Below are positions 1-64,000 of a stretch of 64,000 nt of DNA, piece after piece. Source of the stretch: an uncultured Hyphomonadaceae bacterium (GTDB lineage Bacteria > Pseudomonadota > Alphaproteobacteria > Caulobacterales > Hyphomonadaceae). The stretch covers positions 310,001 to 374,000 of the forward strand of contig CALKFG010000005.1 in the NCBI GenBank assembly GCA_938084575.1, read 5' to 3'. Position 1 is the first letter of the stretch. Each line of letters opens with the position of its first letter. Under the pieces are notes generated by a model. It did no database searches, was not told the origin of the DNA, and was given only the letters and a program-made list of their open reading frames with translations. The position numbers were made by a program, and so were the translations under genes.

Positions 1-954
1 CTCCCAGTGGCCATCGTCGCGTTCGCGCTCAATCTCGAGCTCCACATCGCCAATAAGGGAAGAGACCGCTGCCATTCCGAGGCGGCTTGCGACCGCGTCA
101 ATGCGGGCATCGCTGGCCATCAGGGCGAGGCTGTCGGCCGGGGTCGCCGGAAGGGGATGGGCGTGTTCGGGGGCCGGCCGCAGCCGACCCGCGAGGACCC
201 ATTCCTGCGCCCGGGGGGCGTCGAGGCCAAGCAGGCCATTCATCCGCTCCCGTGCCGCGGTTCTGGCCGCATCAGCACGCAAATTCTCGAGCCGCATCGC
301 AGCCGCCAGAAGCTGTTGCCGGTTCAGGTCGACTTCGGCCAAATTGCCAGCATCGTAGAGTGCCTCTGCGGCGCTGGCGGCTGCGGCGGTCGTGCGGGCC
401 GCCTGCCGCGTCAGCTCGCTGACCTGATGGGCCGCGACCGCGCGATAATAGGCAACCCGAACGTCGCCCACAAAATCGATCAGGCGCGCGGCCGTTTCAG
501 CCTGTACGGCATCAAGCTCCTGCCCGGCGGCGCGAACACGACGCGGCAGGAACAGAATGTCGAGAAGCTCGATCCCCAGCCCGAACGACAAATTGGTCAC
601 CGGCTCATCGTCGGCCTCCAGCACCAGCGCAGAAACGAAGGGATTGGGCAGAGCGGTGGTCTCCCGATAATCGCCCAGCGCTGCGCGCAGGTCAAAATAC
701 TGCGCCCGAAGGTGTCGATTGTTCAGAAGAGCCAGCGTGACCACGCTGTCCTCTGTCAGGGGCTGGGCCAGCAGGGCCGATGTCCGGGACGCGGCCGCGT
801 CGCCGGATAGGCTGACGCCTGGCCAGACCGGTGTCGGCTGGCCGGTTGCCGCTATCTGGCTCACCAGGGGGTCAAACCCATGATCAGAAGGCACAAGGGT
901 ACAGGCTGTGCCGAGCAGCGCCAGGGGCAAGAAAAACCATCTTTGAAGGTGCAC
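1..954 (-). CDS. TolC-family outer-membrane efflux protein (partial, N-terminal part)
   Basis: The reverse strand is open from a GTG at 954 to the window edge (318 residues) and runs off it. The first 17 residues form a basic-then-hydrophobic signal sequence (MHLQRWFF then LPLALLG) followed by Cys18, so the mature protein may be a lipoprotein, though the lipobox (LGTAC) is imperfect. The body shows the helical OEP pattern of outer-membrane factors: TEDSVVTLALLNNRHLRAQ early, LPNPFVSALVLE, the helix around DFVGDVRVAYYRAVAA, and a LYDAGNLAEVDLNRQQLL repeat near residues 195-215. Such proteins form the exit duct of RND or heavy-metal (Cus/Czc-like) efflux pumps. The pump partners would lie beyond the left edge. 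The GTG is preferred because it follows a GGGAGG at a 9-base spacing and gives a complete signal peptide. Family assignment is good; the substrate is unknown. Confidence 0.85.
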   Translation of the reverse strand, partial: MHLQRWFFLPLALLGTACTLVPSDHGFDPLVSQIAATGQPTPVWPGVSLSGDAAASRTSALLAQPLTEDSVVTLALLNNRHLRAQYFDLRAALGDYRETTALPNPFVSALVLEADDEPVTNLSFGLGIELLDILFLPRRVRAAGQELDAVQAETAARLIDFVGDVRVAYYRAVAAHQVSELTRQAARTTAAAASAAEALYDAGNLAEVDLNRQQLLAAAMRLENLRADAARTAARERMNGLLGLDAPRAQEWVLAGRLRPAPEHAHPLPATPADSLALMASDARIDAVASRLGMAAVSSLIGDVELEIERERDDGHWE

Positions 955-957
955 TTG

Positions 958-987
958 TTCTATCCTCCCGGATTCTATCCTCCCGGA
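958..987. repeat. Perfect 2 x 15-bp tandem repeat carrying a duplicated Shine-Dalgarno
   Basis: TTCTATCCTCCCGGA occurs twice back to back (958-972 and 973-987). Read on the reverse strand, each copy carries GGGAGG, so the efflux-protein GTG at 954 has its ribosome-binding site duplicated 15 bases upstream. Only the proximal copy is at a usable spacing. Confidence 0.8.
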
Positions 988-1504
988 CCGGTGGGCCCCC
1001 AGGTTCAGCAGCTTGCGGCGACCCTCGCCGGCCCGGCGAGTCGCGCCGGACCAACAGGGCCACTGACTGCTTCCGTCAGAGCAGACTGTCCCGGCGCTGT
1101 CCAGCCGGTTGTGACCGTTTGCCCCGGTTGGGGCGCGCCCTTGCAGGGCATGTCGGGTGACATCCTTCTCATCTTCCTGCGCCCCTCTTGTCCCGTCGGC
1201 ATAAACCGCCGGGTCGCAGAGCCGACTTCGCCGGTCAGCATTGATTATACCCCATCTGGGTTTGCAAGGGTTTGCCGGGTCAGATCCGGGCAATTCATGT
1301 CCTGGAATGCAGGACGGGGTGTCTGGCCACTGTCGCGCCGCGCCAGGGCGGCGCCTCCGCGAGATCGTGGTGGGCGGCCTAGCCGGGTGCCGGCGACGAC
1401 ATCAGGCCGATTTCGCCCGATGCTCTGAGGCCAGAGGATGACGTGGCGGGGCGAGCGGAAAAACCTGTGCCGTCTGGGCAGCGGGCCGAGGCCTCACCAG
1501 AGAT

Positions 1505-1532
1505 CGATCAATATTTGCATGAAAATTGATCG
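1505..1532. promoter_or_regulatory. Inverted repeat CGATCAAT-N12-ATTGATCG in the promoter of the secreted protein gene
   Basis: CGATCAAT (1505-1512) and ATTGATCG (1525-1532) are exact inverted copies separated by 12 bases, in an A+T-rich tract about 100 bases before the gene at 1630. A candidate -35 (TTGCAT, 1515-1520) lies inside the dyad, and a poor -10 (ATAATT, 1538-1543) follows 17 bases later. The geometry suits a repressor or activator site. The binding protein is unknown, and no regulator gene is adjacent. Confidence 0.45.
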
Positions 1533-1629
1533 TTATAATAATTTATAAATAAACAATACTCTACTATCAAAAATCACAATCTTTATGTCTCTCAGTCCAA
1601 ATTAGAAAACCTTTTTAGGGGTACCCCAA

Positions 1630-3060
1630 ATGCTCAAACAATCTCTTCACGCCGGCGTTGCTGCAGCAATACTTGGCTTTGTGGGCCAGGCGAATGCGCA
1701 GGTTGCTGCACCGTTCGAATACGCTTTCGAAGGCAAGCTTGATGCTTATGATGCCGAGAATAACTGTGTGTCCGTCATGGGCTATTGCCTTCCGATTACG
1801 GAAACAACCATCGTCGATTCGGTCACCGGGGAGGTCGCGCAGAGCACGCTCCCGGCCTATCTGGCAGATTGGTTTAACAATCCCATGCAGGGCCTCGCCG
1901 AAGGCTTCATCGGGCATGGAGCGGGCGTTGAGGGTGTTTGGGTCGAAAGCGAACAAAGACTTGTCGCCGGTCATGTCACAGTCGGTCCGCACCAGATCGT
2001 CCTCGACGTTGTGACCGATCTGAGCTGTGTGTCGGCCGGATGCAATACGGACGTCGACGACTGGATCATGGGAAGCAATGACGTCAGGCTGAGGCCTGTT
2101 GCCGTCAATCCGGGGCCAAATTTCTCACCGGCTCCGGCACCGGTCGATCCGGCCCCTTCGGACGGGTTGGTGTGTACATCTGAAGAGGTTCAGTCTGAAC
2201 CCGGTCCGGAATTCACCCGGTCTGACGCGCAGGACCTGCAGATCGCCGAGAGCAGACTGTCATCGGCCGAGCGCCTGCTGGAGAATTTGCAGGGGCAAAA
2301 AGAACGCCTTGCAAATGCGGGCCGTGATACCTCGCGCGTCGAGATCAAAATTGCGGAGCGCCTTGCCGAAATCGCGGCTCTGGAGGCCGAAATTGACGCT
2401 CTGAAGTCGAAGAAGTCATCGTCATTCGGCCAGGTCGAAATCATTACAACCTGTCTGCCGGACCCCAATCTTGACGGTGTCGGCACGGCGGGTGTCAGTG
2501 TAAGCCCGGTCACCGGCGAGGTTGTTCTGCCACCGGTGAATGCCGGACGCTTGTCGGCCTTCCCAGCGGCGGATGCCGGGGCCTTTGAGCTCGACCTGCG
2601 GGGTGCCAGCGCGGCTGACCTGGCGGGGACCCAGTTCTTCGTCGAAGGCTATGCCAGCAAGGATGTCGACGGCGTTGATGTGCTCAACTGGATGATGCTT
2701 GAACTCGGCGGCCATTTTCCACAATTCCTTGCCAACAAGACCGCTGAAATCAGCTATACGCGCTTGATGTGTGCCAGTGCAGCGGGCGAACTGTCGATCG
2801 AGCTGCGCGGATCCGTGCACAGCGCGGTTGACGCGAATGGTGGATTGGCTGGATCCCCTGCGGGCGGAACCGTGACGGTCACTGTGAACGAGCAGGACTT
2901 CACCGGCGCCGTGGCGCCCTCGACGCCTGATGGCGTGTTTGGGGACTATCGGATCCGTCCTGTCGGGACGGGCGAATGTCCGGCAACGGTCGACCTGACC
3001 TGGACGATTGGTGGGCAGGTGATTGCCCAGAGCACCGTGGACATTCCACCGGCGCACTAA
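1630..3060 (+). CDS. Secreted coiled-coil protein of unknown function
   Basis: A 476-residue protein that I do not recognise. Residues 1-24 are a clear signal peptide ending at QANA. Residues 25-150 form a cysteine-containing domain with a short beta-rich opening (FEGKLDAYDAENNCVSV) that loosely resembles DUF5666-like modules. A Pro/Ala linker (about 158-175, PAPAPVDPAPS) follows, then a strong coiled coil (about 200-262, with repeated AESRLSSAERLLENL and EIAALEAEIDALK). The C-terminal 200 residues look beta-rich, with an FXVEGYASKDVDG segment and an Ig-like end (VTVTVNEQDF, VDLTWTIGGQ). It has its own A+T-rich promoter and a terminator straight after, so it is monocistronic. Export to the periplasm or surface is well supported; function is not. 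AGGGG lies 8 bases before the ATG. Confidence 0.75.
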   Translation: MLKQSLHAGVAAAILGFVGQANAQVAAPFEYAFEGKLDAYDAENNCVSVMGYCLPITETTIVDSVTGEVAQSTLPAYLADWFNNPMQGLAEGFIGHGAGVEGVWVESEQRLVAGHVTVGPHQIVLDVVTDLSCVSAGCNTDVDDWIMGSNDVRLRPVAVNPGPNFSPAPAPVDPAPSDGLVCTSEEVQSEPGPEFTRSDAQDLQIAESRLSSAERLLENLQGQKERLANAGRDTSRVEIKIAERLAEIAALEAEIDALKSKKSSSFGQVEIITTCLPDPNLDGVGTAGVSVSPVTGEVVLPPVNAGRLSAFPAADAGAFELDLRGASAADLAGTQFFVEGYASKDVDGVDVLNWMMLELGGHFPQFLANKTAEISYTRLMCASAAGELSIELRGSVHSAVDANGGLAGSPAGGTVTVTVNEQDFTGAVAPSTPDGVFGDYRIRPVGTGECPATVDLTWTIGGQVIAQSTVDIPPAH

Positions 3061-3095
3061 GGCCGGCGGTTCGACTGTCAGACCTGAAAAAGATG

Positions 3096-3125
3096 GGCCA
3101 GCGCACAAAGGGCGCTGGCCTTTTT
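3096..3125 (+). terminator. Rho-independent terminator
   Basis: GGCCAGCGC (3096-3104) pairs with GCGCTGGCC (3112-3120) around a 7-base loop and is followed by TTTTT. It lies 36 bases after the secreted-protein gene. The A-run before the stem may let it work in the reverse direction too, for the BCCP operon. Confidence 0.85.
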
Positions 3126-3209
3126 CTGCGCGGCTCTCGGCCGGATGCGGGCCGGCGCTCAAAAAGCGGCGTCAGAAGGGACTCCCGCGGCCGGCTCTGA
3201 AGGCCCAGC

Positions 3210-3431
3210 TCAGCTGGAGCTCAGAATGATGGCGGTCTGGCCTTCGGTGACCACATCCCCCTCGGCGATGTGCACTTCCTTCACCCGACCGGCGCCGGGC
3301 GCCTCGTAAGGCACTTCCATTTTCATCACCTCGAGGATGAAGACTTCCTGGCCGGCGGAGACCTCGTCGCCGGCTTTGACATGAAGCTTCCAGACCGTTC
3401 CTCCGGTCTCCAGAGTGATCGCAGTGGCCAT
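3210..3431 (-). CDS. Biotin carboxyl carrier protein (acyl-CoA carboxylase BCCP subunit)
   Basis: A 73-residue stand-alone biotinyl domain. The hallmark EVMKMEV is present, with Lys37 as the expected biotinylated residue, placed between the paired beta-hammerhead halves (GTVWKLHVKAGDEVSAGQ and GRVKEVHIAEGDVVTEGQ). It would carry carboxybiotin between a biotin carboxylase and the carboxyltransferase encoded 17 bases upstream in the same operon. The ATG at 3431 is preceded by AAAGGA at a good spacing. An in-frame upstream extension is low-complexity (AAAAAA) and overlaps the carboxyltransferase gene, so I reject it. No biotin carboxylase gene is in the window, so the complex must borrow one from elsewhere. 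Confidence 0.88.
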   Translation of the reverse strand: MATAITLETGGTVWKLHVKAGDEVSAGQEVFILEVMKMEVPYEAPGAGRVKEVHIAEGDVVTEGQTAIILSSS

Positions 3432-3448
3432 GTTGTGTCCTTTCGAGA

Positions 3449-4984
3449 TTAACGGGCGGCCGGGGGGATCAGCTGCGGCAGCAGCGGCTGTACCCGGTCG
3501 ATCCAGCGGCACAGCATGGGCCGGGTCTCGCGCGGGTCAATCAATTCATGCACGGCCAGCGCCTCTGCCCGCGGGAATGGCGATTGGCGCTGTGCCAGCA
3601 TTTCTTCCAGTTCGCGACGCTTGGCATCGGGGTCTTCGGCCGCGGCAATTTCACGGTGGAAAGCCACCGCAACCCCGCCCTCGACCGGCAGCGGCCCGCT
3701 TTCCGCAGACGGCCAGGCCAGGACATAGGCTTCTGGTCCATAATGGGCCGCCTGGGCAACGCCAAAGCTTTTGCGGACCATCACCGAGGCCCAGGGAACG
3801 GTGCTGCTGGCGGCGGCCAGCACGGTACGGGCGCCGTGCCGGATGGTGGAGTCCTGTTCGGCCTGCGACCCGATCATGAAGCCGGGTTCGTCGACAAAGG
3901 CGATGATCGGCAGATGGAAGGTTTCACACAGCTCGATAAAGCGTTGCGCTTTTTGCGCGCCATCCGCGGTCATGGACCCGGCGAGGTGGCGACAATCATT
4001 GCCCCAGACCCCTACGGGCTGCCCGTTCAGCCGGGCCAGGCCGGTGATCTGGCTGCGGCCATAGCCCCGGCCGATTTCGAAAAAACTGTTCAGGTCGACA
4101 ACGGCCTGCAGCACGCGGCGCATATCATAAGCCCGCCGCCGTTCGCGCGGGACAATGTCTGCCAGCAGGTCCTCGGCCCGGTCGACGGGATCGTCGCAGG
4201 GTCGGACAGGCGCAAGCTGGTGGACATTGTCCGGCATGAAAGCGAGAAATCGCTTGATCTGATCCAGCGCGCCCTGCTCGTCGGGGGCGCCATTGTCTAC
4301 CGTGCCGTTGCGGGCGTGGACGCCTGCGCCACCGAGGGCTTCCTTGGACAGTTTTTCGCCCATCGCCCGTTCAACCACTTTCGGGCCGGCGACCAGGATC
4401 TGGGCTGTTGTCTCTGACATGACGGAGAAATGGGACGCGACCAGCCGTGCGGCGGGCAGGCCTGCGACGGCGCCAAGCGCGGCGCTGGCCACGGGGACCT
4501 GTTTCAGGGTCTGCGCGACAGACCGAAACCGGGATGGGGCGAAGACGGGCGCCGGCAGACTGGGGCCGCCCGACCCGCCAACACTTCCGCCGGCGCCTTC
4601 GTGCAGCCGGACCAAAGGCAGCTTGTATTGCAGGGCCAGATCTTCTGTGTAGACCGACTTTCGCAGTCCCGCGGGGGATGGCGAACCGCCCTTGATGGTG
4701 AAGTCCTCGCCGCCAACGATCACGCGGCGTCCGTCAATTCTGGCAAAGCCGAGGACGAAATTGGCGGGCGTGAAGCCGGTCAGCTCGCCATTGGGACCAT
4801 GTTCGGGGGCGCCGGCACCCCGGCCAATCTCGTCAAAGCTGTCGGTGTCAACCAGCGCATCGATCCGCTCCCGCAGGGTCAGGCGGCCTTTGGCATGCTG
4901 CCGGGCAATACCGGCTTCGCCGCCCTGCTGGCGCGCCAGCTCCCGGCGTCTGTAGATGTCGTTGATTTCGTTTTCCCAGCTCAT
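3449..4984 (-). CDS. Acyl-CoA carboxylase carboxyltransferase subunit (PccB/MccB/AccD-like)
   Basis: A 511-residue biotin-dependent carboxyltransferase of the fused alpha/beta type. It transfers CO2 from carboxybiotin to an acyl-CoA. The N-terminal part has the usual basic opening (KGRLTLRERIDALVD) and a glycine-rich acyl-CoA site (EGAGGSVGGSGG). The C-terminal part shows the FVDEPGFMIG oxyanion region and AAHYGPEAYVLAWPSAE. The start at 4984 (MSWENEIND) is preferred over one 12 codons upstream because it matches the family opening. It lies 80 bases after the GST gene at 5065-5676 and 17 bases before the BCCP gene, all on one strand, so the three probably share a transcript from the promoter near 5750. 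The acyl substrate (propionyl, methylcrotonyl or another) cannot be told from the sequence. Confidence 0.88.
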   Translation of the reverse strand: MSWENEINDIYRRRELARQQGGEAGIARQHAKGRLTLRERIDALVDTDSFDEIGRGAGAPEHGPNGELTGFTPANFVLGFARIDGRRVIVGGEDFTIKGGSPSPAGLRKSVYTEDLALQYKLPLVRLHEGAGGSVGGSGGPSLPAPVFAPSRFRSVAQTLKQVPVASAALGAVAGLPAARLVASHFSVMSETTAQILVAGPKVVERAMGEKLSKEALGGAGVHARNGTVDNGAPDEQGALDQIKRFLAFMPDNVHQLAPVRPCDDPVDRAEDLLADIVPRERRRAYDMRRVLQAVVDLNSFFEIGRGYGRSQITGLARLNGQPVGVWGNDCRHLAGSMTADGAQKAQRFIELCETFHLPIIAFVDEPGFMIGSQAEQDSTIRHGARTVLAAASSTVPWASVMVRKSFGVAQAAHYGPEAYVLAWPSAESGPLPVEGGVAVAFHREIAAAEDPDAKRRELEEMLAQRQSPFPRAEALAVHELIDPRETRPMLCRWIDRVQPLLPQLIPPAAR

Positions 4985-5064
4985 CGAACAGGTTGTGCGA
5001 GGTTCAGCCGCCAATGTCAAAGCGGCTTCCGGTGCGGGGGCGAGTCCCGGACCGGCGGCGGCGC

Positions 5065-5676
5065 CTATTGCATCGTGATCGCGGTCTGGAAGGCCGGCCG
5101 GCTTTCAATCCGATGGATATAGGCTTTCAGATTGGTCATCTCATCCGACACCGATCCGATACGGTTGCTCATGAAGCAGGCATGGCCCAGCATGACATCC
5201 GCGGCAGAAAAGGCGCCAATCAGATAGTCCTTGCCCTCCAGCGCGGTTTCGATGGGGGCAAGGGCTTTGGACAGCAGGCGTTTGGCCTGGCCCAGGGCCG
5301 TCTCGTCCCGCCGCTCGGGTGGCAGGAGCAGCGTATTGACCACGACAATATTGACCGGGGGCATGACCATGCCTTCGCAATAATGAAACCATTGCAGATA
5401 GTCGGGAAAGAGCGGGGACTCGACGGCGGGCTTAAGACCGCCCTTTTTGTGACGTTCCAGCACATACTCGATAATCGCTCCGGACTCATAGATCGAGACA
5501 TCGCCGTCTTCCAGCACAGGCACGCGGCCCAAAGGATGGCGGGCGCGATGCGCCTCCGATTTCAAATCCTTGGGGTGGAAGGCCATGCGATTGAGGTCAT
5601 AGGGCAGGCCAAGCTCCTCGAGCAGCCAGACAATTCGTCCGGCCCTTGAATTCGGTGCAAAATGGAGTTTCAGCAT
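5065..5676 (-). CDS. Glutathione S-transferase family protein (short, canonical form)
   Basis: A 203-residue cytosolic GST. The N-terminal thioredoxin fold begins MLKLHFAPNSRAGRI, with Ser10 a candidate glutathione-activating residue, and contains the cis-proline motif GRVPVLEDG and the glutathione-contacting ESGAIIEYV near residues 55-75. The rest is an all-helical C-terminal domain with the N-capping-type sequence LIGAFSAADVMLG. The start at 5676 gives a full N-terminal beta strand; the frame is open upstream but reads into the promoter. First gene of a reverse-strand operon with the carboxyltransferase and BCCP, divergent from the DUF2855 gene across operator site 1. It is about half the size of the other three GSTs in the island and not obviously a close paralogue. 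Substrate unknown. Confidence 0.9.
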   Translation of the reverse strand: MLKLHFAPNSRAGRIVWLLEELGLPYDLNRMAFHPKDLKSEAHRARHPLGRVPVLEDGDVSIYESGAIIEYVLERHKKGGLKPAVESPLFPDYLQWFHYCEGMVMPPVNIVVVNTLLLPPERRDETALGQAKRLLSKALAPIETALEGKDYLIGAFSAADVMLGHACFMSNRIGSVSDEMTNLKAYIHRIESRPAFQTAITMQ

Positions 5677-5710
5677 GTTGGCCTTTCGGTTTTTGGCAGA
5701 GCGCCCTCGC

Positions 5711-5754
5711 TTGCCATGCCCTGACAGATAATATAATGGCAATTTAAATGTCAA
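5711..5754. promoter_or_regulatory. Divergent promoter with island operator site 1 (TGGCA-N7-TGTCA)
   Basis: TGGCA (5737-5741) and TGTCA (5749-5753) flank a 7-base A+T spacer. On the reverse strand a consensus -35 TTGACA (5754-5749) overlaps the right arm, with TATTAT (5733-5728) 15 bases on. On the forward strand TATAAT (5732-5737) abuts the left arm, with TTGCCA at 5711-5716 as a possible -35. A repressor bound here would block both the GST-carboxylase operon and the DUF2855-sulfatase-GST operon. The same dyad occurs at 12308 and 20030. Confidence 0.65.
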
Positions 5755-5898
5755 TTGATCCGGACGGGGATGGCAGCCGGCCGGGCGCACGCGCGGCCCG
5801 GCTTGAGGCAGGGTCACAGCGGAATGTCTCCGACACGGTCGCGACGGCGCCTGCGCCGCCGGTCGTGTCATGGTCAACAGGAAGAAAGGGAGAAGGTG

Positions 5899-6981
5899 AT
5901 GGGGTCTGTTCGCGAAGTCTGGGTCAACCGGAAGGATTTGCGCGACGCCAAAATTGTCGAGGCGTCGTCCTGCCCGCTTGAGGCTGGCCAGGTTCGCGTG
6001 GCGATCGACCGCTTCGGGCTGACGGCCAACAATGTCAGCTATGCCGTCAGCGGTGACATGATTGGCTATTGGAAATACTACCCCGCAGAAGGCGACTGGG
6101 GAAAGGTGCCCGTCTGGGGCATGGCCAATGTCGTCGAGTCCCGGTCGCAGGAGATTGCGGTGGGCGAACGCCTCTACGGCTTCTTCCCGATGGCCAGCGA
6201 GACCCTTCTGACCGTGGGCAAGGTCCACCCCGACGCGTTCATGGACGCAACCCCGCACCGCCAGGAGCTGCCGGCCCTGTACAATCAGTATCGCCGAACC
6301 TCGGGTGAGTCGGATTTTCTGGCTGGTCTTGAGGTCGAACGCTGTCTGCTCTTTCCCTTGTTCATCACGTCTTTTGTCCTGTTCGACTATCTCGAGGACA
6401 ATGACTATTTCGGCGCCGAACAGGTGCTGATTGGCTCGGTCTCCTCCAAGACGGGCTTCGGTCTCGCGAAACTGCTCAAGCAGGCGGGGAGCCGGAAAGT
6501 GATCGGGCTGACTTCCCCGGGCAATCTGTCATTCGTCAGTGCGCTGGGCTGCTGCGATCAGCTGGTGGCTTATGGCCAGGAGGCGGAGATCCGGGCCGAC
6601 CTGACGACCGCTTATGTCGACATGTCCGGCAACGGCCCGTTGACCGAGACCCTGCATCATAGGCTGGGCGAGCGGATGGTGGAAAGCTGCATGGTCGGGG
6701 CGACGCACTGGGACAACCGGGACCGGGGACCAGACCTGCCCGGCGCCCAGCCGACCTTCTTCTTTGCCCCGGCACATATCGGCAAGCGGGATCAGCAGTG
6801 GGGTCGCGGCGTTCTGTTCGACAAGGCCAGCCTGGCAAGTGCCGGGATCGCCATAGAGATTGCCGGCAAGGTCAGGGTCGAATGGATCCGGGGGGCCGGG
6901 GACACGGCCCGGATCTGGACCGAGATGCTCGACAATCAGGTGTCGCCTGATCGCGGGATCATGGCGGCCATCAGCGTTTAG
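5899..6981 (+). CDS. DUF2855 family protein
   Basis: A 360-residue protein with the features of DUF2855: LEAGQVRVAIDRFGLTANNVSYAVSGD near the start, WGMANVVESR, a LYGFFPMAS segment, and a central EQVLIGSVSSKTGFGLAKLLKQ that resembles the nucleotide-binding stretch of medium-chain dehydrogenase/reductases. From that resemblance a quinone-oxidoreductase-like fold is plausible, but the catalytic role of the family is not known to me. The ATG at 5899 follows GGGAGAAGGTG; the frame is open further upstream but that part overlaps the promoter. First gene of a five-gene forward operon (DUF2855, EF-hand, DJ-1/PfpI, sulfatase, long GST). No signal peptide, so probably cytosolic. Confidence 0.85.
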   Translation: MGSVREVWVNRKDLRDAKIVEASSCPLEAGQVRVAIDRFGLTANNVSYAVSGDMIGYWKYYPAEGDWGKVPVWGMANVVESRSQEIAVGERLYGFFPMASETLLTVGKVHPDAFMDATPHRQELPALYNQYRRTSGESDFLAGLEVERCLLFPLFITSFVLFDYLEDNDYFGAEQVLIGSVSSKTGFGLAKLLKQAGSRKVIGLTSPGNLSFVSALGCCDQLVAYGQEAEIRADLTTAYVDMSGNGPLTETLHHRLGERMVESCMVGATHWDNRDRGPDLPGAQPTFFFAPAHIGKRDQQWGRGVLFDKASLASAGIAIEIAGKVRVEWIRGAGDTARIWTEMLDNQVSPDRGIMAAISV

Positions 6982-6992
6982 GAGAGACGATT

Positions 6993-7313
6993 ATGAAGAT
7001 GAACACCCTAAGCTGTCTCGTCGCTTTTCTGGGCCTTTGCCTGCTGCCGTCGGGGCCAGCCAGTGCGCAGCAGAGCGATGCCGACCGGGCAAAGTCCCAG
7101 GCGAATTTTGCCAGCGCCGATGGCGATGGTGACGGGGCGCTCTCCCGTACGGAATTCGAGGTCTTTGTGAACGCCAATGCTGAGGACCGGATTGGGCGCG
7201 CCGGTCAGATTCGCCGGTTCGGAGCCTATGGCCGGGCCTTTTCGACGCTCGACAAGGATGGCGACGGCAAGGTGACCGGCCCTGAACTCTCGGCCGCGGC
7301 GCAGTCGCGCTAA
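6993..7313 (+). CDS. Secreted EF-hand calcium-binding protein
   Basis: A 106-residue protein with a signal peptide (residues 1-25, ending GPASA) and two canonical EF-hand loops. Loop 1 is D43-G-D-G-D-G ending at Glu54; loop 2 is D87-K-D-G-D-G ending at Glu98. All calcium-coordinating positions (1, 3, 5 and 12) are acidic. Probably periplasmic. It starts 11 bases after the DUF2855 gene with GGAGAG upstream. Sulfatases bind calcium, so a role near the sulfatase encoded two genes downstream is conceivable, but that is inference only. Confidence 0.88.
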   Translation: MKMNTLSCLVAFLGLCLLPSGPASAQQSDADRAKSQANFASADGDGDGALSRTEFEVFVNANAEDRIGRAGQIRRFGAYGRAFSTLDKDGDGKVTGPELSAAAQSR

Positions 7314-7342
7314 TCTTTTCGGGTCAGTCTACAGGAGTCTCC

Positions 7343-8188
7343 ATGTCTACGCCTCTGAAATTTCTTGTGCCGGGCCTGCTCGTTTTCGGCATGCTGGTCT
7401 GGCTGGGCCTGCCGCGCCTTCTGGTCGGACTGGGTTTCCACCGCCATTATGAGGTGCCCGCGCTGGACCTGTCTGGAAAACGGGCCCTGATTGTCGCGAC
7501 CAGCCATGCCACGCTGGGCGAGGGCGGGAAGCCGACCGGCGTCGCCGCGTCAGAGCTGACCGCCGCCTATTATGCGTTTGCGGATTCCGGCATGAGGGTC
7601 GATGTGGCCAGTATTCAGGGCGGACAGATCCCCATCGACCCCCAGACCTTACGCTGGCCGGTCATTTCACCCCCGGATCGACGCTACCTTAAAGATGAAG
7701 AGGCCGTGTCTCGCGTGGCCGGGTCCCTCAATATTTCCGACGTCGACGCAACTGGCTACGATATCGTTTATCTCGCTGGCGGCTGGGGCGCCGCCTATGA
7801 TTTCGGCCAGTCGGCCGCGCTGGGTCAGAAAATGGCCGACGCCTATGAGGCCGGGGCCATTGTCGGTGGCGTGTGTCATGGCCCGCTTGGCTTCCTGCAG
7901 GCGAAAAAGGCGGATGGCGGTCTTCTGATCGAGGGGCGCCGCCTGACCGGGGTCACCGACAAGCAGATACAGGAACTCGGCATTACCCAGACCCCCCTGC
8001 ATCCTGAGCGTGAATTGAGAGCGGCCGGGGTCATTTTTGAGGCAGATACGGCCTTCCGGGACCTGTTTGCCGATAAGACTGTGGTAGACGGACGCATTGT
8101 CACGGGGCAAAATCAGAACAGCGCAACAGAAACGGCGGTGACCATGATGCAGACCCTGATGGACCTTCCTGCAGGTCCGGACGCGTGA
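7343..8188 (+). CDS. Membrane-anchored DJ-1/PfpI-family protein (Hsp31/type 1 amidotransferase-like)
   Basis: A 281-residue protein. Residues 8-30 form one hydrophobic N-terminal segment (LVPGLLVFGMLVWLGLPRLLVG), so the catalytic domain should face the periplasm. The DJ-1/PfpI domain carries the nucleophile elbow GGVCHGP with Cys178-His179, and an upstream EGGKPTGVAASE motif typical of the Hsp31-like subgroup that includes glutathione-independent glyoxalases and chaperones. It ends with a PfpI-type GQNQNSATETA motif. The stop overlaps the start of the sulfatase gene (GTGA), which implies translational coupling. Possible roles are aldehyde or glyoxal detoxification or protein repair; the sequence does not decide between them. 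The membrane anchor is unusual for the family. Confidence 0.85.
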   Translation: MSTPLKFLVPGLLVFGMLVWLGLPRLLVGLGFHRHYEVPALDLSGKRALIVATSHATLGEGGKPTGVAASELTAAYYAFADSGMRVDVASIQGGQIPIDPQTLRWPVISPPDRRYLKDEEAVSRVAGSLNISDVDATGYDIVYLAGGWGAAYDFGQSAALGQKMADAYEAGAIVGGVCHGPLGFLQAKKADGGLLIEGRRLTGVTDKQIQELGITQTPLHPERELRAAGVIFEADTAFRDLFADKTVVDGRIVTGQNQNSATETAVTMMQTLMDLPAGPDA

Positions 8189-9945
8189 TCCGCGTCGCTC
8201 TGCTGGCGGTTCTCTGCCTGCTGTCAGGCCGGGGTCTGCTGGCTGAGACTCCTGTGGACCGTCCCAATATTGTGATCATCATGGCCGATGATGCGGCCCT
8301 GATGGATTTCGGCATCTATGGCGGGGAAGCCGAGACGCCGAATATCGATGCTCTGGCCGAGACTGGAGTGATGTTCACCCAGTACCGGACCTCGCCCCTA
8401 TGTTCCCCGACCCGGGCCATGCTGCTGACTGGGATGGACAATCACCTCACCGGCGTGGCGACCATTCCCGAAGTCCTGCCCAAGGATCATGTCGGCCAGC
8501 CAGGCTACAGCATGGCATTTGAACCCGGCGTGCTGACCCTGGCTGACCGGCTCCGGGCTCTGGGATACCGCACCCTGATGAGCGGAAAATGGCACCTGGG
8601 CGAAGAGGCCTCGGAGATGCCTCAGGCTCATGGATTTGACCGCTCCTTTGCCCTGGCCGCCTCGGGCGCCGACAATTGGGAAGACAAGTCCTACATGCCC
8701 TATTATGTCGACGCGCCCTGGTTTGAGGACGGGGTGGAGACAAGTCTGCCGGAGGATTTCTATTCCTCCCGCTTCATCGTCGACAAGATGATTTCGTATC
8801 TGGAAGCGACCGATCCCGAACAGCCCTTTCTGGCTTATCTGCCCTTTCAGGCCATTCATATTCCGGTTCAGGCGCCTGCAGAGATTACGGCGAAATATAA
8901 GGGCCGCTATGATGACGGCTGGCATATGCTGCGCCAGGCCAGACACCAGCGGGCGCAGGCGCTTGGCCTGGTCGCAGAGGGGACACCGCTTGCGCCGATG
9001 CCGGACACTGCCCGCGACTGGCATGGATTGAGCGATGAGGAGCGGTCTGTTTATGCCGCCCGCATGGAAGTCAATGCCGCGATGATGGACGCGATGGACC
9101 AGCATATTGGCCGGTTCGTCGCCTATCTCAGGGACCGGGGTGAGTTGGAGAAAACCGTTTTTGTTATCACCTCGGATAATGGACCGGAGCCGTCTCGCGG
9201 GGACCAGAGTGCCTTGCTGACCTTCTGGATGAAGCTGAATGGCTATCATATCGATGGCGAGGGCATTGGCGAAGTTGGCAGCTGGGGCTTTATCGGGCCA
9301 GAATGGGCGACGGCGGCGGCTGCCCCCGGGGCCCTGTTCAAATTCTACGCCACGGAGGGCGGCATCCGGGCGCCGCTGATCATTTCCGGTCCGGGCCTGT
9401 CACCCCGTCGCGTCGATGCAGCGGCCATGGTGACCGACATCACGCCGACACTTCTGGACTGGATCGGGGCACCGCCGGCCCCGGAGACGTCTCGCCCCAT
9501 CACGGGCCGTAGCCTCATGCCGCTTCTGACCGGGGCGGCAGACGCCGTTTATGCGCCCGATGAACCGCGCGCCATAGAGGTGTCAGGGAATGCGGCCCTG
9601 TATCTGGGCGACTATAAGATCACCCGGAGCATTCCCCCGGTCGGGGACGGCCAGTGGCGCCTGTTCAACATGGTCGATGATCCCGGTGAAACCCGTGATC
9701 TCAGCGCGGAGGCGCCCGAAGCCCTTGCGGAACTTCTCGTCGCTTATGATCAGTATGCCGAGGAGATGGGTGTGCTGGAGATGCCGGCAGGCTATGATTC
9801 CACCCGCCAGATCATGCTGAATATGACAGATCGGATGTGGAAACGCTATCGCGTCTGGATTGGCCTGATCGCGCTGGTCCTGATCGCGGGTCTGTTCGGT
9901 CTCGTCCGCCTTGGGGTCGGGCTGGTCCGGCGGTCCCGGGGATGA
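8185..9945 (+). CDS. Sulfatase, exported and C-terminally anchored (motif CSPTR)
   Basis: A 586-residue type I sulfatase, hydrolysing sulfate esters with a formylglycine nucleophile. It has an N-terminal signal sequence (residues 1-20), the metal site DRPNIVIIMADDAALMD (Asp35-Asp36), and Cys73-S-P-T-R followed by AMLLTG, the C-x-P-x-R signature whose Cys is converted to formylglycine. MSGKWHLGE and FVITSDNGPEP supply further active-site residues. A C-terminal hydrophobic helix (about 560-580, GLIALVLIAGLFGLVRLGVG) followed by Arg residues should tether it to the inner membrane. The GTG start at 8185 overlaps the preceding stop, and its own TGA overlaps the next ATG. No formylglycine-generating enzyme is in the window. 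Substrate unknown. Confidence 0.92.
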   Translation: MIRVALLAVLCLLSGRGLLAETPVDRPNIVIIMADDAALMDFGIYGGEAETPNIDALAETGVMFTQYRTSPLCSPTRAMLLTGMDNHLTGVATIPEVLPKDHVGQPGYSMAFEPGVLTLADRLRALGYRTLMSGKWHLGEEASEMPQAHGFDRSFALAASGADNWEDKSYMPYYVDAPWFEDGVETSLPEDFYSSRFIVDKMISYLEATDPEQPFLAYLPFQAIHIPVQAPAEITAKYKGRYDDGWHMLRQARHQRAQALGLVAEGTPLAPMPDTARDWHGLSDEERSVYAARMEVNAAMMDAMDQHIGRFVAYLRDRGELEKTVFVITSDNGPEPSRGDQSALLTFWMKLNGYHIDGEGIGEVGSWGFIGPEWATAAAAPGALFKFYATEGGIRAPLIISGPGLSPRRVDAAAMVTDITPTLLDWIGAPPAPETSRPITGRSLMPLLTGAADAVYAPDEPRAIEVSGNAALYLGDYKITRSIPPVGDGQWRLFNMVDDPGETRDLSAEAPEALAELLVAYDQYAEEMGVLEMPAGYDSTRQIMLNMTDRMWKRYRVWIGLIALVLIAGLFGLVRLGVGLVRRSRG

Positions 9946-11057
9946 GGCAGGGGGCCTGCGCCTGGCCCCTGACGGTCTATGGGAGCCGGATTTCCTATTA
10001 TACGGGCAAAATCGAAACCTATCTGCGCTATCGCTCCATCCCCTATAAGATGGGGCATTATCTGGCCAATCGCCGGCGGCTGAAGGCGGGGGCCGGCGTG
10101 GTCCAGATGCCCGTTATTGAGCTGGCCGATGGGCGCTGGATGAGCGATACGACGCCCATGCTGGCCTGGCTGGACACCCAGCAGGATGGCCCGTCAATCT
10201 ATCCGGTTGACCCCGTACTCAACTTTCTGGCCCTGCTGATCGAGGATTATGCCGATGAGTGGCTCTGGCGGTCGGCGATGCACTATCGCTGGTCTTATCG
10301 CCCCGACCGGCAATATGCCGCTGAGGCCCTGTATACGGAACTGGTCAGGGGGGTTCTGCCCCTGCCGCGGCCCCTGGCACTGAACCGGCTGAAACGGCGC
10401 CAGCTGGGCGGCTTTGTCAAAGGCGACGGGGTGACGCGCCGGACCCGGTTCCATGCCGACCGGACCTATCTGACCGCTCTTGATTGTTTGCAGGCCATAG
10501 TCTCCAGCCGTCCCTTCCTCCTTGGACAGGCGCCCAGCATTGCGGATTTTGGGCTGATGGCCCCAATGTTCCGGCATTTCTCTCAGGATCCGACCCCGTC
10601 TGAGATTATGCGCCAGCGGGCCCCGGCCGTGTATGCGTGGGTCGCACGCATGTGGAACCTCAATCCGGCACTCAGCGGCGGCGATCTCATTGCTGAGGTG
10701 GACGCCCCGATTGAGGCTCTGTTGCAGGAGGTGTGCGAAACCCATCTGGTCCAGCATCGGCAGAATGCCGAGGCGTTTGGCGAGGGCCGGACGCACTTCG
10801 GGATGACCGTTCAGGATTGCCGCTATGCGCGGCTTCCGGTGTCCCGCTATCGAGTCTGGTGCCTTGAGCAGTTGCGCAAGGCGTGGGCCGCACTGGATGG
10901 CGAAGCCCAGGCCCGGGTGAAAAGCCACTTATCCAGCCCGATGGCGCACATTCTGTGGGATGACACCAAACTCGTGCCATCCACTTATGATGTAGACAAT
11001 GCGGCCCCGTTCAATCGGGGGATCAATGTGTACGGGTCGGGGGTGCCGCCGCGCTGA
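9942..11057 (+). CDS. Long glutathione S-transferase-like protein (paralogue A)
   Basis: A 371-residue two-part GST-like protein, far longer than ordinary GSTs (about 200-230). The N-terminal thioredoxin-like half opens LTVYGSRISYYTGKIETYL and has a VVQMPVIELADG cis-proline region and DTTPMLAWLD. The helical half has IEDYADEWLWRSAMHYRW, a block shared with the proteins at 11073-12212 and 18958-20001, followed by a GQAPSIADFG GST-C motif and an extra C-terminal region of about 130 residues. It starts at the ATGA overlap with the sulfatase stop and ends the forward operon. Its stop faces the convergent paralogue's stop 15 bases away. Glutathione use is inferred from the fold. Confidence 0.87.
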   Translation: MRQGACAWPLTVYGSRISYYTGKIETYLRYRSIPYKMGHYLANRRRLKAGAGVVQMPVIELADGRWMSDTTPMLAWLDTQQDGPSIYPVDPVLNFLALLIEDYADEWLWRSAMHYRWSYRPDRQYAAEALYTELVRGVLPLPRPLALNRLKRRQLGGFVKGDGVTRRTRFHADRTYLTALDCLQAIVSSRPFLLGQAPSIADFGLMAPMFRHFSQDPTPSEIMRQRAPAVYAWVARMWNLNPALSGGDLIAEVDAPIEALLQEVCETHLVQHRQNAEAFGEGRTHFGMTVQDCRYARLPVSRYRVWCLEQLRKAWAALDGEAQARVKSHLSSPMAHILWDDTKLVPSTYDVDNAAPFNRGINVYGSGVPPR

Positions 11058-11072
11058 GACCGGGGCGCGGGC

Positions 11073-12212
11073 TCAGGCCCAGCCCTCGAGATGGTTTTCC
11101 CGGATAACCCGCTTCGTGGTCCTCAGCTCCAGCAGGCCGGCAAGGCCGGTCTCTTCAAACAGGGCCCGCAGGCTCGCCTGATCGTCCGCATCGAGCCTGT
11201 CGAAGGCATCGGTGATCCTTTGCAGGAGATAGACCCGATAGGGCATGACGCTGGTTGTGATCTGGTGGCCGCGCCAGTCAAACGTCGCGACACCAAGGCC
11301 CCGCCCAAGCGCGCCGGGCTTGAGCCGGTGATCCTCCTGGTCTGCCAGCCAGGTATTGATAAAGGCCACATGGGCGGTGAGTTCGCAAAGATAATCCTCG
11401 GCCACAAAGCGCATCATGGATTTGAGCGTGTCGGGCAGGGCCGCGGGGTTCAGCAGGCCGGGGCCGGCTTTTAACGTGACCTCATCCTCGAAGTGTTCGG
11501 CCATGTTCATCCGTTCGGTCCAGCGGAAGACGCGTGGGGCGGTGGTCTGCATGATGTGCAGTGGCTTGGGGTCACGGGCGAGGTGGGCATAGAGGGCGCT
11601 GAACAGGCCATAATCCCCCAGCGTCGGGGCGCCCCCCAGCAGGAAGGGATAGTCCGCCAGATGGGCCTCGAAGCGGGCGAGGAAATCGGCATAGGTGTCC
11701 TCGACGGTTTTATAAGTGTCGGGTGTGACGCCAAAAACCACGGCGGCTTTGCGCATCCGCCCGCTGGCATGCAGGAAAGCCTGCTCACGGGTGGCCGGAT
11801 CCAGCCCGTTGGGCAGCACATCCTCGAAGGCGGTTCTCAGGAAAGCCAGATTGGTCTCGTCGAAATTCCAGCGATAATGCATCGCCGGCCGCAACAGGCC
11901 CTCTCCGCCAAACAGTTCGAACACATGGGCGATGACGGTCAGCTTGGGATCGGCCGGATAGATGGACTGTTTGGAAAAACCGGCCCTTTCGAAATAGTCT
12001 AAGATGTCGGTGCCATCCTGAACGAAGGCGCCGTCCGGGGTCTCGATCACGGGGATGATCCAACGTCCGACCGCTTTGGAGACCACAGTATTGAACCGCT
12101 CCCCGCCGGCTTTCTCCTCCCGAAACGGCACCTGATTGCGGCGCATATAGGCGCGCACCTTGCCGGTATAGAGCGAGGCGGCCATGCCATAGAGGGTAAA
12201 GGTGTCGGTCAT
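11073..12212 (-). CDS. Long glutathione S-transferase-like protein (paralogue B)
   Basis: A 379-residue relative of the proteins at 9942-11057 and 18958-20001. It shows the shared N-terminal signature (YGMAASLYTGKVRAYM), IIPVIETPDG for the cis-proline loop, DGTDILDYFE, and the family block FELFGGEGLLRPAMHYRWNF. LLGGAPTLGDYGLF is the GST-C core motif, and a long C-terminal helical extension follows. The start at 12212 (MTDTFTLYG) is preferred because the open frame upstream runs through the divergent promoter at 12306-12326. It appears to be a single-gene unit divergent from the haloalkane dehalogenase gene. The substrate is unknown. Confidence 0.88.
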   Translation of the reverse strand: MTDTFTLYGMAASLYTGKVRAYMRRNQVPFREEKAGGERFNTVVSKAVGRWIIPVIETPDGAFVQDGTDILDYFERAGFSKQSIYPADPKLTVIAHVFELFGGEGLLRPAMHYRWNFDETNLAFLRTAFEDVLPNGLDPATREQAFLHASGRMRKAAVVFGVTPDTYKTVEDTYADFLARFEAHLADYPFLLGGAPTLGDYGLFSALYAHLARDPKPLHIMQTTAPRVFRWTERMNMAEHFEDEVTLKAGPGLLNPAALPDTLKSMMRFVAEDYLCELTAHVAFINTWLADQEDHRLKPGALGRGLGVATFDWRGHQITTSVMPYRVYLLQRITDAFDRLDADDQASLRALFEETGLAGLLELRTTKRVIRENHLEGWA

Positions 12213-12305
12213 GCTGAAGGCGGTCCGGCCCGAGCCGGGAACAGGGTCTGGAGCCGAAGCATCATGGGCAGGCCTTTGGGGTTCGATTGCACTTGCGATT
12301 ATGAT

Positions 12306-12326
12306 AATGACATCTAAGGTGTCATT
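12306..12326. promoter_or_regulatory. Island operator site 2 (AATGACA-N7-TGTCATT)
   Basis: A perfect dyad with 7-base arms, AATGACA (12306-12312) and TGTCATT (12320-12326), around TCTAAGG. It lies between the divergent long-GST gene (start 12212) and the haloalkane dehalogenase gene (start 12368), in an A+T-rich patch holding candidate -10 elements for both directions. The core TGACA-N7-TGTCA has the same spacing as sites 1 and 3. Confidence 0.7.
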
Positions 12327-12367
12327 AAAATTTGTCTGCCGCAAGTGGCAAGGAGGGAGATCAGGTC

Positions 12368-13318
12368 ATGCAAGTTCTGCGCACGCCGGATGCCCGCTTT
12401 GAGGGTCTGACAGATTATCCCTTCGCGCCCCATTATGTCATGGTTCCCGATGGCGAGGGCGGGACGCTGCGTATGCACTATGTCGATGAGGGACCGTCGG
12501 AGGGGCAGCCTGTGGTGATGATCCATGGCAATCCGACCTGGTCCTATATGTGGCGGTCGCTGATCCCGGTGCTGTCACGGGCGGGATACCGGGCCATTGC
12601 CATCGACATGATCGGGATGGGGCGGTCGGACAAGCCCGCGGCGCTTGAGGATTACAGCATCGACCGGCACGCGACATGGCTGGAAGCGGCCCTGATTGAC
12701 GGGCTGGACCTTAAGGATGCGCATTTCATCCTTCATGACTGGGGCGGGATTACCGGGCTGCGCGTGGTGGCTAGCCACCCGGATCGTGTCGCCAGCGTGG
12801 TCTGCTCCAATACCGGCTTTCCGACCTGGGAACCGGGCAAGGAGATCACCGAGATGAACCGCCCCGGGACAGAGTTCCTCCGGGCCTTTCAGAACACGAT
12901 CTGCGAAATGCAAGACTGGCCGCACTGGGAGCAGGTCGCGTCTGTTGTTCTGAGCGATATGAGCGACGCGGTGAAGGCGGGTTTCGCGGCGCCCTGTCCC
13001 GCGCCGGCTTATGTCGTGGCCAACCGTAAGTTTGCGCTGATGCTGCCGACGCGGAATGACAATCCCATGCTGGAGGGCAACTGGCACGCCCTGCAGCGGC
13101 TGACATCTTTCGACAAGCCCTTCCTGTGCCTCTATTCCGACAGGGATATTGTCGCGCCGGACGGACACCGTTCTGTGCGGGGTGTCATTCCGGGGGCCGC
13201 GGCCCGTGAGCCGGTCATTCTCGAGGGCGGCAGCCATTTCTTGCTTGAAGATGTCCCCGAGGCCTATGGTCAGGAAGTGCTAACATTTCTCCGAGAACAG
13301 GCTGGGGTTGAGCCATGA
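12368..13318 (+). CDS. Haloalkane dehalogenase-like alpha/beta hydrolase
   Basis: A 316-residue alpha/beta hydrolase. Motifs point to the dehalogenase/epoxide hydrolase superfamily: HGNPTW (Asn55), the nucleophile elbow LHDWGG with Asp124-Trp125, an acid in the segment SDRD-IVAP (Asp260, or Asp258), and His290 in GGSHFLLED. Asp124, Asp260 and His290 nearly match the DhlA numbering (124/260/289). The Asn55-Trp125 pair is a halide-stabilising pair of haloalkane dehalogenases but differs from DhlA, which uses two Trp. The expected reaction is hydrolytic removal of halide from a haloalkane; other alpha/beta hydrolase chemistry is not excluded. The ATG at 12368 follows AAGGAGGGAGATCAGGTC. First of four tightly coupled genes; its stop overlaps the next start. 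Confidence 0.87.
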   Translation: MQVLRTPDARFEGLTDYPFAPHYVMVPDGEGGTLRMHYVDEGPSEGQPVVMIHGNPTWSYMWRSLIPVLSRAGYRAIAIDMIGMGRSDKPAALEDYSIDRHATWLEAALIDGLDLKDAHFILHDWGGITGLRVVASHPDRVASVVCSNTGFPTWEPGKEITEMNRPGTEFLRAFQNTICEMQDWPHWEQVASVVLSDMSDAVKAGFAAPCPAPAYVVANRKFALMLPTRNDNPMLEGNWHALQRLTSFDKPFLCLYSDRDIVAPDGHRSVRGVIPGAAAREPVILEGGSHFLLEDVPEAYGQEVLTFLREQAGVEP

Positions 13319-14613
13319 TCCTGAAAATACTGAAGAAGGTTATAATGGGACGAATGGTCAGTCTTGAGCGCCGCGATACCCACCGTGCCAATGCCGAACG
13401 GGCGCGCCAGACTGCTGGCCTGCCGCATCTGGTCGATTATTTCCACGAGGCTGGCGATCCTTATTCCCACCTCATGGTCCAGATGCTGCCGGACATCTGC
13501 CGGCGCTATCAGATCGAGCTGCGGGTTCATCTGGTGCCGCCGCCGGCGGACTCTGCCGCCCCCGACCGCCAGCGGCTGGATGTCTATGGCCGCAGGGACG
13601 CTGCGCTGCTGGCTGGCAAGGCCGGCCTGTCCTTTGAGGATCCCGGCGTCGCGCTTAGGGCGGAGCGTCTTCATGCCGCCAATCTCGCTCTTGCCGACCA
13701 TCTGGGCAAGGCAGATTTCCTCGACCAGGCCCGGGCGATCGGTGACGCGCTCTGGCATAATCAGCCGTTTCCCGGTGACAAGGCGCCCGAGGCCCTTCTC
13801 GCCGACCTTCTGGCTGAGGGACGCGCCCGCCGCGACAGCCTCGGTCACTATCTTGGGGGAACACTGCATTATGCGGGGGAATGGTATTGGGGTCCGGACC
13901 GGCTTCATTATCTCGAGGATCGGTTGCAGGGGCTCGGGGCGATGCGGGGAGCCGCCCCGCACGCGCCGGTCTTCACGCCACCGGCCCTCGACGTGACTGG
14001 CAATGTCGTCCTTCCCTGCCCCGGGCTGGAGCTGCACTGGTACCTGTCTTTTCGAAGTCCTTACACTGCGATTGTCGCCGACCGCGTCAAGGCCCTGGCC
14101 GACGCCTACGGGGCCGATCTGAAGCTCCGTTTCGTCCTGCCTATGGTGATGCGGGGGCTGCAGGTCCCCCGCCAGAAGGGCGCCTATATCATGGGCGACG
14201 TCGCCCGCGAGGCGCACCGCCTTGGAACGCCTTTCGGGGATATTTCCGATCCCGTCGGAAAGCCGGTTGAGCGGGGCTATGCCGTTCTCAACCGCGCCAT
14301 TGAGCTGGGCCTGGGCTATGCCTTTGTGCAGTCCTTTTTAACCGGGGTTTGGGCCGAGGGGGTGGATGCCGGATCGGATCGTGGCCTGAAGCGGCTGGTG
14401 CGGCGCGCAGGTCTCGACTGGGCAGAGATGAAGCCGCTTCTCGCCGACAACAGCTGGCGCCAGACAGAAGCCCGAAATCAGGCCGAGCTGCTCAGCCACG
14501 AGCTTTGGGGCGTCCCCAGTTTCCGGGTCGGAGACGTGGCGGTCTGGGGACAGGACCGGCTATGGGTCATAGAGGACGCCCTCAAGGCGGCGACATCAAA
14601 GGGAGACGCTTGA
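13315..14613 (+). CDS. Tandem DsbA-fold protein: 2-hydroxychromene-2-carboxylate isomerase/kappa-GST-like
   Basis: A 432-residue protein made of two DsbA-like thioredoxin domains. Domain 1 (about 35-225) has the motif GDPYSHL at 47-53. Domain 2 (about 238-428) has LSFRSPYTAIVAD (Ser248-Pro249-Tyr250), the S-P-Y signature of kappa-class GSTs and 2-hydroxychromene-2-carboxylate isomerases, and a GVPSFRVGDVAVWGQDRL tail in which Val-Pro-Ser is the cis-proline loop. The usual enzyme has one such domain of about 200 residues, so this is a duplication or fusion. Domain 1 lacks an equally clear motif and may have diverged. Glutathione-dependent isomerase or transferase activity is inferred. ATG 13315 overlaps the dehalogenase stop (ATGA). 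Confidence 0.83.
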   Translation: MILKILKKVIMGRMVSLERRDTHRANAERARQTAGLPHLVDYFHEAGDPYSHLMVQMLPDICRRYQIELRVHLVPPPADSAAPDRQRLDVYGRRDAALLAGKAGLSFEDPGVALRAERLHAANLALADHLGKADFLDQARAIGDALWHNQPFPGDKAPEALLADLLAEGRARRDSLGHYLGGTLHYAGEWYWGPDRLHYLEDRLQGLGAMRGAAPHAPVFTPPALDVTGNVVLPCPGLELHWYLSFRSPYTAIVADRVKALADAYGADLKLRFVLPMVMRGLQVPRQKGAYIMGDVAREAHRLGTPFGDISDPVGKPVERGYAVLNRAIELGLGYAFVQSFLTGVWAEGVDAGSDRGLKRLVRRAGLDWAEMKPLLADNSWRQTEARNQAELLSHELWGVPSFRVGDVAVWGQDRLWVIEDALKAATSKGDA

Positions 14614-14614
14614 T

Positions 14615-15079
14615 ATGGATGTGACGAATGAGGTGATACCGACCGATCCCGCGCGGCTGCAGCAGATGATGGAAAAAGGGCCAGACGGACCGGTCTTCAT
14701 GATCAACCTTCTGAAATTCAAGGACAAGGCCGCCTATGAGGATGGCCGGGAGACCATGCTGAGTGGTCGGGAGGCTTATGCTCTTTATGGTCAGGCGGTT
14801 TCCGGCATCCTGCCAAAATTTGGCGGGGCTTTTTTCTTCGCCGCGGACGTGACCTTCCTGGCCCTGGGCCAGGTCGAGGAGCTGTGGGACGAGGTCGCCA
14901 TCGCGGTTTATCCCGAACGCCGGGCCATGGTTGAGATGAGCCTGTCGGAGGTGTGGCAGGCCGCCTCGGTCCACCGCACGGCGGGTCTTGCCGGGCAGCT
15001 GAATATAGAAACCGTGTTGCAGAAGGGCGTGTCCGACCTGCCCTGGATGCAGCCCCTGTTGGAAGGATTAGGTGCATGA
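14615..15079 (+). CDS. DUF1330-like dimeric alpha/beta-barrel protein
   Basis: A 154-residue protein with the DUF1330 pattern: GPVFMINLLKFKDKAAYEDG near the start, a middle strand reading DVTFLALGQVEELWDEVAIAVYPE, and a conserved ERRAMVEMSLSEVWQAA helix. Proteins of this ferredoxin-like dimeric barrel group are small and include monooxygenase-like and isomerase-like members, but DUF1330 itself has no firm function. It starts one base after the stop of the tandem DsbA-fold gene, and its stop overlaps the next start, so it is an integral member of the four-gene operon. Confidence 0.78.
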   Translation: MDVTNEVIPTDPARLQQMMEKGPDGPVFMINLLKFKDKAAYEDGRETMLSGREAYALYGQAVSGILPKFGGAFFFAADVTFLALGQVEELWDEVAIAVYPERRAMVEMSLSEVWQAASVHRTAGLAGQLNIETVLQKGVSDLPWMQPLLEGLGA

Positions 15080-16164
15080 TCTGGTTTAAAAGAGGTCTGA
15101 TCGCACTGATCGGCGTCGTCCTCATTCTGGTCGTCGGATTTAACCTGTTCAAGAAACAGATCGCCGAGCGCGCTTTTGCGCGGGGTGTGGAGCGCAATGC
15201 CGGGATGGATCGGAGCGCGAACCTTCCCGACGGGCTGCATGTCTATTTGTGTGGCACCGGATCGCCCATGGCCGATCCGCGTCGGGCCGGCCCCTGTCTT
15301 GGCATCCTGGCCGGGCAAAAAGCCTATGTGTTCGATGTCGGGTCGGGCGGATCCCGGAATCTGGGCAGCATGGGGTTCCCCATGCCCCGGCTGCAGGGGG
15401 TCTATCTGACACATTTGCACTCCGACCATATTGATGGTCTTGGCGAACTCATGCTGCAATCCTGGATCGGCGGCGCCCGCTCCACCCCGACCCCGATCCA
15501 TGGGCCGGTCGGGACGGCGGACGTGGTGGACGGTTTCAACATGGCCTATCGCATCGACAGCACCTATCGGGTCGCCCATCATGGGACAGGGATCGCCAAT
15601 CCGGCCGGCTTTGGCGGGCAGGCGGTCGAGATCACACTGCCGGCGGGTCCGGCCGGCCAGAGCGTTGTGTTTGACGATGGCGACCTGCGGATCACCGTTC
15701 TGAGAGTCGATCATGCCCCGATTGACCCTGCCTTTGGCTACCGGGTCGACTATAAGGACCGGTCGGTCTCGATCAGTGGCGATACGATTTACCATCCCGG
15801 TTTTGTCGCGGCCTCGCAGGGGGTCGACCTGATGCTGCACGAGGCGCTGAACAAGGAGATGGTTTCCGCCATTGGCGCAAGGCTGGCAGAGCGCGGCCAG
15901 GCCAGAGGCGCCAAGATTTTTTCCGATATTCTGGACTATCACGCCACGCCGGAAGATGCGGCCCGCGCCGCACAGCAGGCCGGGGCCGGCGAGCTGGTGC
16001 TCTATCATTTGGTTCCGCCCTTGCCGGTGGACCTGATCGAGGTGGCCTTTCTCGGGGATGCAAAATCCTATTTCGACGGGCCCATTACAGTGGGACGCGA
16101 CGGGATGCTGATCAGCCTGCCGGCCGGGTCAGACAGAGTGATCCGCGCGAGGCCGGGATTCTGA
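15076..16164 (+). CDS. Membrane-anchored metallo-beta-lactamase-fold hydrolase
   Basis: A 362-residue protein with one N-terminal transmembrane helix (residues 6-23) and an MBL domain carrying THLHSDHIDGL, in which His113, His115, Asp117 and His118 give the H-x-H-x-D-H metal motif. Later metal and structural residues include VDHAPIDPAFGYRVDY, ISGDTIYHPGF and LYHLVPP. The order resembles the RNase Z/arylsulfatase-like MBL subgroup. With the helix as a signal anchor the domain should face the periplasm. It ends the operon that starts with the dehalogenase gene and is convergent with tetR. Whether it cuts an ester, a lactone or a sulfate ester cannot be decided from the sequence. Confidence 0.88.
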   Translation: MIWFKRGLIALIGVVLILVVGFNLFKKQIAERAFARGVERNAGMDRSANLPDGLHVYLCGTGSPMADPRRAGPCLGILAGQKAYVFDVGSGGSRNLGSMGFPMPRLQGVYLTHLHSDHIDGLGELMLQSWIGGARSTPTPIHGPVGTADVVDGFNMAYRIDSTYRVAHHGTGIANPAGFGGQAVEITLPAGPAGQSVVFDDGDLRITVLRVDHAPIDPAFGYRVDYKDRSVSISGDTIYHPGFVAASQGVDLMLHEALNKEMVSAIGARLAERGQARGAKIFSDILDYHATPEDAARAAQQAGAGELVLYHLVPPLPVDLIEVAFLGDAKSYFDGPITVGRDGMLISLPAGSDRVIRARPGF

Positions 16165-16194
16165 AGGCCCGTCGGGCCACAGTTTGCCGGCATC

Positions 16195-16821
16195 TCAGGC
16201 CTGGGTCACGTCGGCAATCAGTCCCCGCAACATCAGGCGCAGCGTGCCCTTGGCCTCCTCGCCGGACATGTTCTGGTCCTGTCTCAGGCGGCGCCACGTC
16301 GCGAAAGACAGCGTGACCTCCAGCGCGGCAAAAAGTTGTCGGTCGGCCACGATTTCCCCGGGCAGTATGGCGGTCAGTGTGGACCGGAGCATTTTGACGT
16401 CTTTCTGGTACTGTTTGCGCAGGAAATCGGACTGAAAATAGCGCAGGGTCATGCAGACCTTCATTGGGAAAACGCTCTCATAAATATCGGCGCGTTTTTC
16501 AACACACTCCATGAGACGTTCGCGCCAGGTCGCACTCTCATACGGTGCCAGCAGCTTCGGCATGATGGCCGTGGCAAGCGCTTCGGTCATTTCATTGTAG
16601 ATGCTGTCCATATCTTCAAAATGGCGGAATACGGTCCTGAGCCCGACATTGGCCCGGTCTGCGACGCTGGCCGCGCTGGGCGACATATTGCCTTCGCCCA
16701 GAAGGTCGAACAGGGCTTCTATGATCCGGCGCCGGCTGCGGCCGCTGCGTAGCCGACGACCATCCTCCGTAACAGCCTCAAATATCGGCCAGGGGCTTTT
16801 GGTTTGGGTCGCTGTGCTCAT
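16195..16821 (-). CDS. TetR/AcrR-family transcriptional regulator
   Basis: A 208-residue TetR-type regulator and the only DNA-binding protein of the island. The helix-turn-helix lies at about residues 49-70 (SAASVADRANVGLRTVFRHFED) after a basic arm (RSGRSRRRIIEALFDLL). The remainder is a helical ligand-binding domain. It is the last gene of the reverse operon GST-sulfatase-membrane protein-TetR, whose promoter carries the dyad at 20027-20049, so autoregulation is likely. The same dyad core at 12308 and 5737 suggests that it controls the whole 3.2-20 kb island. The ligand is presumably a substrate or intermediate of the pathway. Confidence 0.9.
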   Translation of the reverse strand: MSTATQTKSPWPIFEAVTEDGRRLRSGRSRRRIIEALFDLLGEGNMSPSAASVADRANVGLRTVFRHFEDMDSIYNEMTEALATAIMPKLLAPYESATWRERLMECVEKRADIYESVFPMKVCMTLRYFQSDFLRKQYQKDVKMLRSTLTAILPGEIVADRQLFAALEVTLSFATWRRLRQDQNMSGEEAKGTLRLMLRGLIADVTQA

Positions 16822-16828
16822 GCCGGGC

Positions 16829-17269
16829 TTATCCTTTGGATGCTCGCACCGACATCATAAACCCGATTGCGAATAAGGGAATAATCAACAGCGTCGCGTA
16901 GGCCTCCGGAGGATGGTGATCGCCGCCTTTCGGGCCCCAGAAATGCCAGCCATGCGCCAGACGTTCCAGGGTCAGCAGCCCCAGCGCAAGTGGCACGAGG
17001 CTGCGGTACCTGACAAGGATCGCCAGCAGTATCAACCCCCAGACCAGCTGGGTCACGCCGGCCCAGGCCATCAGGGCGATCACCCGGCGGCCATGCGGGC
17101 TGTCGGGGTCGAGCCCCATGCCAGCGATGCTGTTGGCGCCGCCATCGGGCAGGAAGGCATGGATACAGGCGGGGATGAGGGTGGCGACAATGGCGAAGCC
17201 GAGAATAAAAAGGGCGCTGCGGCCGCCCCGATAGGCGGCATTGGTGGCGGTGGGGAAGATCGTCAACAT
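16829..17269 (-). CDS. Small four-helix integral membrane protein, unknown
   Basis: A 146-residue hydrophobic protein with about four transmembrane segments (near residues 18-40, 64-85, 87-105 and 124-142) and short polar loops. The conserved-looking loop LERLAHGWHFWGPKGGDHHPPE is rich in His and Trp and could bind a metal or ligand. I do not recognise the family. The ATG at 17269 lies 11 bases after the sulfatase stop, but GGAGG sits only two bases before it, so a GTG at 17272 or coupling to the sulfatase is possible. Between sulfatase and tetR in the operon. Transporter-like function cannot be claimed from one small four-helix protein. Confidence 0.72.
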   Translation of the reverse strand: MLTIFPTATNAAYRGGRSALFILGFAIVATLIPACIHAFLPDGGANSIAGMGLDPDSPHGRRVIALMAWAGVTQLVWGLILLAILVRYRSLVPLALGLLTLERLAHGWHFWGPKGGDHHPPEAYATLLIIPLFAIGFMMSVRASKG

Positions 17270-17280
17270 CACCTCCGGGA

Positions 17281-18954
17281 TCAGTTTGGCCAGATGACGT
17301 AGTCGTCTTCCGGCGTCGCAATCTGGTCGACCGTCTTATCCACCAGGATCGGGCTGGCAATCCTGTGCGGGTAAAGTGGTTCAACTGCGTTGGCAAAATG
17401 GTCATCGAGCAGGCCCTGCAGCTCCGCCACCTTATCCAGGCGTGCCGCCGCAAGATTGACCTCTTCAGTCGGGTCTGTCGCCAGATCGAACAGCCAGGTC
17501 TTGTCCTGTATGCCATCGACCTGCAGCTTCCAGTCGCCCGCCCGCACGACCCGATAAAGCCCGGACTGCCAGAAGATCGCATCATTCGGACGTCGGATCA
17601 CACCTTCGCCCGTGGCCGCAGGCAGGATGTTCTGACCATCAATGACCCGGTCGCCGGGAAGCGCTGCACCCGCTGCGGCGGCGAGCGTGGGGAGCAGATC
17701 GATATGCGCGACCGGCGCATCGACGACCGTGCCGGGTACAATCCGCTGAGGCCATTTGACAAACATCGGCACGCGGATGCCACCTTCGAACAGCGTGATT
17801 TTCCAGCCGCGATAGGGCGCATTGACCTCAGGCAGGCCGATATAACCCGCACCGCCATTGTCACTGCTCAGCACGATAAGGGTATTGTCGGCCAGGCCTT
17901 CCGCTTCAAGCTTGTCCATGACGCGGCCAACGCTGCGATCAAGAGCGCGGATCATGGCCGCATAAACCCGCAGCCGATGCGGTTCCAGATCACCGACAGC
18001 ATCATAATCTTCCCGGGTTGCCTGCAGGGGCGTATGCGGGGCCCAGTGGGCCAGGTAGAGAAAGAAGGGCCGGTTCTTATTGGCCTCTATGACCTTCAGG
18101 CTTTCATCGGTCCACCAATCGGTGAGATAGCCACCAGGCTTGAACGGCGCGCCGCCATTGAATGATGCGGCATAGGACATGGCGGCCCAGAGGAATTTAT
18201 CGATCGGGTCAAAGTCGAGCTTGGCATTGACCCCTGCGGGATCGTCCTCTGGCAGGAACAGGCCGCTGTGCATCAGCAGGCTTTCGTCGAACCCCTGCGC
18301 ATTGGGCAGAAAGTCGGCCCGGCGTCCGAGATGCCATTTTCCGATATGGACGCTGTGATAGTCCTGCTGCTGCAGCAACTCGGCAATGGTGATTTCAGAG
18401 CCCGGCAGGCCCTGGTCATCATAGGCCAGCCCATCTTCATCAACGCCGCGATTGGGTTCTATTTTTGGCAATGTGCCGCGGTCCATGGCATTTCCGATCA
18501 AAGAGATCGCCGTGCTCATGCCGTCCGGTGTGGGGGTGAATTCAAAGCCTGTGCGGGTTGGATAGCGTCCGGTCATCAGCATGGCCCGCGACGGCGCGCA
18601 GGTGCCGGTCCCGGAATAGGCCTGCGTAAAGATAGCCCCTTCGGCACCGAGCCGGTCGATGTTTGGCGTCGGGACGCGGCCGTCGGCGACACCCCCCCCG
18701 AAGGCGGAGAGGTCATTATAGCCAAAATCATCAAGCAGAATGAATACGATATTGGGCGGGCGTTCTGTTGCGGAGACCACGGCTTCCGCCGGGCCTTGCT
18801 GCCAGACCACCGGTTGATGCGGCGCGATGGCAACGCGGTTGGCTTTAATCCGGTTGAGAAGAAGATGGGTCAGGAGCGTGGTGCGGTTGGACCAGGCCAG
18901 AGCCCCGCTGCCAAGTAGAAGAATGAGCAGACCAATGATGACTTTTTTCGACAT
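17281..18954 (-). CDS. Arylsulfatase-type sulfatase, membrane-anchored (motif CAPSR)
   Basis: A 557-residue type I sulfatase. Residues 5-22 are an N-terminal signal anchor. PNIVFILLDDFGYNDLSAFGG supplies the metal aspartates, and Cys119-A-P-S-R then AMLMTGRYPTRTG is the classic formylglycine signature. HIGKWHLGR and LIVLSSDNGGAGYIG complete the active site. A G-x-x-P-Y-R-G-W-K and GGIRVPMFVKWP segment matches arylsulfatases. It is preceded by the long GST gene with a 3-base gap. It differs from the island's other sulfatase in motif, length and anchoring (N-terminal here, C-terminal there), so the two are unlikely to be recent duplicates and may act on different sulfate esters. Confidence 0.93.
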   Translation of the reverse strand: MSKKVIIGLLILLLGSGALAWSNRTTLLTHLLLNRIKANRVAIAPHQPVVWQQGPAEAVVSATERPPNIVFILLDDFGYNDLSAFGGGVADGRVPTPNIDRLGAEGAIFTQAYSGTGTCAPSRAMLMTGRYPTRTGFEFTPTPDGMSTAISLIGNAMDRGTLPKIEPNRGVDEDGLAYDDQGLPGSEITIAELLQQQDYHSVHIGKWHLGRRADFLPNAQGFDESLLMHSGLFLPEDDPAGVNAKLDFDPIDKFLWAAMSYAASFNGGAPFKPGGYLTDWWTDESLKVIEANKNRPFFLYLAHWAPHTPLQATREDYDAVGDLEPHRLRVYAAMIRALDRSVGRVMDKLEAEGLADNTLIVLSSDNGGAGYIGLPEVNAPYRGWKITLFEGGIRVPMFVKWPQRIVPGTVVDAPVAHIDLLPTLAAAAGAALPGDRVIDGQNILPAATGEGVIRRPNDAIFWQSGLYRVVRAGDWKLQVDGIQDKTWLFDLATDPTEEVNLAAARLDKVAELQGLLDDHFANAVEPLYPHRIASPILVDKTVDQIATPEDDYVIWPN

Positions 18955-18957
18955 GTC

Positions 18958-20001
18958 TTAAGCCTCTGCACAGAAGAGCAGGCCACAGCCCGATCCGGAC
19001 AATAACGCATCGACAGCGCCACGTTCATTGCCTGAAAGCCGGGCATAATCGTCACGCAGCCAGGTGAGGCATTTGGCCTGGTATTTGAAAACGGGCTGTG
19101 TCCAGGGTCGCCCGTCAATCTCGGTAGTAAAGCTTTCCTCGCCGGCCGCGACGGCCGCGGAATTTGCCAGCATGGCCGGGGCGTAGGTCCGGCCGATTTC
19201 CGCCAGAAGCGGCCTCAGCGCAAGCGAGGCCTCTTCTGCCGTGAACCAGTCTGTCTCCGCCGGGTTCAGGCCACACAGATCGTCCATCAGATCGATCCAG
19301 GCGCGGACCCGTGGGGAGATCTTTGCCGTAATGGCAGACGAGGTGGGTTCGACAATGGCCAGCTGGGTCAGTTGCCCAAACAGGGCGAAATCGGCGGATG
19401 AGGGCCGCCCCCCGAGGACAAATCCCTTCTGTTGCAGCAGGTCATCGAGAAGCCGGATCAGGCGGTCATAGGCGTCCTCAATGGTTCTCGCCGTGACCGA
19501 ATTGGAGCCAACGACATATAACCGGTCGATCTGGCGTTTGGCAAAATAATCGGCCATCTCCGCCGCCTTGTCTTCGGGCGCTGTGTTCATCCCCCAATAG
19601 ACCAGGAGGGGTGCGGCATTTGTCCAGTCTGCCTGATGGGCCCAGCGGAAATGAAACATCGCCTTGGTCAGCCATTCATCGGCATAATCTTCGATCAGGT
19701 CATTGATGAATCTGAGAGTTGGATCCTGCGGGATCACCGACCTGCCGGCATAGTCTGTTTCCAGGCGCCGGATGATTGGCGTCGAATCGGTGACCGGCAC
19801 CAGCGCGCCTGTCTCGCCGTCCGGGAAAAAGAAGATCGGCAGCAGGCGAACCGGCGGTGATGGATACCCCTCGGGAATCTGACCATTTCCCCAAAAGACG
19901 GAATAGGGAATGTGGCGATACCGCAAAACACCGATCATTTTGCGCGTATAGGGAGATCCGGGCGCGCCGGTCAGTTCCAGCCTCTGGGGTCGTGATGCCA
20001 T
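18958..20001 (-). CDS. Long glutathione S-transferase-like protein (paralogue C)
   Basis: A 347-residue member of the same long-GST group as the proteins at 9942-11057 and 11073-12212. The shared opening is LTGAPGSPYTRKMIGVLRYRHIPY, followed by DSTPIIRRLE and the block IEDYADEWLTKAMFHFRWAH; LGGRPSSADFALFGQ is the GST-C motif. The start at 20001 (MASRPQRLE) is chosen because AGGAGG lies 9 bases upstream. An in-frame ATG at 20028 sits on operator site 3 and lacks a ribosome-binding site. First gene of the operon ending in tetR. Confidence 0.88.
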   Translation of the reverse strand: MASRPQRLELTGAPGSPYTRKMIGVLRYRHIPYSVFWGNGQIPEGYPSPPVRLLPIFFFPDGETGALVPVTDSTPIIRRLETDYAGRSVIPQDPTLRFINDLIEDYADEWLTKAMFHFRWAHQADWTNAAPLLVYWGMNTAPEDKAAEMADYFAKRQIDRLYVVGSNSVTARTIEDAYDRLIRLLDDLLQQKGFVLGGRPSSADFALFGQLTQLAIVEPTSSAITAKISPRVRAWIDLMDDLCGLNPAETDWFTAEEASLALRPLLAEIGRTYAPAMLANSAAVAAGEESFTTEIDGRPWTQPVFKYQAKCLTWLRDDYARLSGNERGAVDALLSGSGCGLLFCAEA

Positions 20002-20026
20002 GGGGAAAGGTCCTCCTGAAACTTTC

Positions 20027-20049
20027 ATATGGCATTTCTAATGCCATAT
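20027..20049. promoter_or_regulatory. Island operator site 3, perfect 10-bp inverted repeat
   Basis: Two perfect arms, ATATGGCATT (20027-20036) and AATGCCATAT (20040-20049), surround TCT. The core TGGCA-N7-TGCCA has the spacing of sites 1 and 2. It overlaps the -10 and likely start point of the promoter for the GST-sulfatase-membrane-tetR operon, a classic repression position for a TetR protein. Confidence 0.8.
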
Positions 20050-20075
20050 TATCGGGCGGAGCAACATATATTCAA
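20046..20075 (-). promoter_or_regulatory. Promoter of the long-GST-sulfatase-tetR operon
   Basis: On the reverse strand TTGAAT (20075-20070) and TAATAT (20051-20046) are separated by 18 bases. The -10 overlaps the outer end of operator site 3, and the translation start is 45 bases downstream. Confidence 0.6.
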
Positions 20076-20161
20076 TCTACCCCCTTGGCGGGACCGGTCT
20101 GCAACCGGCGGGACGCCGCCGCGTCCGCCAGTTTGCAGGATGGGGCCGACCCTTGTCCAGA

Positions 20162-21280
20162 CTAGCCGCCCGACAGCGCGGGGGCCATGCAGTCAAGGCC
20201 GGTGACCGGCGCTGTGTCGCAGGTGTACACCCGAACCCAGTCGACCAGAAGCTGGCTGGGGATGGTATTGGGGTCGAAGCTGAGCTCATTCGAACCCTCG
20301 GGCCAGTTTCCGCCCACGGCCAGATTGAACATCAGGTAGAAAGGCCGGTCAAAAGGCGCGAGATCGTTCCCGGCGGCTTCGGCTGAGACCGTGAACCAGT
20401 TCGTCTGGTCGGCGGAAAAATAGTGCACATCGTCAACAAACCAGTTGATCCGTCCGTCACCCCACTCAATGGCATAGACATGATAATTGTCGTCTGGCTG
20501 CGCTGCATCTGGCAGTGTGTAGGCCCGTCCGATCAGCTGATTGGCCGGCCAGGGATTGCCGAAATGGAGCGCGCCATGCACCCGGTTTTCGGACGTGCCT
20601 CCCTGACAATCGGCGCAATAGGCTCCCAGATTCACGGCTTCCATGATGTCGATTTCGCCAGACAGCGGCCAGGTTCCGTAATAGTCCTCAGCCGACAACA
20701 TCCAGAAAGCCGGCCATATGCCCTGGCCAGCCGGCAGCTTCAGGCGGGCGGCAAACCGGCCATATTTCCAGTCGGCCAGCCCCCGGGTTCTGACTTTTCC
20801 GGAGGTATAGCTTTTCGACCCCTGCTCGGGAGAGTTCCGCTCCTGCGGATATAAGGGGCCGGTAAACTCTTCTTTGACCGCAACCAGGCGCAACAGGCCG
20901 TTGACCAGATCAACATTGGTCTGCCTGTCTGTATAGCACTGGCGTTCATTATTGCCGCCGCCCCAGCAGGACACTTCGGGCTGCCATTTGACGGGGTCCA
21001 GCTCTGACCCATTGAATTCGTCTGACCAGACCAGCTGCCACCCTTTATTCGCTGGCAGGTGATCCGGTCCGTCCGGTGCAGCCGCAGGAACGGGGGGCAT
21101 TGTCGGGCCACCGGTCGGCGGCGGCGGCGGCGGCGGAGGCGGCGGCGGTGGAGGCGGGGGGGGTGGCCCACTGATAGGTGGATTTGGGGCGGGCGAACTT
21201 CCCCCGCCGCCGCCTCCACACGCGACAAGAAAGAGCAGGGGCAGGACGGCTGTGGTCTTGAGCACCTTCGACACGGACAT
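20162..21280 (-). CDS. GH16 endo-beta-glucanase (laminarinase-like) lipoprotein
   Basis: A 372-residue glycoside hydrolase family 16 enzyme. A lipoprotein signal ends LLFLVA-Cys21, followed by a Gly run and an uninterrupted run of 17 prolines (39-55) as a rigid spacer. The catalytic domain (about 78-360) opens WQLVWSDEFNGSELDPVKW and has the GH16 catalytic motif Glu209-I-D-I-M-Glu214, with GLFAARLKLPAGQGIWPAFWMLS-like aromatic substrate-binding residues just before it and GGNWPEG after. Expected activity is hydrolysis of beta-1,3 or mixed beta-glucans such as algal laminarin, at the outer membrane. Its promoter carries a dyad also seen before the zwf operon. It is not part of the TetR island by promoter motif. 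Confidence 0.92.
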   Translation of the reverse strand: MSVSKVLKTTAVLPLLFLVACGGGGGGSSPAPNPPISGPPPPPPPPPPPPPPPPPTGGPTMPPVPAAAPDGPDHLPANKGWQLVWSDEFNGSELDPVKWQPEVSCWGGGNNERQCYTDRQTNVDLVNGLLRLVAVKEEFTGPLYPQERNSPEQGSKSYTSGKVRTRGLADWKYGRFAARLKLPAGQGIWPAFWMLSAEDYYGTWPLSGEIDIMEAVNLGAYCADCQGGTSENRVHGALHFGNPWPANQLIGRAYTLPDAAQPDDNYHVYAIEWGDGRINWFVDDVHYFSADQTNWFTVSAEAAGNDLAPFDRPFYLMFNLAVGGNWPEGSNELSFDPNTIPSQLLVDWVRVYTCDTAPVTGLDCMAPALSGG

Positions 21281-21293
21281 AATCTCTCCATTC

Positions 21294-21335
21294 TGACAGC
21301 TGTGTCATTTAAGGTTGTCCGCTGCGTGATGGCAA
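21294..21335 (-). promoter_or_regulatory. GH16 promoter with TGACA-N4-TGTCA dyad
   Basis: On the reverse strand TTGCCA (21335-21330) and TTAAAT (21312-21307) are separated by 17 bases. TGACA (21294-21298) and TGTCA (21303-21307) form a dyad around GCTG just downstream of the -10, at the likely transcription start and 14 bases before the GH16 ATG. A similar dyad lies in the zwf promoter at 29760-29773. Confidence 0.6.
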
Positions 21336-21434
21336 TAAGACGGTTGATCTTTCTACGGTTAGAAAGACCTGTGCCTTCAACCGGGGCACAAAGCCTGCCA
21401 AGATATGTTTTTATGGAAGCTGAGCGACGCGGAC

Positions 21435-22208
21435 ATGTTGGTCAAAATCGGTCTGAGAGCAGCCCTTATGGGGGTGGTTTTGGCGGCATGGAGCGCCCTT
21501 GCCGTGCCCCGTGCCGCGTGTGCCGGTGAGGTCAGCGTCGCGGTCGCAACCAATTTTCGGTCTGTTCTGGAAGGGCTTCGGCCAGATTTCGAGCGCCAGA
21601 CAGGCCATCGGCTTATCCTGTCGGCCGGATCAACCGGAAAGCTGTATGCACAGATCGGACTGGGTGCGCCATTTGATGTGTTTCTGTCTGCCGATCAGGA
21701 CCACGCCAGAAAACTGGTCGACAGAGGGTTGGCGATCCCCGGGTCGAGGTTCACCTATGCGGTCGGTTTGCTGACCCTCTGGACGCCGCAGTCCGTCGGG
21801 TGGCTGGACGAGAACAGCCTCTCTGATCCGGCGCTCATAAGGCTGGCGCTCGCCAATCCGGACCTTGCGCCGTATGGCCGCGCGGCGACCGATCTCATCC
21901 ATGCCCTGGGCCTTGGACAATCCCTGTCCGGTAAGCTGGTCCTCGGTGAAAATGTCGGCCAAGCCTTTGCTTTCGTTCAGTCCCGGAACGCACAGCTCGG
22001 TTTTGTTGCGCTGTCGCAGGTCCTGTCCCTGCCGGCGGAAAAGCGTGGCGCACGGTGGGACCCTCCTGTTGGCCTGTACCGGCCAATCCGTCAGGATGCG
22101 GTCCTGCTGCAAGCCGGACGGGACAATCCGGCGGCGTCTGCTTTTATGGCATTTCTGGAAAGCGAGCCCATTCAGGGCAGATTGCCCGCGCTTGGATATG
22201 CCCCATGA
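21435..22208 (+). CDS. modA: Molybdate ABC transporter periplasmic binding protein
   Basis: A 257-residue substrate-binding protein with a signal peptide (about residues 1-30, ending RAACA). The mature part shows the ModA pattern: VSVAVATNFRSVLEGL, LSAGSTGKLYAQIGLGAPFDVFLSAD near residues 55-85, and LGENVGQAFAFVQSRNAQLGFVALSQV, which holds the hinge and anion-binding loop. ATG 21435 gives the best signal peptide; an in-frame ATG at 21405 would add ten residues. Its stop overlaps the modB start (ATGA). It delivers molybdate (or tungstate) to ModBC. Divergent from the GH16 gene. Confidence 0.92.
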   Translation: MLVKIGLRAALMGVVLAAWSALAVPRAACAGEVSVAVATNFRSVLEGLRPDFERQTGHRLILSAGSTGKLYAQIGLGAPFDVFLSADQDHARKLVDRGLAIPGSRFTYAVGLLTLWTPQSVGWLDENSLSDPALIRLALANPDLAPYGRAATDLIHALGLGQSLSGKLVLGENVGQAFAFVQSRNAQLGFVALSQVLSLPAEKRGARWDPPVGLYRPIRQDAVLLQAGRDNPAASAFMAFLESEPIQGRLPALGYAP

Positions 22209-22882
22209 TGGTCCCCGAAGTCTCCGCCCTCCTGCTGACCCTCCGTCTCGCTCTGGTGACCACCGGTGTCCTGTTAATCCTCGGGACACCCCTGGCCTGG
22301 TGGCTGGCGACGACGCGCAGCCGCCTGCGGCCGGTTTTCGAAACCCTTGTCGCACTGCCTCTGGTCCTTCCGCCGACGGTGATCGGGTTCTATCTTCTGA
22401 TCGCCCTCAATCCGACAACGCCCCTTGGTGGTTTCTGGCTCACGCTGACGGGTGAGACCCTGACATTTTCATTCACCGGTCTGGTGATTGGTTCTGTGCT
22501 TTATTCCCTGCCCTTCATGGTTCAGCCACTTCAGGCCGCGTTTGAAACGTCAGCCCGAATTCCCATGCAACTTGCCGCAAGCCTGGGCGCTGCGCCTCTG
22601 GATGCTTTCTTTACGGTGGCTGTGCCGGCCTCGATTCGGGGGTTCGTAACCGGCGTGGTGTTGTCTTTCGCCCATACGCTGGGGGAGTTCGGCGTGGTGC
22701 TCATGGTGGGCGGAAACATACCGGAGCGGACCCGGGTTGTGTCCATCGCCATCTATGAGCAGGTAGAAACCCTGAATTATCAGCAGGCCCACGGCCTGTC
22801 GGGGCTGCTTCTGGCCCTGTCGTTTTGTGTTCTCCTATTCGTTTATGTCTTCAATCGACGGTTCCCTGTTCATGTCGGTTAG
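22205..22882 (+). CDS. modB: Molybdate ABC transporter permease
   Basis: A 225-residue integral membrane protein with about five transmembrane helices. The permease loop SLGAAPLDAFFTVAVPASIRGFVTGVVLSFAHTLGEFG carries the EAA-type motif that docks on the ATPase, and VLMVGGNIPERTRVVSIAIY is typical of ModB. Start at 22205 in the ATGATG overlapping the modA stop; the second ATG at 22208 is equally possible. It overlaps modC by 11 bases. Confidence 0.93.
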   Translation: MMVPEVSALLLTLRLALVTTGVLLILGTPLAWWLATTRSRLRPVFETLVALPLVLPPTVIGFYLLIALNPTTPLGGFWLTLTGETLTFSFTGLVIGSVLYSLPFMVQPLQAAFETSARIPMQLAASLGAAPLDAFFTVAVPASIRGFVTGVVLSFAHTLGEFGVVLMVGGNIPERTRVVSIAIYEQVETLNYQQAHGLSGLLLALSFCVLLFVYVFNRRFPVHVG

Positions 22883-23960
22883 CGTGCTTCAGCTCGACCT
22901 CGACACGGTTTATGCCGGGTTCTCCCTGCGTGTGCAGGCAGAGATTCCTTTGCAGGGTGTTACGGCGATTTTTGGACCGAGTGGCAGTGGCAAATCCACC
23001 CTGCTGCGCTTGATCGCCGGGCTGGAGCGGCCACAGCGGGGCCGGATCATGGCGGGTCCGGATGTCTGGGTGGATGCCGGGCAATCCCTGTTCCGGAAAC
23101 CTCATCGGCGTTCTGTGGGGATTGTCATGCAGGGCGCCCCTCTGCTCAACCATCTGAGCGTCCGTGGCAACCTCACCTATGCCGCGCAGCGCCAGGGTGA
23201 CCGCCCGGCGGCCTATCCCTTTTCCAGAGTGGTCGAGTCTCTTGACCTCGAGCCTCTTCTGGCGCGCCGTCCGCCATCGCTGTCTGGTGGGGAACGCCAG
23301 CGCGTCGCCCTGGCGCAGGCCATTCTGACCCGCCCTGGCCTTTTATTGCTGGACGAGCCTTTGTCGGCCCTCGACCGCGCTCGGAAGGCCGAGATATTAC
23401 CTTATCTCCAGGACCTGTCGTCCCGATTTGATTTGCCGATTCTTCTCGTCAGCCACGACGTCGATGAGGTCGTGCGTCTCGCGGATCGTGTCATGGTGCT
23501 GAAAGCCGGGTCTATGGTAGATTTTGGGCCCGTGACGGAAACCCTGAACCGACATGGTTTCGATCGCGACACCATGGACAGAGAAGGCGCCATCCTTTCC
23601 GGCATTGCCAGGAAGATTGATCGCGAGCTCGACCTGATGGAAGTGGAGATTGGCGCCGACACGCTCTTCCTGCCGCGTGAGGAGGGGCGGCAGATCGGCG
23701 ATGTGGTGCCAATATTGATCAGGGCAAGTGATGTGGCGCTGGCGCTGCAACCGCCTGAAGGGTTAAGCATTCGCAACGCGCTTCGAGGCCGGGTGGCGTC
23801 TATCCGGCGATTGCCAAACAGTGCCTTTGCCGAAGTCGGCGTTGATCTTGGCGTTTTGGTCTTGCCGGTCAGGATTACCCGTGCAGCCGTAGAGGCTTTG
23901 TCTCTCCGGGCCGGTCAAAACATCTGGGCCCTGGTCAAGACGACCACCCTGGCCGGCTAG
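22872..23960 (+). CDS. modC: Molybdate ABC transporter ATP-binding protein
   Basis: A 362-residue ATPase of the molybdate importer. Walker A is GPSGSGKST (about residues 34-42), the signature is LSGGERQRVALAQA, Walker B is LLLLDEPLSALD and the H-loop is LVSHDVDEV. The C-terminal part has a TOBE/Mop-like regulatory domain (ALRGRVASIRRLPNSAFAEV). The ATG at 22872 (MSVSVLQLDL) is preferred; ATG 22845 is an alternative inside modB. No modE is nearby and I saw no obvious ModE box upstream of modA. Convergent with eda. Confidence 0.93.
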   Translation: MSVSVLQLDLDTVYAGFSLRVQAEIPLQGVTAIFGPSGSGKSTLLRLIAGLERPQRGRIMAGPDVWVDAGQSLFRKPHRRSVGIVMQGAPLLNHLSVRGNLTYAAQRQGDRPAAYPFSRVVESLDLEPLLARRPPSLSGGERQRVALAQAILTRPGLLLLDEPLSALDRARKAEILPYLQDLSSRFDLPILLVSHDVDEVVRLADRVMVLKAGSMVDFGPVTETLNRHGFDRDTMDREGAILSGIARKIDRELDLMEVEIGADTLFLPREEGRQIGDVVPILIRASDVALALQPPEGLSIRNALRGRVASIRRLPNSAFAEVGVDLGVLVLPVRITRAAVEALSLRAGQNIWALVKTTTLAG

Positions 23961-23998
23961 GTCAAGGCGACGATGTGTGGTTGCGGTCGCAGGCGGGT

Positions 23999-24649
23999 TC
24001 AGCGCGCCCGAATGGCCGCCACCCGGTCGCTGGCCTCTCGGGCCCGCCGGGTGATTGCCGGCCAGTTCCCGTCCGCAATGTCCTGTGCGGAGGCCAGCCA
24101 GCTGCCACCGGCTGCGACGACACGGTCCAGCGACAGATAATTGTCGAGGTTTTCAGGCGTGACACCTCCGGTCGGCATAAAGCGGATCTGGCTCAGTGGG
24201 CCGGAAAAGGCTTTCAACGCAGGTGCTCCGCCATTGATTTCAGCCGGGAAGAATTTCTGGATGTCAAAGCCCTCGCTCAGCCGGGCCATTGCTTCGCTGG
24301 CTGTTGCGACGCCCGGTATCACCGGTCCGGAAAAGCCGTGCAGGGCGGGCACCAGACCTGGATATGTTCCCGGCGTAACAAGGAATTGGGATCCGGCCTT
24401 TTCGGCGAGGCGGACATCGTCCGGGGTGACGATCGTCCCTGCGCCGATGAGGCAGGCGAGACCAGACTGCGCGATCGCGGTGATGGCCTCCAGTGCGACC
24501 GGGGTCCGGAGGGTGACCTCCAGGACGTCAAGGCCACCATCCATCAGCGCCCTGGCAAGTGGTATGGCCTGTTGGGCATCGTCAATGGTCAGGACAGGGA
24601 CAATGCCCGCTTTATACGCCCGCGCGAGCAGGTCCTCTTGGCTCAGCAT
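23999..24649 (-). CDS. eda: 2-dehydro-3-deoxy-phosphogluconate (KDPG) aldolase
   Basis: A 216-residue class I aldolase that splits KDPG into pyruvate and glyceraldehyde 3-phosphate, the last step of the Entner-Doudoroff pathway. Lys132 in DIQKFFPAE is the Schiff-base lysine and Glu44 in LEVTLRT the general acid/base. MPTGGVTPEN is the phosphate-binding loop. The start at 24649 lies one base after the glk stop. Last gene of zwf-pgl-edd-glk-eda. Confidence 0.94.
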   Translation of the reverse strand: MLSQEDLLARAYKAGIVPVLTIDDAQQAIPLARALMDGGLDVLEVTLRTPVALEAITAIAQSGLACLIGAGTIVTPDDVRLAEKAGSQFLVTPGTYPGLVPALHGFSGPVIPGVATASEAMARLSEGFDIQKFFPAEINGGAPALKAFSGPLSQIRFMPTGGVTPENLDNYLSLDRVVAAGGSWLASAQDIADGNWPAITRRAREASDRVAAIRAR

Positions 24650-24650
24650 A

Positions 24651-25619
24651 TCAGGCGTCCTCATCAAAAAGCAGGGCTGCTGCGCCGATTAAAGGGGCTG
24701 TGCCATCGGTCAAGACCTGAACCGGAACATGTGTCATGAAAGAAGAATGTGTGCCCCGCATCAGGAAGCGCGCTCTTGCCCCGTCCCGCCGCAGCCACTT
24801 GATCATGCGTTCAGCGACGCCGCCCGTCAGGACGACCCCCCCGCGCCCGCCCAGGATCAGGACAAGGTCGCCTGTTGCGCCCATGATTCCCCGGGCGCGC
24901 AGTTGGCAGACTTCTTCTGCGACCGGGTCTCCCTCTTCTGCCCGTTTCAGGATTTCCGCCGGAGGAACGGTCTCGCGCGGGCGCCCGTGCAGGTCGCTGA
25001 TAATATCATGGACGGGCTGCAGCCAGGCGCCGGAAACGATCATTTCTGTGGAGACATAGCCAAATTCTTCTGACAGCAATTCGGCGACCTTCGCCTCCCG
25101 AACCGTATGGGCGGCATAGGCTGCATGCCCCCCTTCGCCGGTGAGCACACGCCAATCGCCCGTAGCCGTTCGGAGCAGGGCAGAGACGCCGAATCCCGTA
25201 CCCGGACCGGTGACCACGACGGGCGCATCGGGGTCCGGAGTGCCCTCGAGAACTGTCTCGAAGGCGCTGTCTGGCATTTCCGGTATTGCCCTTGCCATGG
25301 CCGCAAAATCGTTCACCAGCGTGACCTGATCGAGGCCAAATCGGTCACGGAGATCCCCGGATCTGACCGGTGGCCAGTTGCGATTGGTCAGCTTGACGGC
25401 CCCCTTCTTATCAATCGGGCCCGCCATGGCGAAAAGACTTTTGCTGACCTGGACATCTGTTGCAGCCAGATAGGCGGCAACGGCCTCTGAAAAGTCGACG
25501 AAATCGGTATTACGGTAAATCTGGATGTGATCGATCTGGATCCCGGTCTCGGTTTTGCGGGCCTGGGCGAAACGGACCGTGGTTCCGCCAACATCTCCGA
25601 CAAGTACGAATTCCGACAT
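24651..25619 (-). CDS. glk: Glucokinase
   Basis: A 322-residue bacterial glucokinase (ROK-independent Glk type) that phosphorylates glucose with ATP. VGDVGGTTVRFAQ is the phosphate-1 motif, LVNDFAAMARAIP holds the catalytic Asp, GPGTGFGVSALL is the adenosine region and GEGGHAAYA the sugar-contact region. ATG 25619 shares bases with the edd stop (TGATG), and its stop is one base from eda. It feeds glucose 6-phosphate to Zwf encoded upstream. Confidence 0.94.
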   Translation of the reverse strand: MSEFVLVGDVGGTTVRFAQARKTETGIQIDHIQIYRNTDFVDFSEAVAAYLAATDVQVSKSLFAMAGPIDKKGAVKLTNRNWPPVRSGDLRDRFGLDQVTLVNDFAAMARAIPEMPDSAFETVLEGTPDPDAPVVVTGPGTGFGVSALLRTATGDWRVLTGEGGHAAYAAHTVREAKVAELLSEEFGYVSTEMIVSGAWLQPVHDIISDLHGRPRETVPPAEILKRAEEGDPVAEEVCQLRARGIMGATGDLVLILGGRGGVVLTGGVAERMIKWLRRDGARARFLMRGTHSSFMTHVPVQVLTDGTAPLIGAAALLFDEDA

Positions 25620-27460
25620 CAGGCTGACCCTGACCCGATAAAGTCAAACAGGCTGGCGCCGGACTCCGATCCGCCGGCGCCCTGCCTGAAGGCATCAAAC
25701 ATTTCCCGACCGAGACCCGAATCGCTTTCATTGCGCCGGAAAGGTGCTGGTTCGCGTTGGCGGAAGACGTCGTCTGCAACCAGAAGATCGAGGCGGCCAG
25801 TCTGGGCGTCGAGCCGGATGATGTCGCCGTCCCTGACTCGGGCCAGGGCACCGCCCTTGGCGGCTTCCGGGCTGACATGGATCGCCGATGGGACCTTGCC
25901 GGAAGCCCCTGACATGCGTCCGTCGGTGACCAGTGCGACCTTGCGTCCCTTGTCCTGCAGGGCGCCGAGGATGGGTGAGAGGCTATGGAGTTCCGGCATG
26001 CCATTGGCGGACGGTCCCTGGAACCGCACCACCGCGACCATGTCACAGTCCAGTTCACCGGCTTGAAAGGCGGCCTTGAGAGCGTCCTGACTGTCAAACA
26101 CGCGCGCGGGGGCCTCAACCAGCTGGTGCTCCGGTTTCACGGCCGATATCTTGGTAACACCGCGCCCCAACGCACCATTCAGAAGTTTAAGCCCGCCATT
26201 CGCCGCAAATGGCCTGTCAAAGGGCCGCAAAACGTCTTCATCGCGGCTCGTTCGCGGGGCTTCGCGCCAGGCGACATGCCCGTCCGTCAGGACGGGTTCC
26301 AGACTATAGGCCCTGATTGGACCGCCAATCCCTGCTGCATCGCCAATCATCAGGCCATTTTCAACCAGTTCACGGATCAAGAAGCCCATACCCCCAGCCG
26401 CATGGAAATGGTTCACGTCGGCTATGCCATTGGGATAGATCCGGCACAGAAGGGGCGTCACGGCGCTGATGTCGGCAAAGTCCTCGAGCGTGATCTGGAT
26501 ACCTGCGGCTGCGGCCATGGCCGGCACATGCAAGGCGAGATTGGTCGACCCCCCTGTGGCCATAAGCCCGACAATTGCATTCACAAAGCTGCGCGCATCA
26601 ATCATCTCGCCCATGGGCGTGTAATTGCCTTTCAGGGTGAGCTCGACCGCCTTATGAGTGGCCGCAGCCGTCAAGGCGTCGCGCAAGGGTGTGTTCGGAT
26701 TGACGAACGCCGCACCCGGCAGATGCAGGCCCATGACTTCCATCAACATCTGGTTTGAATTCGCAGTGCCATAAAATGTGCAGGTACCCGGGCTGTGATA
26801 AGATGCCGCCTCGGCCTTTAGCAGCTCATCGCGTCCGACCTCGCCCTCGGCGAAGAGCTGTCGAATGCGCGCTTTTTCCGGGTTTGGGAGGCCAGACGGC
26901 ATCGGGCCGGCCGGAATGAACACGCTGGGCAAGTGACCAAAGCGCAGGGCGGCGAGGACCAGACCAGGTATGATCTTGTCGCATACGCCGAGATGTAAGG
27001 CCGCGTCAAAAGTATCATGGCTCAACGCAACCGCTGAGGCGAGTGCGATGACGTCGCGCGAAAAAAGCGAGAGCTCCATTCCCGGCTGCCCTTGGGTGAC
27101 CCCATCACACATCGCTGGAACGCCACCTGCCACCTGTGCCGTCGCGCCCACCTTTCGAGCGGATGTCCGGATCAGTTCCGGGTAATGCTCGAAAGGCTGG
27201 TGGGCCGACAGCATGTCATTGTAGGATGTGACGATGCCAAGATTAGGCCAGGCATCTCCGAGCAACTGGACTTTGTCGATAACGGCACAGCCGGCACTGG
27301 CATGAGCCTGATTGCCCTCACTCAGTCTTTTGCGAGCGAATTTTTCGGGCCGCTGTCGCCGGATGAGCTCCAGATAGGCCGCGCGAGAGTCACGTGAGCG
27401 CTCCTCAATTCTGGCCAGTACGGCGGCGATGTCGGGATGTAAAATGCGGCGGTCTGTCAT
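25619..27460 (-). CDS. edd: Phosphogluconate dehydratase
   Basis: A 613-residue dehydratase of the IlvD/Edd family converting 6-phosphogluconate to KDPG with an iron-sulfur cluster. Cluster cysteines are in [13 protein letters not shown] and [27 protein letters not shown] and [18 protein letters not shown] are family hallmarks, and the length is typical of Edd. ATG 27460 overlaps the pgl stop (ATGA). Confidence 0.95.
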
Positions 27461-28176
27461 GGTGCCCACGCGATTTTCAGACAGTCACCAAGTGCCGTCA
27501 TGGCGGCGCGAATGGGGGCGGTCTCTGTGTTTTTGGTCATGGCGGTCTGGAGGGCCTCTTTTTTATCGACTCCATGTATGAGCAAAACTGCGCATTGGGT
27601 TCCGTCCAGGGCTGGCTTGGACAAGGTCAGGCGGGTCACAAAGTCCCCGGCGACCGGGCAGCCTGTTGCGTCTATGGCGACAATACTGTCCGCAGCAGGA
27701 TCAAGCGCGTCCTTTAAGTTTCGTGCTCCGGGGAACCAGGATGCCGTGTGGCCGTCATTGCCCATGCCAAGCAGAATAAAGCTTGCAGGCAGAAGCGCCG
27801 CATAAACCTCACTGGCTGCTTGTGCGGCAATCTCTGCCGAAACGCCAGTTTTCCACAGCGGAATGAAGGCCGCTTTTTCGGCGGCGCCCCGAAGCAGGGT
27901 TCTTCTGATCAGGCCCTCATTGGAGGCTGGATGGTCGGGGGGAACAAAACGGTCATCGACCAAACCGATGCGAACCTTCTCCCAGGCCAGATCTTTTGCT
28001 GCCAGCGCGGTGAAAAAGGCCGATGGGGTGGATCCCCCTGAACAAAGCAGGCTGGCGCTCCCTTTGCCCTCAATATCACGCTGCAAAGCCTTTGCGGCCT
28101 CATCTGCAATGGCGTCGGCGACAGCCTCGCGGGACGGATAATCCGTCTGATTGTTGGGATATATGTCCTGGGTCAT
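27457..28176 (-). CDS. pgl: 6-phosphogluconolactonase
   Basis: A 239-residue lactonase of the DevB/NagB-like family, hydrolysing 6-phosphoglucono-lactone. The family motifs [17 protein letters not shown] and [26 protein letters not shown] are present, as is [19 protein letters not shown] 28176 overlaps the zwf stop (ATGA). An in-frame ATG three codons upstream lies inside zwf. Confidence 0.94.
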
Positions 28177-29639
28177 GAGCTCCACCAGCTCCGGCCGTCG
28201 CGATCCATAAGCGCTGCGGATGACAGAGGCCCCTCTGAACCCGCCGGGTAATCTTCCGGTATTGCGCCGGTTTCAGTCCACGCATCGATCAAACTGTCGA
28301 CCCAGCGCCACGCGGCCTCGACTTCATCCCGGCGCATGAACAAAGCGAGATTTCCCCGGACAACGTCCATGAGAAGGCGCTCGTAAGCGTCGGGGTAACG
28401 CACGGCGAACGTGTCCGCATAGCTGAGGTTGAGAGGCTGTGACTTGATTCTTAAGCCACCGGGTCCCGGTTCCTTGATCTGAACGAACAGGCGCACACCC
28501 TCATCAGGCTGGAGGCGGATCACCAGGCGATTTGCCTGGGTTGATGCATCGCCAAAAATGGAATGAGGCACGTCCTTGAACTGAATGACGATTTCAGAAC
28601 GGCGCGACTCCATTCTTTTACCCGTGCGCAGGTAGAAGGGCACGCCCGACCATCGCCAGTTGTCGATTTTTGCCCGAATCGCAACGAAGGTTTCCGTTTC
28701 ACTTGTTGCACCCGGGTCGAGTTCCTCCAAGTAGCCGCGCACGGGGGTGTCGTTGACGCGTCCGGCCGTGTATTGGCCGCGAACAGTGTTCTGCCTGGCA
28801 TTCGATGCATCAAACTTTTTCAGCGCCTTGAGAACCTTAATTTTTTCCGTCCTGACGTCGTCGCCATCAAGTGATACGGGGGCTTCCATAGCGGTCAGGC
28901 AGAGCAATTGGAGCAAATGGTTTTGAACCATATCCCGTAGGGCACCGGACCGGTCATAATAGCCCGCCCGTCCCTCAAGCCCAAGATCCTCAGCCACAGT
29001 AATCTGCACATGGTCAATGCTATTGCGGGACCAGACTGGTTCAAACAGGCTATTCGCGAAGCGAAGCACCATCAGGTTCTGAACTGTTTCTTTTCCCAAA
29101 TAGTGATCAATGCGGTAGACTTGATGTTCAGGAAAATGAGCGCATACCCCCTCATTGATCTCTTCGGCTGATTTCAAATTCGTACCAATTGGTTTTTCGA
29201 GAACCAGCCGGGTCCCGTCCCTGATTAATCCGGCCTGATCGATTGCGCGGGCAATGTTCACATACAGACTCGGCGCAGTTGCAAGATAGAAGATCCCAAT
29301 CTCGTTTTGCGTGCCAAGTTTGCGACGAAGGCCTGCCCAATCAGCCTTTTCTGAGGTTACATCAAGGGGGTGGTAGTCCAGTAACAGTGCAAAAGCGGCC
29401 CACGATGAGTCATCCCACTCCGATTGAGATGTTGCCTTGCGACACGCCGTTGCAGCGAAGTCGACGTATTCTGCCTCGGTCATCTGCGAGCGCGCGGATC
29501 CGATAATCCGGCTTGTTGCCGGGATCTGGCCATCCTTCCACCTATGGAACAGTGCTGGTAGGAGCTTGCGCTGGGCCAGATCTCCCGTTCCACCGAAAAT
29601 GACAATATTAAAGGGATCAACGGGAAGAAATTCAGCCAT
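28173..29639 (-). CDS. zwf: Glucose-6-phosphate 1-dehydrogenase
   Basis: A 488-residue NAD(P)-dependent dehydrogenase. The Rossmann motif is VIFGGTGDLAQRKLLPAL near residue 13, and the catalytic motif RIDHYLGKE holds the active His and Lys. EKPIGTNLKSA and SGALRDMVQNHLLQLL are conserved. First gene of the Entner-Doudoroff operon. Its promoter lies about 110 bases upstream and overlaps a dyad, implying repression by a sugar-responsive regulator. Confidence 0.96.
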   Translation of the reverse strand: MAEFLPVDPFNIVIFGGTGDLAQRKLLPALFHRWKDGQIPATSRIIGSARSQMTEAEYVDFAATACRKATSQSEWDDSSWAAFALLLDYHPLDVTSEKADWAGLRRKLGTQNEIGIFYLATAPSLYVNIARAIDQAGLIRDGTRLVLEKPIGTNLKSAEEINEGVCAHFPEHQVYRIDHYLGKETVQNLMVLRFANSLFEPVWSRNSIDHVQITVAEDLGLEGRAGYYDRSGALRDMVQNHLLQLLCLTAMEAPVSLDGDDVRTEKIKVLKALKKFDASNARQNTVRGQYTAGRVNDTPVRGYLEELDPGATSETETFVAIRAKIDNWRWSGVPFYLRTGKRMESRRSEIVIQFKDVPHSIFGDASTQANRLVIRLQPDEGVRLFVQIKEPGPGGLRIKSQPLNLSYADTFAVRYPDAYERLLMDVVRGNLALFMRRDEVEAAWRWVDSLIDAWTETGAIPEDYPAGSEGPLSSAALMDRDGRSWWSS

Positions 29640-30036
29640 TTGGACGTCCGATGTTTGAAAGAGGGCAGCCTACCGAGAAGACGTGAAATGTTGCCAGGCC
29701 CGTCTGGGCGCGACGCACGACATGGTTTGCCCTCTTTAGACGCTGTTTTTAGATTAGCGTGACAGCGATGTCAAATGGGTCCCCCTTGAGTGATCTCTGG
29801 TCATTTTCTGGCATTTGGCCTACCAGAACGCAAGGCCATGAGCCACAAAACACAAGTTACAGGAGACAGGCTAAAAAAGACGGGCAGGACCGTCTGTTTG
29901 AGCTTTTATGTCGCCCAGTCTGGTGGCTGCGGCCTGAGGCGAAAAGATCTGTTTGTTGTCGTTTTGCGGGGCATAATATGCGCCACGGGTGTTTCCCGGC
30001 TGCGCCTGTGAGAGAGGCCGGAGCTATGAGACAGGG
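29640..30036. other. Intergenic region between zwf and purL
   Basis: Holds the zwf promoter (29746-29774) on the reverse strand. The rest, downstream of purL, shows no supportable gene. A 73-codon forward frame at 29790-30011 has no domain, no convincing ribosome-binding site and no partner. I see no clear intrinsic terminator for purL. Confidence 0.5.
29746..29774 (-). promoter_or_regulatory. zwf operon promoter with TGACA-N4-TGTCA operator
   Basis: On the reverse strand TTGACA (29774-29769) and TAAAAA (29751-29746) are separated by exactly 17 bases. The dyad TGACAG-CG-ATGTCA (29760-29773) overlaps the -35 and spacer; its central CG is the layout of LacI-family operators. Binding there should block polymerase. 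A similar dyad is at 21294-21307 before the GH16 gene. Confidence 0.68.
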
Positions 30037-32262
30037 TTAGGAGGCATCGACCCCGGCCATGTAATTTGGCATCCATTCTTCATGCGCCCGGCGCAAATCT
30101 TCAAGCGGCATAGATTTGCCATTTACGCCAAATGGGCCGTCAGGAGTAGTGAATGTTCCAACGATCTTTAAGGCGTCATGTTCGGGAAATTGGGCGAATT
30201 GGGACTCGCTCACAGATAAAATGAAGCGCGCCTGATCCTCGCCAAACAGGTCGGGCAGGCTGTGTTGCCCGAGGTCCAGACCAAGATGGCTGGCAAGAGC
30301 CATTTCAACTGCTGCACAGGCAAGACCACCATCGCTGACATCATGCGCAGCATTTACCAGGCCTCCGACAATGAGGTGGCGAACGAAATCGGCCGTTTTC
30401 TTTTCGAGCAAGAGGTCGACTGGCGGAGGGGGACCGAGCTGGTCGTTGTTCAGAGCGAGTATTTGGCGAGCAAAAAGAGACGCTCCAAGGTGTCCCGCAG
30501 TTTCACCCACGAGAATGAGCCGATCACCGGACCTGGCGCCACCAAGCCCTACGACCTTCTGAAAATCTTCCACCAGCCCGACACCACCGACAACGGGGGT
30601 TGGCGGAATAGCCTGACCGTCCGTCTCATTGTAAAGGCTCACATTTCCCGAAACGACGGGATAGTCGAGGGTTCGGCAGGCTTCTGCCATGCCTTCAATT
30701 GCCCTCACAATGTATCCCATCGTGGCCGGCTTTTCAGGGTTCCCGAAATTGAGATTGTCTGTGATTGCAACAGGTGTCGCGCCCACCGCGGACAGGTTTC
30801 GATAACTCTCTGCAACGGCTTGCTTGCCGCCCTCAAAGGGGTCAGCTGAAACGTAGCGTGGCGTGCAGTCAGAGCTTACGGCAAGCGCCTTCGAGGTGCC
30901 ATGCACCCGAATTAAGGCGGCATCACCCATGGATTGTGACGAGTCGAGCGTGTCACCCATCACATGCCGGTCATATTGCTCCCAGATCCATCGCTTGGAC
31001 GCCATGTCGGGACAGCCCATCAGCTGCATAAGGATATCCAGGGGGTCCTGATCAATTTTCCAGGCGTCCGCGGCCAAAGGCTGCCGCTCGGGAGGTGAAG
31101 TCCAGGGCCGATCATAGTTCGGGGCGTCTTCAGCCAGCGGGGGGACGGGAATATCACAGACGATTTCGCCGAATTGGCGCAGCACCATGTGGCCTGTATC
31201 GGTGGTCATGCCGATCACCTCCGCATCCAGATCATACTTGTCGAAAATGGCTTTGGCAGTTTCGACCTTCCCAGGTTTCAGAACCATGAGCATGCGTTCC
31301 TGGCTCTCTGAAAGCATAATCTCGTAGGCGCTCATGCCGCGTTCGCGCTGGGGCACTTTGTCGAGGTCCATATCGATGCCGATCCCGCCCTTATCGGCCA
31401 TTTCCACGCTGGAGGAGGTCAGACCTGCAGCGCCCATGTCCTGGATAGCCTGGATTGCATCGGTCGCCATCAGCTCAAGGCATGCCTCAATCAGCAATTT
31501 TTCTGTAAACGGATCGCCTACTTGGACTGTCGGGCGATTGTCTTCTTCGCCCTCGGAAAATTCGGCGCTGGCCATGGTCGCGCCATGAATACCGTCACGC
31601 CCTGTCTTGGAGCCAACATAGAAGATCGGGTTGCCTGGCGTGGCGCCGCGCGCGTAAAAAATCTTGTCCTGGTCTGCCAAGCCGATGGCCATCGCATTGA
31701 CCAGAATATTCCCATTATATCCCGCGTCGAACTCGGTCTCACCCGCAACCGTTGGCACGCCCACACAATTGCCATAGCCCCCTATGCCTGCGACTACACC
31801 GGCAACAAGACTGCGGGTCTTGGGATGCTCAGGCGCGCCAAAACGCAAGGCGTTGACCAGTGCAATTGGACGGGCGCCCATGGTAAAAACATCCCGCAGA
31901 ATGCCTCCCACGCCGGTTGCAGCGCCCTGGTAAGGCTCGATATAGGAGGGGTGATTATGGCTCTCCATTTTGAAGATCGCCGCTTGGCCATCCCCAATGT
32001 CGATGACGCCCGCATTTTCTCCAGGGCCCTGAATAACCCGCGCATTTTGGGTCGGAAACTTCGAAAGGTGCCGTCTTGAAGACTTATAGGAGCAGTGCTC
32101 CGACCACATCACGGAATAAATTCCGAGCTCGACCAGATTGGGCGCCCTGCCCAGCCTTTTTGTAAGGCGCGCCCATTCTTCTTCATTGATGCCGTGGCCA
32201 GCGGCATCATCCTGATCCTGAATAGCCAGCAACGGCGCGAGCAAAGCAGATGTGTCGGTCAT
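30037..32262 (-). CDS. purL: Phosphoribosylformylglycinamidine synthase subunit II
   Basis: A 741-residue small-type PurL that makes FGAM from FGAR and ATP in purine synthesis, with ammonia from PurQ. The opening [20 protein letters not shown] is diagnostic, followed by [32 protein letters not shown] (nucleotide and Mg site) and a duplicated second half ([24 protein letters not shown]). Lies 118 bases after purQ on the same strand. PurS, the third subunit usual for this small form, is not in the window. Confidence 0.96.
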
Positions 32263-32380
32263 GCAAGCGCTTTAGCGCTTGTTTTCGGGATTCGCCAGAG
32301 CCGGAATGGTTTTGACCAAAGTGTGTGCGCCTGACCCCCGGGCGTATCAGATCAGGGCCCCGCTCTATCCCGATATCAGC

Positions 32381-33043
32381 TCAGAGCGATGAAAGCAGGC
32401 TGTCGAAAAGGGCCCGGCCATGGTCGCCGCCCTCGTGGCCGCCGATGGCACGTTCGGGGTGGGGCATCATGCCCAGAATGCGGCCATTATCGCTCAGAAC
32501 CCCGGCAATGTCGCGGGCCGACCCATTCGGGTTCCCGATGTAACGGAAGGCAACGAGCCCTTCGCCCTCGAGCCGGTCCAGAGTCGCTTCGTCTGCAACA
32601 TAATTGCCATCATGGTGAGCGATCGGGATAAGGATATTATCGGTATCACCATAGCTTCGCGTGAAGGCCGAATCTCGCGCCGAAATCCGAAGCGGTTGGG
32701 GTTTGCAAGCAAAATGAAGGCTGGCATTGCGGATTAACGCGCCCGGTAACAGACCTGTCTCGCACAGGACCTGAAACCCATTACAGATGCCGAGGACGTA
32801 CCCGCCGCGCTGGGCATGTTCGCGGAGAGTGGAAATAATCGGGGAATTCGCGGCTATCGCCCCACATCTGAGATAGTCCCCATAAGAGAAACCGCCCGGC
32901 ACCATTACCAGATCCAGCCGGTCAGGCAGCTTGCCGGATTTATGCCAGACCATCTCGGGTTCATGGCCTGTTATCTCGCGCAGCGCCACTTGGGCGTCGC
33001 GGTCGCAGTTCGACCCGGGGAAAACAATAATAGCCGACCTCAT
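32381..33043 (-). CDS. purQ: Phosphoribosylformylglycinamidine synthase subunit I (glutaminase)
   Basis: A 220-residue class I glutamine amidotransferase. [10 protein letters not shown] starts the fold, [14 protein letters not shown] is the oxyanion region, and GICNGFQ carries the catalytic Cys. PHPERA near the end holds the catalytic His and Glu. It supplies ammonia to PurL. Start at 33043, preceded by AGGAG. In many alphaproteobacteria purS lies just upstream; here the next gene is a divergent pseudouridine synthase. Confidence 0.96.
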
Positions 33044-33209
33044 ACCGCTCCTTTAGCAGGGAGTCGTGCGCCAGGGGAATAGGTCATAATGCAGACATGT
33101 CAGTCGCGAAGCGCATTTTGTCTGATCTTTGGTGACAAAAGGCCCGTTTCGTCCTGATCTGCCTGGCCCTGCCATTGACCTGACGGGACGGATCGGCCAC
33201 TGCGCAGGT

Positions 33210-34118
33210 ATGACGACACCATATGTCTATAAGGGCAATGCGCCTGTCCGCGTAAATAAGTGGATGACCGAACTTGGTCTGTGTTCCCGGCGTGAAGCCG
33301 AAGCACTGATTACAGGGGGAGGGGTGCTGATCGATAATGTGCCGATCGAGGCACCGGGTCACAAGATCAATCCGCGTGAAACGCTGACGCTCAGCCCCCT
33401 TGCGGCACAGATCCTGGCGGAAAAATTTACCGCTGTGCTCAACAAGCCGGTTGGATATGTCTCTGCCCAGCCGGAAGGTGATCAGGTGCCGGCCGCGCGG
33501 TTATTGTCTTTGTCGCATGCCGTCAACTCAGATACAGCGCCTGCCCGGGATGCGCTTTTGGCCCCGCTTGGTCGGCTCGATCAGGACAGTCATGGCCTTT
33601 TATTGTTATCCGACGACGGTGTGCTGGCGAAAGCGATCATCGGCCCGCAGCACAGCCTGGAAAAGGAATATATTGTTATCGTTTCGGGAGAGGTCACGAA
33701 GGGCAAACTTACCCTGCTGCGAAATGGACTCAAGCTGGATGACCGGAAGCTGAAACCTGCCGAAGTTGACGTGGTAGAAGGTTCGACTCTGAGGTTTGTA
33801 TTGAAAGAAGGACGTAAACGTCAGATCCGCCGAATGTGCCAGTTGGTGGGCCTTGATGTCGTTGACCTGCTGAGAGTTCGGATTGGTCCGCTTCGTCTCG
33901 GCGACCTGCCTGAGGGAAAATGGCGTCCGCTTAAACCTAAAGAACGCGCCGACCTGATCGCCGCATCGCTTCCCGAGCGGCCGAGGCGCGCACGCGACGA
34001 GCAGGGAAGGCTGGTTCGCAAGGGGCGGTCCTTTGTCGGGCGTGGTGGCCCGGCGCCCAATCGCACCCGGAAGCGCCACGGCAAACCCGACCGCCCCGAC
34101 AAATCCGGCGATCGCTAG
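33210..34118 (+). CDS. rRNA pseudouridine synthase, RluB/RluF/RsuA family
   Basis: A 302-residue enzyme with an N-terminal S4 RNA-binding domain (RVNKWMTELGLCSRREAEALI, about 14-35) and a pseudouridine synthase domain with the catalytic Asp124 in GRLDQDSHGLLLLS. EGRKRQIRRMCQLVG is the conserved RNA-contact motif. A strongly basic, low-complexity tail (about 265-302) is typical of alphaproteobacterial members. The target is probably a 23S rRNA uridine (RluF- or RluB-like). ATG 33210 is preceded by CAGG; the frame extends upstream but overlaps the promoter shared with purQ. Confidence 0.9.
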   Translation: MTTPYVYKGNAPVRVNKWMTELGLCSRREAEALITGGGVLIDNVPIEAPGHKINPRETLTLSPLAAQILAEKFTAVLNKPVGYVSAQPEGDQVPAARLLSLSHAVNSDTAPARDALLAPLGRLDQDSHGLLLLSDDGVLAKAIIGPQHSLEKEYIVIVSGEVTKGKLTLLRNGLKLDDRKLKPAEVDVVEGSTLRFVLKEGRKRQIRRMCQLVGLDVVDLLRVRIGPLRLGDLPEGKWRPLKPKERADLIAASLPERPRRARDEQGRLVRKGRSFVGRGGPAPNRTRKRHGKPDRPDKSGDR

Positions 34119-34157
34119 AGCGGCAGCAGGAACCGATCCTGCGACGCGAAATAGCGC

Positions 34158-35963
34158 CTAAGCCTCCAGAGCTGCGCGCTTTTCCTCAATTTCCAGCCAG
34201 TCTTCTTCTGCCTGACTTAGCTGTTCGCGGGCCTTTTGCAGGTCCTGGCTCAGTCGGTCGAAAGCCGCCTTGTCTCTTTGGTAGAGTGTCGCGTCCGCTA
34301 AAGCAGTTTGTAGTGTATTGATCTTGGCTTCCAGTTCAGGAATCTCCGCCTCGGCCTGCTGTAACCGATGAACGTCCTTATAGCTCAACTTGGATGCAGA
34401 CCGGCTGGGCCGTTTCGGCGCCTTAGGCTTATTCTCTCGGGCTGCCCCAGACCCCGACGGGCGAGCAGAGGCCTGGATCTGCATCCGGACATCACTCCAG
34501 CCGCCCGCTGTGCGCACCCATTTGCCGTCCCCCAAAGGCACAAGGCAGGAGGTTACTGTGGCGTCCAGAAAGGCCCGGTCGTGGCTAACAAGGAGTAAAG
34601 TCCCGGAAAAGTTCAGCAACATGTCTTCCAGCAGGTCAAGTGTCTGGATGTCCAGATCATTGGTCGGCTCATCAAGGACAAGCACGTCCGTCGCCTGCGC
34701 CAGCGCTATCGCGAGAGTCAGCCTGTTGCGCTCCCCGCCTGACAAGGCGGCAACCGGCTGGCGAAGCTGCTCGGGCATGAAGAGGAAGTCCTTTGCGTAG
34801 GCCGCGACGTGGCGGCTTTGGCCCTGAACCGTCAGACTGTCTCCGCCATTTGGCGCCAGCGCCTCCCAGAGTGTTTCTGTGTCAGTCAGTCTGGCACGGG
34901 TCTGGTCGAGATAGGTTACGGTCTGGGTCGTATTGCGCTTAACACGGCCACTGTCAGCCTCAATCTCTCCAAATAAGAGCCTGATCAGACTGGTTTTACC
35001 CACCCCGTTTGGTCCCACCAGGCCAATTCTGTCTCCTCGCAGGACCCTGAAGTCGAGGTCTTGAACGATGGGGGTTGTGCCGAACGCCTTGCAGAGACCA
35101 AAGGTTTCCAGGACTTTTCTGGACTGGCTGGATCCGGTCTGCACCGAGAGATCGGCTGTGTTTTGGGCCGTGGCGAGCGCCGACTGGCGCCGCGCATGCT
35201 CTGCGCGCATGTCTTTTAATCGTGCCAGCCGCCCCATATTGCGTTTGCGGCGTCCGGTGACCCCACGGGCAAGCCAGTGACGCTCGGCCTTGAGCTGGGT
35301 TTTCATTTTAGCCAGCTGTCTTTCGTCGGCCTGTTCGATTTCCTCGGCCCAGCGCTCGAAGTCTGCATATCCTTTTGCAGACTTTATGACCGCCCCATCG
35401 CGAAGCCAAAGCGTGTTTGTCGTGACCGTTTCCATGAAGCAGCGATCATGGCTGACCAGAAGCGCGGCGCCAGTGAACTGCAGGAGGCGCTGCTCAAGAG
35501 TTTCGATCATTGTAATGTCGAGATGGTTCGTCGGCTCGTCCAGCAGCAGGATGTCTGGATCTTCAGCAAACGCCCGTGCAAGAGCGGCCCGGCGTGTCTG
35601 CCCGCCGGAAAGCGTGACCGGATCCGCTGCGGGATCAACGCCGAATTCGGCCAGTTCGGCCTCCGCCCGCCACGGCTCCGCGCCCCGTGCGACGCAGAAC
35701 TCCAGGACAGATTGAAATCCCGAAAGATCGGGTTCCTGGGCAATAGATGTCGTTTCCACACCGGGCTGGCGCCAAACATCTCCCGTGTCAGGTTCGATTT
35801 GACCGGTCATGATCCGCATCAGTGTGGATTTTCCGGCGCCGTTGCGCCCAACGAGGGCCGCGCGCTCTCCACGGGCAAGGATAACGTTGACCCGCGAGAA
35901 AAGCGGCTTGCCCCCAAAGGAAAGGTCGACATCGGTCAGTCGCAGTATGGGGAGCTGGGTCAA
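34158..35963 (-). CDS. uup: ABC-F family ATPase, Uup-like
   Basis: A 601-residue soluble protein with two ABC ATPase domains (Walker A GRNGAGKST and GPNGVGKTS; signatures LSGGQTRRAALARA and LSGGERNRLTLA; Walker B LLLDEPTNHLD and LVLDEPTNDLD), a charged linker between them, and a C-terminal coiled coil (about 535-601, repeated EIPELEAKINTLQTAL-type heptads). The C-terminal coiled coil marks the Uup branch, which acts on ribosomes or branched DNA. It begins with TTG, four bases after the permease stop, so its translation is probably coupled. Confidence 0.9.
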   Translation of the reverse strand: MTQLPILRLTDVDLSFGGKPLFSRVNVILARGERAALVGRNGAGKSTLMRIMTGQIEPDTGDVWRQPGVETTSIAQEPDLSGFQSVLEFCVARGAEPWRAEAELAEFGVDPAADPVTLSGGQTRRAALARAFAEDPDILLLDEPTNHLDITMIETLEQRLLQFTGAALLVSHDRCFMETVTTNTLWLRDGAVIKSAKGYADFERWAEEIEQADERQLAKMKTQLKAERHWLARGVTGRRKRNMGRLARLKDMRAEHARRQSALATAQNTADLSVQTGSSQSRKVLETFGLCKAFGTTPIVQDLDFRVLRGDRIGLVGPNGVGKTSLIRLLFGEIEADSGRVKRNTTQTVTYLDQTRARLTDTETLWEALAPNGGDSLTVQGQSRHVAAYAKDFLFMPEQLRQPVAALSGGERNRLTLAIALAQATDVLVLDEPTNDLDIQTLDLLEDMLLNFSGTLLLVSHDRAFLDATVTSCLVPLGDGKWVRTAGGWSDVRMQIQASARPSGSGAARENKPKAPKRPSRSASKLSYKDVHRLQQAEAEIPELEAKINTLQTALADATLYQRDKAAFDRLSQDLQKAREQLSQAEEDWLEIEEKRAALEA

Positions 35964-35967
35964 GCGG

Positions 35968-36822
35968 TCACGCCTTAAGCTTGTATCCTGATTTCAGCAT
36001 CCACCAGACCCCCGCAGAGGCCAGGAAGGCTGTAGCGCCGGTAACCGCCATGCCCAAGCAAATATTGGAATTGGACACACCCAGGAAGCCATAACGAAAC
36101 CCATCAATTAGATAGAATACTGGGTCGAAAAGGGCGGCATCCCGAAACGGCTGGACCAGCACCTTGATGTCGTAAAATGTGCCTGACAGGAAGGTCAGCG
36201 GCACAATGACAAAGTTGGTTACGGCCGCCAGATGATCAAATTTGTCGGCCCAGATACCGCCCATTGCGCCCAGGGCGGCCAGAAAAATCGCAGCCATCAG
36301 GCCAAACCAGACGATCGGCCAGACATGAACGATGGTCAAACTGGCAAGTCCGCTGAAATGTATGGCCAGTGCCCCGACTATTCCGACCATGAGCCCCCGC
36401 GTAACAGCGCCAAAAATGAACCCGATGGTAAGCTCCAGTGACGACAGTGGCGGCATCAGAAAGTCGACCTGACTGCCCTGCACTTTTGAGATGGTCAGGG
36501 AGGAAGATGAATTTTGAAAGGCGTTCTGCAAAACCGACATAACGACGAGGCCGGGGGCCAGAAAATCATTATAGTTCAGACCAGCAAAATCACCGCGCAG
36601 CTCACCGCGGTCCCCGAAGGCCAGCTTGAACACAGTCATGAAGAGTATTGTCGTCACGACCGGAGCAAACAGCGTTTGCATCCAGACTTTCAGAAACCGG
36701 CCGACTTCACGTTGATATAAGGTCCAAAGGCCAAGCCAGTTCACGGCGCCATAGGTTCGGGGCTGAATAATGGTCGTCTCACCGGGCGTCGGATTTGAGG
36801 TCGGGTCTATGCTATTTGTCAT
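35968..36822 (-). CDS. ABC-2 type transporter permease
   Basis: A 284-residue permease with about six transmembrane helices and the ABC-2 signature segment (GLNYNDFLAPGLVVMSVLQNAFQNSS, then SLELTIGFIFGAVTRGLMVG, and PLTFLSGTFYDIKVLVQPFRDAALFDPVFYLIDGFRYGFLG). It resembles YadH/NodJ/DrrB exporters of lipids, polysaccharides or drugs. No ABC-2-type ATPase partner lies in the window; the adjacent Uup is a soluble ABC-F protein and not a transporter ATPase. The start is uncertain: ATG 36822 is chosen, 36831 is an alternative, and neither has a strong ribosome-binding site. Confidence 0.85.
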   Translation of the reverse strand: MTNSIDPTSNPTPGETTIIQPRTYGAVNWLGLWTLYQREVGRFLKVWMQTLFAPVVTTILFMTVFKLAFGDRGELRGDFAGLNYNDFLAPGLVVMSVLQNAFQNSSSSLTISKVQGSQVDFLMPPLSSLELTIGFIFGAVTRGLMVGIVGALAIHFSGLASLTIVHVWPIVWFGLMAAIFLAALGAMGGIWADKFDHLAAVTNFVIVPLTFLSGTFYDIKVLVQPFRDAALFDPVFYLIDGFRYGFLGVSNSNICLGMAVTGATAFLASAGVWWMLKSGYKLKA

Positions 36823-37024
36823 CGCCCACATGTAGGGTGAACGCAGGATTTTGGCGAGAGCGGATTCCTTCCACAAACAGCTACTAGATATTGATTGTCT
36901 GTGGATTGTGCCCTTCAGGATGTTGTGTTTCGATACGCTTTCAATACGATATGTAGCGTCGGGAGGAAGTTGATAGGCAACTTCTGATCAATATATAGGG
37001 GCTGTCGTAAGGCGGGGTTTTATC

Positions 37025-37549
37025 ATGGCATGGACCGAAGAGCGCGTTGAAGTACTCAAGAAACTCTGGGCCGAAGGGCATTCAGCAAGCCAGATCGCCA
37101 AAGAGCTTGGCGGTGTGACGCGGAATGCCGTTATCGGCAAGGTCCACCGGCTTGGCCTTTCGGGACGGGCGACGCCGTCCCGGCCAGTGAAACGGCCTCC
37201 GCGTCTGGCGCGGCCAAAGCCGCGGTTGCGGCCAGATGGCAGCATCGCAGCAACGAAAATATCCCGCCCGGTCGCCGAGGTCGGGCTGAAGCTGGCCGAC
37301 AAGGAGGTGCTGGTTGCCCTGCCGCCCAAGCCTCTGGCCGATGGCGAGGCGGCAACTATCCTCACCCTCCGCGACAGCATGTGCAAATGGCCGATTGGTG
37401 ATCCGGCGGATCCTCGATTTGCCTTTTGCGGCCGAAAAGCGTCAGGCGGACCGTATTGTTCGGAACATGCCAAGGTCGCTTTTCAGCCAGCTAAAAAGCG
37501 GGAGCGGAAGAAAGCCGACTATGACTATGTTCGCAAGATTGCTGGCTAG
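37025..37549 (+). CDS. gcrA: GcrA cell-cycle regulator
   Basis: A 174-residue GcrA. The N-terminal DNA-binding domain (AWTEERVEVLKKLWAEGHSA then SQIAKELGGVTRNAVIGKVHRLGLSGR, 2-47) is diagnostic. A variable linker follows, and the C-terminal sigma-interacting part has CKWPIGDPADPRFAFCGRKA and GPYCSEHAKVAF. In Caulobacter, GcrA binds sigma-70 and activates promoters with methylated GANTC sites. This gene pins the window to Alphaproteobacteria. A GATTC lies at 36863-36867 upstream. A strong terminator follows. Confidence 0.96.
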   Translation: MAWTEERVEVLKKLWAEGHSASQIAKELGGVTRNAVIGKVHRLGLSGRATPSRPVKRPPRLARPKPRLRPDGSIAATKISRPVAEVGLKLADKEVLVALPPKPLADGEAATILTLRDSMCKWPIGDPADPRFAFCGRKASGGPYCSEHAKVAFQPAKKRERKKADYDYVRKIAG

Positions 37550-37576
37550 GCCGGCAAGGCCGGCTGAAGCATTAAG

Positions 37577-37604
37577 CCGCCAGGCAGGAGCCTGGCGGTT
37601 TTTT
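37577..37604 (+). terminator. Rho-independent terminator of gcrA
   Basis: CCGCCAGGC (37577-37585) pairs with GCCTGGCGG (37590-37598) around AGGA, followed by six T. Confidence 0.92.
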
Positions 37605-37630
37605 CATGCCTTAGGCAGTTTTGCGCGGAC

Positions 37631-37663
37631 AAAAAAGAACCGCCGCTCTTTTGGAGCGGCGGT
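37631..37663 (-). terminator. Rho-independent terminator of the putative porin gene
   Basis: Read on the reverse strand, ACCGCCGCTC pairs with GAGCGGCGGT around a 5-base loop and is followed by a T-rich tract (the A-run at 37631-37636). It lies 54 bases after the gene's stop at 37717, back to back with the gcrA terminator. Confidence 0.9.
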
Positions 37664-37716
37664 AGGTCGTGGTAGCGGCGCGAGCGATCCGCTGCCGGAA
37701 ACACTGATCGTGCGGG

Positions 37717-38397
37717 TTACAGACCGCGGCTGATCGTGACGACAAAAGCCTCATCCAGATCGTCGAGATCGGTCGAGATGAAGCGGAAATCAAGGTCGAC
37801 ATACTCGCCGACCGAGGTGGTCAGGCCGATTGAGTAATCGGTGTAGGATTCGAACCCGTCATCATAGGAATCGGAATATCCGAGCGAGGCGTCAATGCCA
37901 AAATTTTCACCCAACGCTGTTCCGATCGAGCCGGAAAGGTAGCCGGCAGCGCCGGTTTCGGCGTAGAAATCGGGTGAGTAGGCATAGGAGGCGCCGACGT
38001 CAAACATACCCAGCGTCGTGCTGGCCCCGGCATAGATTTCAATGAAGTCCTGATCCGGATTACCCGGGGCGTCAGGGTAGAGATAATAAATTGCGCCAAT
38101 GTCGAGATCAAATGCCCCAACGGTCGGCGTGAAGCCAGCATACAGATCGACCTCTGTGCTTGTGCCGTCGCCGAAATCGACGCCAGAACCCCAGACGCCG
38201 ACGTAGAAGTCGTCGCTGGCCCAGTCGAACCCGCCCTGTATAGCCGGTGCCCCGTCGGCTTGGGTGAAGCCGCGGAAAACATAATCTGATGTAAGGGCAA
38301 TGTTGCCGCTGAACTCGCCTTCCGAGAAGGCAGCTGGCGCCGTGAAAGCGCCCATTGTCATTGCGAGCAGCATCGCCCGGTTCAGTGTTTTACCCAT
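37717..38397 (-). CDS. TorF-family putative porin (TIGR02001-like)
   Basis: A 226-residue outer-membrane beta-barrel candidate. The signal peptide covers residues 1-25 (ending APAAFS). The start of the mature part, FSGNIALTSDYVFRGFTQADGAPAIQGGFDW, is the hallmark of the TIGR02001/TorF group, and alternating strands (DVGASYAYSPDFY, IGTALGENFGIDASLGYSDS) run to a C-terminal amphipathic strand. Start at 38397 because GGAGG lies 7 bases upstream; an open extension of 12 codons lacks support. Monocistronic. Substrate unknown. Confidence 0.87.
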   Translation of the reverse strand: MGKTLNRAMLLAMTMGAFTAPAAFSEGEFSGNIALTSDYVFRGFTQADGAPAIQGGFDWASDDFYVGVWGSGVDFGDGTSTEVDLYAGFTPTVGAFDLDIGAIYYLYPDAPGNPDQDFIEIYAGASTTLGMFDVGASYAYSPDFYAETGAAGYLSGSIGTALGENFGIDASLGYSDSYDDGFESYTDYSIGLTTSVGEYVDLDFRFISTDLDDLDEAFVVTISRGL

Positions 38398-38564
38398 GGT
38401 ATTACCTCCGGCTTGGGTCTGTGGATCCGCCACCTATGGCCCCAAGCCGGCGTGAGGCGCCACTCAATCAGGTGCAGAAAGGGACAAAATTTCCCGGCAC
38501 GCCCTGATTTCGGGCAGACCGGCCAAAATCCGCCTGATTTGAGACCTTTTGGGCATTTCCGGCT

Positions 38565-39383
38565 TTAGCGTGCCTTTAAGGGCGCATAGTGGAGATGCAT
38601 GCCGGCATCGACCAGCAATGTTTCACCTGTGACATGACGTGAGGCATCGGTCAGGAAGAAGACAGCCGATGCGGCGATATCATCGGGGCCAGACGCAACA
38701 TTGAGAGGAACCGAGGCTGCGACGCTTGCCTCCATTCTGGCATACTGCTCTGCGTCCATGGTGTCTTTGAACCATCTCGTCCCAATGAAGCCCGGACAAA
38801 CTGCGTTGACCCGTATGGCGGGCGCAAGGGCACGGGCCAGTGACAGGGTCATGGTGTTCAGCGCCCCCTTGGTGGCCGCATATGCCACCGACGACCCGAT
38901 CCCTGTGACCCCGGCAATGGAGGAAATGTTCAGAACTGATGCCGGGCGCCCCGTGGTTTCGAAGGATTTGACCAACAGTGATTTGCAGGCCTGCATCATC
39001 AGGAAAGGACCTGCGACATTCACGCTGTACGTGTCGAGAAAGTCCTGTAGATTCAGCGCATCAAGATCAGCGTGATCCCGGGCGTGGCGCGTAATTCCGG
39101 CATTGTTGACCAGAATATCGAGATGTCCCCATCGCCCGGCTGCATCGGCAAGCGTCGCGACGCCGGCTTCGGTCGAGACATCGGCCGCGACCAGCTGGGT
39201 CTGGGCACCATGTGCCTGGCAGGCCGCAACCGCCTCTTCTGCGGCTTCCAGAGACCGGGTACAATTGATGATTACGTCAGCGCCGCGCTCTGCCAGCATC
39301 ACGGCGATTGACCGTCCGAGGCCGGCGGCTGAGCCGGTAACGAGTGCCTTGCGCCCGGACAGGTCTCTTGGTGTTTCCGTCAT
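38565..39383 (-). CDS. Short-chain dehydrogenase/reductase (FabG-like)
   Basis: A 272-residue classical SDR. The cofactor motif TGSAAGLGRSI lies at 17-26, NNAG at 93-96, Ser154/155 with Tyr168 and Lys172 form the catalytic set (YAATK), and a C-terminal GETLLVDAG follows. Asn40-Cys-Thr-Arg after the second strand suggests NADPH preference. The oxidoreductase substrate cannot be inferred. It lies between rlmH and the putative porin gene and is not obviously part of either unit. Confidence 0.9.
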   Translation of the reverse strand: MTETPRDLSGRKALVTGSAAGLGRSIAVMLAERGADVIINCTRSLEAAEEAVAACQAHGAQTQLVAADVSTEAGVATLADAAGRWGHLDILVNNAGITRHARDHADLDALNLQDFLDTYSVNVAGPFLMMQACKSLLVKSFETTGRPASVLNISSIAGVTGIGSSVAYAATKGALNTMTLSLARALAPAIRVNAVCPGFIGTRWFKDTMDAEQYARMEASVAASVPLNVASGPDDIAASAVFFLTDASRHVTGETLLVDAGMHLHYAPLKAR

Positions 39384-39449
39384 TGAAGCATCTCCGATTC
39401 AGGTGGTCAGAAGACGGCAGCCCGACGGGATCGTCAATCCATGTCGTCA

Positions 39450-39914
39450 TCACGCCTTGTGATAAGGCAGGCCTGCCAGCAGCGTCGCTGCGCGATACAG
39501 TTGTTCAGAAAGCATAATCTTTACAAGGCGGTGCGGCCAGGTTTGTGGCCCCAGGGCCAGGCAGTCGGGGACCGAGTCAGCGATGCCGCGCCCATAGCCG
39601 GCGGCGCCGCCAATCAGGAACACCAGATCCTGTTCGCCCTGGTCTCGCCACCGGCCGAGCCGTGCCGCGAAGCCTTCTGAGGTCAGGGCTTCACCCCGCT
39701 CGTCCAATCGTAACACCTTGGCACCTTTGGGTATTTTTTCCAGAAGCCGGCTTGCTTCGGCGTCTCGGTCTGGCCCGGCGGACACAGAGATCAGATCCAG
39801 GGACCGCAATCCGATCTGGCGGCCGGTCTTCCGGAACCGGTCGACATAGTCCGTGAGCAGGTCCTTTTCCGGCCCTTTTTTTACATCGCCGACGGAAATT
39901 ATGGTCAGTTTCAT
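39450..39914 (-). CDS. rlmH: 23S rRNA (pseudouridine1915-N3)-methyltransferase
   Basis: A 154-residue SPOUT methyltransferase. MKLTIISVGDVKKGPE opens the fold. DERGEALTSEGFAARL and the knot segment LVFLIGGAAGYGRGI form the SAM site, with the C-terminal LVKIMLSEQLYRAATLLAGLPYHK. Full family length. Downstream of rsfS, a usual pairing in bacteria. It modifies helix 69 of 23S rRNA. Confidence 0.95.
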   Translation of the reverse strand: MKLTIISVGDVKKGPEKDLLTDYVDRFRKTGRQIGLRSLDLISVSAGPDRDAEASRLLEKIPKGAKVLRLDERGEALTSEGFAARLGRWRDQGEQDLVFLIGGAAGYGRGIADSVPDCLALGPQTWPHRLVKIMLSEQLYRAATLLAGLPYHKA

Positions 39915-40004
39915 ATCGGTCTGCCCGGGCCGGACGCGGCATCAGGGCGGCGCCGGCGCGGACTCGACACGCCCCAGGCCGGGCCAGCGGCCGGGGACGC
40001 CGGT

Positions 40005-40403
40005 TCAGGCGTCAGACCGCACCGGGGCAGCCTGCTGATCGGCCCAGATTTTTTCCAGATTGTAAAAGGCGCGGACCTCGGGCCGGAAGAGGTGTACAAT
40101 AATGTCGCCCAGATCGATCAGGACCCAGTCGGCATTTGGCAGGCCTTCAATTTTCGCGCTGCGCCCGACAGTTTCCTTGACGGTCCGGCCAAGATGATCG
40201 GCCAGAGCGCTGACATGGCGGGCGGATCGGCCGGAGGCGATAATCATCATATCGGCAAGGGAGGATTTTCCGGTCAGGTCAATGACGGTCAGGTCTTCCG
40301 CCTTGTCATCCTCGAGCGACTCGACCAGCAGCCTGGACAGCGCGCGGATATCTTCGATCGATGCCGTACGGGCTGACGTGGTCTCGGTTTGGGGGGCGGG
40401 CAG
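40005..40403 (-). CDS. rsfS: Ribosomal silencing factor RsfS, apparent CTG start
   Basis: A 132-residue RsfS/Iojap protein, which binds ribosomal protein uL14 and blocks subunit joining. The family core is clear: SLEDDKAEDLTVIDLTGKSS then LADMMIIASGRSARHVSALADHL, and WVLIDLGDIIVHLFRPEVRAFYNLEKIW at the end. The frame holds no ATG, GTG or TTG between an upstream TAG and the internal ATG at 40250, which would delete the conserved first third of the domain. A CTG at 40403 has GGAG seven bases upstream and gives a normal length, so I take it as the start. An ATG-GAG-TAA mini-frame overlaps that ribosome-binding site. A sequencing error cannot be excluded. Confidence 0.83.
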   Translation of the reverse strand: MPAPQTETTSARTASIEDIRALSRLLVESLEDDKAEDLTVIDLTGKSSLADMMIIASGRSARHVSALADHLGRTVKETVGRSAKIEGLPNADWVLIDLGDIIVHLFRPEVRAFYNLEKIWADQQAAPVRSDA

Positions 40404-40472
40404 GGCCTTACTCCATTCTGGTTGCGTTATCCGAGCCTTATCACTTGTCGGCGTGGGACTCTAGGGCGGAAT

Positions 40473-41087
40473 TCATGGCTGTGGCGACCGGGCCCGCAGG
40501 GCGGTCGAGGAGATCGGGTTGAGTGGCGCGGTGAGCCAGGTCCAGGCCGGGGGGCGGGCCGTCAGCAGGGCCCTGGCGTCATGGCGTTGCAGGCGCGCGG
40601 ACCGATACAGGCGGGCAAATGGCGCCTGGCGCGCCGGGAGCAGGGTGCCGGGCCGCGCGACGACGGCAATCGGGATGGTCTCCGCAATCTCACGCCAGGC
40701 CTTCCAATGATGAAAACCGGCCAGATTGTCAGAGCCCATCAGCCAGACCAGCCGGGCCTGGCGGCAATGCGCCTGGACCGTGCGGATCAGGTCGATGGAA
40801 TAGGTCAGCCCAGCCTCGGCCTCCAGCCCGCTGACATGCATGGCCGACTGCCCCTCAATCGCCGCGCGCACGGCCTCCAGGCGGGTCTGATAATCTCCCG
40901 CCGCGCCCTTGAGCGGATTGCCCCGGGCCGGAAACCACCAGACCGCGTCGAGACGCAGCTGTCGGAGCGCGGTCCGGGCCACATGCACATGGCCGGCGTG
41001 GACGGGATCGAAACTGCCGCCGAACAGGCCAATCCGCTGTCGGGTGCTGGCAGCTGGAAGCTGGCGGATTAAGCGAAACCGGCTCAT
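40473..41087 (-). CDS. nadD: Nicotinate-nucleotide adenylyltransferase
   Basis: A 204-residue nucleotidyltransferase that makes deamido-NAD. IGLFGGSFDPVHAGHVHVA (19-37) is the nucleotide-binding motif, WWFPARGNPLK the substrate loop, LVWLMGSDNLAGFHHWKAW the central motif, and a C-terminal ISSTALRAR replaces the usual ISST-x-IR motif. The gene is followed by rsfS and rlmH, a common arrangement. A run of ten G (on this strand) lies 21-30 bases before the ATG. Confidence 0.93.
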   Translation of the reverse strand: MSRFRLIRQLPAASTRQRIGLFGGSFDPVHAGHVHVARTALRQLRLDAVWWFPARGNPLKGAAGDYQTRLEAVRAAIEGQSAMHVSGLEAEAGLTYSIDLIRTVQAHCRQARLVWLMGSDNLAGFHHWKAWREIAETIPIAVVARPGTLLPARQAPFARLYRSARLQRHDARALLTARPPAWTWLTAPLNPISSTALRARSPQP

Positions 41088-41107
41088 TTCTCTCTCCGGC
41101 CGTGGCG

Positions 41108-41117
41108 CCCCCCCCCC
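41108..41117. repeat. Homopolymeric tract of ten C (G on the nadD strand)
   Basis: CCCCCCCCCC followed by GGG, between proA and nadD and 21 bases upstream of the nadD start. Such tracts are prone to slippage and could change spacing in the 5' region. No phase-variable function is known for nadD. Confidence 0.7.
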
Positions 41118-41197
41118 GGGTCCTGAAGGGCAGGTCGATCCAGGACATCTGTAGGGCTGTGCCTGAAAACAGCGGCGTGATCAATCGGGACACAGGG

Positions 41198-42484
41198 TCA
41201 GGGACGGGTCTGGCCAGTCCCGCGCACGACATATTTGAAAATGGTCAGCTGCTCGGCCCCCACCGGCCCGCGCGCATGGATGCGCCCGGTTGCTATGCCG
41301 ATTTCGGCCCCCATGCCGAATTCGCCACCATCAGCGAACTGGGTCGAGGCATTGTGCATCACGATCCCGGCATCGACGCCAGCGAGAAACCGCTCGGCAG
41401 TTTCGGAATCCTCCGTCACGATGGCCTCTGTATGACCCGTCGAATAGGTCTCGATATGCTGCATGGCCCCGGCAACGCCGGCGACCAGGCGCACCGACAG
41501 GATGGCATCGAGATATTCAGTGCGCCAGTCGGCATCCGTGGCGGGCGTCATCGCCGGAACAAGCGCACAGGCGGCTCCATCTCCGCGCAGCGCACAGCCG
41601 GCATCCGACAACGCCCCGGCCAGCATCGGCAGCAGCGTCTCTGCCACGGCCTCGTCGACCAGCAAGGTTTCGGCTGCGCCACAGATACCGGTGCGGCGCA
41701 TCTTGGCATTGACGACAAGATCAACGGCTTTTTGGGGGTCGGCAGCGGCATCGACATAAATGTGGCAAATCCCTTCAAGGTGCCCAATGACCGGCACCCG
41801 CGCTTCGGCCTGAACGCGCGCGACCAGCCCCTTGCCGCCGCGCGGCACAATCACATCGATACATCCGGCGAGGCCGCCCAGCATGGCGCCGACCGCGGCC
41901 CGGTCCGCTGTTTCGACCAGTTGCACGGCATCTGCCGGCAGACCCGACGCGGCCAGACCCTGCCGCAGGGCCGTGGCAATGGCCATGGCGGAATTAAGGC
42001 TTTCACTTCCGGCGCGCAGGAGTGCCGCATTGCCGGACCGCAGGCACAAAGCGGCCGCGTCGGCGGTCACGTTCGGGCGCGCTTCATAAATGATCCCGAT
42101 CACCCCCAGAGGGGTGCGAATGCGGGCAATGTCGAGGCCGGAGGGCACCGTCCAGCGGGCGATTTCCTGGCCCACCGGATCGGGCAGGGCCGCGACATCG
42201 TGCAGGGCGCGCACAATCGCATCGATCCGGTCGCAGGTCAGGGTCAGCCGGTCGGTCATGGCCGCGCTCAGCCCCTTTAAGCGGGCGGTCTCGAGGTCCT
42301 TCTGATTGGCCGCAAGCAGCTCCGGGCGGGCTGCATCAAGGGCCTCGGCCATGGCTGTCAGGGCCTGCGTTCGGGCCCCTGGTGTGGTCCGGGCAAGGGC
42401 AGCGCCAGCGGCGCGCGCGCGGCGGCCAAGCGACCGCATCATGTCGTCCAGAGACGCGTGTTCAGAGGAAGCTGTATCGGCCAT
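41198..42484 (-). CDS. proA: Gamma-glutamyl phosphate reductase
   Basis: A 428-residue aldehyde dehydrogenase-superfamily enzyme for proline synthesis. [29 protein letters not shown] is the ProA NADPH-binding region, [14 protein letters not shown] contains the catalytic Cys, and [11 protein letters not shown] and [18 protein letters not shown] are conserved. The start at 42484 is chosen for the family length; the frame is open upstream but that part is low-complexity Pro/Gly. proB is not in the window. Confidence 0.95.
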
Positions 42485-42621
42485 CACCGGGATGTGGCAG
42501 ATCCGGGCGCCCGGATCAATCCCGGGGGTCGGATCCGGCCCCGCATCGGGCGTGCCCGGGCCGCGCAATCGGGACAGGGGTCCGGCTGCAGCAGGGATCG
42601 TGGTCGCGCGGGACGGACCGG

Positions 42622-44076
42622 TCAGCCTTTCCAGAAGCGGCGTGTCATCAGGACGAACACGGCGGTAAATTCCAGCCGCCCCAGCAGCATGGCCGTGGCA
42701 CAGATCCACTTGGCCCGGTCGCTCAGCGGTTCAAAGGTTCCGGCGGGACCGATGACCGGGCCCAGCCCGGGGCCGACATTGGAAACGCTCGTTGCGGCAC
42801 CGGAAATAGAGGTCAGCACATCCAGCCCGGTCAGGCTGAGCAGGATGGCCGCGATAACAAAGGTGCCGAGATAGAGAAAAACGAACACCATCACCGATTG
42901 CAGGGTCTCATTGTCGATGACCTTGCCGGCATAACGGATCCGGACAACGCGGTGAGGGCTGATCATCTGCCGGGTGTGGGCAATCACCGCCCGGAAGCTG
43001 ATTTCAAGCCGAAACATCTTGATTCCACAGGCTGCCGATCCGGCGCAGCCGCCAAGGAATGTGGCGACAAGGAAAATGACGATCACCGGTGACCCCCAGC
43101 TGTCATAGGCCGCCGTGGCATAGCCTGTGCCGGTCATGATGGAGATCACGTTGAACAGCGACAGGACCAGACCGTCCTGGACCTGCCGGAACACGGGGGG
43201 GTCGACGCTGAGTTCGTGCCAGACAAGGATGGCAAGGCTGAGCGTGATCCAGAGCGCCAGATACAGGCGGACCTGGGGGTCTTTGACCAGGTTCTGCCAG
43301 CGCCCGTGAAACATGGTCAGGGCGATCAGGCTGAACGGCAGGCCGGCAATGACCATAAAGAAAATCGCCGCGAAGATGGCCGGACTGCCAATGAAGGCCC
43401 CGAAGGAGGCATCATGGGTCGAATAGCCGCCTGCTGAAACCGTCGTCATGCTGTGGGCAACGGCATCGAACAGGCTCATGCCGCTGGCCAGATAACTGGC
43501 GGCGCAGGCAAACGATACCAGAAGATAGGCGAGGCCAATCTGGCTCGCGATGGCCTCGATCCGGGGCATGAATTTACCGGACATGTCCGAGCTTTCCAGC
43601 TGGAAAAGCTGCATGCCGCCCACTCGCAGGGCCGGGAGAATGGCAATCGCGGTCACGATAATGCCAATGCCGCCAAACCATTGCAGGATTGCGCGCCACA
43701 GCAGGATGCCGCGGGACTGGCTGTCGAGCCCGGTGATCACCGTCGCCCCGGTCGTCGTCAGGCCGGAGACGCTCTCAAACAGGGCGTCCGTCAGGCTCAT
43801 GCCGACGCCCAGGAAGGGCAGGGCGGCCAGGCCCGGCAGGACCGTCCAGACCAGCACTGTCAGGAGAAAGGCCTCACGCGCACCGGTGCGCTCCGGGCGC
43901 TTGCCAGCGAGGATGGTCAGGCCAGTGCCGAACAGGATCAGCATGCCCGCACTGCCGGCAAAGACGGGCCATTCCTCGCGCTGATCGGCGATATCAATCA
44001 GCCAGGATGGCAGCATGGCCACCCCCAGCAGGGTGGTCATAATGCCAAGGGCGAAAATAACGGTGCGCAACTGCAT
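42622..44076 (-). CDS. trkH: TrkH-family potassium uptake protein
   Basis: A 484-residue membrane protein with the four-fold M1-P-M2 architecture of TrkH/KtrB. The selectivity-filter loops are visible: [11 protein letters not shown] (first), [16 protein letters not shown] (second), [17 protein letters not shown] (third) and [11 protein letters not shown] (fourth). It forms the K+ channel of the Trk system; the cytosolic partner TrkA is not in the window. ATG 44076 ([12 protein letters not shown]) starts at the first helix. An open extension upstream is rejected. Confidence 0.92.
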
Positions 44077-44413
44077 CCGACGCGGTTTACCAACTAAATC
44101 CTGCGAAGGCGTATACTTTTTCCAGTGCCTGCCCGGCGGGAACACAAGTAAAAGTGGTGTTTTTTCTGGAAAATGACGCCCCGCCTTCAAAAGTGTTAAC
44201 GAATTACAAATTCACACTTTTTTTAAAAAAATTTTGCAGCACAAAGCCGGATGTTCCGGTATTTTCTCATTATGTTCATTTAATGTTTTCTAAATCTGGG
44301 GTTGTGGACACTGCGAATCGGCTTAGCCGCCCATTTTAATCCAATTAATCCCATGCTATCCCACGTTAGAACGGTCCAGTCCCAAGTGGGTTGGCGGGCG
44401 ATGGGAGCAGCTT
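44077..44413. other. Divergent regulatory region between trkH and mraZ
   Basis: No gene. An A+T-rich block (44180-44340, with a T/A run around 44218-44234) looks like a promoter region with UP-element character. It also holds a small dyad CCGGA-TGT-TCCGG (44247-44259), a GAATC (44315-44319, a possible CcrM site) and the MraZ box below. Confidence 0.6.
44339..44363 (-). promoter_or_regulatory. MraZ box: three TGGGN-like repeats at 10-bp spacing
   Basis: On the reverse strand TGGGA (44363-44359), TGGGA (44353-44349) and a degenerate TGGAT (44343-44339) are each separated by five bases. MraZ is known to bind three TGGGN repeats with five-base spacers in its own promoter, so this is its probable autoregulatory operator, 51 bases before mraZ. 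Confidence 0.75.
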
Positions 44414-44905
44414 GTGTTTGTCTCGACGTATGAGGCGTCTTTGGATTCGAAAGGGCGGGTGTCGGTTCCGGCATCCTTTCGCCACGCTTTGGGTGGCGGG
44501 CAGAGAGTCTTTATCTGGCCCGCTTCGGACGGCTCCCCGTGCCTGGAGGGGGGCGGAGAGGCGCTGATGGCGGCTTATCGCCAGACCCTGACGCGCATGA
44601 GCCCGAATGATCCGGCCCGCCGGGCGTTTATGCATGCCATCTTTTCCCGGTCCGCCGATTTGAAAATGGATGATACCGGGCGGATCAGCCTTCCGCGGGG
44701 TCTGCTGCAGGCTGCCGGGATTGACGGGACCCTGATTTTTGCCGGTGCGCTTGACCGCTTTCATATCTGGGAGCCGGCACGATTTGCCGCCTTTGATGCA
44801 GCCATGCAGGATCAGTTGACGGACAGCCAGGCGGCTCTTGATGCGCCGTTCCAGGCCGCACTGGCTGCCGGCGCCCTCGGTCTTGATGCGGGGGAGGCCG
44901 GATGA
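44414..44905 (+). CDS. mraZ: Transcriptional regulator MraZ
   Basis: A 163-residue protein with two AbrB-like SpoVT repeats (FVSTYEASLDSKGRVSVPASFR at 2-23, and DLKMDDTGRISLPRGLLQAAGI at about 82-103), each with the DSKGR/DDTGR DNA-contact motif. MraZ represses the dcw operon from its own promoter. The GTG at 44414 follows GGGAG; its stop overlaps the rsmH ATG. It is first in the cluster, as usual. Confidence 0.94.
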   Translation: MFVSTYEASLDSKGRVSVPASFRHALGGGQRVFIWPASDGSPCLEGGGEALMAAYRQTLTRMSPNDPARRAFMHAIFSRSADLKMDDTGRISLPRGLLQAAGIDGTLIFAGALDRFHIWEPARFAAFDAAMQDQLTDSQAALDAPFQAALAAGALGLDAGEAG

Positions 44906-45894
44906 GCCACGTCCCGGTCCTGCTGGCGGAGGTGCTGGACTTGCTGGGTCCGAACGCGGGCGAGATCCATGTCGACGGGACTTTTGGTGGCGGCGGCTAT
45001 TCTCGGGCGGTGCTGGCAGCGGCCGCGTGCCGCGTGTTTGGCATTGACCGGGACCTGGACGCAATGGCCCGCGCGGAAGACATGGCAGCGGCGTGGCCAG
45101 GTCTGGTTCCCGTGCCTGGCCGGTTTGGCGAGATGGACCGCCTGCTGGCGCCGCTTGGCATTGACCAGGTCGATGGTGTCATGCTGGACATTGGCGTGTC
45201 GTCTTTCCAGATTGATGAGGGCGAGCGGGGCTTTTCCTTCCTGCGGGACGGCCCGCTTGATATGCGCATGGGTCAAGCCGGCCCGAGTGCCGCGGACGTG
45301 GTCAACCAAATGCCCGAGGCCGATCTTGCCCGCCTGATTTTCCAGCTCGGCGAAGAGCGTCGGTCCCGTCGGATCGCCCGGGTCCTTGTGGACCGGCGGG
45401 CCCGGCAGATCTTTGAGACCACGCTCGACCTTGCCGACACGGTGGAGCGGGCGGTTGGCGGGCGTCGGGGCAAGCGGTCGCATCCGGCGACGCTGACTTT
45501 TCAGGCCCTGCGCATGTTCGTGAATGATGAGCTCGGGGAGCTGGCCCGCGGCCTCGCGGCGGCGGAACGGATTCTGCGCCCCGGTGGTCGCCTGGTGGTG
45601 GTGACCTTCCATTCGCTGGAAGACCGGCTGGTCAAGAAGTTCTTCCGCAGCCGCGGTGGTCAGGAGGCTGGCGGCAGCCGTTACCGGCCGGAGGCTGAGG
45701 CCGGCGCGCTGCCGAGTTTTGACCTCCTGGCCCGCAAGGCGATTGAGCCGGGCCCGGAGGAGGTCGAGGTCAATCCGCGGGCCCGCTCGGCGCGCCTCAG
45801 GGCGGGCCGCCGGACCCCTGCGCCGCCCTGGTCTGATGCGGTCGAAACCGGCGTCCGGGTGCCGGCGCTGGACCTGCTTCTGGGGGCGGCATGA
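44902..45894 (+). CDS. rsmH: 16S rRNA (cytosine1402-N4)-methyltransferase
   Basis: A 330-residue SAM-dependent methyltransferase (MraW). MSHVPVLLAEVLDLL opens, DGTFGGGGYSRAVL is the SAM site, MLDIGVSSFQIDEGERGFSF and GPLDMRMG follow, and GKRSHPATLTFQALRMFVNDEL and FHSLEDRLVKKFF are hallmarks. ATGA overlaps join it to mraZ before and ftsL after. Confidence 0.96.
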   Translation: MSHVPVLLAEVLDLLGPNAGEIHVDGTFGGGGYSRAVLAAAACRVFGIDRDLDAMARAEDMAAAWPGLVPVPGRFGEMDRLLAPLGIDQVDGVMLDIGVSSFQIDEGERGFSFLRDGPLDMRMGQAGPSAADVVNQMPEADLARLIFQLGEERRSRRIARVLVDRRARQIFETTLDLADTVERAVGGRRGKRSHPATLTFQALRMFVNDELGELARGLAAAERILRPGGRLVVVTFHSLEDRLVKKFFRSRGGQEAGGSRYRPEAEAGALPSFDLLARKAIEPGPEEVEVNPRARSARLRAGRRTPAPPWSDAVETGVRVPALDLLLGAA

Positions 45895-46214
45895 GCCGGC
45901 GGGTCTTCATCTTTGGCCTGGTGGTCATCGCCGTGCTGATTTTCAGCCTGTACCGGGCAAAATACGGGGCCCGGGAAAGTGCGGCTGCGTTGGCCGAGGT
46001 CGAGGCACGGCTGGTCGAGGAAAACGCCCGGCGGCTGGAGCTGCTGACAGAGTTCTCGCATCGCTCGCGGCAGGAATGGCTTGAGGAATATGCCCGGCGG
46101 GAGCTCGGCATGGCGCCGGCGCGTGCCGACCAGTATGTGCGCCTGGACCAGCTGCATACCCGGCTGGGTCCGCGGCCTCAGCCGTCTGCGGCGGAGGGCC
46201 CGGCCGGTGAGTGA
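45891..46214 (+). CDS. ftsL: Cell division protein FtsL
   Basis: A 107-residue single-pass membrane protein: one helix at residues 5-20 (VFIFGLVVIAVLIFSL), then a heptad-rich coiled coil (AALAEVEARLVEENARRLELL) and a conserved-looking RQEWLEEYARRELGM. Size, topology and position between rsmH and ftsI identify it; sequence similarity alone would be weak. In other bacteria it forms the FtsQLB divisome subcomplex. It overlaps ftsI by 8 bases. Confidence 0.85.
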   Translation: MSRRVFIFGLVVIAVLIFSLYRAKYGARESAAALAEVEARLVEENARRLELLTEFSHRSRQEWLEEYARRELGMAPARADQYVRLDQLHTRLGPRPQPSAAEGPAGE

Positions 46215-47850
46215 GCCGATATCCGCGCGTCATCCTGACCGGTTCCTGCGCGGGGCCGACATGCGGGCCCGCGCTGTATCCATCCTGATATTGCTTGGCT
46301 TTGCCGGTCTGGCGGTCAAGGGCGGACTGGTCGCCCTGACCTCGCCTGCCGGTCCCGATGGCCGGGCGGATGTGTTTGCCGAGGCGCCGCGCCGCGCCGA
46401 CATTGTCGACCGCAATGGCGATTTGCTGGCCACGTCTGTGACGGTCTATTCCCTGTTTGCCGATCCCCGGGCGATGATGGATGGGGACCTTGTGGCCGAC
46501 CGTCTGGCCGGAGTTCTTCCGGGGCTTGACCGGGACCAGATTGCCCGCCGGCTGGCGCGCAAGGACCGGGCCTTTGTCTGGATTCGCCGGGGCCTGACCC
46601 CGCGCCAGAAGCAGGCGGTCTTCGCGCTCGGGCTGGAGGGGCTGGGGTTTCGCGAAGAGATCCGGCGGTCGTATCCGCGCGGGACGCTGGCCGGACATGT
46701 GCTGGGCTATGCCGGGGCCGATGGTGACGGGCTGGGCGGGCTGGAATACAGCCACGATGCGCGCCTGGACGCAGGCGGGGCGCCGCTCCGGCTGACCCTC
46801 GATTCGAATGTTCAGTTCAGCCTCGAAACCGAGCTGGCACAGGGCGTATCGCGGTATCAGGCCAGAGCCGGTGCCGGCATTGTTCTGGACGCCCGGAAGG
46901 GCGATATCCTGGCCATGGCCAGCTGGCCGCCGCTGGATCCGCATGCGGCGACCCGGATCGCGGTCGACCATCCCAGCCGCTACAATCACGCGCTGGGGTC
47001 GGTGTTTGAGCTGGGGTCGGTGTTCAAGCCGCTGACCGTGGCCGCCGCGCTGCAGGCCGGCCGCGTGACCCTGTCGGAGACCTTTGCCGTCGAGGCGCCG
47101 ATTGAGGTGGGCGGCCGTACGATTTCTGACACCCATCCGATCGCATCGAAGGCCACCCTTCGTGACATCATCGCTGAAAGCTCCAATATCGGCACGGTCA
47201 AGATCGCCTGGCGCCTCGGGCCAGAGGGCCAGAAGGCTGCGCTTGAGGCGCTTGGTCTGACCGGCCAGGTCAGCGCCGATCTGCCCGGGGCGGCCAAACC
47301 GATTCTGCCGGACGTGTTTGATCCGCTGCATGCCGCAACCGTGGCCTATGGCCATGGCATTGCGGTGTCGCCCCTGGCCCTGGCTGCAGCCTATACCGCC
47401 TTCGCCAATGACGGGGTCCGTGTCGCGCCGCGTCTTGTCGCCGGATCAGGCGTGCCGGCGCCGCGCCAGGCGGCGTGGTCGGCTGAGACCAATCGCGCTA
47501 TGCTCGACATTCTGCGCCAGGCGGTGGTCGCCGGCACGGGGCAGCTGGCCGACAGTCCCGGCTATCGCGTCGCGGGCAAGACCGGCACCGCTGAAAAGCC
47601 GATTGCGGGGGTGTATTCCGAGGGGGCGAATATTTGCAGCTTTGCGGCTGTGTTCCCGGCTGACCGCCCTGAATATGTCGTATTGATCGTGCTGGATGAG
47701 CCGCAGGCCGGACCCGACAGGGGCCGGGCCGCGGGCTGGAATGCGGCGCCGACGGCCGGGGCCGTGATTGAACGGATTGCGCCCATACTGGGCGTGACCC
47801 CTGAACTCGTCGCGGTCGGTTCGCCGGCGCTGGACAGGAGCACGCTATGA
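46207..47850 (+). CDS. ftsI: Peptidoglycan transpeptidase FtsI (PBP3)
   Basis: A 547-residue class B penicillin-binding protein that cross-links septal peptidoglycan. One N-terminal membrane anchor (about 20-40) precedes a dimerisation domain (ADIVDRNGDLLATS) and the transpeptidase with Ser271-V-F-Lys274, AESSNIGT (SxN motif) and Lys458-Thr-Gly in AGKTGTAEK. GTG 46207 is chosen because it starts within the ftsL end and leaves a normal short cytosolic tail (MSEPISARHPDRFLRG). It overlaps murE by 4 bases. Confidence 0.95.
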   Translation: MSEPISARHPDRFLRGADMRARAVSILILLGFAGLAVKGGLVALTSPAGPDGRADVFAEAPRRADIVDRNGDLLATSVTVYSLFADPRAMMDGDLVADRLAGVLPGLDRDQIARRLARKDRAFVWIRRGLTPRQKQAVFALGLEGLGFREEIRRSYPRGTLAGHVLGYAGADGDGLGGLEYSHDARLDAGGAPLRLTLDSNVQFSLETELAQGVSRYQARAGAGIVLDARKGDILAMASWPPLDPHAATRIAVDHPSRYNHALGSVFELGSVFKPLTVAAALQAGRVTLSETFAVEAPIEVGGRTISDTHPIASKATLRDIIAESSNIGTVKIAWRLGPEGQKAALEALGLTGQVSADLPGAAKPILPDVFDPLHAATVAYGHGIAVSPLALAAAYTAFANDGVRVAPRLVAGSGVPAPRQAAWSAETNRAMLDILRQAVVAGTGQLADSPGYRVAGKTGTAEKPIAGVYSEGANICSFAAVFPADRPEYVVLIVLDEPQAGPDRGRAAGWNAAPTAGAVIERIAPILGVTPELVAVGSPALDRSTL

Positions 47851-49289
47851 GGCTGGATGATCTTTTTCCCGGTCAGGTCGACGGAGCGGAGGGCGAGGAA
47901 GTCGTCACCGGGCTGACGGCGGACAGCCGTCGGGTTCGTCCCGGCTTCGTGTTCGCGGCCCTGCAGGGGGGCGCCGCGGATGGCCGTACCTTTATTCCGC
48001 AGGCGATCGAGGCCGGGGCGGTTGCCGTGCTTGGCACCGACCTTCCCGAGCTGCCGGTCACCGCAATTGAGACCCCCCGCCCGCGGCTTGACCTGGCCCG
48101 GGCGGCCGGTCGCTTTTTCCCGCGGCAGCCGGAGCTGGTGGTCGCGGTGACGGGGACCAATGGCAAGAGTTCCACCGTCGATTTCCTGCGCCAGATCTGG
48201 CAGGAGGCCGGCCTTGCCGCTGCCTCAATGGGCACGCTGGGGGCGATTGCGCCGTCCGGGCACATTGATCTCGGGCACACCACGCCAGATCCCGTCGCCA
48301 TTCAGGGCACGCTGCAGGTGCTTGCCCGTGAGGGAGTCAGCCGGGTGGCGATGGAGGCATCTTCCCACGGCCTGGTGCAGAACCGGCTCGATGCGGTGCG
48401 GCTCGGCGCTGTGGCCTTTACCAATTTGACCCAGGACCATCTCGACTATCACGCCACGATGGACGCGTATCGCGACGCCAAGCTGCGCCTGTTCACCGAG
48501 CTGGCGCCACGTGGCGTCCCGGCCATCGTCAACGCCGACAGTGACCAGTGTGACGCCTTCGAAGCCGCGGCCCGTTCGGCCGGGCTGGAGATCGTTTCGG
48601 TTGGCTGGCGCGGCAAGGACCTCAAGATCAAAGAGTTGATGCCCAGAGCCACCGGGCAGCGCCTCTTCCTGTCCTGGCGCGACAGGGAGATCCATATAGA
48701 CCTGCCCCTGATCGGGGAGTTTCAGGCGCTGAATGCGCTCACCGCCGCCGGCCTGGCCCTGGGCACCGGAACCGGCCTGGACGAGGTCGCGCGCGGCCTG
48801 TCGCGGCTTAAGCCGGTCAAGGGACGGCTGGAATATGTCGGTGAGACGGCAGCCGGGGCGGGGGTCTTTGTCGACTATGCGCACACGCCGGCGGGACTGG
48901 ATGTCCTGATCCGAGCGGCCCGGCCCCACACCGGCGGACGACTGGTGGTGGTTTTCGGATGCGGCGGCGACCGTGACCGGGGCAAGCGGCCAAAGATGGG
49001 TGCGATCGCCGCCCGGCATGCCGACCTCGTCATTGTGACAGACGACAATCCGCGGACCGAGGATGCCGCGTCGATCAGGGCGCAGGTGCTCAGCGGCGTG
49101 CCCGGAGGGGTGGAGATCGGCGACCGTGGCGTGGCCATTCGCCAGGCCATTGCCGGGCTCGAGAAGAATGACACGCTGCTGATCGCCGGCAAGGGACATG
49201 AAACCGGCCAGCTGATCGGCGATGTGATGATCCCCTTCAGTGATCAGGAAGTGGCCGCGGCGGCCCTCAGGGAGGTGTCGCATGACTGA
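47847..49289 (+). CDS. murE: UDP-MurNAc-tripeptide synthetase (mDAP-adding)
   Basis: A 480-residue Mur ligase. The ATP loop GTNGKSST is at 103-110, MEASSHGL and the carbamylated-lysine region follow, and VTDDNPRTED holds the DNPR motif that selects meso-diaminopimelate. It adds the third residue of the stem peptide in the cytosol. Overlaps ftsI by ATGA and murF by 8 bases. Confidence 0.96.
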   Translation: MRLDDLFPGQVDGAEGEEVVTGLTADSRRVRPGFVFAALQGGAADGRTFIPQAIEAGAVAVLGTDLPELPVTAIETPRPRLDLARAAGRFFPRQPELVVAVTGTNGKSSTVDFLRQIWQEAGLAAASMGTLGAIAPSGHIDLGHTTPDPVAIQGTLQVLAREGVSRVAMEASSHGLVQNRLDAVRLGAVAFTNLTQDHLDYHATMDAYRDAKLRLFTELAPRGVPAIVNADSDQCDAFEAAARSAGLEIVSVGWRGKDLKIKELMPRATGQRLFLSWRDREIHIDLPLIGEFQALNALTAAGLALGTGTGLDEVARGLSRLKPVKGRLEYVGETAAGAGVFVDYAHTPAGLDVLIRAARPHTGGRLVVVFGCGGDRDRGKRPKMGAIAARHADLVIVTDDNPRTEDAASIRAQVLSGVPGGVEIGDRGVAIRQAIAGLEKNDTLLIAGKGHETGQLIGDVMIPFSDQEVAAAALREVSHD

Positions 49290-50733
49290 GCCTCTGTGGA
49301 CCTGTGATGAGATTGTTCAGGCGACGGGCGGCCAGGCTTCTGCGGACTTCGCCGTCACCGGGATTTCCATCGACTCGCGCAGCCTGCAGCCCGGCGACCT
49401 GTTTGTGGCCCTGAATGATGTTCGCGACGGGCATGATTTCGCCACCGGCGCCTTTGCGGCGGGTGCGGCCGGCGCTCTGGTCTCGCGACCGGTCGGGGGC
49501 GGTCCGTTCATTCTGGTTGACGATGTCCTTGAGGCGCTCCGTGCGCTGGCCCTGGCAGCCCGGGACCGCGCCGGGCACACATACCGCGTGGCGATCACCG
49601 GGTCGGTCGGCAAGACCAGCGTGAAGGACATGATTGCGCGGATTTTCAGGGCGGCGGGCCGAGCCCACTGGTCAGAGAAAAGCTATAACAATCAATGGGG
49701 TGTGCCGCTGAGCCTTGCCCGCATGCCGAAAGATACCGACTTTGCGGTCTTCGAGATTGGCATGTCGACACCGGGCGAGATCGCGCCACGGGCCCGGATG
49801 GTTGCCCCGCATGCGGCCCTGATCACCAAAATTGCAGCGGCCCATCTTGAGGGGCTCGGCAGCATTGAGGACATCGCGCTGGAAAAGGCGGACCTGTTCA
49901 GCGGCCTGCAGCCAGATGGCTTTGCCCTGCTGCCGCAGGCGGACGCGTTTCGGGCCCTGCTTGAGGCGCAGGCCCGGCGCCATCAACCCGTCTTACAGCT
50001 GGCCAGTTTCGGACCCGGTCCGGCGGCCGGCATCGAAGTCCTGTCCTGTTGCAGTGACGGCGCGACCAGTGCCATCCGCCTGCGGTCGGGCGATGAGGAG
50101 CTGGTCGTGCGCCTGCAGGCGGTTGGCGATCACTGGGCAGCAAATGCCGCCGCCGCCGTTCTGGCGGCCTGTGCCGGATCCGGCCTGGCCCCGGCATGGG
50201 CGGCCGGCGCGCTCAACGGCTATGCCCCGCCGCCCGGTCGGGGGACGGCTGAACCGTTGGTCCTGCCGCAAGGCGGCGCGGTTACGCTGGTCGACGACGC
50301 CTATAATGCCAATCCGGAAAGCATGCGCGCAGCCCTGTCGGGATTTGGCAGCCGGCCGTGTCGGGGGCGACGGATCATCGTGCTGGGCGAGATGCTTGAG
50401 ATCGGGGCCGACACCGCTGCGGCCCATGCCGGCTTGCTTGATCCGGTCCTTGCCGCCCGGCCGGATCTCGTTCTCCTCGCGGGGCACGACATGCGGCCGC
50501 TTCTGGCTGGCCTTCAAGGTCAGGTCGACACGGTTTGGGAGGCCCGGTCCGATGCGCTGGACCCGCACCTGAAAAACCTGCTGAAGGATGGTGATCTGCT
50601 GTTGCTAAAAGGCTCGAATGCCTCCGGAATAACACGGTTGGCGGACCGTCTGCGCGGCTGGGGCCGGGCCGGGGTCTCCGACACGAAAAAAGACACTGCG
50701 CAGAGCGCGGAGCGGGGCGAAAATGCTGTATGA
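49282..50733 (+). CDS. murF: UDP-MurNAc-tripeptide:D-Ala-D-Ala ligase
   Basis: A 483-residue Mur ligase: an N-terminal substrate domain ([20 protein letters not shown]-type block), the ATP loop GSVGKTS (107-113), [16 protein letters not shown] and the C-terminal domain [16 protein letters not shown]. It adds D-Ala-D-Ala. ATG 49282 is inside the end of murE. Overlaps mraY by 11 bases. Confidence 0.95.
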
Positions 50734-51916
50734 GTGGCTGGCCGCTGATGACGGCCTTTTCAGACTGTTCACATTTCTGACGTTCCGGACCGGAGCGGCC
50801 CTGATGACCGCTTTCCTGTTCACCGTTCTGACGGGCGGATGGATGATCAGCCAGTTGCGCGAAAAGCAGGGAAAGGGTCAGCCCATTCGTGACCTGTCGC
50901 TGGACGCTCAGATGTCGAAGCAGGGCACACCGACCATGGGTGGGTTTCTGATCTGGATCGGCCTTGTGCTGGGCACGCTGTTATTTGCTGACCTGGGTAA
51001 TCCCTATATCTGGGTTGTGCTTCTGGTCGCCATCTCCTTTGCGGTTCTGGGCTTTCTTGATGACTATGCCAAAGTGTCAAAGCAAAGCACGGATGGCGTC
51101 TCGGCGCGGGTGCGCCTGGCGACGGAATTCGCAATTGCGGCGGTGGCTGGTGCCTTCATCATGGGGCTGCACGGGGCCCATACCCCACTCGGTCATGCCG
51201 ATTGGGGTGCACTGACTCCGCTGGCCGAGGGGATTGCCAGCCTCGCCCCGGAAACGTCTGTCGAGCGCAATGAGGCGGCGTTTTCAGGCGGCGTCGCCGT
51301 GCCCTTCGTGAATGATTATTTCCTGCCTCTGGGAGGCTTTTTCGTCCTGTTCTCGATGATTGTCATTGTCGGGTCGGCGAATGCCGTGAATTTCACCGAT
51401 GGCCTGGATGGTCTCGCAATCGTGCCAATGATCGTGGCGGCCAGTGCCTATGCGATGATTGCCTATCTGACCGGAAATTTCGTGTTTGCCGGGTATCTCG
51501 GCATACAGTTTTCGCCCGGGACCGGGGAGCTGGCGGTTTTGCTCGGCGCGATGATCGGCGCCGGTATGGGATTCCTGTGGTACAATGCCTATCCCGCCCG
51601 GGTGTTCATGGGTGATACGGGCTCTCTTGGCCTGGGGGGCATGATTGGCGTCGTGGCCGTCGCGGTGAAACACGAATTTGCCCTCGCCATTATTGGTGGA
51701 CTGTTCGTCCTTGAGGCCGTTTCCGTAATGGTCCAGATCGGCTGGTTCAAGCTGAGCCGACGCCTGACGGGAACCGGCCAGCGCGTGTTTCTGATGGCGC
51801 CGCTGCACCATCATTTCCAGAAGAAAAACTGGCCGGAGACACATGTCGTGACCCGGTTCTGGATCCTGTCTATCCTGTTTGCCCTGATCGGGCTGTCCAC
51901 GCTGAAGCTGAGGTGA
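50723..51916 (+). CDS. mraY: Phospho-MurNAc-pentapeptide transferase
   Basis: A 397-residue polytopic membrane enzyme that makes lipid [44 protein letters not shown] and [14 protein letters not shown] are the diagnostic loops and contain the catalytic Asp and His residues. Somewhat longer than E. coli MraY because of an insert at about residues 150-200, as in other alphaproteobacteria. Confidence 0.96.
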
Positions 51917-51926
51917 TTTGCGCGAT

Positions 51927-53351
51927 ATGATTGCCATCACCGAATATGCCGGGCGAGAGGTCGCCGTTTATGGTCTTGGACGCAGCGGACTTGCCGCCGC
52001 CAAAGCTCTGGCGGCGGGGGGCGCGCGCGTTCATGCCTGGGATGAAGGCGAGGTGGCCCGAAGCCGGGCCTCCGAGGCCGGGGTTAATGTGTCCGATCTC
52101 AACAAGCGTGACTGGCAGAAATTCGCCGCGCTGGTGCTGTCGCCCGGAATTCCCTACCGATTCCCGCGGCCACACCGGCTGGTGAAACTGGCTGAGATGA
52201 CGGGCGTGCCGGTCGTGGGCGACGTGGAACTGTTTGCGCGCGCGGTGCAGGCTTTGCCGGAAAAAGGGCGGCCCCGCATTGTCGGCATTACCGGAACAAA
52301 TGGAAAATCAACCACGACGGCTCTGATCGGGCATGTTCTGCGTGAAGCGGGCCGTGACGCACGGGTGGGTGGAAATATCGGGACCGGTGTGCTCGACATG
52401 GACGCGCTGCATGCCAATGCGATCTATGTGCTTGAGCTGTCTTCTTATCAGCTCGACCTGACCGCCAGCCTGCATTGTGATGTGGCCGTCCTGCTCAACA
52501 TGTCCCCCGACCATCTTGACCGGCATAATGGCATGGACGGCTATGTCATGGCCAAGAAACGTATTTTTCGAAATCAGACCGCGAAGGATGTCGCCGTGGT
52601 CGGCATAGACGATCCGCGCAGCCAGGCGATTGCGATGGGGCGGTCACGTCCGGGTGAGGCGCGGATGGTTCCGATTTCTGCCGAGTTTGGCCTCGCCGGT
52701 GGGGTCAGTGCTGTGGCCGGTTACCTGTTTGACTCCATGGGGGGGCAGGCCATACGGATCGGTCATCTCGACAGTGCGCCGGCCCTGAAGGGGCGGCACA
52801 ATCACCAGAATGCCGCCGCGGCCTATGCCGTCTGCCAGGCCCTTGGAGTGGCGCCGGGCCGGATCCTGTCGGCCCTGGAGAGCTTTCCGGGCCTGCCCCA
52901 TCGTATGGAGCGGGTGGGGGCTCTGGACGGGGTTCATTTCATCAATGACTCCAAGGCGACCAATGCTCAGGCTGCGGAGCAGTCCCTCAAGACCTGGCCC
53001 CGGGTTCACTGGATTGTCGGCGGTCAGGCCAAGGCGGGCGGGCTGGATGATCTGGAGCCCTATTTCGATCATGTCGCCCATGCCTATCTGATCGGGGAGA
53101 GCTCGGACGCCTTCGCGGCCAGGCTAAAGGGTAAGGTGCCGGCGACGACGTGCGGGACACTGGATGTTGCGGTTCGGGCTGCCTTCACCGCTGCCCGGGC
53201 GTCCGGAGACCCCGATCCGATTGTTCTTCTGGCCCCGGCCTGTGCCAGCTTTGACCAGTTCAAGGATTTCGAGGCCCGCGGCGAGGCTTTTCGCCAGGCG
53301 GTCGAGGCCCTGATGTCGTCTGCCGAAGCACGGCAGGTGGCAGCGGTCTAG
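51927..53351 (+). CDS. murD: UDP-MurNAc-L-Ala:D-Glu ligase
   Basis: A 474-residue Mur ligase: N-terminal Rossmann-like domain (VAVYGLGRSGLAAAKAL), ATP loop GITGTNGKSTTTAL, LELSSYQLDLT, NMSPDHLDRHNGMDGY and FINDSKATNAQA in the C-terminal domain. It adds D-Glu. ATG 51927 has GAGGTGA ten bases upstream; an in-frame TTG at 51918 is too close to that site. Confidence 0.95.
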   Translation: MIAITEYAGREVAVYGLGRSGLAAAKALAAGGARVHAWDEGEVARSRASEAGVNVSDLNKRDWQKFAALVLSPGIPYRFPRPHRLVKLAEMTGVPVVGDVELFARAVQALPEKGRPRIVGITGTNGKSTTTALIGHVLREAGRDARVGGNIGTGVLDMDALHANAIYVLELSSYQLDLTASLHCDVAVLLNMSPDHLDRHNGMDGYVMAKKRIFRNQTAKDVAVVGIDDPRSQAIAMGRSRPGEARMVPISAEFGLAGGVSAVAGYLFDSMGGQAIRIGHLDSAPALKGRHNHQNAAAAYAVCQALGVAPGRILSALESFPGLPHRMERVGALDGVHFINDSKATNAQAAEQSLKTWPRVHWIVGGQAKAGGLDDLEPYFDHVAHAYLIGESSDAFAARLKGKVPATTCGTLDVAVRAAFTAARASGDPDPIVLLAPACASFDQFKDFEARGEAFRQAVEALMSSAEARQVAAV

Positions 53352-53361
53352 GGGGGCGGGC

Positions 53362-54501
53362 ATGGTTGACGCCGTCCCGACGCCGCGTCCGGCCAGGGCT
53401 TTTCTGGCCGAATGGCGTCGGGGACTGGACTGGCCCATCCTGATTGCCGCCTGCCTGCTTCTTGGTGTCGGGCTCCTCATGAGCCTTGCTGCCGGGCCGC
53501 CAGCTGCCGGGCGGCTGGGCTATGAGGACAGTTTCTTTTTCGTCAAGCGCCAGGCCATTTTCTCCGTTCTGGCCGTGCTGATCCTGGTGTCGTCTTCGCT
53601 GCTTGAGCGTGTCTGGGTCCGACGCCTCGCGGCCCTTGTGTTTGCCGGCGCCTTGCTTCTGCTGCTGTATATCCTGGTGGCGGGATATGAGGCCAAGGGC
53701 GCGCAGCGATGGATTCGGCTGGGGGCTTTTTCCCTGCAACCCTCGGAATTTGCAAAGCCCGCCTTTCTTGTGCTGGCGGCCTGGCTTCTCGCCCAGCGCC
53801 ACCTGTTCCCGGAAGGGCCTTGGACCAGTATGACGCTGGGCCTGTTCTGCGCGACGCTCGGCCTGCTGCTGTTACAGCCTGATGTCGGTCAGTCGGCGCT
53901 TCTGACCCTGGCCTTTATGGTGATCTGCTTCGTGTCAGGCGTGACCTGGCGGCTGGGGGCCGGCTTTATCGGTGCCGGCGTGGCGCTGGTCGGGCTGCTC
54001 TATGCCACGCTGCCGCATGTCCGTTACCGGTTGAACAGTTTCATCAATCCGGCTGCGTATGACACCTATCAGGTCGACACCGCCCGGGCGGCAATTGCGC
54101 GCGGCGGGCTGGCCGGGGTGGGCCCCGGCGAAGGACGGATCAAGATTGCCCTGCCTGATGCCCATACTGATTTCATTTACGCGGTGCTGGGTGAAGAGTT
54201 CGGGTATCTGGCCGCCCTCGCCCTGATCTGCAGTTTCGCCTTCATCACCTGGCGGGGGCTGAAACAGGCGGCCCGGCTGCATGATCCCTATCCGCGGGCG
54301 GCCGCGACCGGATTGTTTGCACTTTTTGGCCTTCAGGCAGCCACAAATATCGGTGTCAATGTCGGCCTGATCCCGCCGAAGGGCATGACCTTGCCTCTGG
54401 TGTCGTATGGCGGATCATCGCTGATCGGGACAGCTCTGACCCTGGGGCTTGGCCTGGCTCTGATCCGTCGGGCCAGTCCGGCATGGAAAGGTGGTTTATG
54501 A
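53362..54501 (+). CDS. ftsW: Septal peptidoglycan polymerase FtsW
   Basis: A 379-residue SEDS glycosyltransferase with about ten transmembrane helices. [24 protein letters not shown] is the SEDS signature, LQPDVGQS holds the catalytic-type Asp, [26 protein letters not shown] and [16 protein letters not shown] follow. Acts with FtsI. Its stop overlaps the murG ATG. Confidence 0.96.
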
Positions 54502-55616
54502 CTCAAAAACCTCTTGTCGTGATCGGCGCCGGTGGGACCGGCGGACATATGTTTCCTGCCGCGGCCTTTGCCGGGGAGATGCGTCAGCGCGGCTGGGCGG
54601 TCGGTTTGATCAGCGACAGCCGAGGGCTGGCCTATGCCGAGGGCTTTCCCGCCGACTGGACGCAGCAGGTGGCCGCCGCAAGTCCCAGGCTGCGCCAGCC
54701 CTGGACCCTGCCCGCGACCTGGCTGAAGCTGCGTGCGGGGGTCGCCACCGCCCGGCACCGGTTCGGCGAGACCCGGCCTGATCTCGTGGCCGGCTTTGGG
54801 GGCTATCCGGCCTATCCGGCCCTGAGCGCCGCGCGGGCCCTGCGCATTCCGCTCCTGATCCACGAACAGAATGCGGTTCTGGGGCGGGTAAACCGGGCAT
54901 TTGCGGCCGCCGCGACCCATGTGGCTTCGGGTTTTGATCGGCTCGACCGTCTGCCCCGAGCTGCCCGCCATGTCGCGCTTGGCAACCCGGTGCGTCCCGC
55001 CGTGATCGCAGCCGCCGGTCGGGCCCTGCCGGATACGGACGGGACGCTGACGGTGTTCGTGACCGGTGGCAGCCAGGGCGCCCGGATCCTGGGCGAGGCC
55101 GTTCCCGAGGCGATCATGGCGCATGTTCCGGCGGCGTTACAGGCCCGGCTCCGGCTGGTTCAGCAGGTCCGTGCCGAGCAGATCGACGCCGTCAGTGCCC
55201 GCTATGCCGCGGCGGGCATACAGGCCGAGCTGGCCCCCTTCTTCGACGATATGCCGGCCCGCCTGGCCGGGGCGCATCTGGTGATCGCCCGCTCCGGGGC
55301 CGGGACCGTCAGCGAGATTTCTGCGATTGGCCGCCCCAGCATCCTGATCCCGCTGAAAATCGCCATGGACAATCACCAGCTGGCCAATGCCGACGGTCTG
55401 GTCCGCGCCGGCGCCGCTGATCTGCTTCTGGAGGATGAGGTGACCCCGGCCCGGCTCGGGGCGCAGATTGCGCGCCGCCTGGCGGATGGTCCCGGACTCC
55501 GTGCTATGGCGCGGGCGGCGGCAGACGCCGGCACGCTGCGCGCGGCTGCCGACCTCGCCGACCTCGCCGAGCAGGCGGCCGGCCGGCAAGTGACAAGCCG
55601 CACGGCCACGCTATAG
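54498..55616 (+). CDS. murG: UDP-GlcNAc:MurNAc-pentapeptide-lipid transferase
   Basis: A 372-residue GT-B glycosyltransferase making lipid II at the inner face of the membrane. [10 protein letters not shown] (12-21) is the first G-loop, [14 protein letters not shown] the acceptor region, [11 protein letters not shown] the second G-loop, and [24 protein letters not shown] the UDP-GlcNAc site. ATG 54498 (GGAAAGGTGG upstream) overlaps the ftsW stop. Confidence 0.95.
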
Positions 55617-55648
55617 ACGACCCAGAAGCCCAGTCAGGAGAGACATTC

Positions 55649-57085
55649 GTGATCCCCAAACCATCTCCCACACCCTTCGCGCTCGGTCCGGCCCACCTTG
55701 TCGGCATTGGCGGCATCGGCATGTCGGGCATTGCTGAGATCATGATGAATCTCGGTTACCAGGTGCAGGGCAGCGACATGAATGACAGCGCCAATGTGCA
55801 GCGCCTGCGGGACAAGGGCGCCCGGGTGCATATCGGCCATGCCGCTGAAAATGTCGCCGGGGCCGGCGCCGTGATCATTTCCTCTGCCATCGGCAGCGGC
55901 AATCCCGAGGTCGAAGCGGCGCGGGCCTTCGGAATCCCGGTCGTGCGCCGCGCCGACATGCTGGCGGAAATCATTCGGCTAAAATGGACCGTTGCCGTTG
56001 CCGGTACGCATGGCAAGACCACGACCACCTCCATGGTGGCCGCCCTGCTGGACGGGGCCGGTCTCGACCCGACGGTGATCAATGGCGGGATCGTGAATGC
56101 CTATGGGTCCAACGCCAAGGCCGGAACCGGGGACTGGATCGTGCTTGAGGCCGACGAGAGCGATGGCACCTTTACCAAGATCCGGGCGACCATCGCGATT
56201 GTCACCAATATGGATCCCGAACATATGGAGCATTATGGCTCCATGGCGGCGTTACGATCCGCCTTCGATACCTATATTGGCAACATTCCCTTCTACGGCT
56301 TCGGGGTCTTGTGTACCGACCATCCCGAAGTCGCGGCCATGGTGGCCCGTGTGTCTGACCGGCGGCTGGTGACCTACGGATTTAACCGGCAGGCGGATGT
56401 CCGGGCCGTCAATCTTGAGAGCGGTGCCGAGGGCGTCCGGTTCGATGTCCTGGTGCGCGGCCGCAGCGGCGCCGCAGACCGGGAGATCGGCGCTCTCACC
56501 CTGCCCATGGCCGGGGAGCACAATGTCGCCAACGCCCTGGCCGCGATTGCCGTTGCGGTTGAGCTGGGCGCGACGGACGATCAGCTTCGGGCTGCGCTGC
56601 AGGCGTTTGGCGGGGTTAAGCGCCGGTTTACGCCGATTGGCACCTGGCGACCGGTCCGTGATGCGGCCCCGATACGCCTGATTGATGACTATGCTCATCA
56701 TCCGGTCGAAATTACCGCGGCGCTGAATGCAGCCCGTGCCCTGCAAGGAGACGGTCGCGTCATCGCGGTCTCCCAGCCGCACAGATTCAGCCGGCTCAAC
56801 GATCTGTTCGATGATTTCTCCAGATGCTTTCGTGAAGCCGATATTGCTGTGATCACGCCGGTTTATGCGGCGGGAGAGACGCCGGTCGATGGCATTGATG
56901 GCCGTGCCCTTGCCCGGAGCCTTACAAGCCATGGCCACAAGCACGCGCTGTATGTCGAGCAGCTGCAGGCGCTGCCGGACCTGATCCGTGAGATTGCCCG
57001 GCCCGGCGATATGGTGGTGTTCATGGGTGCTGGCTCAATCAGCGCCAGCGCTTATGATCTGTTCGGGACCCTGGCGGATGGATGA
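55649..57085 (+). CDS. murC: UDP-N-acetylmuramate:L-alanine ligase
   Basis: A 478-residue Mur ligase: VGIGGIGMSGIAEIM in the N-terminal domain, ATP loop AGTHGKTTTTSM, EADESDGTF, and DDYAHHPVEITAAL with SQPHRFSR in the C-terminal domain. It adds L-Ala to UDP-MurNAc. GTG start at 55649 with AGGAGAG upstream; 32 bases after murG. Confidence 0.96.
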   Translation: MIPKPSPTPFALGPAHLVGIGGIGMSGIAEIMMNLGYQVQGSDMNDSANVQRLRDKGARVHIGHAAENVAGAGAVIISSAIGSGNPEVEAARAFGIPVVRRADMLAEIIRLKWTVAVAGTHGKTTTTSMVAALLDGAGLDPTVINGGIVNAYGSNAKAGTGDWIVLEADESDGTFTKIRATIAIVTNMDPEHMEHYGSMAALRSAFDTYIGNIPFYGFGVLCTDHPEVAAMVARVSDRRLVTYGFNRQADVRAVNLESGAEGVRFDVLVRGRSGAADREIGALTLPMAGEHNVANALAAIAVAVELGATDDQLRAALQAFGGVKRRFTPIGTWRPVRDAAPIRLIDDYAHHPVEITAALNAARALQGDGRVIAVSQPHRFSRLNDLFDDFSRCFREADIAVITPVYAAGETPVDGIDGRALARSLTSHGHKHALYVEQLQALPDLIREIARPGDMVVFMGAGSISASAYDLFGTLADG

Positions 57086-57136
57086 GTCCGCCCCCGCCCC
57101 CTATCGGTGGACGCCGACACACTTTAAATCGGTGCC

Positions 57137-58090
57137 ATGACTCCGGAGTCCGCCCGTCTTTCCTCCCTTCGGGGCAAGCTGCTCGAACAGGCGCCTCTGG
57201 CGCCCTATACCTGGTTTCGGGTCGGCGGGCCGGCAGACCTGCTGTTTTTGCCGGCCGATGACGCCGACCTCGCCGCGGCTCTGGCCATCTGGCCGAGCGA
57301 TGCTCCGCTCAGCGTGCTTGGAGTGGGCTCCAACACCATCGTCCGGGACGGTGGCGTGGACGGCCTCATGGTGCGTCTGGTCGGGGGGTATTGGGGCCAG
57401 ATCGAACAGGTGTCGGACACCGACCTGTTCGTCCGGGCCGGGGCGCTGGACCTGACCGTGGCCCGCGCGGCGGCGACCAGAGGGATTGCCGGCCTGTCTT
57501 TCCTGTCCGGTATACCTGGCGCTCTCGGCGGCGCAGTCCGGACAAATGCCGGCTGCTATGGCCGGGAACTCAAGGACTGCCTTGTCCGGATTGACGGGCG
57601 GACGCGGTCCGGAGGCGCGGTGTCGTTTCAGGGGGAGCTGGAAGAGCTTGGCCTGCCCCGGGTCACATTCGGCTATCGGCACAGCGATTTTCCGGAGGAT
57701 GTCATCATCACCGGGCTGACCCTTCGCGGCAGCGGGCCGGGCGACCCGGCGGCTCTGCGGGCAGACATCGAGGCGCACCAGGCTCGCCGTGCAGAAACCC
57801 AGCCGATTCGTGAAAAGACCGGTGGCTCGACCTTTGCCAATCCTGACCCGCCCGATCACCCCGCAGCACGGTCAAGCTGGAAGCTGGTTGATGCGGCGGG
57901 CTGCCGGGGTCTGCGTGTGGGCGGCGCACAGGTCAGTGAGAAGCACTGTAATTTCCTGATCAATACCGGCACGGCCCGCGCGGCCGACATCGAGGCCCTG
58001 GGCGAATTGGTGCGGGCGCGGGTTCTGGAACAGACCGGGGTCAAGCTGCGCTGGGAAATCCGTCGGGTCGGGCGGGTTCAGGCCGACTGA
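57137..58090 (+). CDS. murB: UDP-N-acetylenolpyruvoylglucosamine reductase
   Basis: A 317-residue FAD enzyme. [13 protein letters not shown] and [16 protein letters not shown] form the FAD site, [19 protein letters not shown] the second motif, and [10 protein letters not shown] with [10 protein letters not shown] (a type II MurB catalytic-type Ser and tail) follow. 51 bases after murC. Confidence 0.95.
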
Positions 58091-58176
58091 TCACCGGGCG
58101 GCCGCTTTTGTGACGTCTTAACGCCGCATCAACTCGGATAAGGTGTTGTCTCAGTCTGCAAAGCGGGAGCAGGTCA

Positions 58177-59091
58177 GTGAGCAAGAAACGTGTTGCAGTG
58201 GTCTATGGCGGCTGGTCATCAGAGCGCGAGATTTCGCTGACATCGGGTCAGCAAATGGCCGGTGCTGCCCGGCGCTGTGGATACGACGTCATCGATATCG
58301 ATGCGACACGGCAGCTGGGTCGCCAGCTCGAAGACGCCCGTCCGGATGTGATCCTGAACGGACTGCATGGCCCGGGCGGAGAGGATGGCACCGTACAGGG
58401 TGTGTTTGAGGTTCTCGGTCTGCCTTATTCTCATTCGGGGGTGCTGGCGTCGGCACTGGCCATGGACAAGATCAAGTCGAAACTTATTTTCGCCGAGGCC
58501 GGTCTCGATGTTGCCCGTGATGTCGCCGTGACCCGGGCGGAGGTGGCGGCCGCGCACCCCCTGCCACCGCCCTATGTGGTCAAGCCGGTTCATGAAGGAT
58601 CAAGCTTCGGTGTTGTGTTCGTCCACGACGGCGATGTTCCGCCCGCCCGACAGGTTTTGAGTCCGGACTGGAAATATGGTGACCAGCTGATGGCAGAGGA
58701 ATTTATTCCCGGCCGGGAGCTGACCGTAGCGGTGATGGGCGATACGGCGCTGGCTGTGACCGAGATTACGACATTAAGAGAGTTTTACGATTTTGATGCA
58801 AAATACACCGATGGAGGATCACAGCATGTGGTCCCGGCAGACCTGTCCGAGGCAATCCGTGCCCAGGTCATGTCGGCCGCGCTGACCGCGCATCGGGTCC
58901 TCGGGTGTCGGGGCGTGTCGCGATCAGACTTTCGGTATGATGAGCGCAGGGACAGACTGGTGATCCTCGAAACCAATACACAGCCGGGCATGACTCCCCT
59001 CTCCCTGGTGCCTGAACAGGCCGCCCATTGTGGCATGTCTTTCGAGGAGCTCGTGTCCTGGATGATTGAGGATGCCTCATGCCCAAGGTGA
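58177..59091 (+). CDS. ddl: D-alanine:D-alanine ligase
   Basis: A 304-residue ATP-grasp ligase, the DdlB-type member of the dcw cluster. [19 protein letters not shown] at the start, [32 protein letters not shown] in the ATP-grasp and [19 protein letters not shown] at the Mg site. GTG start at 58177; 86 bases after murB, overlaps ftsQ by 13 bases. Confidence 0.95.
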
Positions 59092-59921
59092 AGGCCGGCG
59101 CGTCTGCCCCTCGCAAAAAGGCCCAGACCGAACCGGTTCAGACCGACTCGACGCCCGCCTCGTCCATCCTGTTCGGGCTGGTCATGGTTGTCGGTCTGAT
59201 CGTGGCCGGTGCCGCCCTTCTTGGCGGGTCATTGTCGCAGATGGAGCAACGCTGGGCGACTGCGCTGGACGGGGTGTCGCGCCGTGTTGGCATATCGGTA
59301 GAACGGGTTGAGGTGATCGGTCTTGAACATGAACCGGGTCTTGCCCGGCTGGTCCGGGATGCAGCAATGATCGTTCCCGGAGAGAACATGTTTCGCGCCG
59401 ATCCGCACCTGATCCGCCACCGGGTCGAACGCACGCAGCGCGTCGACAATGTCAATGTTTACAGGCTGTGGCCGGATACGCTGATGATCCGGGTTGATGC
59501 CGCCCGTCCGACGGCCCTGTGGTTTGACGGACAGGACTGGTCGGTGGTCGACAGTCGCGGCCGGACGCTGTCAGACCAGGCGCCGGGCTCGCATGCCGGG
59601 CTGCTGCGCACCACCGGGTCGGGTGCCACCGACGCCCTGCCAGAGCTGGTTGAAGCGCTTGCGGCCCATCCCCGGCTTCGGGCCCGGATTGACCTGGCCC
59701 AGCGTGTTTCCTTGCGCCGGTGGGACCTGGTCCTGGAGACGGGCATGCGGGTCAGCCTGCCTCCGGATACCGATCTGCGCCATGGTCTCAGACGTCTGGA
59801 CTCTCTTGATGCGGACGGCACTCTGTCATTGCTTGCGGCTGCGCGCCTCGATTTGCGTCTGCCTGAGCGCAGCACGTTGACGCCGCTGGTTCCCCTGCAG
59901 TCTGAAAGCGAGGCTGCCTGA
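59079..59921 (+). CDS. ftsQ: Cell division protein FtsQ
   Basis: A 280-residue bitopic protein: basic cytosolic tail, one transmembrane helix (about 30-50, [20 protein letters not shown]), POTRA domain ([25 protein letters not shown]) and a beta domain with [38 protein letters not shown]. Its stop shares a base with the ftsA start (TGATG). Confidence 0.93.
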
Positions 59922-61216
59922 TGGCAACAAATGCCCAGAGAATGACACCCAAGCAGGTGAGCCGGGCCGGAACCCTGGTTGCCGCGCTTGACATTGGCAG
60001 CTCCAAGATCGCCTGCCTGATCGGGCGGGTTGATCCGGCCAGTCGGGCGGGATTTGCTTTCCTTGGCGGGGGGCGACAGCAAAGCCGGGGGTTCAGCGGC
60101 GGTGCGATTACCGATATCGAGGCTTTGGAACGGTCGGTGCGTCTGGCGATTGAGGATGCCGAGCGCGAAGCCGGCGAGCGCATTGAGTCGGTCATTCTTG
60201 GGATTACCGGACCGCGGGTCTCTGCCCGGCTGGCCGAGGCCGAGATTGACCTGAGCCAGAAGGAAATTTCTGCCCGTGAAGTGCGCAAGGTCTGGATGGC
60301 GGCGCTCGATCGTGACCCGTGCCGCGATCGCGACCTTCTGGGGGCCTTCCCGATCATGTATGGCGTCGATGACCAGGATGACATACGCGACCCGATTGGC
60401 ATGATTGGCGGAAAATTGCGGGTGCTTCTGAACGTGGTGACGGCACCGAAATCCCTGGTCAAGAACTTGAAAGAATGCGTGAACCGGGCGCATCTCAAAG
60501 TCGAGCGTATCGTGCCCTCGTCGCTGGCCAGTGGTGCCGGAAGCCTGATCGAGGATGAAATTGAAAACGGCGCGATCTGTGTCGATTTCGGCGGTGGCGT
60601 CACATCGGTCTCAGTATTCCTGAATGGTGCGCCGGCCGGTCTCGATCTGATTAAACTTGGGGGCGCCCATATTACCGGTGATATCGCCCAGGGCATCGGA
60701 ACAACCTTTGCTGCGGCGGAACGCATGAAGACGTTTTACGGCACGGCCGACCTCGAAGGACCCGGCCTGGCGGAACGGATCGAAGCGCCACGTCTGGGCG
60801 ATGATGGCCGGCTGTCGGCGCATCGCATGCCCCGGGGGGATCTTGCTCTGATCATCAGCCCACGGGTTGAAGAGATTCTGGAAATGATCGGGGCCTGCCT
60901 CGCGCGCAGTCCTTTGAGCCCCATTCTGCCCCGCCGCACCATCTTGACCGGCGGCTCCAGCCAACTCCCCGGGGTTCGGGATGCGGCCAGCCGCATCCTC
61001 GATCGACCGGTGCGACTGGGTCGCCCTGTTGATGCTGAATTTTTGGGTGAAAATTATGGTACGCCGGCCTTTTCCACAGCCGCGGGTCTGATACAGTATG
61101 TCGTGAGGGGTTTCGCAGACGCGTCGCAGGCTGGCGGTCTGTCTGCAACAGCCGGAGGATCGTCCGGGCGTAGAGTGGTTCGTAGAGTGTTAAACTGGAT
61201 CCGTGAAAATTTTTAA
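59921..61216 (+). CDS. ftsA: Cell division protein FtsA
   Basis: A 431-residue actin-fold protein that tethers FtsZ to the membrane. VAALDIGSSKIACLIG is phosphate loop 1, CVDFGGGVTSVSVF phosphate loop 2 and LTGGSSQLPGV the adenosine loop. The C-terminal amphipathic helix RRVVRRVLNWIRENF is the membrane-targeting sequence. An adenosine-loop and 1C subdomain region are of normal length. Confidence 0.96.
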   Translation: MATNAQRMTPKQVSRAGTLVAALDIGSSKIACLIGRVDPASRAGFAFLGGGRQQSRGFSGGAITDIEALERSVRLAIEDAEREAGERIESVILGITGPRVSARLAEAEIDLSQKEISAREVRKVWMAALDRDPCRDRDLLGAFPIMYGVDDQDDIRDPIGMIGGKLRVLLNVVTAPKSLVKNLKECVNRAHLKVERIVPSSLASGAGSLIEDEIENGAICVDFGGGVTSVSVFLNGAPAGLDLIKLGGAHITGDIAQGIGTTFAAAERMKTFYGTADLEGPGLAERIEAPRLGDDGRLSAHRMPRGDLALIISPRVEEILEMIGACLARSPLSPILPRRTILTGGSSQLPGVRDAASRILDRPVRLGRPVDAEFLGENYGTPAFSTAAGLIQYVVRGFADASQAGGLSATAGGSSGRRVVRRVLNWIRENF

Positions 61217-61311
61217 TCGCGGATACATCAGCTTAAGAGTCTTTTAGGCTGGATCGACCATTCTGTTCCGACTCGGTGCTCAGGCGCACAGTGAATGAAT
61301 CGGAGCAGCTA

Positions 61312-62682
61312 ATGACCAAAGAACTCAAGCCCAGCATTATCGTCGTCGGCGTTGGGGGCGCGGGCGGGAACGCTGTCGATAACATGATCGAAGCGAAGCT
61401 GCAGGGCGTTGAGTTCTACGTCGCCAATACCGATGCTCAGGCGATGTATCGTTCGAAGACCGAAAATCGCATCCAGCTTGGCCCGGAAACGACGGCTGGC
61501 CTCGGGGCCGGCGCCCGACCGGATGTCGGGGCTGCCGCCGCTGAAGAATCGATGGATGAAATCAACGCCCTGCTTGATGGCGTGCACATGGTGTTCGTGG
61601 CTGCCGGTATGGGCGGTGGAACCGGCACCGGTGCGGCACCGATTATCGCCAAGGCGGCGCATGATCGTGGCATCCTCACCATTGGCGTGGTCACCAAGCC
61701 CTTCAGCTTTGAGGGCGCGCACCGCATGAAGACGGCGGATGAGGGTCTTGACGCCATGCGGCAGGCTGTCGACACGCTGATCGTCGTGCCCAATCAGAAC
61801 CTTTTCCGTGTTGCCAATGAGCGCACGACCTTCGCAGAGGCCTTCCGCATGGCCGATGATGTGCTGTATTGCGGTGTTCGTGGGATCACGGACCTGATGA
61901 TCATGCCGGGCCTGATCAATCTCGATTTTGCCGACGTTCGCACCATCATGAAGAGCATGGGCTCGGCCATGATGGGCATGGGCGAGGGTGAGGGTGAGGA
62001 CCGTGCACTTGAGGCGGCCCGTGCGGCGATCGAGAACCCGCTTCTGGACGACACCTCCATGAAAGGGGCGAAAGGCGTCCTGATCAACATTACCGGCGGC
62101 TATGACATGACCCTGTTCGAGCTGGACGAAGCGGCAAATGAGATCCGCCGCGAGATTGATGCCGAGGCCAATATCATTCTGGGGTCAACCTTTGACGCTG
62201 AACTGGACGGACGTATTCGGGTTTCTGTGGTCGCTGCGGGCCTGGACACTCAGACCGAGCTGGAAGAAGTTGAGGCGCCGGAAGCTGTCAGCCCGTCACC
62301 AAAAGCGGCGGCACATCCGGTTATCGTCACCGCGACTCCGCCGGCGCCCGACATGCAGGACGCGGACCCGCGGCCCGATTTCCAGGGACGGCATCTGCCA
62401 GCGTCTCATATGCCGGCCCGCGAGGGCCAGGACCAGGTCCGTGCGGACGCTGTGTTCGGATCGAAGGCCGGGGCAGGCCGGGAAACGGTGCGGTCGCAAA
62501 ACGATGGTCCGGCCGGATTTTCGACCTTGTTCGGATGGCGGCGCGAGGACCCTGAGGGCGATAATGATATAGTTGAGGAGCCGACTCAGACGGTGGTCCC
62601 GGAGACAAGCCCGGCCCCGGCGGCTTTTGACGACTCGGATCTGGAGATCCCGGCCTTTCTGCGGCGGTCGGCGAACAGCTGA
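61312..62682 (+). CDS. ftsZ: Cell division GTPase FtsZ
   Basis: A 456-residue tubulin homologue. [15 protein letters not shown] at 12-26, GTP signature GGGTGTGAA at 101-109, [20 protein letters not shown] as the T7 region, and a globular core to about residue 318. A variable acidic/Pro linker follows, ending in the FtsA-binding tail [17 protein letters not shown] 61312 has GGAG six bases upstream; an in-frame GTG 12 codons earlier is less likely. A GAGTC (61237-61241) lies in the 95-base gap after ftsA, where a separate ftsZ promoter may be. Confidence 0.96.
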
Positions 62683-62790
62683 TACCGGTCCTGCCGGGCC
62701 ATGACCGCCGCCTCGCAACATTGCGTAATAATCCTTGAGTTGTGACTCGGGCGGGTGTCGGCCTTTATGCGGCGGGAAGTGGAGACATCC

Positions 62791-63708
62791 TTGAGCCGCG
62801 TAGCGTACCAGCATACCCTGAACAGCCCGGTCATCTGTGCCGGCATCGGCGTCCATTCCGGCACGCGTGCCCGCATGGTGATGCGCCCGGCGCCGGTTGG
62901 CACGGGGCTGGTTTTCTATCGGACCGACATGGCCGCGCCAGAGGCGATTCCGGCACATGGTGAAAATGTCAGCGAGGTTCAGCTGGGGACAACCCTGATC
63001 AACCAGGCCGGGCAAACGGTCGCGACGGTGGAGCATTTCCTGGCCGCCTGTGCCGGCGTCGGGCTGGATAATCTGATCGTCGAAATCCAGGGTCCCGAAG
63101 TTCCGATCATGGACGGTTCTGCGGCGGTGTTCTGTGACTTGTTTCGGCAGGCTGGGCTGAAACGGCAGCCGGCTTATCGGCGCCGGATTCGTGTTCTGGA
63201 GCCGATTGAGGTGCGCGAGGGTGTGAAATGGGCCCGTCTGTCACCCAGCGAGGACAATGTTCTGACCCTGAGGGCCAAGATCGAATTCAAGAGTGAGGCC
63301 ATCGGCACCCAGCAAATGGCCTTGCGCCTGGCGCCGGGCCAGTTTGCAGCGGATATTGCTTTTGCCCGCACGTTCGGATTCTCCAGGGATGTTGAAACCC
63401 TCAAGGCCATGGGACTGGCCCGCGGCGGGTCGCTCGACAATGCCGTGGTGATAGACGGGGATGTTATCCTCAATCCGGAGGGACTGCGCAGCGAGGATGA
63501 ATTCATCCGCCATAAGCTGCTGGATGCAATTGGTGACCTGATGCTGGCCGGCGGTCCGATTGCCGGCAGCTATGAGGCTCACCAGCCCGGCCATGCCATG
63601 AACAACAAGCTGGTGCGGGCTCTGCTCGCGCGTGGCGACGCCTGGGCCTGGGAAACCGATCAGAGTGTTGAAGCGGAAAGCTGGGCTGCAGAAGCGGTCC
63701 TGGGCTAG
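62791..63708 (+). CDS. lpxC: UDP-3-O-acyl-N-acetylglucosamine deacetylase
   Basis: A 305-residue zinc amidase committing lipid A synthesis. The zinc ligands His82, His241 and Asp245 and the catalytic His268 are offset by exactly 3 from E. coli LpxC (79, 238, 242, 265), which favours the TTG start at 62791. That TTG has GTGGAG six bases upstream. ATG 62767 and GTG 62755 are alternatives that add 8 or 12 residues. MDGSAAVF and SLDNAVVIDG are family motifs. Follows ftsZ as in many alphaproteobacteria. Confidence 0.93.
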   Translation: MSRVAYQHTLNSPVICAGIGVHSGTRARMVMRPAPVGTGLVFYRTDMAAPEAIPAHGENVSEVQLGTTLINQAGQTVATVEHFLAACAGVGLDNLIVEIQGPEVPIMDGSAAVFCDLFRQAGLKRQPAYRRRIRVLEPIEVREGVKWARLSPSEDNVLTLRAKIEFKSEAIGTQQMALRLAPGQFAADIAFARTFGFSRDVETLKAMGLARGGSLDNAVVIDGDVILNPEGLRSEDEFIRHKLLDAIGDLMLAGGPIAGSYEAHQPGHAMNNKLVRALLARGDAWAWETDQSVEAESWAAEAVLG

Positions 63709-63714
63709 GCGCGT

Positions 63715-64000
63715 TTAGTCGAACATCCAGTCCGGCGGTGCTGTTTTGTCCCCTTGGGTGGGCAGGTGCGGCTGGGGATGACGCTCCAGCAGGGCGGCAA
63801 CAATCCGGTCAGCAACCCGCTCGGCCTCCCGCAGGGGTGTGTAGGTCCAGTGTGACAGCGTTCCTTCAAACCAGCGGGCACAGCCCCGGGCGATCAGGGA
63901 TTCGTGAAAATGATCGAATTTCCGTGCGGATCCGGTGAGCCGCGCGATGTGAATGGGAAGCCCATGCCAGGCTGCATCTGACAGCATATTGGCGCTGTCC
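63715..64000 (-). CDS. ELM1-like GT-B-fold protein, C-terminal part (partial)
   Basis: The frame is open from the right edge of the window to a TAA at 63715 (95 residues). It reads DSANMLSDAAWHGLPIHIA, then GSARKFDHFHESLIARG, ARWFEG and YTPLREAERVADRIVAAL. This matches the C-terminal pattern of the mitochondrial fission ELM1-domain family in alphaproteobacteria (D-S-x-N-M-x-S-E-A then G-x-x-R-F-x-x-F-H then Y-x-P-L-x-x-T), a GT-B-like fold of uncertain function. It is convergent with lpxC at a 6-base gap. Assignment is from memory of the family pattern, so moderate confidence. Confidence 0.68.
   Translation of the reverse strand, partial: DSANMLSDAAWHGLPIHIARLTGSARKFDHFHESLIARGCARWFEGTLSHWTYTPLREAERVADRIVAALLERHPQPHLPTQGDKTAPPDWMFD

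Follow-up and report, generated by a model that had tools for sequence, protein, structure and literature searches.

The 64-kb window (the whole stretch of 64,000 nucleotides which was analysed) carries three copies of a palindromic element, TGRCA-N7-TGYCA, in front of operons which code for sulfatases, GSTs and a relative of haloalkane dehalogenases. Sequence comparison indicates that these operons belong to a real alphaproteobacterial regulon, which is probably controlled by the TetR-family regulator encoded among them (Table 1). Overall, we consider it quite likely that this is a TetR/dyad regulon for a sulfated organic molecule. Its predicted members are formylglycine sulfatases and their activating enzyme FGE, long GSTs, an HCCA-isomerase-like protein, a DUF1330 protein, an MBL-fold hydrolase, the haloalkane dehalogenase relative, and DUF2855/DJ-1 proteins, to which a TonB receptor or an SdsA1-type alkylsulfatase is sometimes added in relatives.

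TetR regulons are of a known kind. The novelty lies in the gene content: a literature search on the gene-content combinations and on chlorosulfolipid breakdown found no description of such a regulon or pathway. In many aquatic bacteria, sulfatase, GST and dehalogenase-like enzymes appear to be switched together by a single repressor-type protein and a single DNA signature. The regulon groups poorly understood proteins (the long GSTs, the HCCA-like two-part protein, DUF1330, DUF2855 and the membrane-type MBL protein) in one testable unit. The operator can guide the search for additional members, and a reporter based on it could be used to screen which sulfated or halogenated natural compounds such bacteria sense and consume.

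Table 1. Features of the candidate regulon and its surroundings (positions refer to the window).
Feature	Position	Strand or location	Basis
Biotin carrier protein (BCCP), position only	3210..3431	-	PF00364
Carboxyltransferase, position only	3449..4984	-	PF01039
GST1, ordinary GST, possible regulon member	5065..5676	-	PF02798
Operator-like dyad 1	5737..5753	between GST1 and DUF2855 genes	matrix score 37.2
DUF2855 protein	5899..6981	+	PF11017
EF-hand protein	6993..7313	+	PF00036
DJ-1/PfpI protein, N-terminal hydrophobic segment	7343..8188	+	PF01965
SULF1, arylsulfatase-like S1 sulfatase, signal-peptide-like N-terminus, C-terminal hydrophobic segment	8185..9945	+	PF00884, CSPTR motif
LGST1, long GST	9942..11057	+	GST domains
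LGST2, long GST	11073..12212	-	GST domains
Operator-like dyad 2	12308..12324	between LGST2 and dehalogenase-like gene (DHA)	matrix score 30.0
DHA, haloalkane dehalogenase relative	12368..13318	+	NCBIfam NF002043 above cut-off; 4mj3 1e-76
HCCA2, two-part protein	13315..14613	+	second half 2-hydroxychromene-2-carboxylate isomerase / kappa-GST-like
DUF1330-like protein	14615..15079	+	weak PF07045
MBL-fold hydrolase, RNase Z / arylsulfatase-like group, hydrophobic N-terminus	15076..16164	+	PF12706
TetR-family regulator, candidate repressor	16195..16821	-	AF2 model, structure matches, invariant recognition helix
memA, small membrane-type protein (146 aa), between SULF2 and tetR	16829..17269	-	start read from sequence
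SULF2, S1-type formylglycine sulfatase, hydrophobic N-terminus	17281..18954	-	PF00884, CAPSR motif
LGST3, long GST (347 aa)	18958..20001	-	GST domains; model pLDDT 92.2
Operator-like dyad 3	20030..20046	promoter of LGST3-SULF2-memA-tetR operon	matrix score 33.1

A pattern search of the window returned exactly the three sites that an earlier note on this DNA had listed. The chance expectation, which that note had estimated by hand at about 0.2, was 0.20 on average over 100 dinucleotide shuffles, and three or more matches occurred in one shuffle of the 100. Dyads 1 and 2 are located in divergent intergenic gaps, while dyad 3 precedes the likely LGST3 start by 28 bp; LGST3 is the first gene of an operon which has tetR as its last. 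A -10-like GATAAT on the minus strand ends at 20048 and adjoins dyad 3. The bare pattern has 23 matches in the 2.33-Mb source genome (2 for the reversed-pattern control), which is formally the multitude of sites that the earlier note had named as a ground for doubt. However, with a scoring matrix built from other genomes (relatives), the 20 sites outside the window's three score between -13.8 and 18.0 (the best two, L015 and L002, reach 18.0 and 14.8), and we therefore do not regard these as regulon members. When A/T flanks are required (WWW-TGRCA-N7-TGYCA-WWW), three sites are found in the whole genome, all inside the island, and none in the control. A chance origin of the dyads is rejected on the shuffles, the matrix scores, the flanked-pattern scan and the constancy of the 7-bp spacer described below.

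The gene set recurs, together with the dyad, in related genomes, including ones named Hyphomonas, Henriciella, Blastomonas, Sphingomonas and relatives, and the dyad follows the tetR orthologue. Cultured carriers include Henriciella marina (L107), Hyphomonas oceanitis (L103) and Blastomonas aquatica (L124). Around 80 named tetR orthologue loci we found 125 dyads with spacer 7, distributed over 69 loci; the other 11 have none. At the same loci, spacers of 3-6 and 8-13 gave 0-11 matches, the everted pattern 7 and the reversed pattern 2. Among 150 genomes, 70 have both TetR and a flanked dyad, 6 have TetR only, 9 the dyad only, and 65 neither, so that flanked dyads occur in 70/76 genomes with a tetR orthologue versus 9/74 without (Fisher 5e-25, with Fisher values inflated by relatedness among the genomes; orthologue cut-off E<1e-20, fixed after the lists had been inspected). 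Three of the six TetR-positive, dyad-less genomes are from outside the family. Within the genus of the source organism, the flanked dyad is present in 21/21 TetR-positive and 0/8 TetR-negative genomes. The co-occurrence counts for SULF2 and TetR were 69/7/5/69 (SULF2 cut-off 500 bits, likewise fixed after inspection of the lists).

The dyads of relatives front the same gene families. Of 142 unique strong dyads, 135 are at most 350 bp from the start of a listed regulon family, compared to 744 of 4000 random positions (loci over 8 kb); the set includes loci fetched for holding TetR or a dyad, and ADH, TonB, ECH and SdsA1 joined the family list only after being seen beside dyads. Dyads fetched away from tetR front regulon families or a plausible new gene in 14 of 19 cases, among them one weak case and one fragment at a contig end; the other five front no recognisable member. 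L052 and L054-L056 are examples of relatives in which the dyad preceding LGST3-SULF2 is conserved. A counterpart of dyad 1 is the strong dyad preceding ADH-DUF2855-DJ1 units in G016, G007 and G006, where DUF2855 relatives of 64-67% identity follow the ADH gene; in G016 a GST1 relative is also divergently oriented across the strong dyad. For ten further DUF2855 relatives (59-63% identity, four from TetR-positive genomes), no dyad was found in the retrieved stretch. DHA-HCCA2-DUF1330-MBL is likewise led by a strong dyad in G024 and G007, and a divergent LGST is found on the far side of that dyad, about 1.1 kb away. Two small ORFs lie between dyad and LGST in G007. DJ-1/PfpI genes are part of dyad-led units in L174, L144, L146, L290 and L291, and LGST1 relatives immediately follow dyads in L179 and L190 and, in L144 and L146, are found downstream of SULF1. 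Gene maps of relatives are based on a simple ORF caller and BLAST. The 83 sequences used for clustering include some genomes twice (e.g. L067 and L091), and families were named by Pfam from one representative each, with small clusters not all identified.

Because of the matrix scores, the uniqueness of the flanked dyad, its co-occurrence with tetR, the constant spacer and the shared families behind unlinked dyads, we consider the regulon real and probably TetR-controlled. The earlier description of a 17-kb island holds insofar as a shared dyad keeps the operons together; it does not form a constant block, the operons being often scattered in relatives and joined there by the common dyad.

From the dyads, their likeness to those of relatives, their co-occurrence with TetR and the common gene families behind them, we infer a scheme of TetR binding, repression, inducer, compartments, step order and substrate class. 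A TetR dimer would bind (A/T)TGRCA-N7-TGYCA(A/T), a site which would cover the core promoter both of the tetR operon and of each further operon. TetR would be released from the DNA on binding a small molecule, which is probably the substrate or one of the first products made from it. Membrane-anchored, FGE-activated sulfatases would then take off sulfate outside the cytoplasm, and the GSTs, the HCCA-isomerase-like protein, DHA and the DUF2855/DJ-1 proteins may process or detoxify the freed, reactive, possibly halogenated core. A sulfated, electrophilic or halogenated lipophile would fit as substrate.

We regard the sulfatases as central because the formylglycine motif is kept in 38/40 SULF1 and 63/65 SULF2 cluster members (the four exceptions are short sequences) and because the sulfatase-activating FGE is encoded in 50 of the 83 compared sequences. 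PF00884 scores 191.6 bits for SULF1 and 183.4 bits for SULF2 (cut-off 25). The nearest match of SULF1 is the P. aeruginosa arylsulfatase 1hdh (1.7e-113), and the nearest solved structure for SULF2 is the carrageenan sulfatase 6prm (3.4e-71). The source genome has its FGE (PF03781, 239.1 bits) at C2:315736, unlinked to the island and with no strong dyad beside the gene. With FGE-dependent S1 sulfatases (SulfAtlas S1; P. aeruginosa AtsA, carrageenan sulfatases) the system shares PF00884, the CxPSR/CxPTR motif and an FGE in many clusters. In contrast to these, a single operator here connects the sulfatases with GSTs and a dehalogenase relative, and only one kind of polysaccharide gene was noticed beside them (GH16, in 3/83 sequences). 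The GH16 gene of the window (20162-21280) is not counted as a member; it is upstream of dyad 3 on the same strand and has no dyad before it.

The MBL protein matches the PNGM-1 structure 6j4n (3e-14) and the arylsulfatase 8gyg (4e-14) about equally, and HLHSDH can be read in its sequence. For MBL-type arylsulfatases (S4), the criteria in PMC5066984 are a minimum of 30% identity to P. carrageenovora AtsA and the motif HxHxDH. The DUF1330-like protein scores 18.9 bits for PF07045, below the cut-off of 23; its family occurs in 49/83 sequences. HCCA2, with a family in 38/83 sequences, had been called a tandem kappa/HCCA protein: only the second half matches PF01323. The protein also matches the structure 2imd (4e-8).

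DHA is similar over nearly its full length to haloalkane dehalogenase subfamily I (DmrA 4mj3, DhlA). Aligned to DmrA, it has D-W-F-D-H at the five catalytic positions, with the Asp nucleophile, the catalytic acid and the His present. Of the two Trp positions of DmrA which we take to be halide-binding, the second is Phe in DHA and in three relatives, unlike in subfamily I; D-W-W-D-H is kept in 21/25 cluster members. In the earlier proposal that the island deals with sulfated and/or halogenated organics, the halogenated part hinges mainly on DHA.

There is a substantial, if less than even, chance that the substrate is a sulfated aromatic (e.g. sulfated bromophenols or phenylpropanoids) or a sulfated sterol rather than an aliphatic lipid. 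SULF1 is nearest to an arylsulfatase and HCCA2 to an aromatic-pathway isomerase, and weaker matches include steryl-sulfatase (for SULF2) and KstR (for TetR). However, no ring-cleaving enzyme, a class which was not systematically sought, is among the families identified near dyads, where one P450 is found beside the dyad in L182. An enoyl-CoA hydratase relative is part of the clusters of three loci, and an SdsA1-type alkylsulfatase (S3) gene follows a strong dyad in two genomes (G001 and G027), which both point away from an aromatic or sterol. The source genome's own SdsA1-type copy (C6:257701) lacks the dyad, as do, for the exact pattern, 27 of 30 retrieved relatives.

It is unlikely, although worth weighing, that the regulon responds to electrophiles in general (enals, enones, aldehydes) instead of serving the breakdown of one sulfated compound. 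The GSTs and DJ-1, and in relatives the curcumin/enone-reductase-like ADH behind the dyad, would suit this purpose, but two sulfatases and FGE belong to the most constant part of the set, and the TonB receptor or alkylsulfatase of some relatives is a better fit to nutrient uptake. Rather improbable in its specificity is a pathway, induced through TetR, that is dedicated to algal chlorosulfolipids or to some other class of compounds carrying both sulfate and halogen. There, the sulfatases would cleave the sulfate esters, GSTs and dehalogenases would remove chlorine, and the chain would enter fatty-acid-like breakdown.

For the regulator itself, the AF2 model (pLDDT 87.7) has ten helices and no strands, with an all-helical ligand-binding domain. 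All 50 listed structure matches are TetR-type regulators, judged by their titles, and these support the N-terminal TetR-type HTH, for which PF00440 scores 19.8 bits (under the cut-off of 24). R62, V64, F65, R66 and F68 of the predicted helix 61-68 are invariant in 39 orthologues. Dyad 3 provides a palindromic operator-like site at the promoter of the regulator's own operon, and this arrangement is kept in relatives. In the KstR regulon for cholesterol use in mycobacteria, one regulator acts through a palindromic operator on several operons, including scattered ones. The system described here resembles such KstR-type TetR/AcrR catabolic regulons in that a single TetR-family regulator is paired with a palindromic operator in front of several operons, and KstR structures are among the listed matches. 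It differs in gene content and in the TGRCA-N7-TGYCA operator, and there are no steroid genes among the identified families; the best structural matches are only about 20% identical.

That another factor binds the dyad, with TetR being a mere neighbour, is improbable. The nine genomes with a flanked dyad but no tetR orthologue would agree with it, G096 alone having ten such dyads, as would an NtrC-type response regulator beside the cluster in seven sequences of the Blastomonas/Sphingomonas group. Against this, dyad and TetR are jointly present or jointly absent in all 29 genomes of the genus, no further regulator was found among the Pfam-identified clusters, and a dyad precedes the tetR open frame by 90-104 bp in L137, L140 and L143 and by 381 and 745 bp in L147 and L148. 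It is barely credible that the dyads are promoter elements with TTGACA- and TATAAT-like halves, or chance palindromes, with no dedicated repressor: a half-site plus flank can indeed spell TTGACA (as inside dyad 1 on the GST1 strand) and TATAAT overlaps the left half of dyad 1, but the spacer is 7 only, TetR-negative members of the genus lack the dyad, and the 20 other bare matches score low mostly from missing flanks.

That one dyad fronts every unit had been proposed as well; it does unite the units as a TetR-associated regulon, with the exception of the carboxylase-BCCP arm, which we reject as a conserved member since it lacks comparative support. In 139 loci (L052-L190), the sole carboxyltransferase match at E<1e-15 was the source genome's own, and the biotin carrier protein had none. 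Orthologues of the carboxyltransferase (72-89% identity) were retrieved from eight other genomes, two of them incompletely seen (G015 at a contig end, G019 with masked N) and one with the orthologue in two pieces (G037); within the retrieved stretches a dyad-like site, degenerate in sequence, was found only in the nearest, G024. The EF-hand protein matched, in the 139 loci, only the source genome's own re-fetched loci.

The earlier gene names mostly hold. LGST3 probably starts at 20001 rather than 20028; it matches PF13417 and PF13410 above cut-off, its model gives GST-fold matches with low TM-scores (0.29-0.51 of query), and its matches to PDB sequences are weak, one of four being a GST. ORF 16818-17585 was rejected as the membrane protein, since it overlaps the SULF2 end in a different frame, and memA (16829-17269) is taken in its place. 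memA has no Pfam match, and its family occurs in 23/83 sequences.

The three TGRCA-N7-TGYCA copies that the earlier note had placed within 17 kb were all confirmed (see the table of coordinates). Shuffled windows contained 0.20 dyads on average, and three were reached in 1 of 100 shuffles. The source genome of the window (2.33 Mb, 96% complete) was scanned for the dyad, as the note had proposed. The bare pattern occurs at 23 places (reversed-pattern control: 2). With a scoring matrix built from 124 distinct sites flanking tetR orthologues in other genomes, the 20 matches other than the window sites score from -13.8 to 18.0. The dyad consensus of relatives reaches into A/T flanks, and the flanked form WWWTGRCA-N7-TGYCAWWW has three copies in the genome, every one inside the island (control: 0). 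Allowing one mismatch with WW flanks yields 30 places, four of them exact. A third sulfatase gene of this genome, with 45% identity to the sulfatase SULF2 of the island, contains a bare dyad.

Coordinates of features in the window and elsewhere in its genome (contig:position)
Feature	Position	Matrix score
Dyad 1	5737-5753	37.2
Dyad 2	12308-12324	30.0
Dyad 3	20030-20046	33.1
Candidate TetR gene (minus strand)	16195-16821	
Stretch behind dyad 1, ADH gene missing	5753-5899	
GH16 glycosidase gene	20162-21280	
Fourth exact WW-flanked site	C13:36316	3.5
Third sulfatase gene	C2:347142-348749	
Bare dyad inside third sulfatase gene (L005)		7.6
FGE gene	C2:315736	

Most of the closest named relatives of the window bear the label Henriciella, Hyphomonas or Hyphomonadaceae. 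The search for the same gene set and dyad in related genomes was successful: 19 of 20 tetR-orthologue loci carry the dyad, mostly ahead of the same genes (sole exception: L060, without a dyad). In 80 named loci, a spacer of 7 gives 125 matches, spread over 69 loci, and spacers of 3-6 and 8-13 give 0-11. Among 150 genomes (own genome included; orthologue cut-off E<1e-20), 70 have both TetR and dyad, 6 only TetR, 9 only the dyad, and 65 neither; Fisher values for this table overstate independence because the genomes are related. Within the genus, the corresponding counts are 21, 0, 0, and 8. The predicted TetR model (pLDDT 87.7) has TetR-type structure matches. Its predicted recognition helix (residues 61-68) holds R62, V64, F65, R66, and F68, which are invariant in 39 orthologues with identity down to 38%, as would be expected if all orthologues read one operator.

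Genome G096 has ten flanked dyads without a TetR orthologue, perhaps due to base composition or another regulator. Genome G016 has two tetR orthologues (L052 and L053; 68% and 63% identity to the window TetR); both have separate dyads and gene sets. Paired dyads in one promoter region occur in genomes G006 and G123 (L195, 623 and 695, 72 bp apart; L184, 5975 and 6054, 79 bp apart).

ORF clustering of 83 sequences (the 80 named loci, the window, L055, and L067) found TetR in 79, the S1-type sulfatases SULF2 and SULF1 in 65 and 40, the C2 cluster in 50, DUF1330 in 49, the MBL-fold hydrolase in 45, the two-part HCCA-isomerase-like protein HCCA2 in 38, the long GST LGST3 in 37, the haloalkane dehalogenase relative DHA in 25, and the small membrane-type protein memA in 23. 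SULF2 and TetR are found together in 69 genomes, one without the other in 7 and 5, and neither in 69. The C2 cluster is the sulfatase-modifying enzyme FGE (PF03781, 202.5 bits for one representative). None is encoded in the window; the FGE gene elsewhere in the genome is relevant since the Cys-type formylglycine motif is present in both window sulfatases.

Twenty dyad places were fetched from relatives, including L187, which is the tetR locus of the relative concerned and has the usual gene set. The dyad is ahead of a regulon member or a plausible new one in 14 of the other 19; no recognised member follows it in L175, L178, L180, L185, and L188.

Genes behind the dyad at scattered places
Gene or operon	Locus
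SULF1	L171, L182, L183
SdsA1-type alkylsulfatase	L172
DHA-HCCA2-DUF1330-MBL	L173
ADH-DUF2855-DJ1	L174
LGST3-SULF2	L176
DHA-DUF1330	L177
Long GST	L179, L190; L189 (fragment at contig end)
SULF2	L181
MBL and HCCA2	L184
Weak HCCA2 relative	L186

Across 279 loci, 135 of 142 distinct dyads scoring at least 24 have a listed family starting at most 350 bp away, versus 744 of 4000 random positions, a contrast that is indicative because ADH, TonB, ECH, and SdsA1 joined the list after inspection and many loci were picked for TetR or dyad. A TonB-dependent receptor follows the dyad in L078, L079 (Pfam assignment on this copy), and L082.

The carboxyltransferase-BCCP unit had also been assigned to the dyad. 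Among the stretches retrieved for other carboxyltransferase orthologues, the sole dyad is a degenerate one (score 24.3) in G024, between ADH-DUF2855 and GST1-carboxyltransferase. The stretches retrieved for the orthologues from G015, G020, G019, G049, G036, and G013 (74-79%) and for the two-piece orthologue from G037 (72-81%) have no dyad, the contig of G015 ending 367 bases upstream and the stretch of G019 being partly masked. In 139 loci, the only carboxyltransferase match is that of the window genome. Carboxylase and BCCP were therefore left out of the regulon. The proposal that one TetR serves all island units, perhaps for sulfated or halogenated compounds, is supported in part by the co-occurrence of the dyad with this TetR, and this arm is dropped. 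The ordinary GST, GST1, is a possible member; it faces a strong dyad in G016 too.

The evidence for a putative dyad control of DUF2855 points both ways. In G016, G007, and G006, a strong dyad and then an ADH gene precede the DUF2855 relatives (64-67% identity), and one of 84% in G024 is located behind the degenerate dyad. One of 68% in G027, at a contig end, has no strong dyad, and ten of 59-63% have none, six from TetR-orthologue-free genomes and four from TetR-bearing ones (G002, G014, G017, G020). The enone-reductase-like ADH gene that precedes DUF2855 in G024, G016, G007, and G006 is missing from the window, where dyad 1 leads directly into DUF2855.

Among 30 retrieved SdsA1-like alkylsulfatase genes, that of G001 is closely preceded by a strong dyad (29.5), those of G020 (10.2) and G019 (17.1) have exact dyads of lower score, and 27 have no exact dyad; the gene of the window's own genome is without one. 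In G027 the gene is split over contigs, with a dyad scoring 28.4 just upstream of the first part (C10). Since these genes are mostly dyad-free, the predicted regulon membership is occasional.

Judged from their sequence context, the dyads are placed at core promoters. At site 1, a plus-strand TATAAT extends over the first left-half base, and the opposite strand of the right half has the sequence TTGACA. Site 3 is 28 bp ahead of the LGST3 ATG, which is preceded by AGGAGG. A TetR dimer bound there would block transcription until ligand binding ends the block. Such regulation by TetR and a dyad operator is of a known kind; the novelty lies in the regulon content. Our literature search, with most subscription journals outside its coverage, found no description of the gene set or operator among the papers listed.

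The N-termini of SULF1, SULF2, MBL, and DJ-1 are hydrophobic as judged by eye, which suggests that these proteins may act at or outside the membrane. The nearest solved proteins are the P. aeruginosa arylsulfatase 1hdh for SULF1 (1.7e-113), the carrageenan sulfatase 6prm for SULF2 (3.4e-71), and the haloalkane dehalogenase 4mj3 for DHA (1.1e-76). In an alignment with 4mj3, D-W-W-D-H is present in 21 of the 25 DHA members. The third of these residues is Phe in the window DHA and in three others, so the window protein may lack dehalogenase activity. In relatives, the ADH is similar to curcumin/enone reductases (321, below the family cut-off of 440). The enzyme set would fit a lipophilic, sulfated molecule giving rise to reactive intermediates.

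Chlorosulfolipids, which are sulfated and chlorinated, are a bold candidate substrate, with their chemistry matched to enzyme types only. Regulon carriers include genera that we take to be marine and others freshwater. Sulfated aromatics, sterols, or a general electrophile response would account for the enzyme set nearly as well or better. Putatively identified chlorosulfolipids with up to 11 chlorines were reported from Pacific coastal water (2026; PMC13413282), in a text that refers to their having been discovered earlier in freshwater chrysophytes.

Five MAG loci labelled Acidobacteria, Sulfopaludibacter, or Crocinitomicaceae (L087, L088, L089, L097, L078) carry Hyphomonas- or Henriciella-like clusters, and their taxon labels are probably wrong. 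The GH16 glycosidase gene, which encodes a long proline run, sits immediately upstream of dyad 3, in the same orientation; GH16 is near LGST3 also in L074 and L085.
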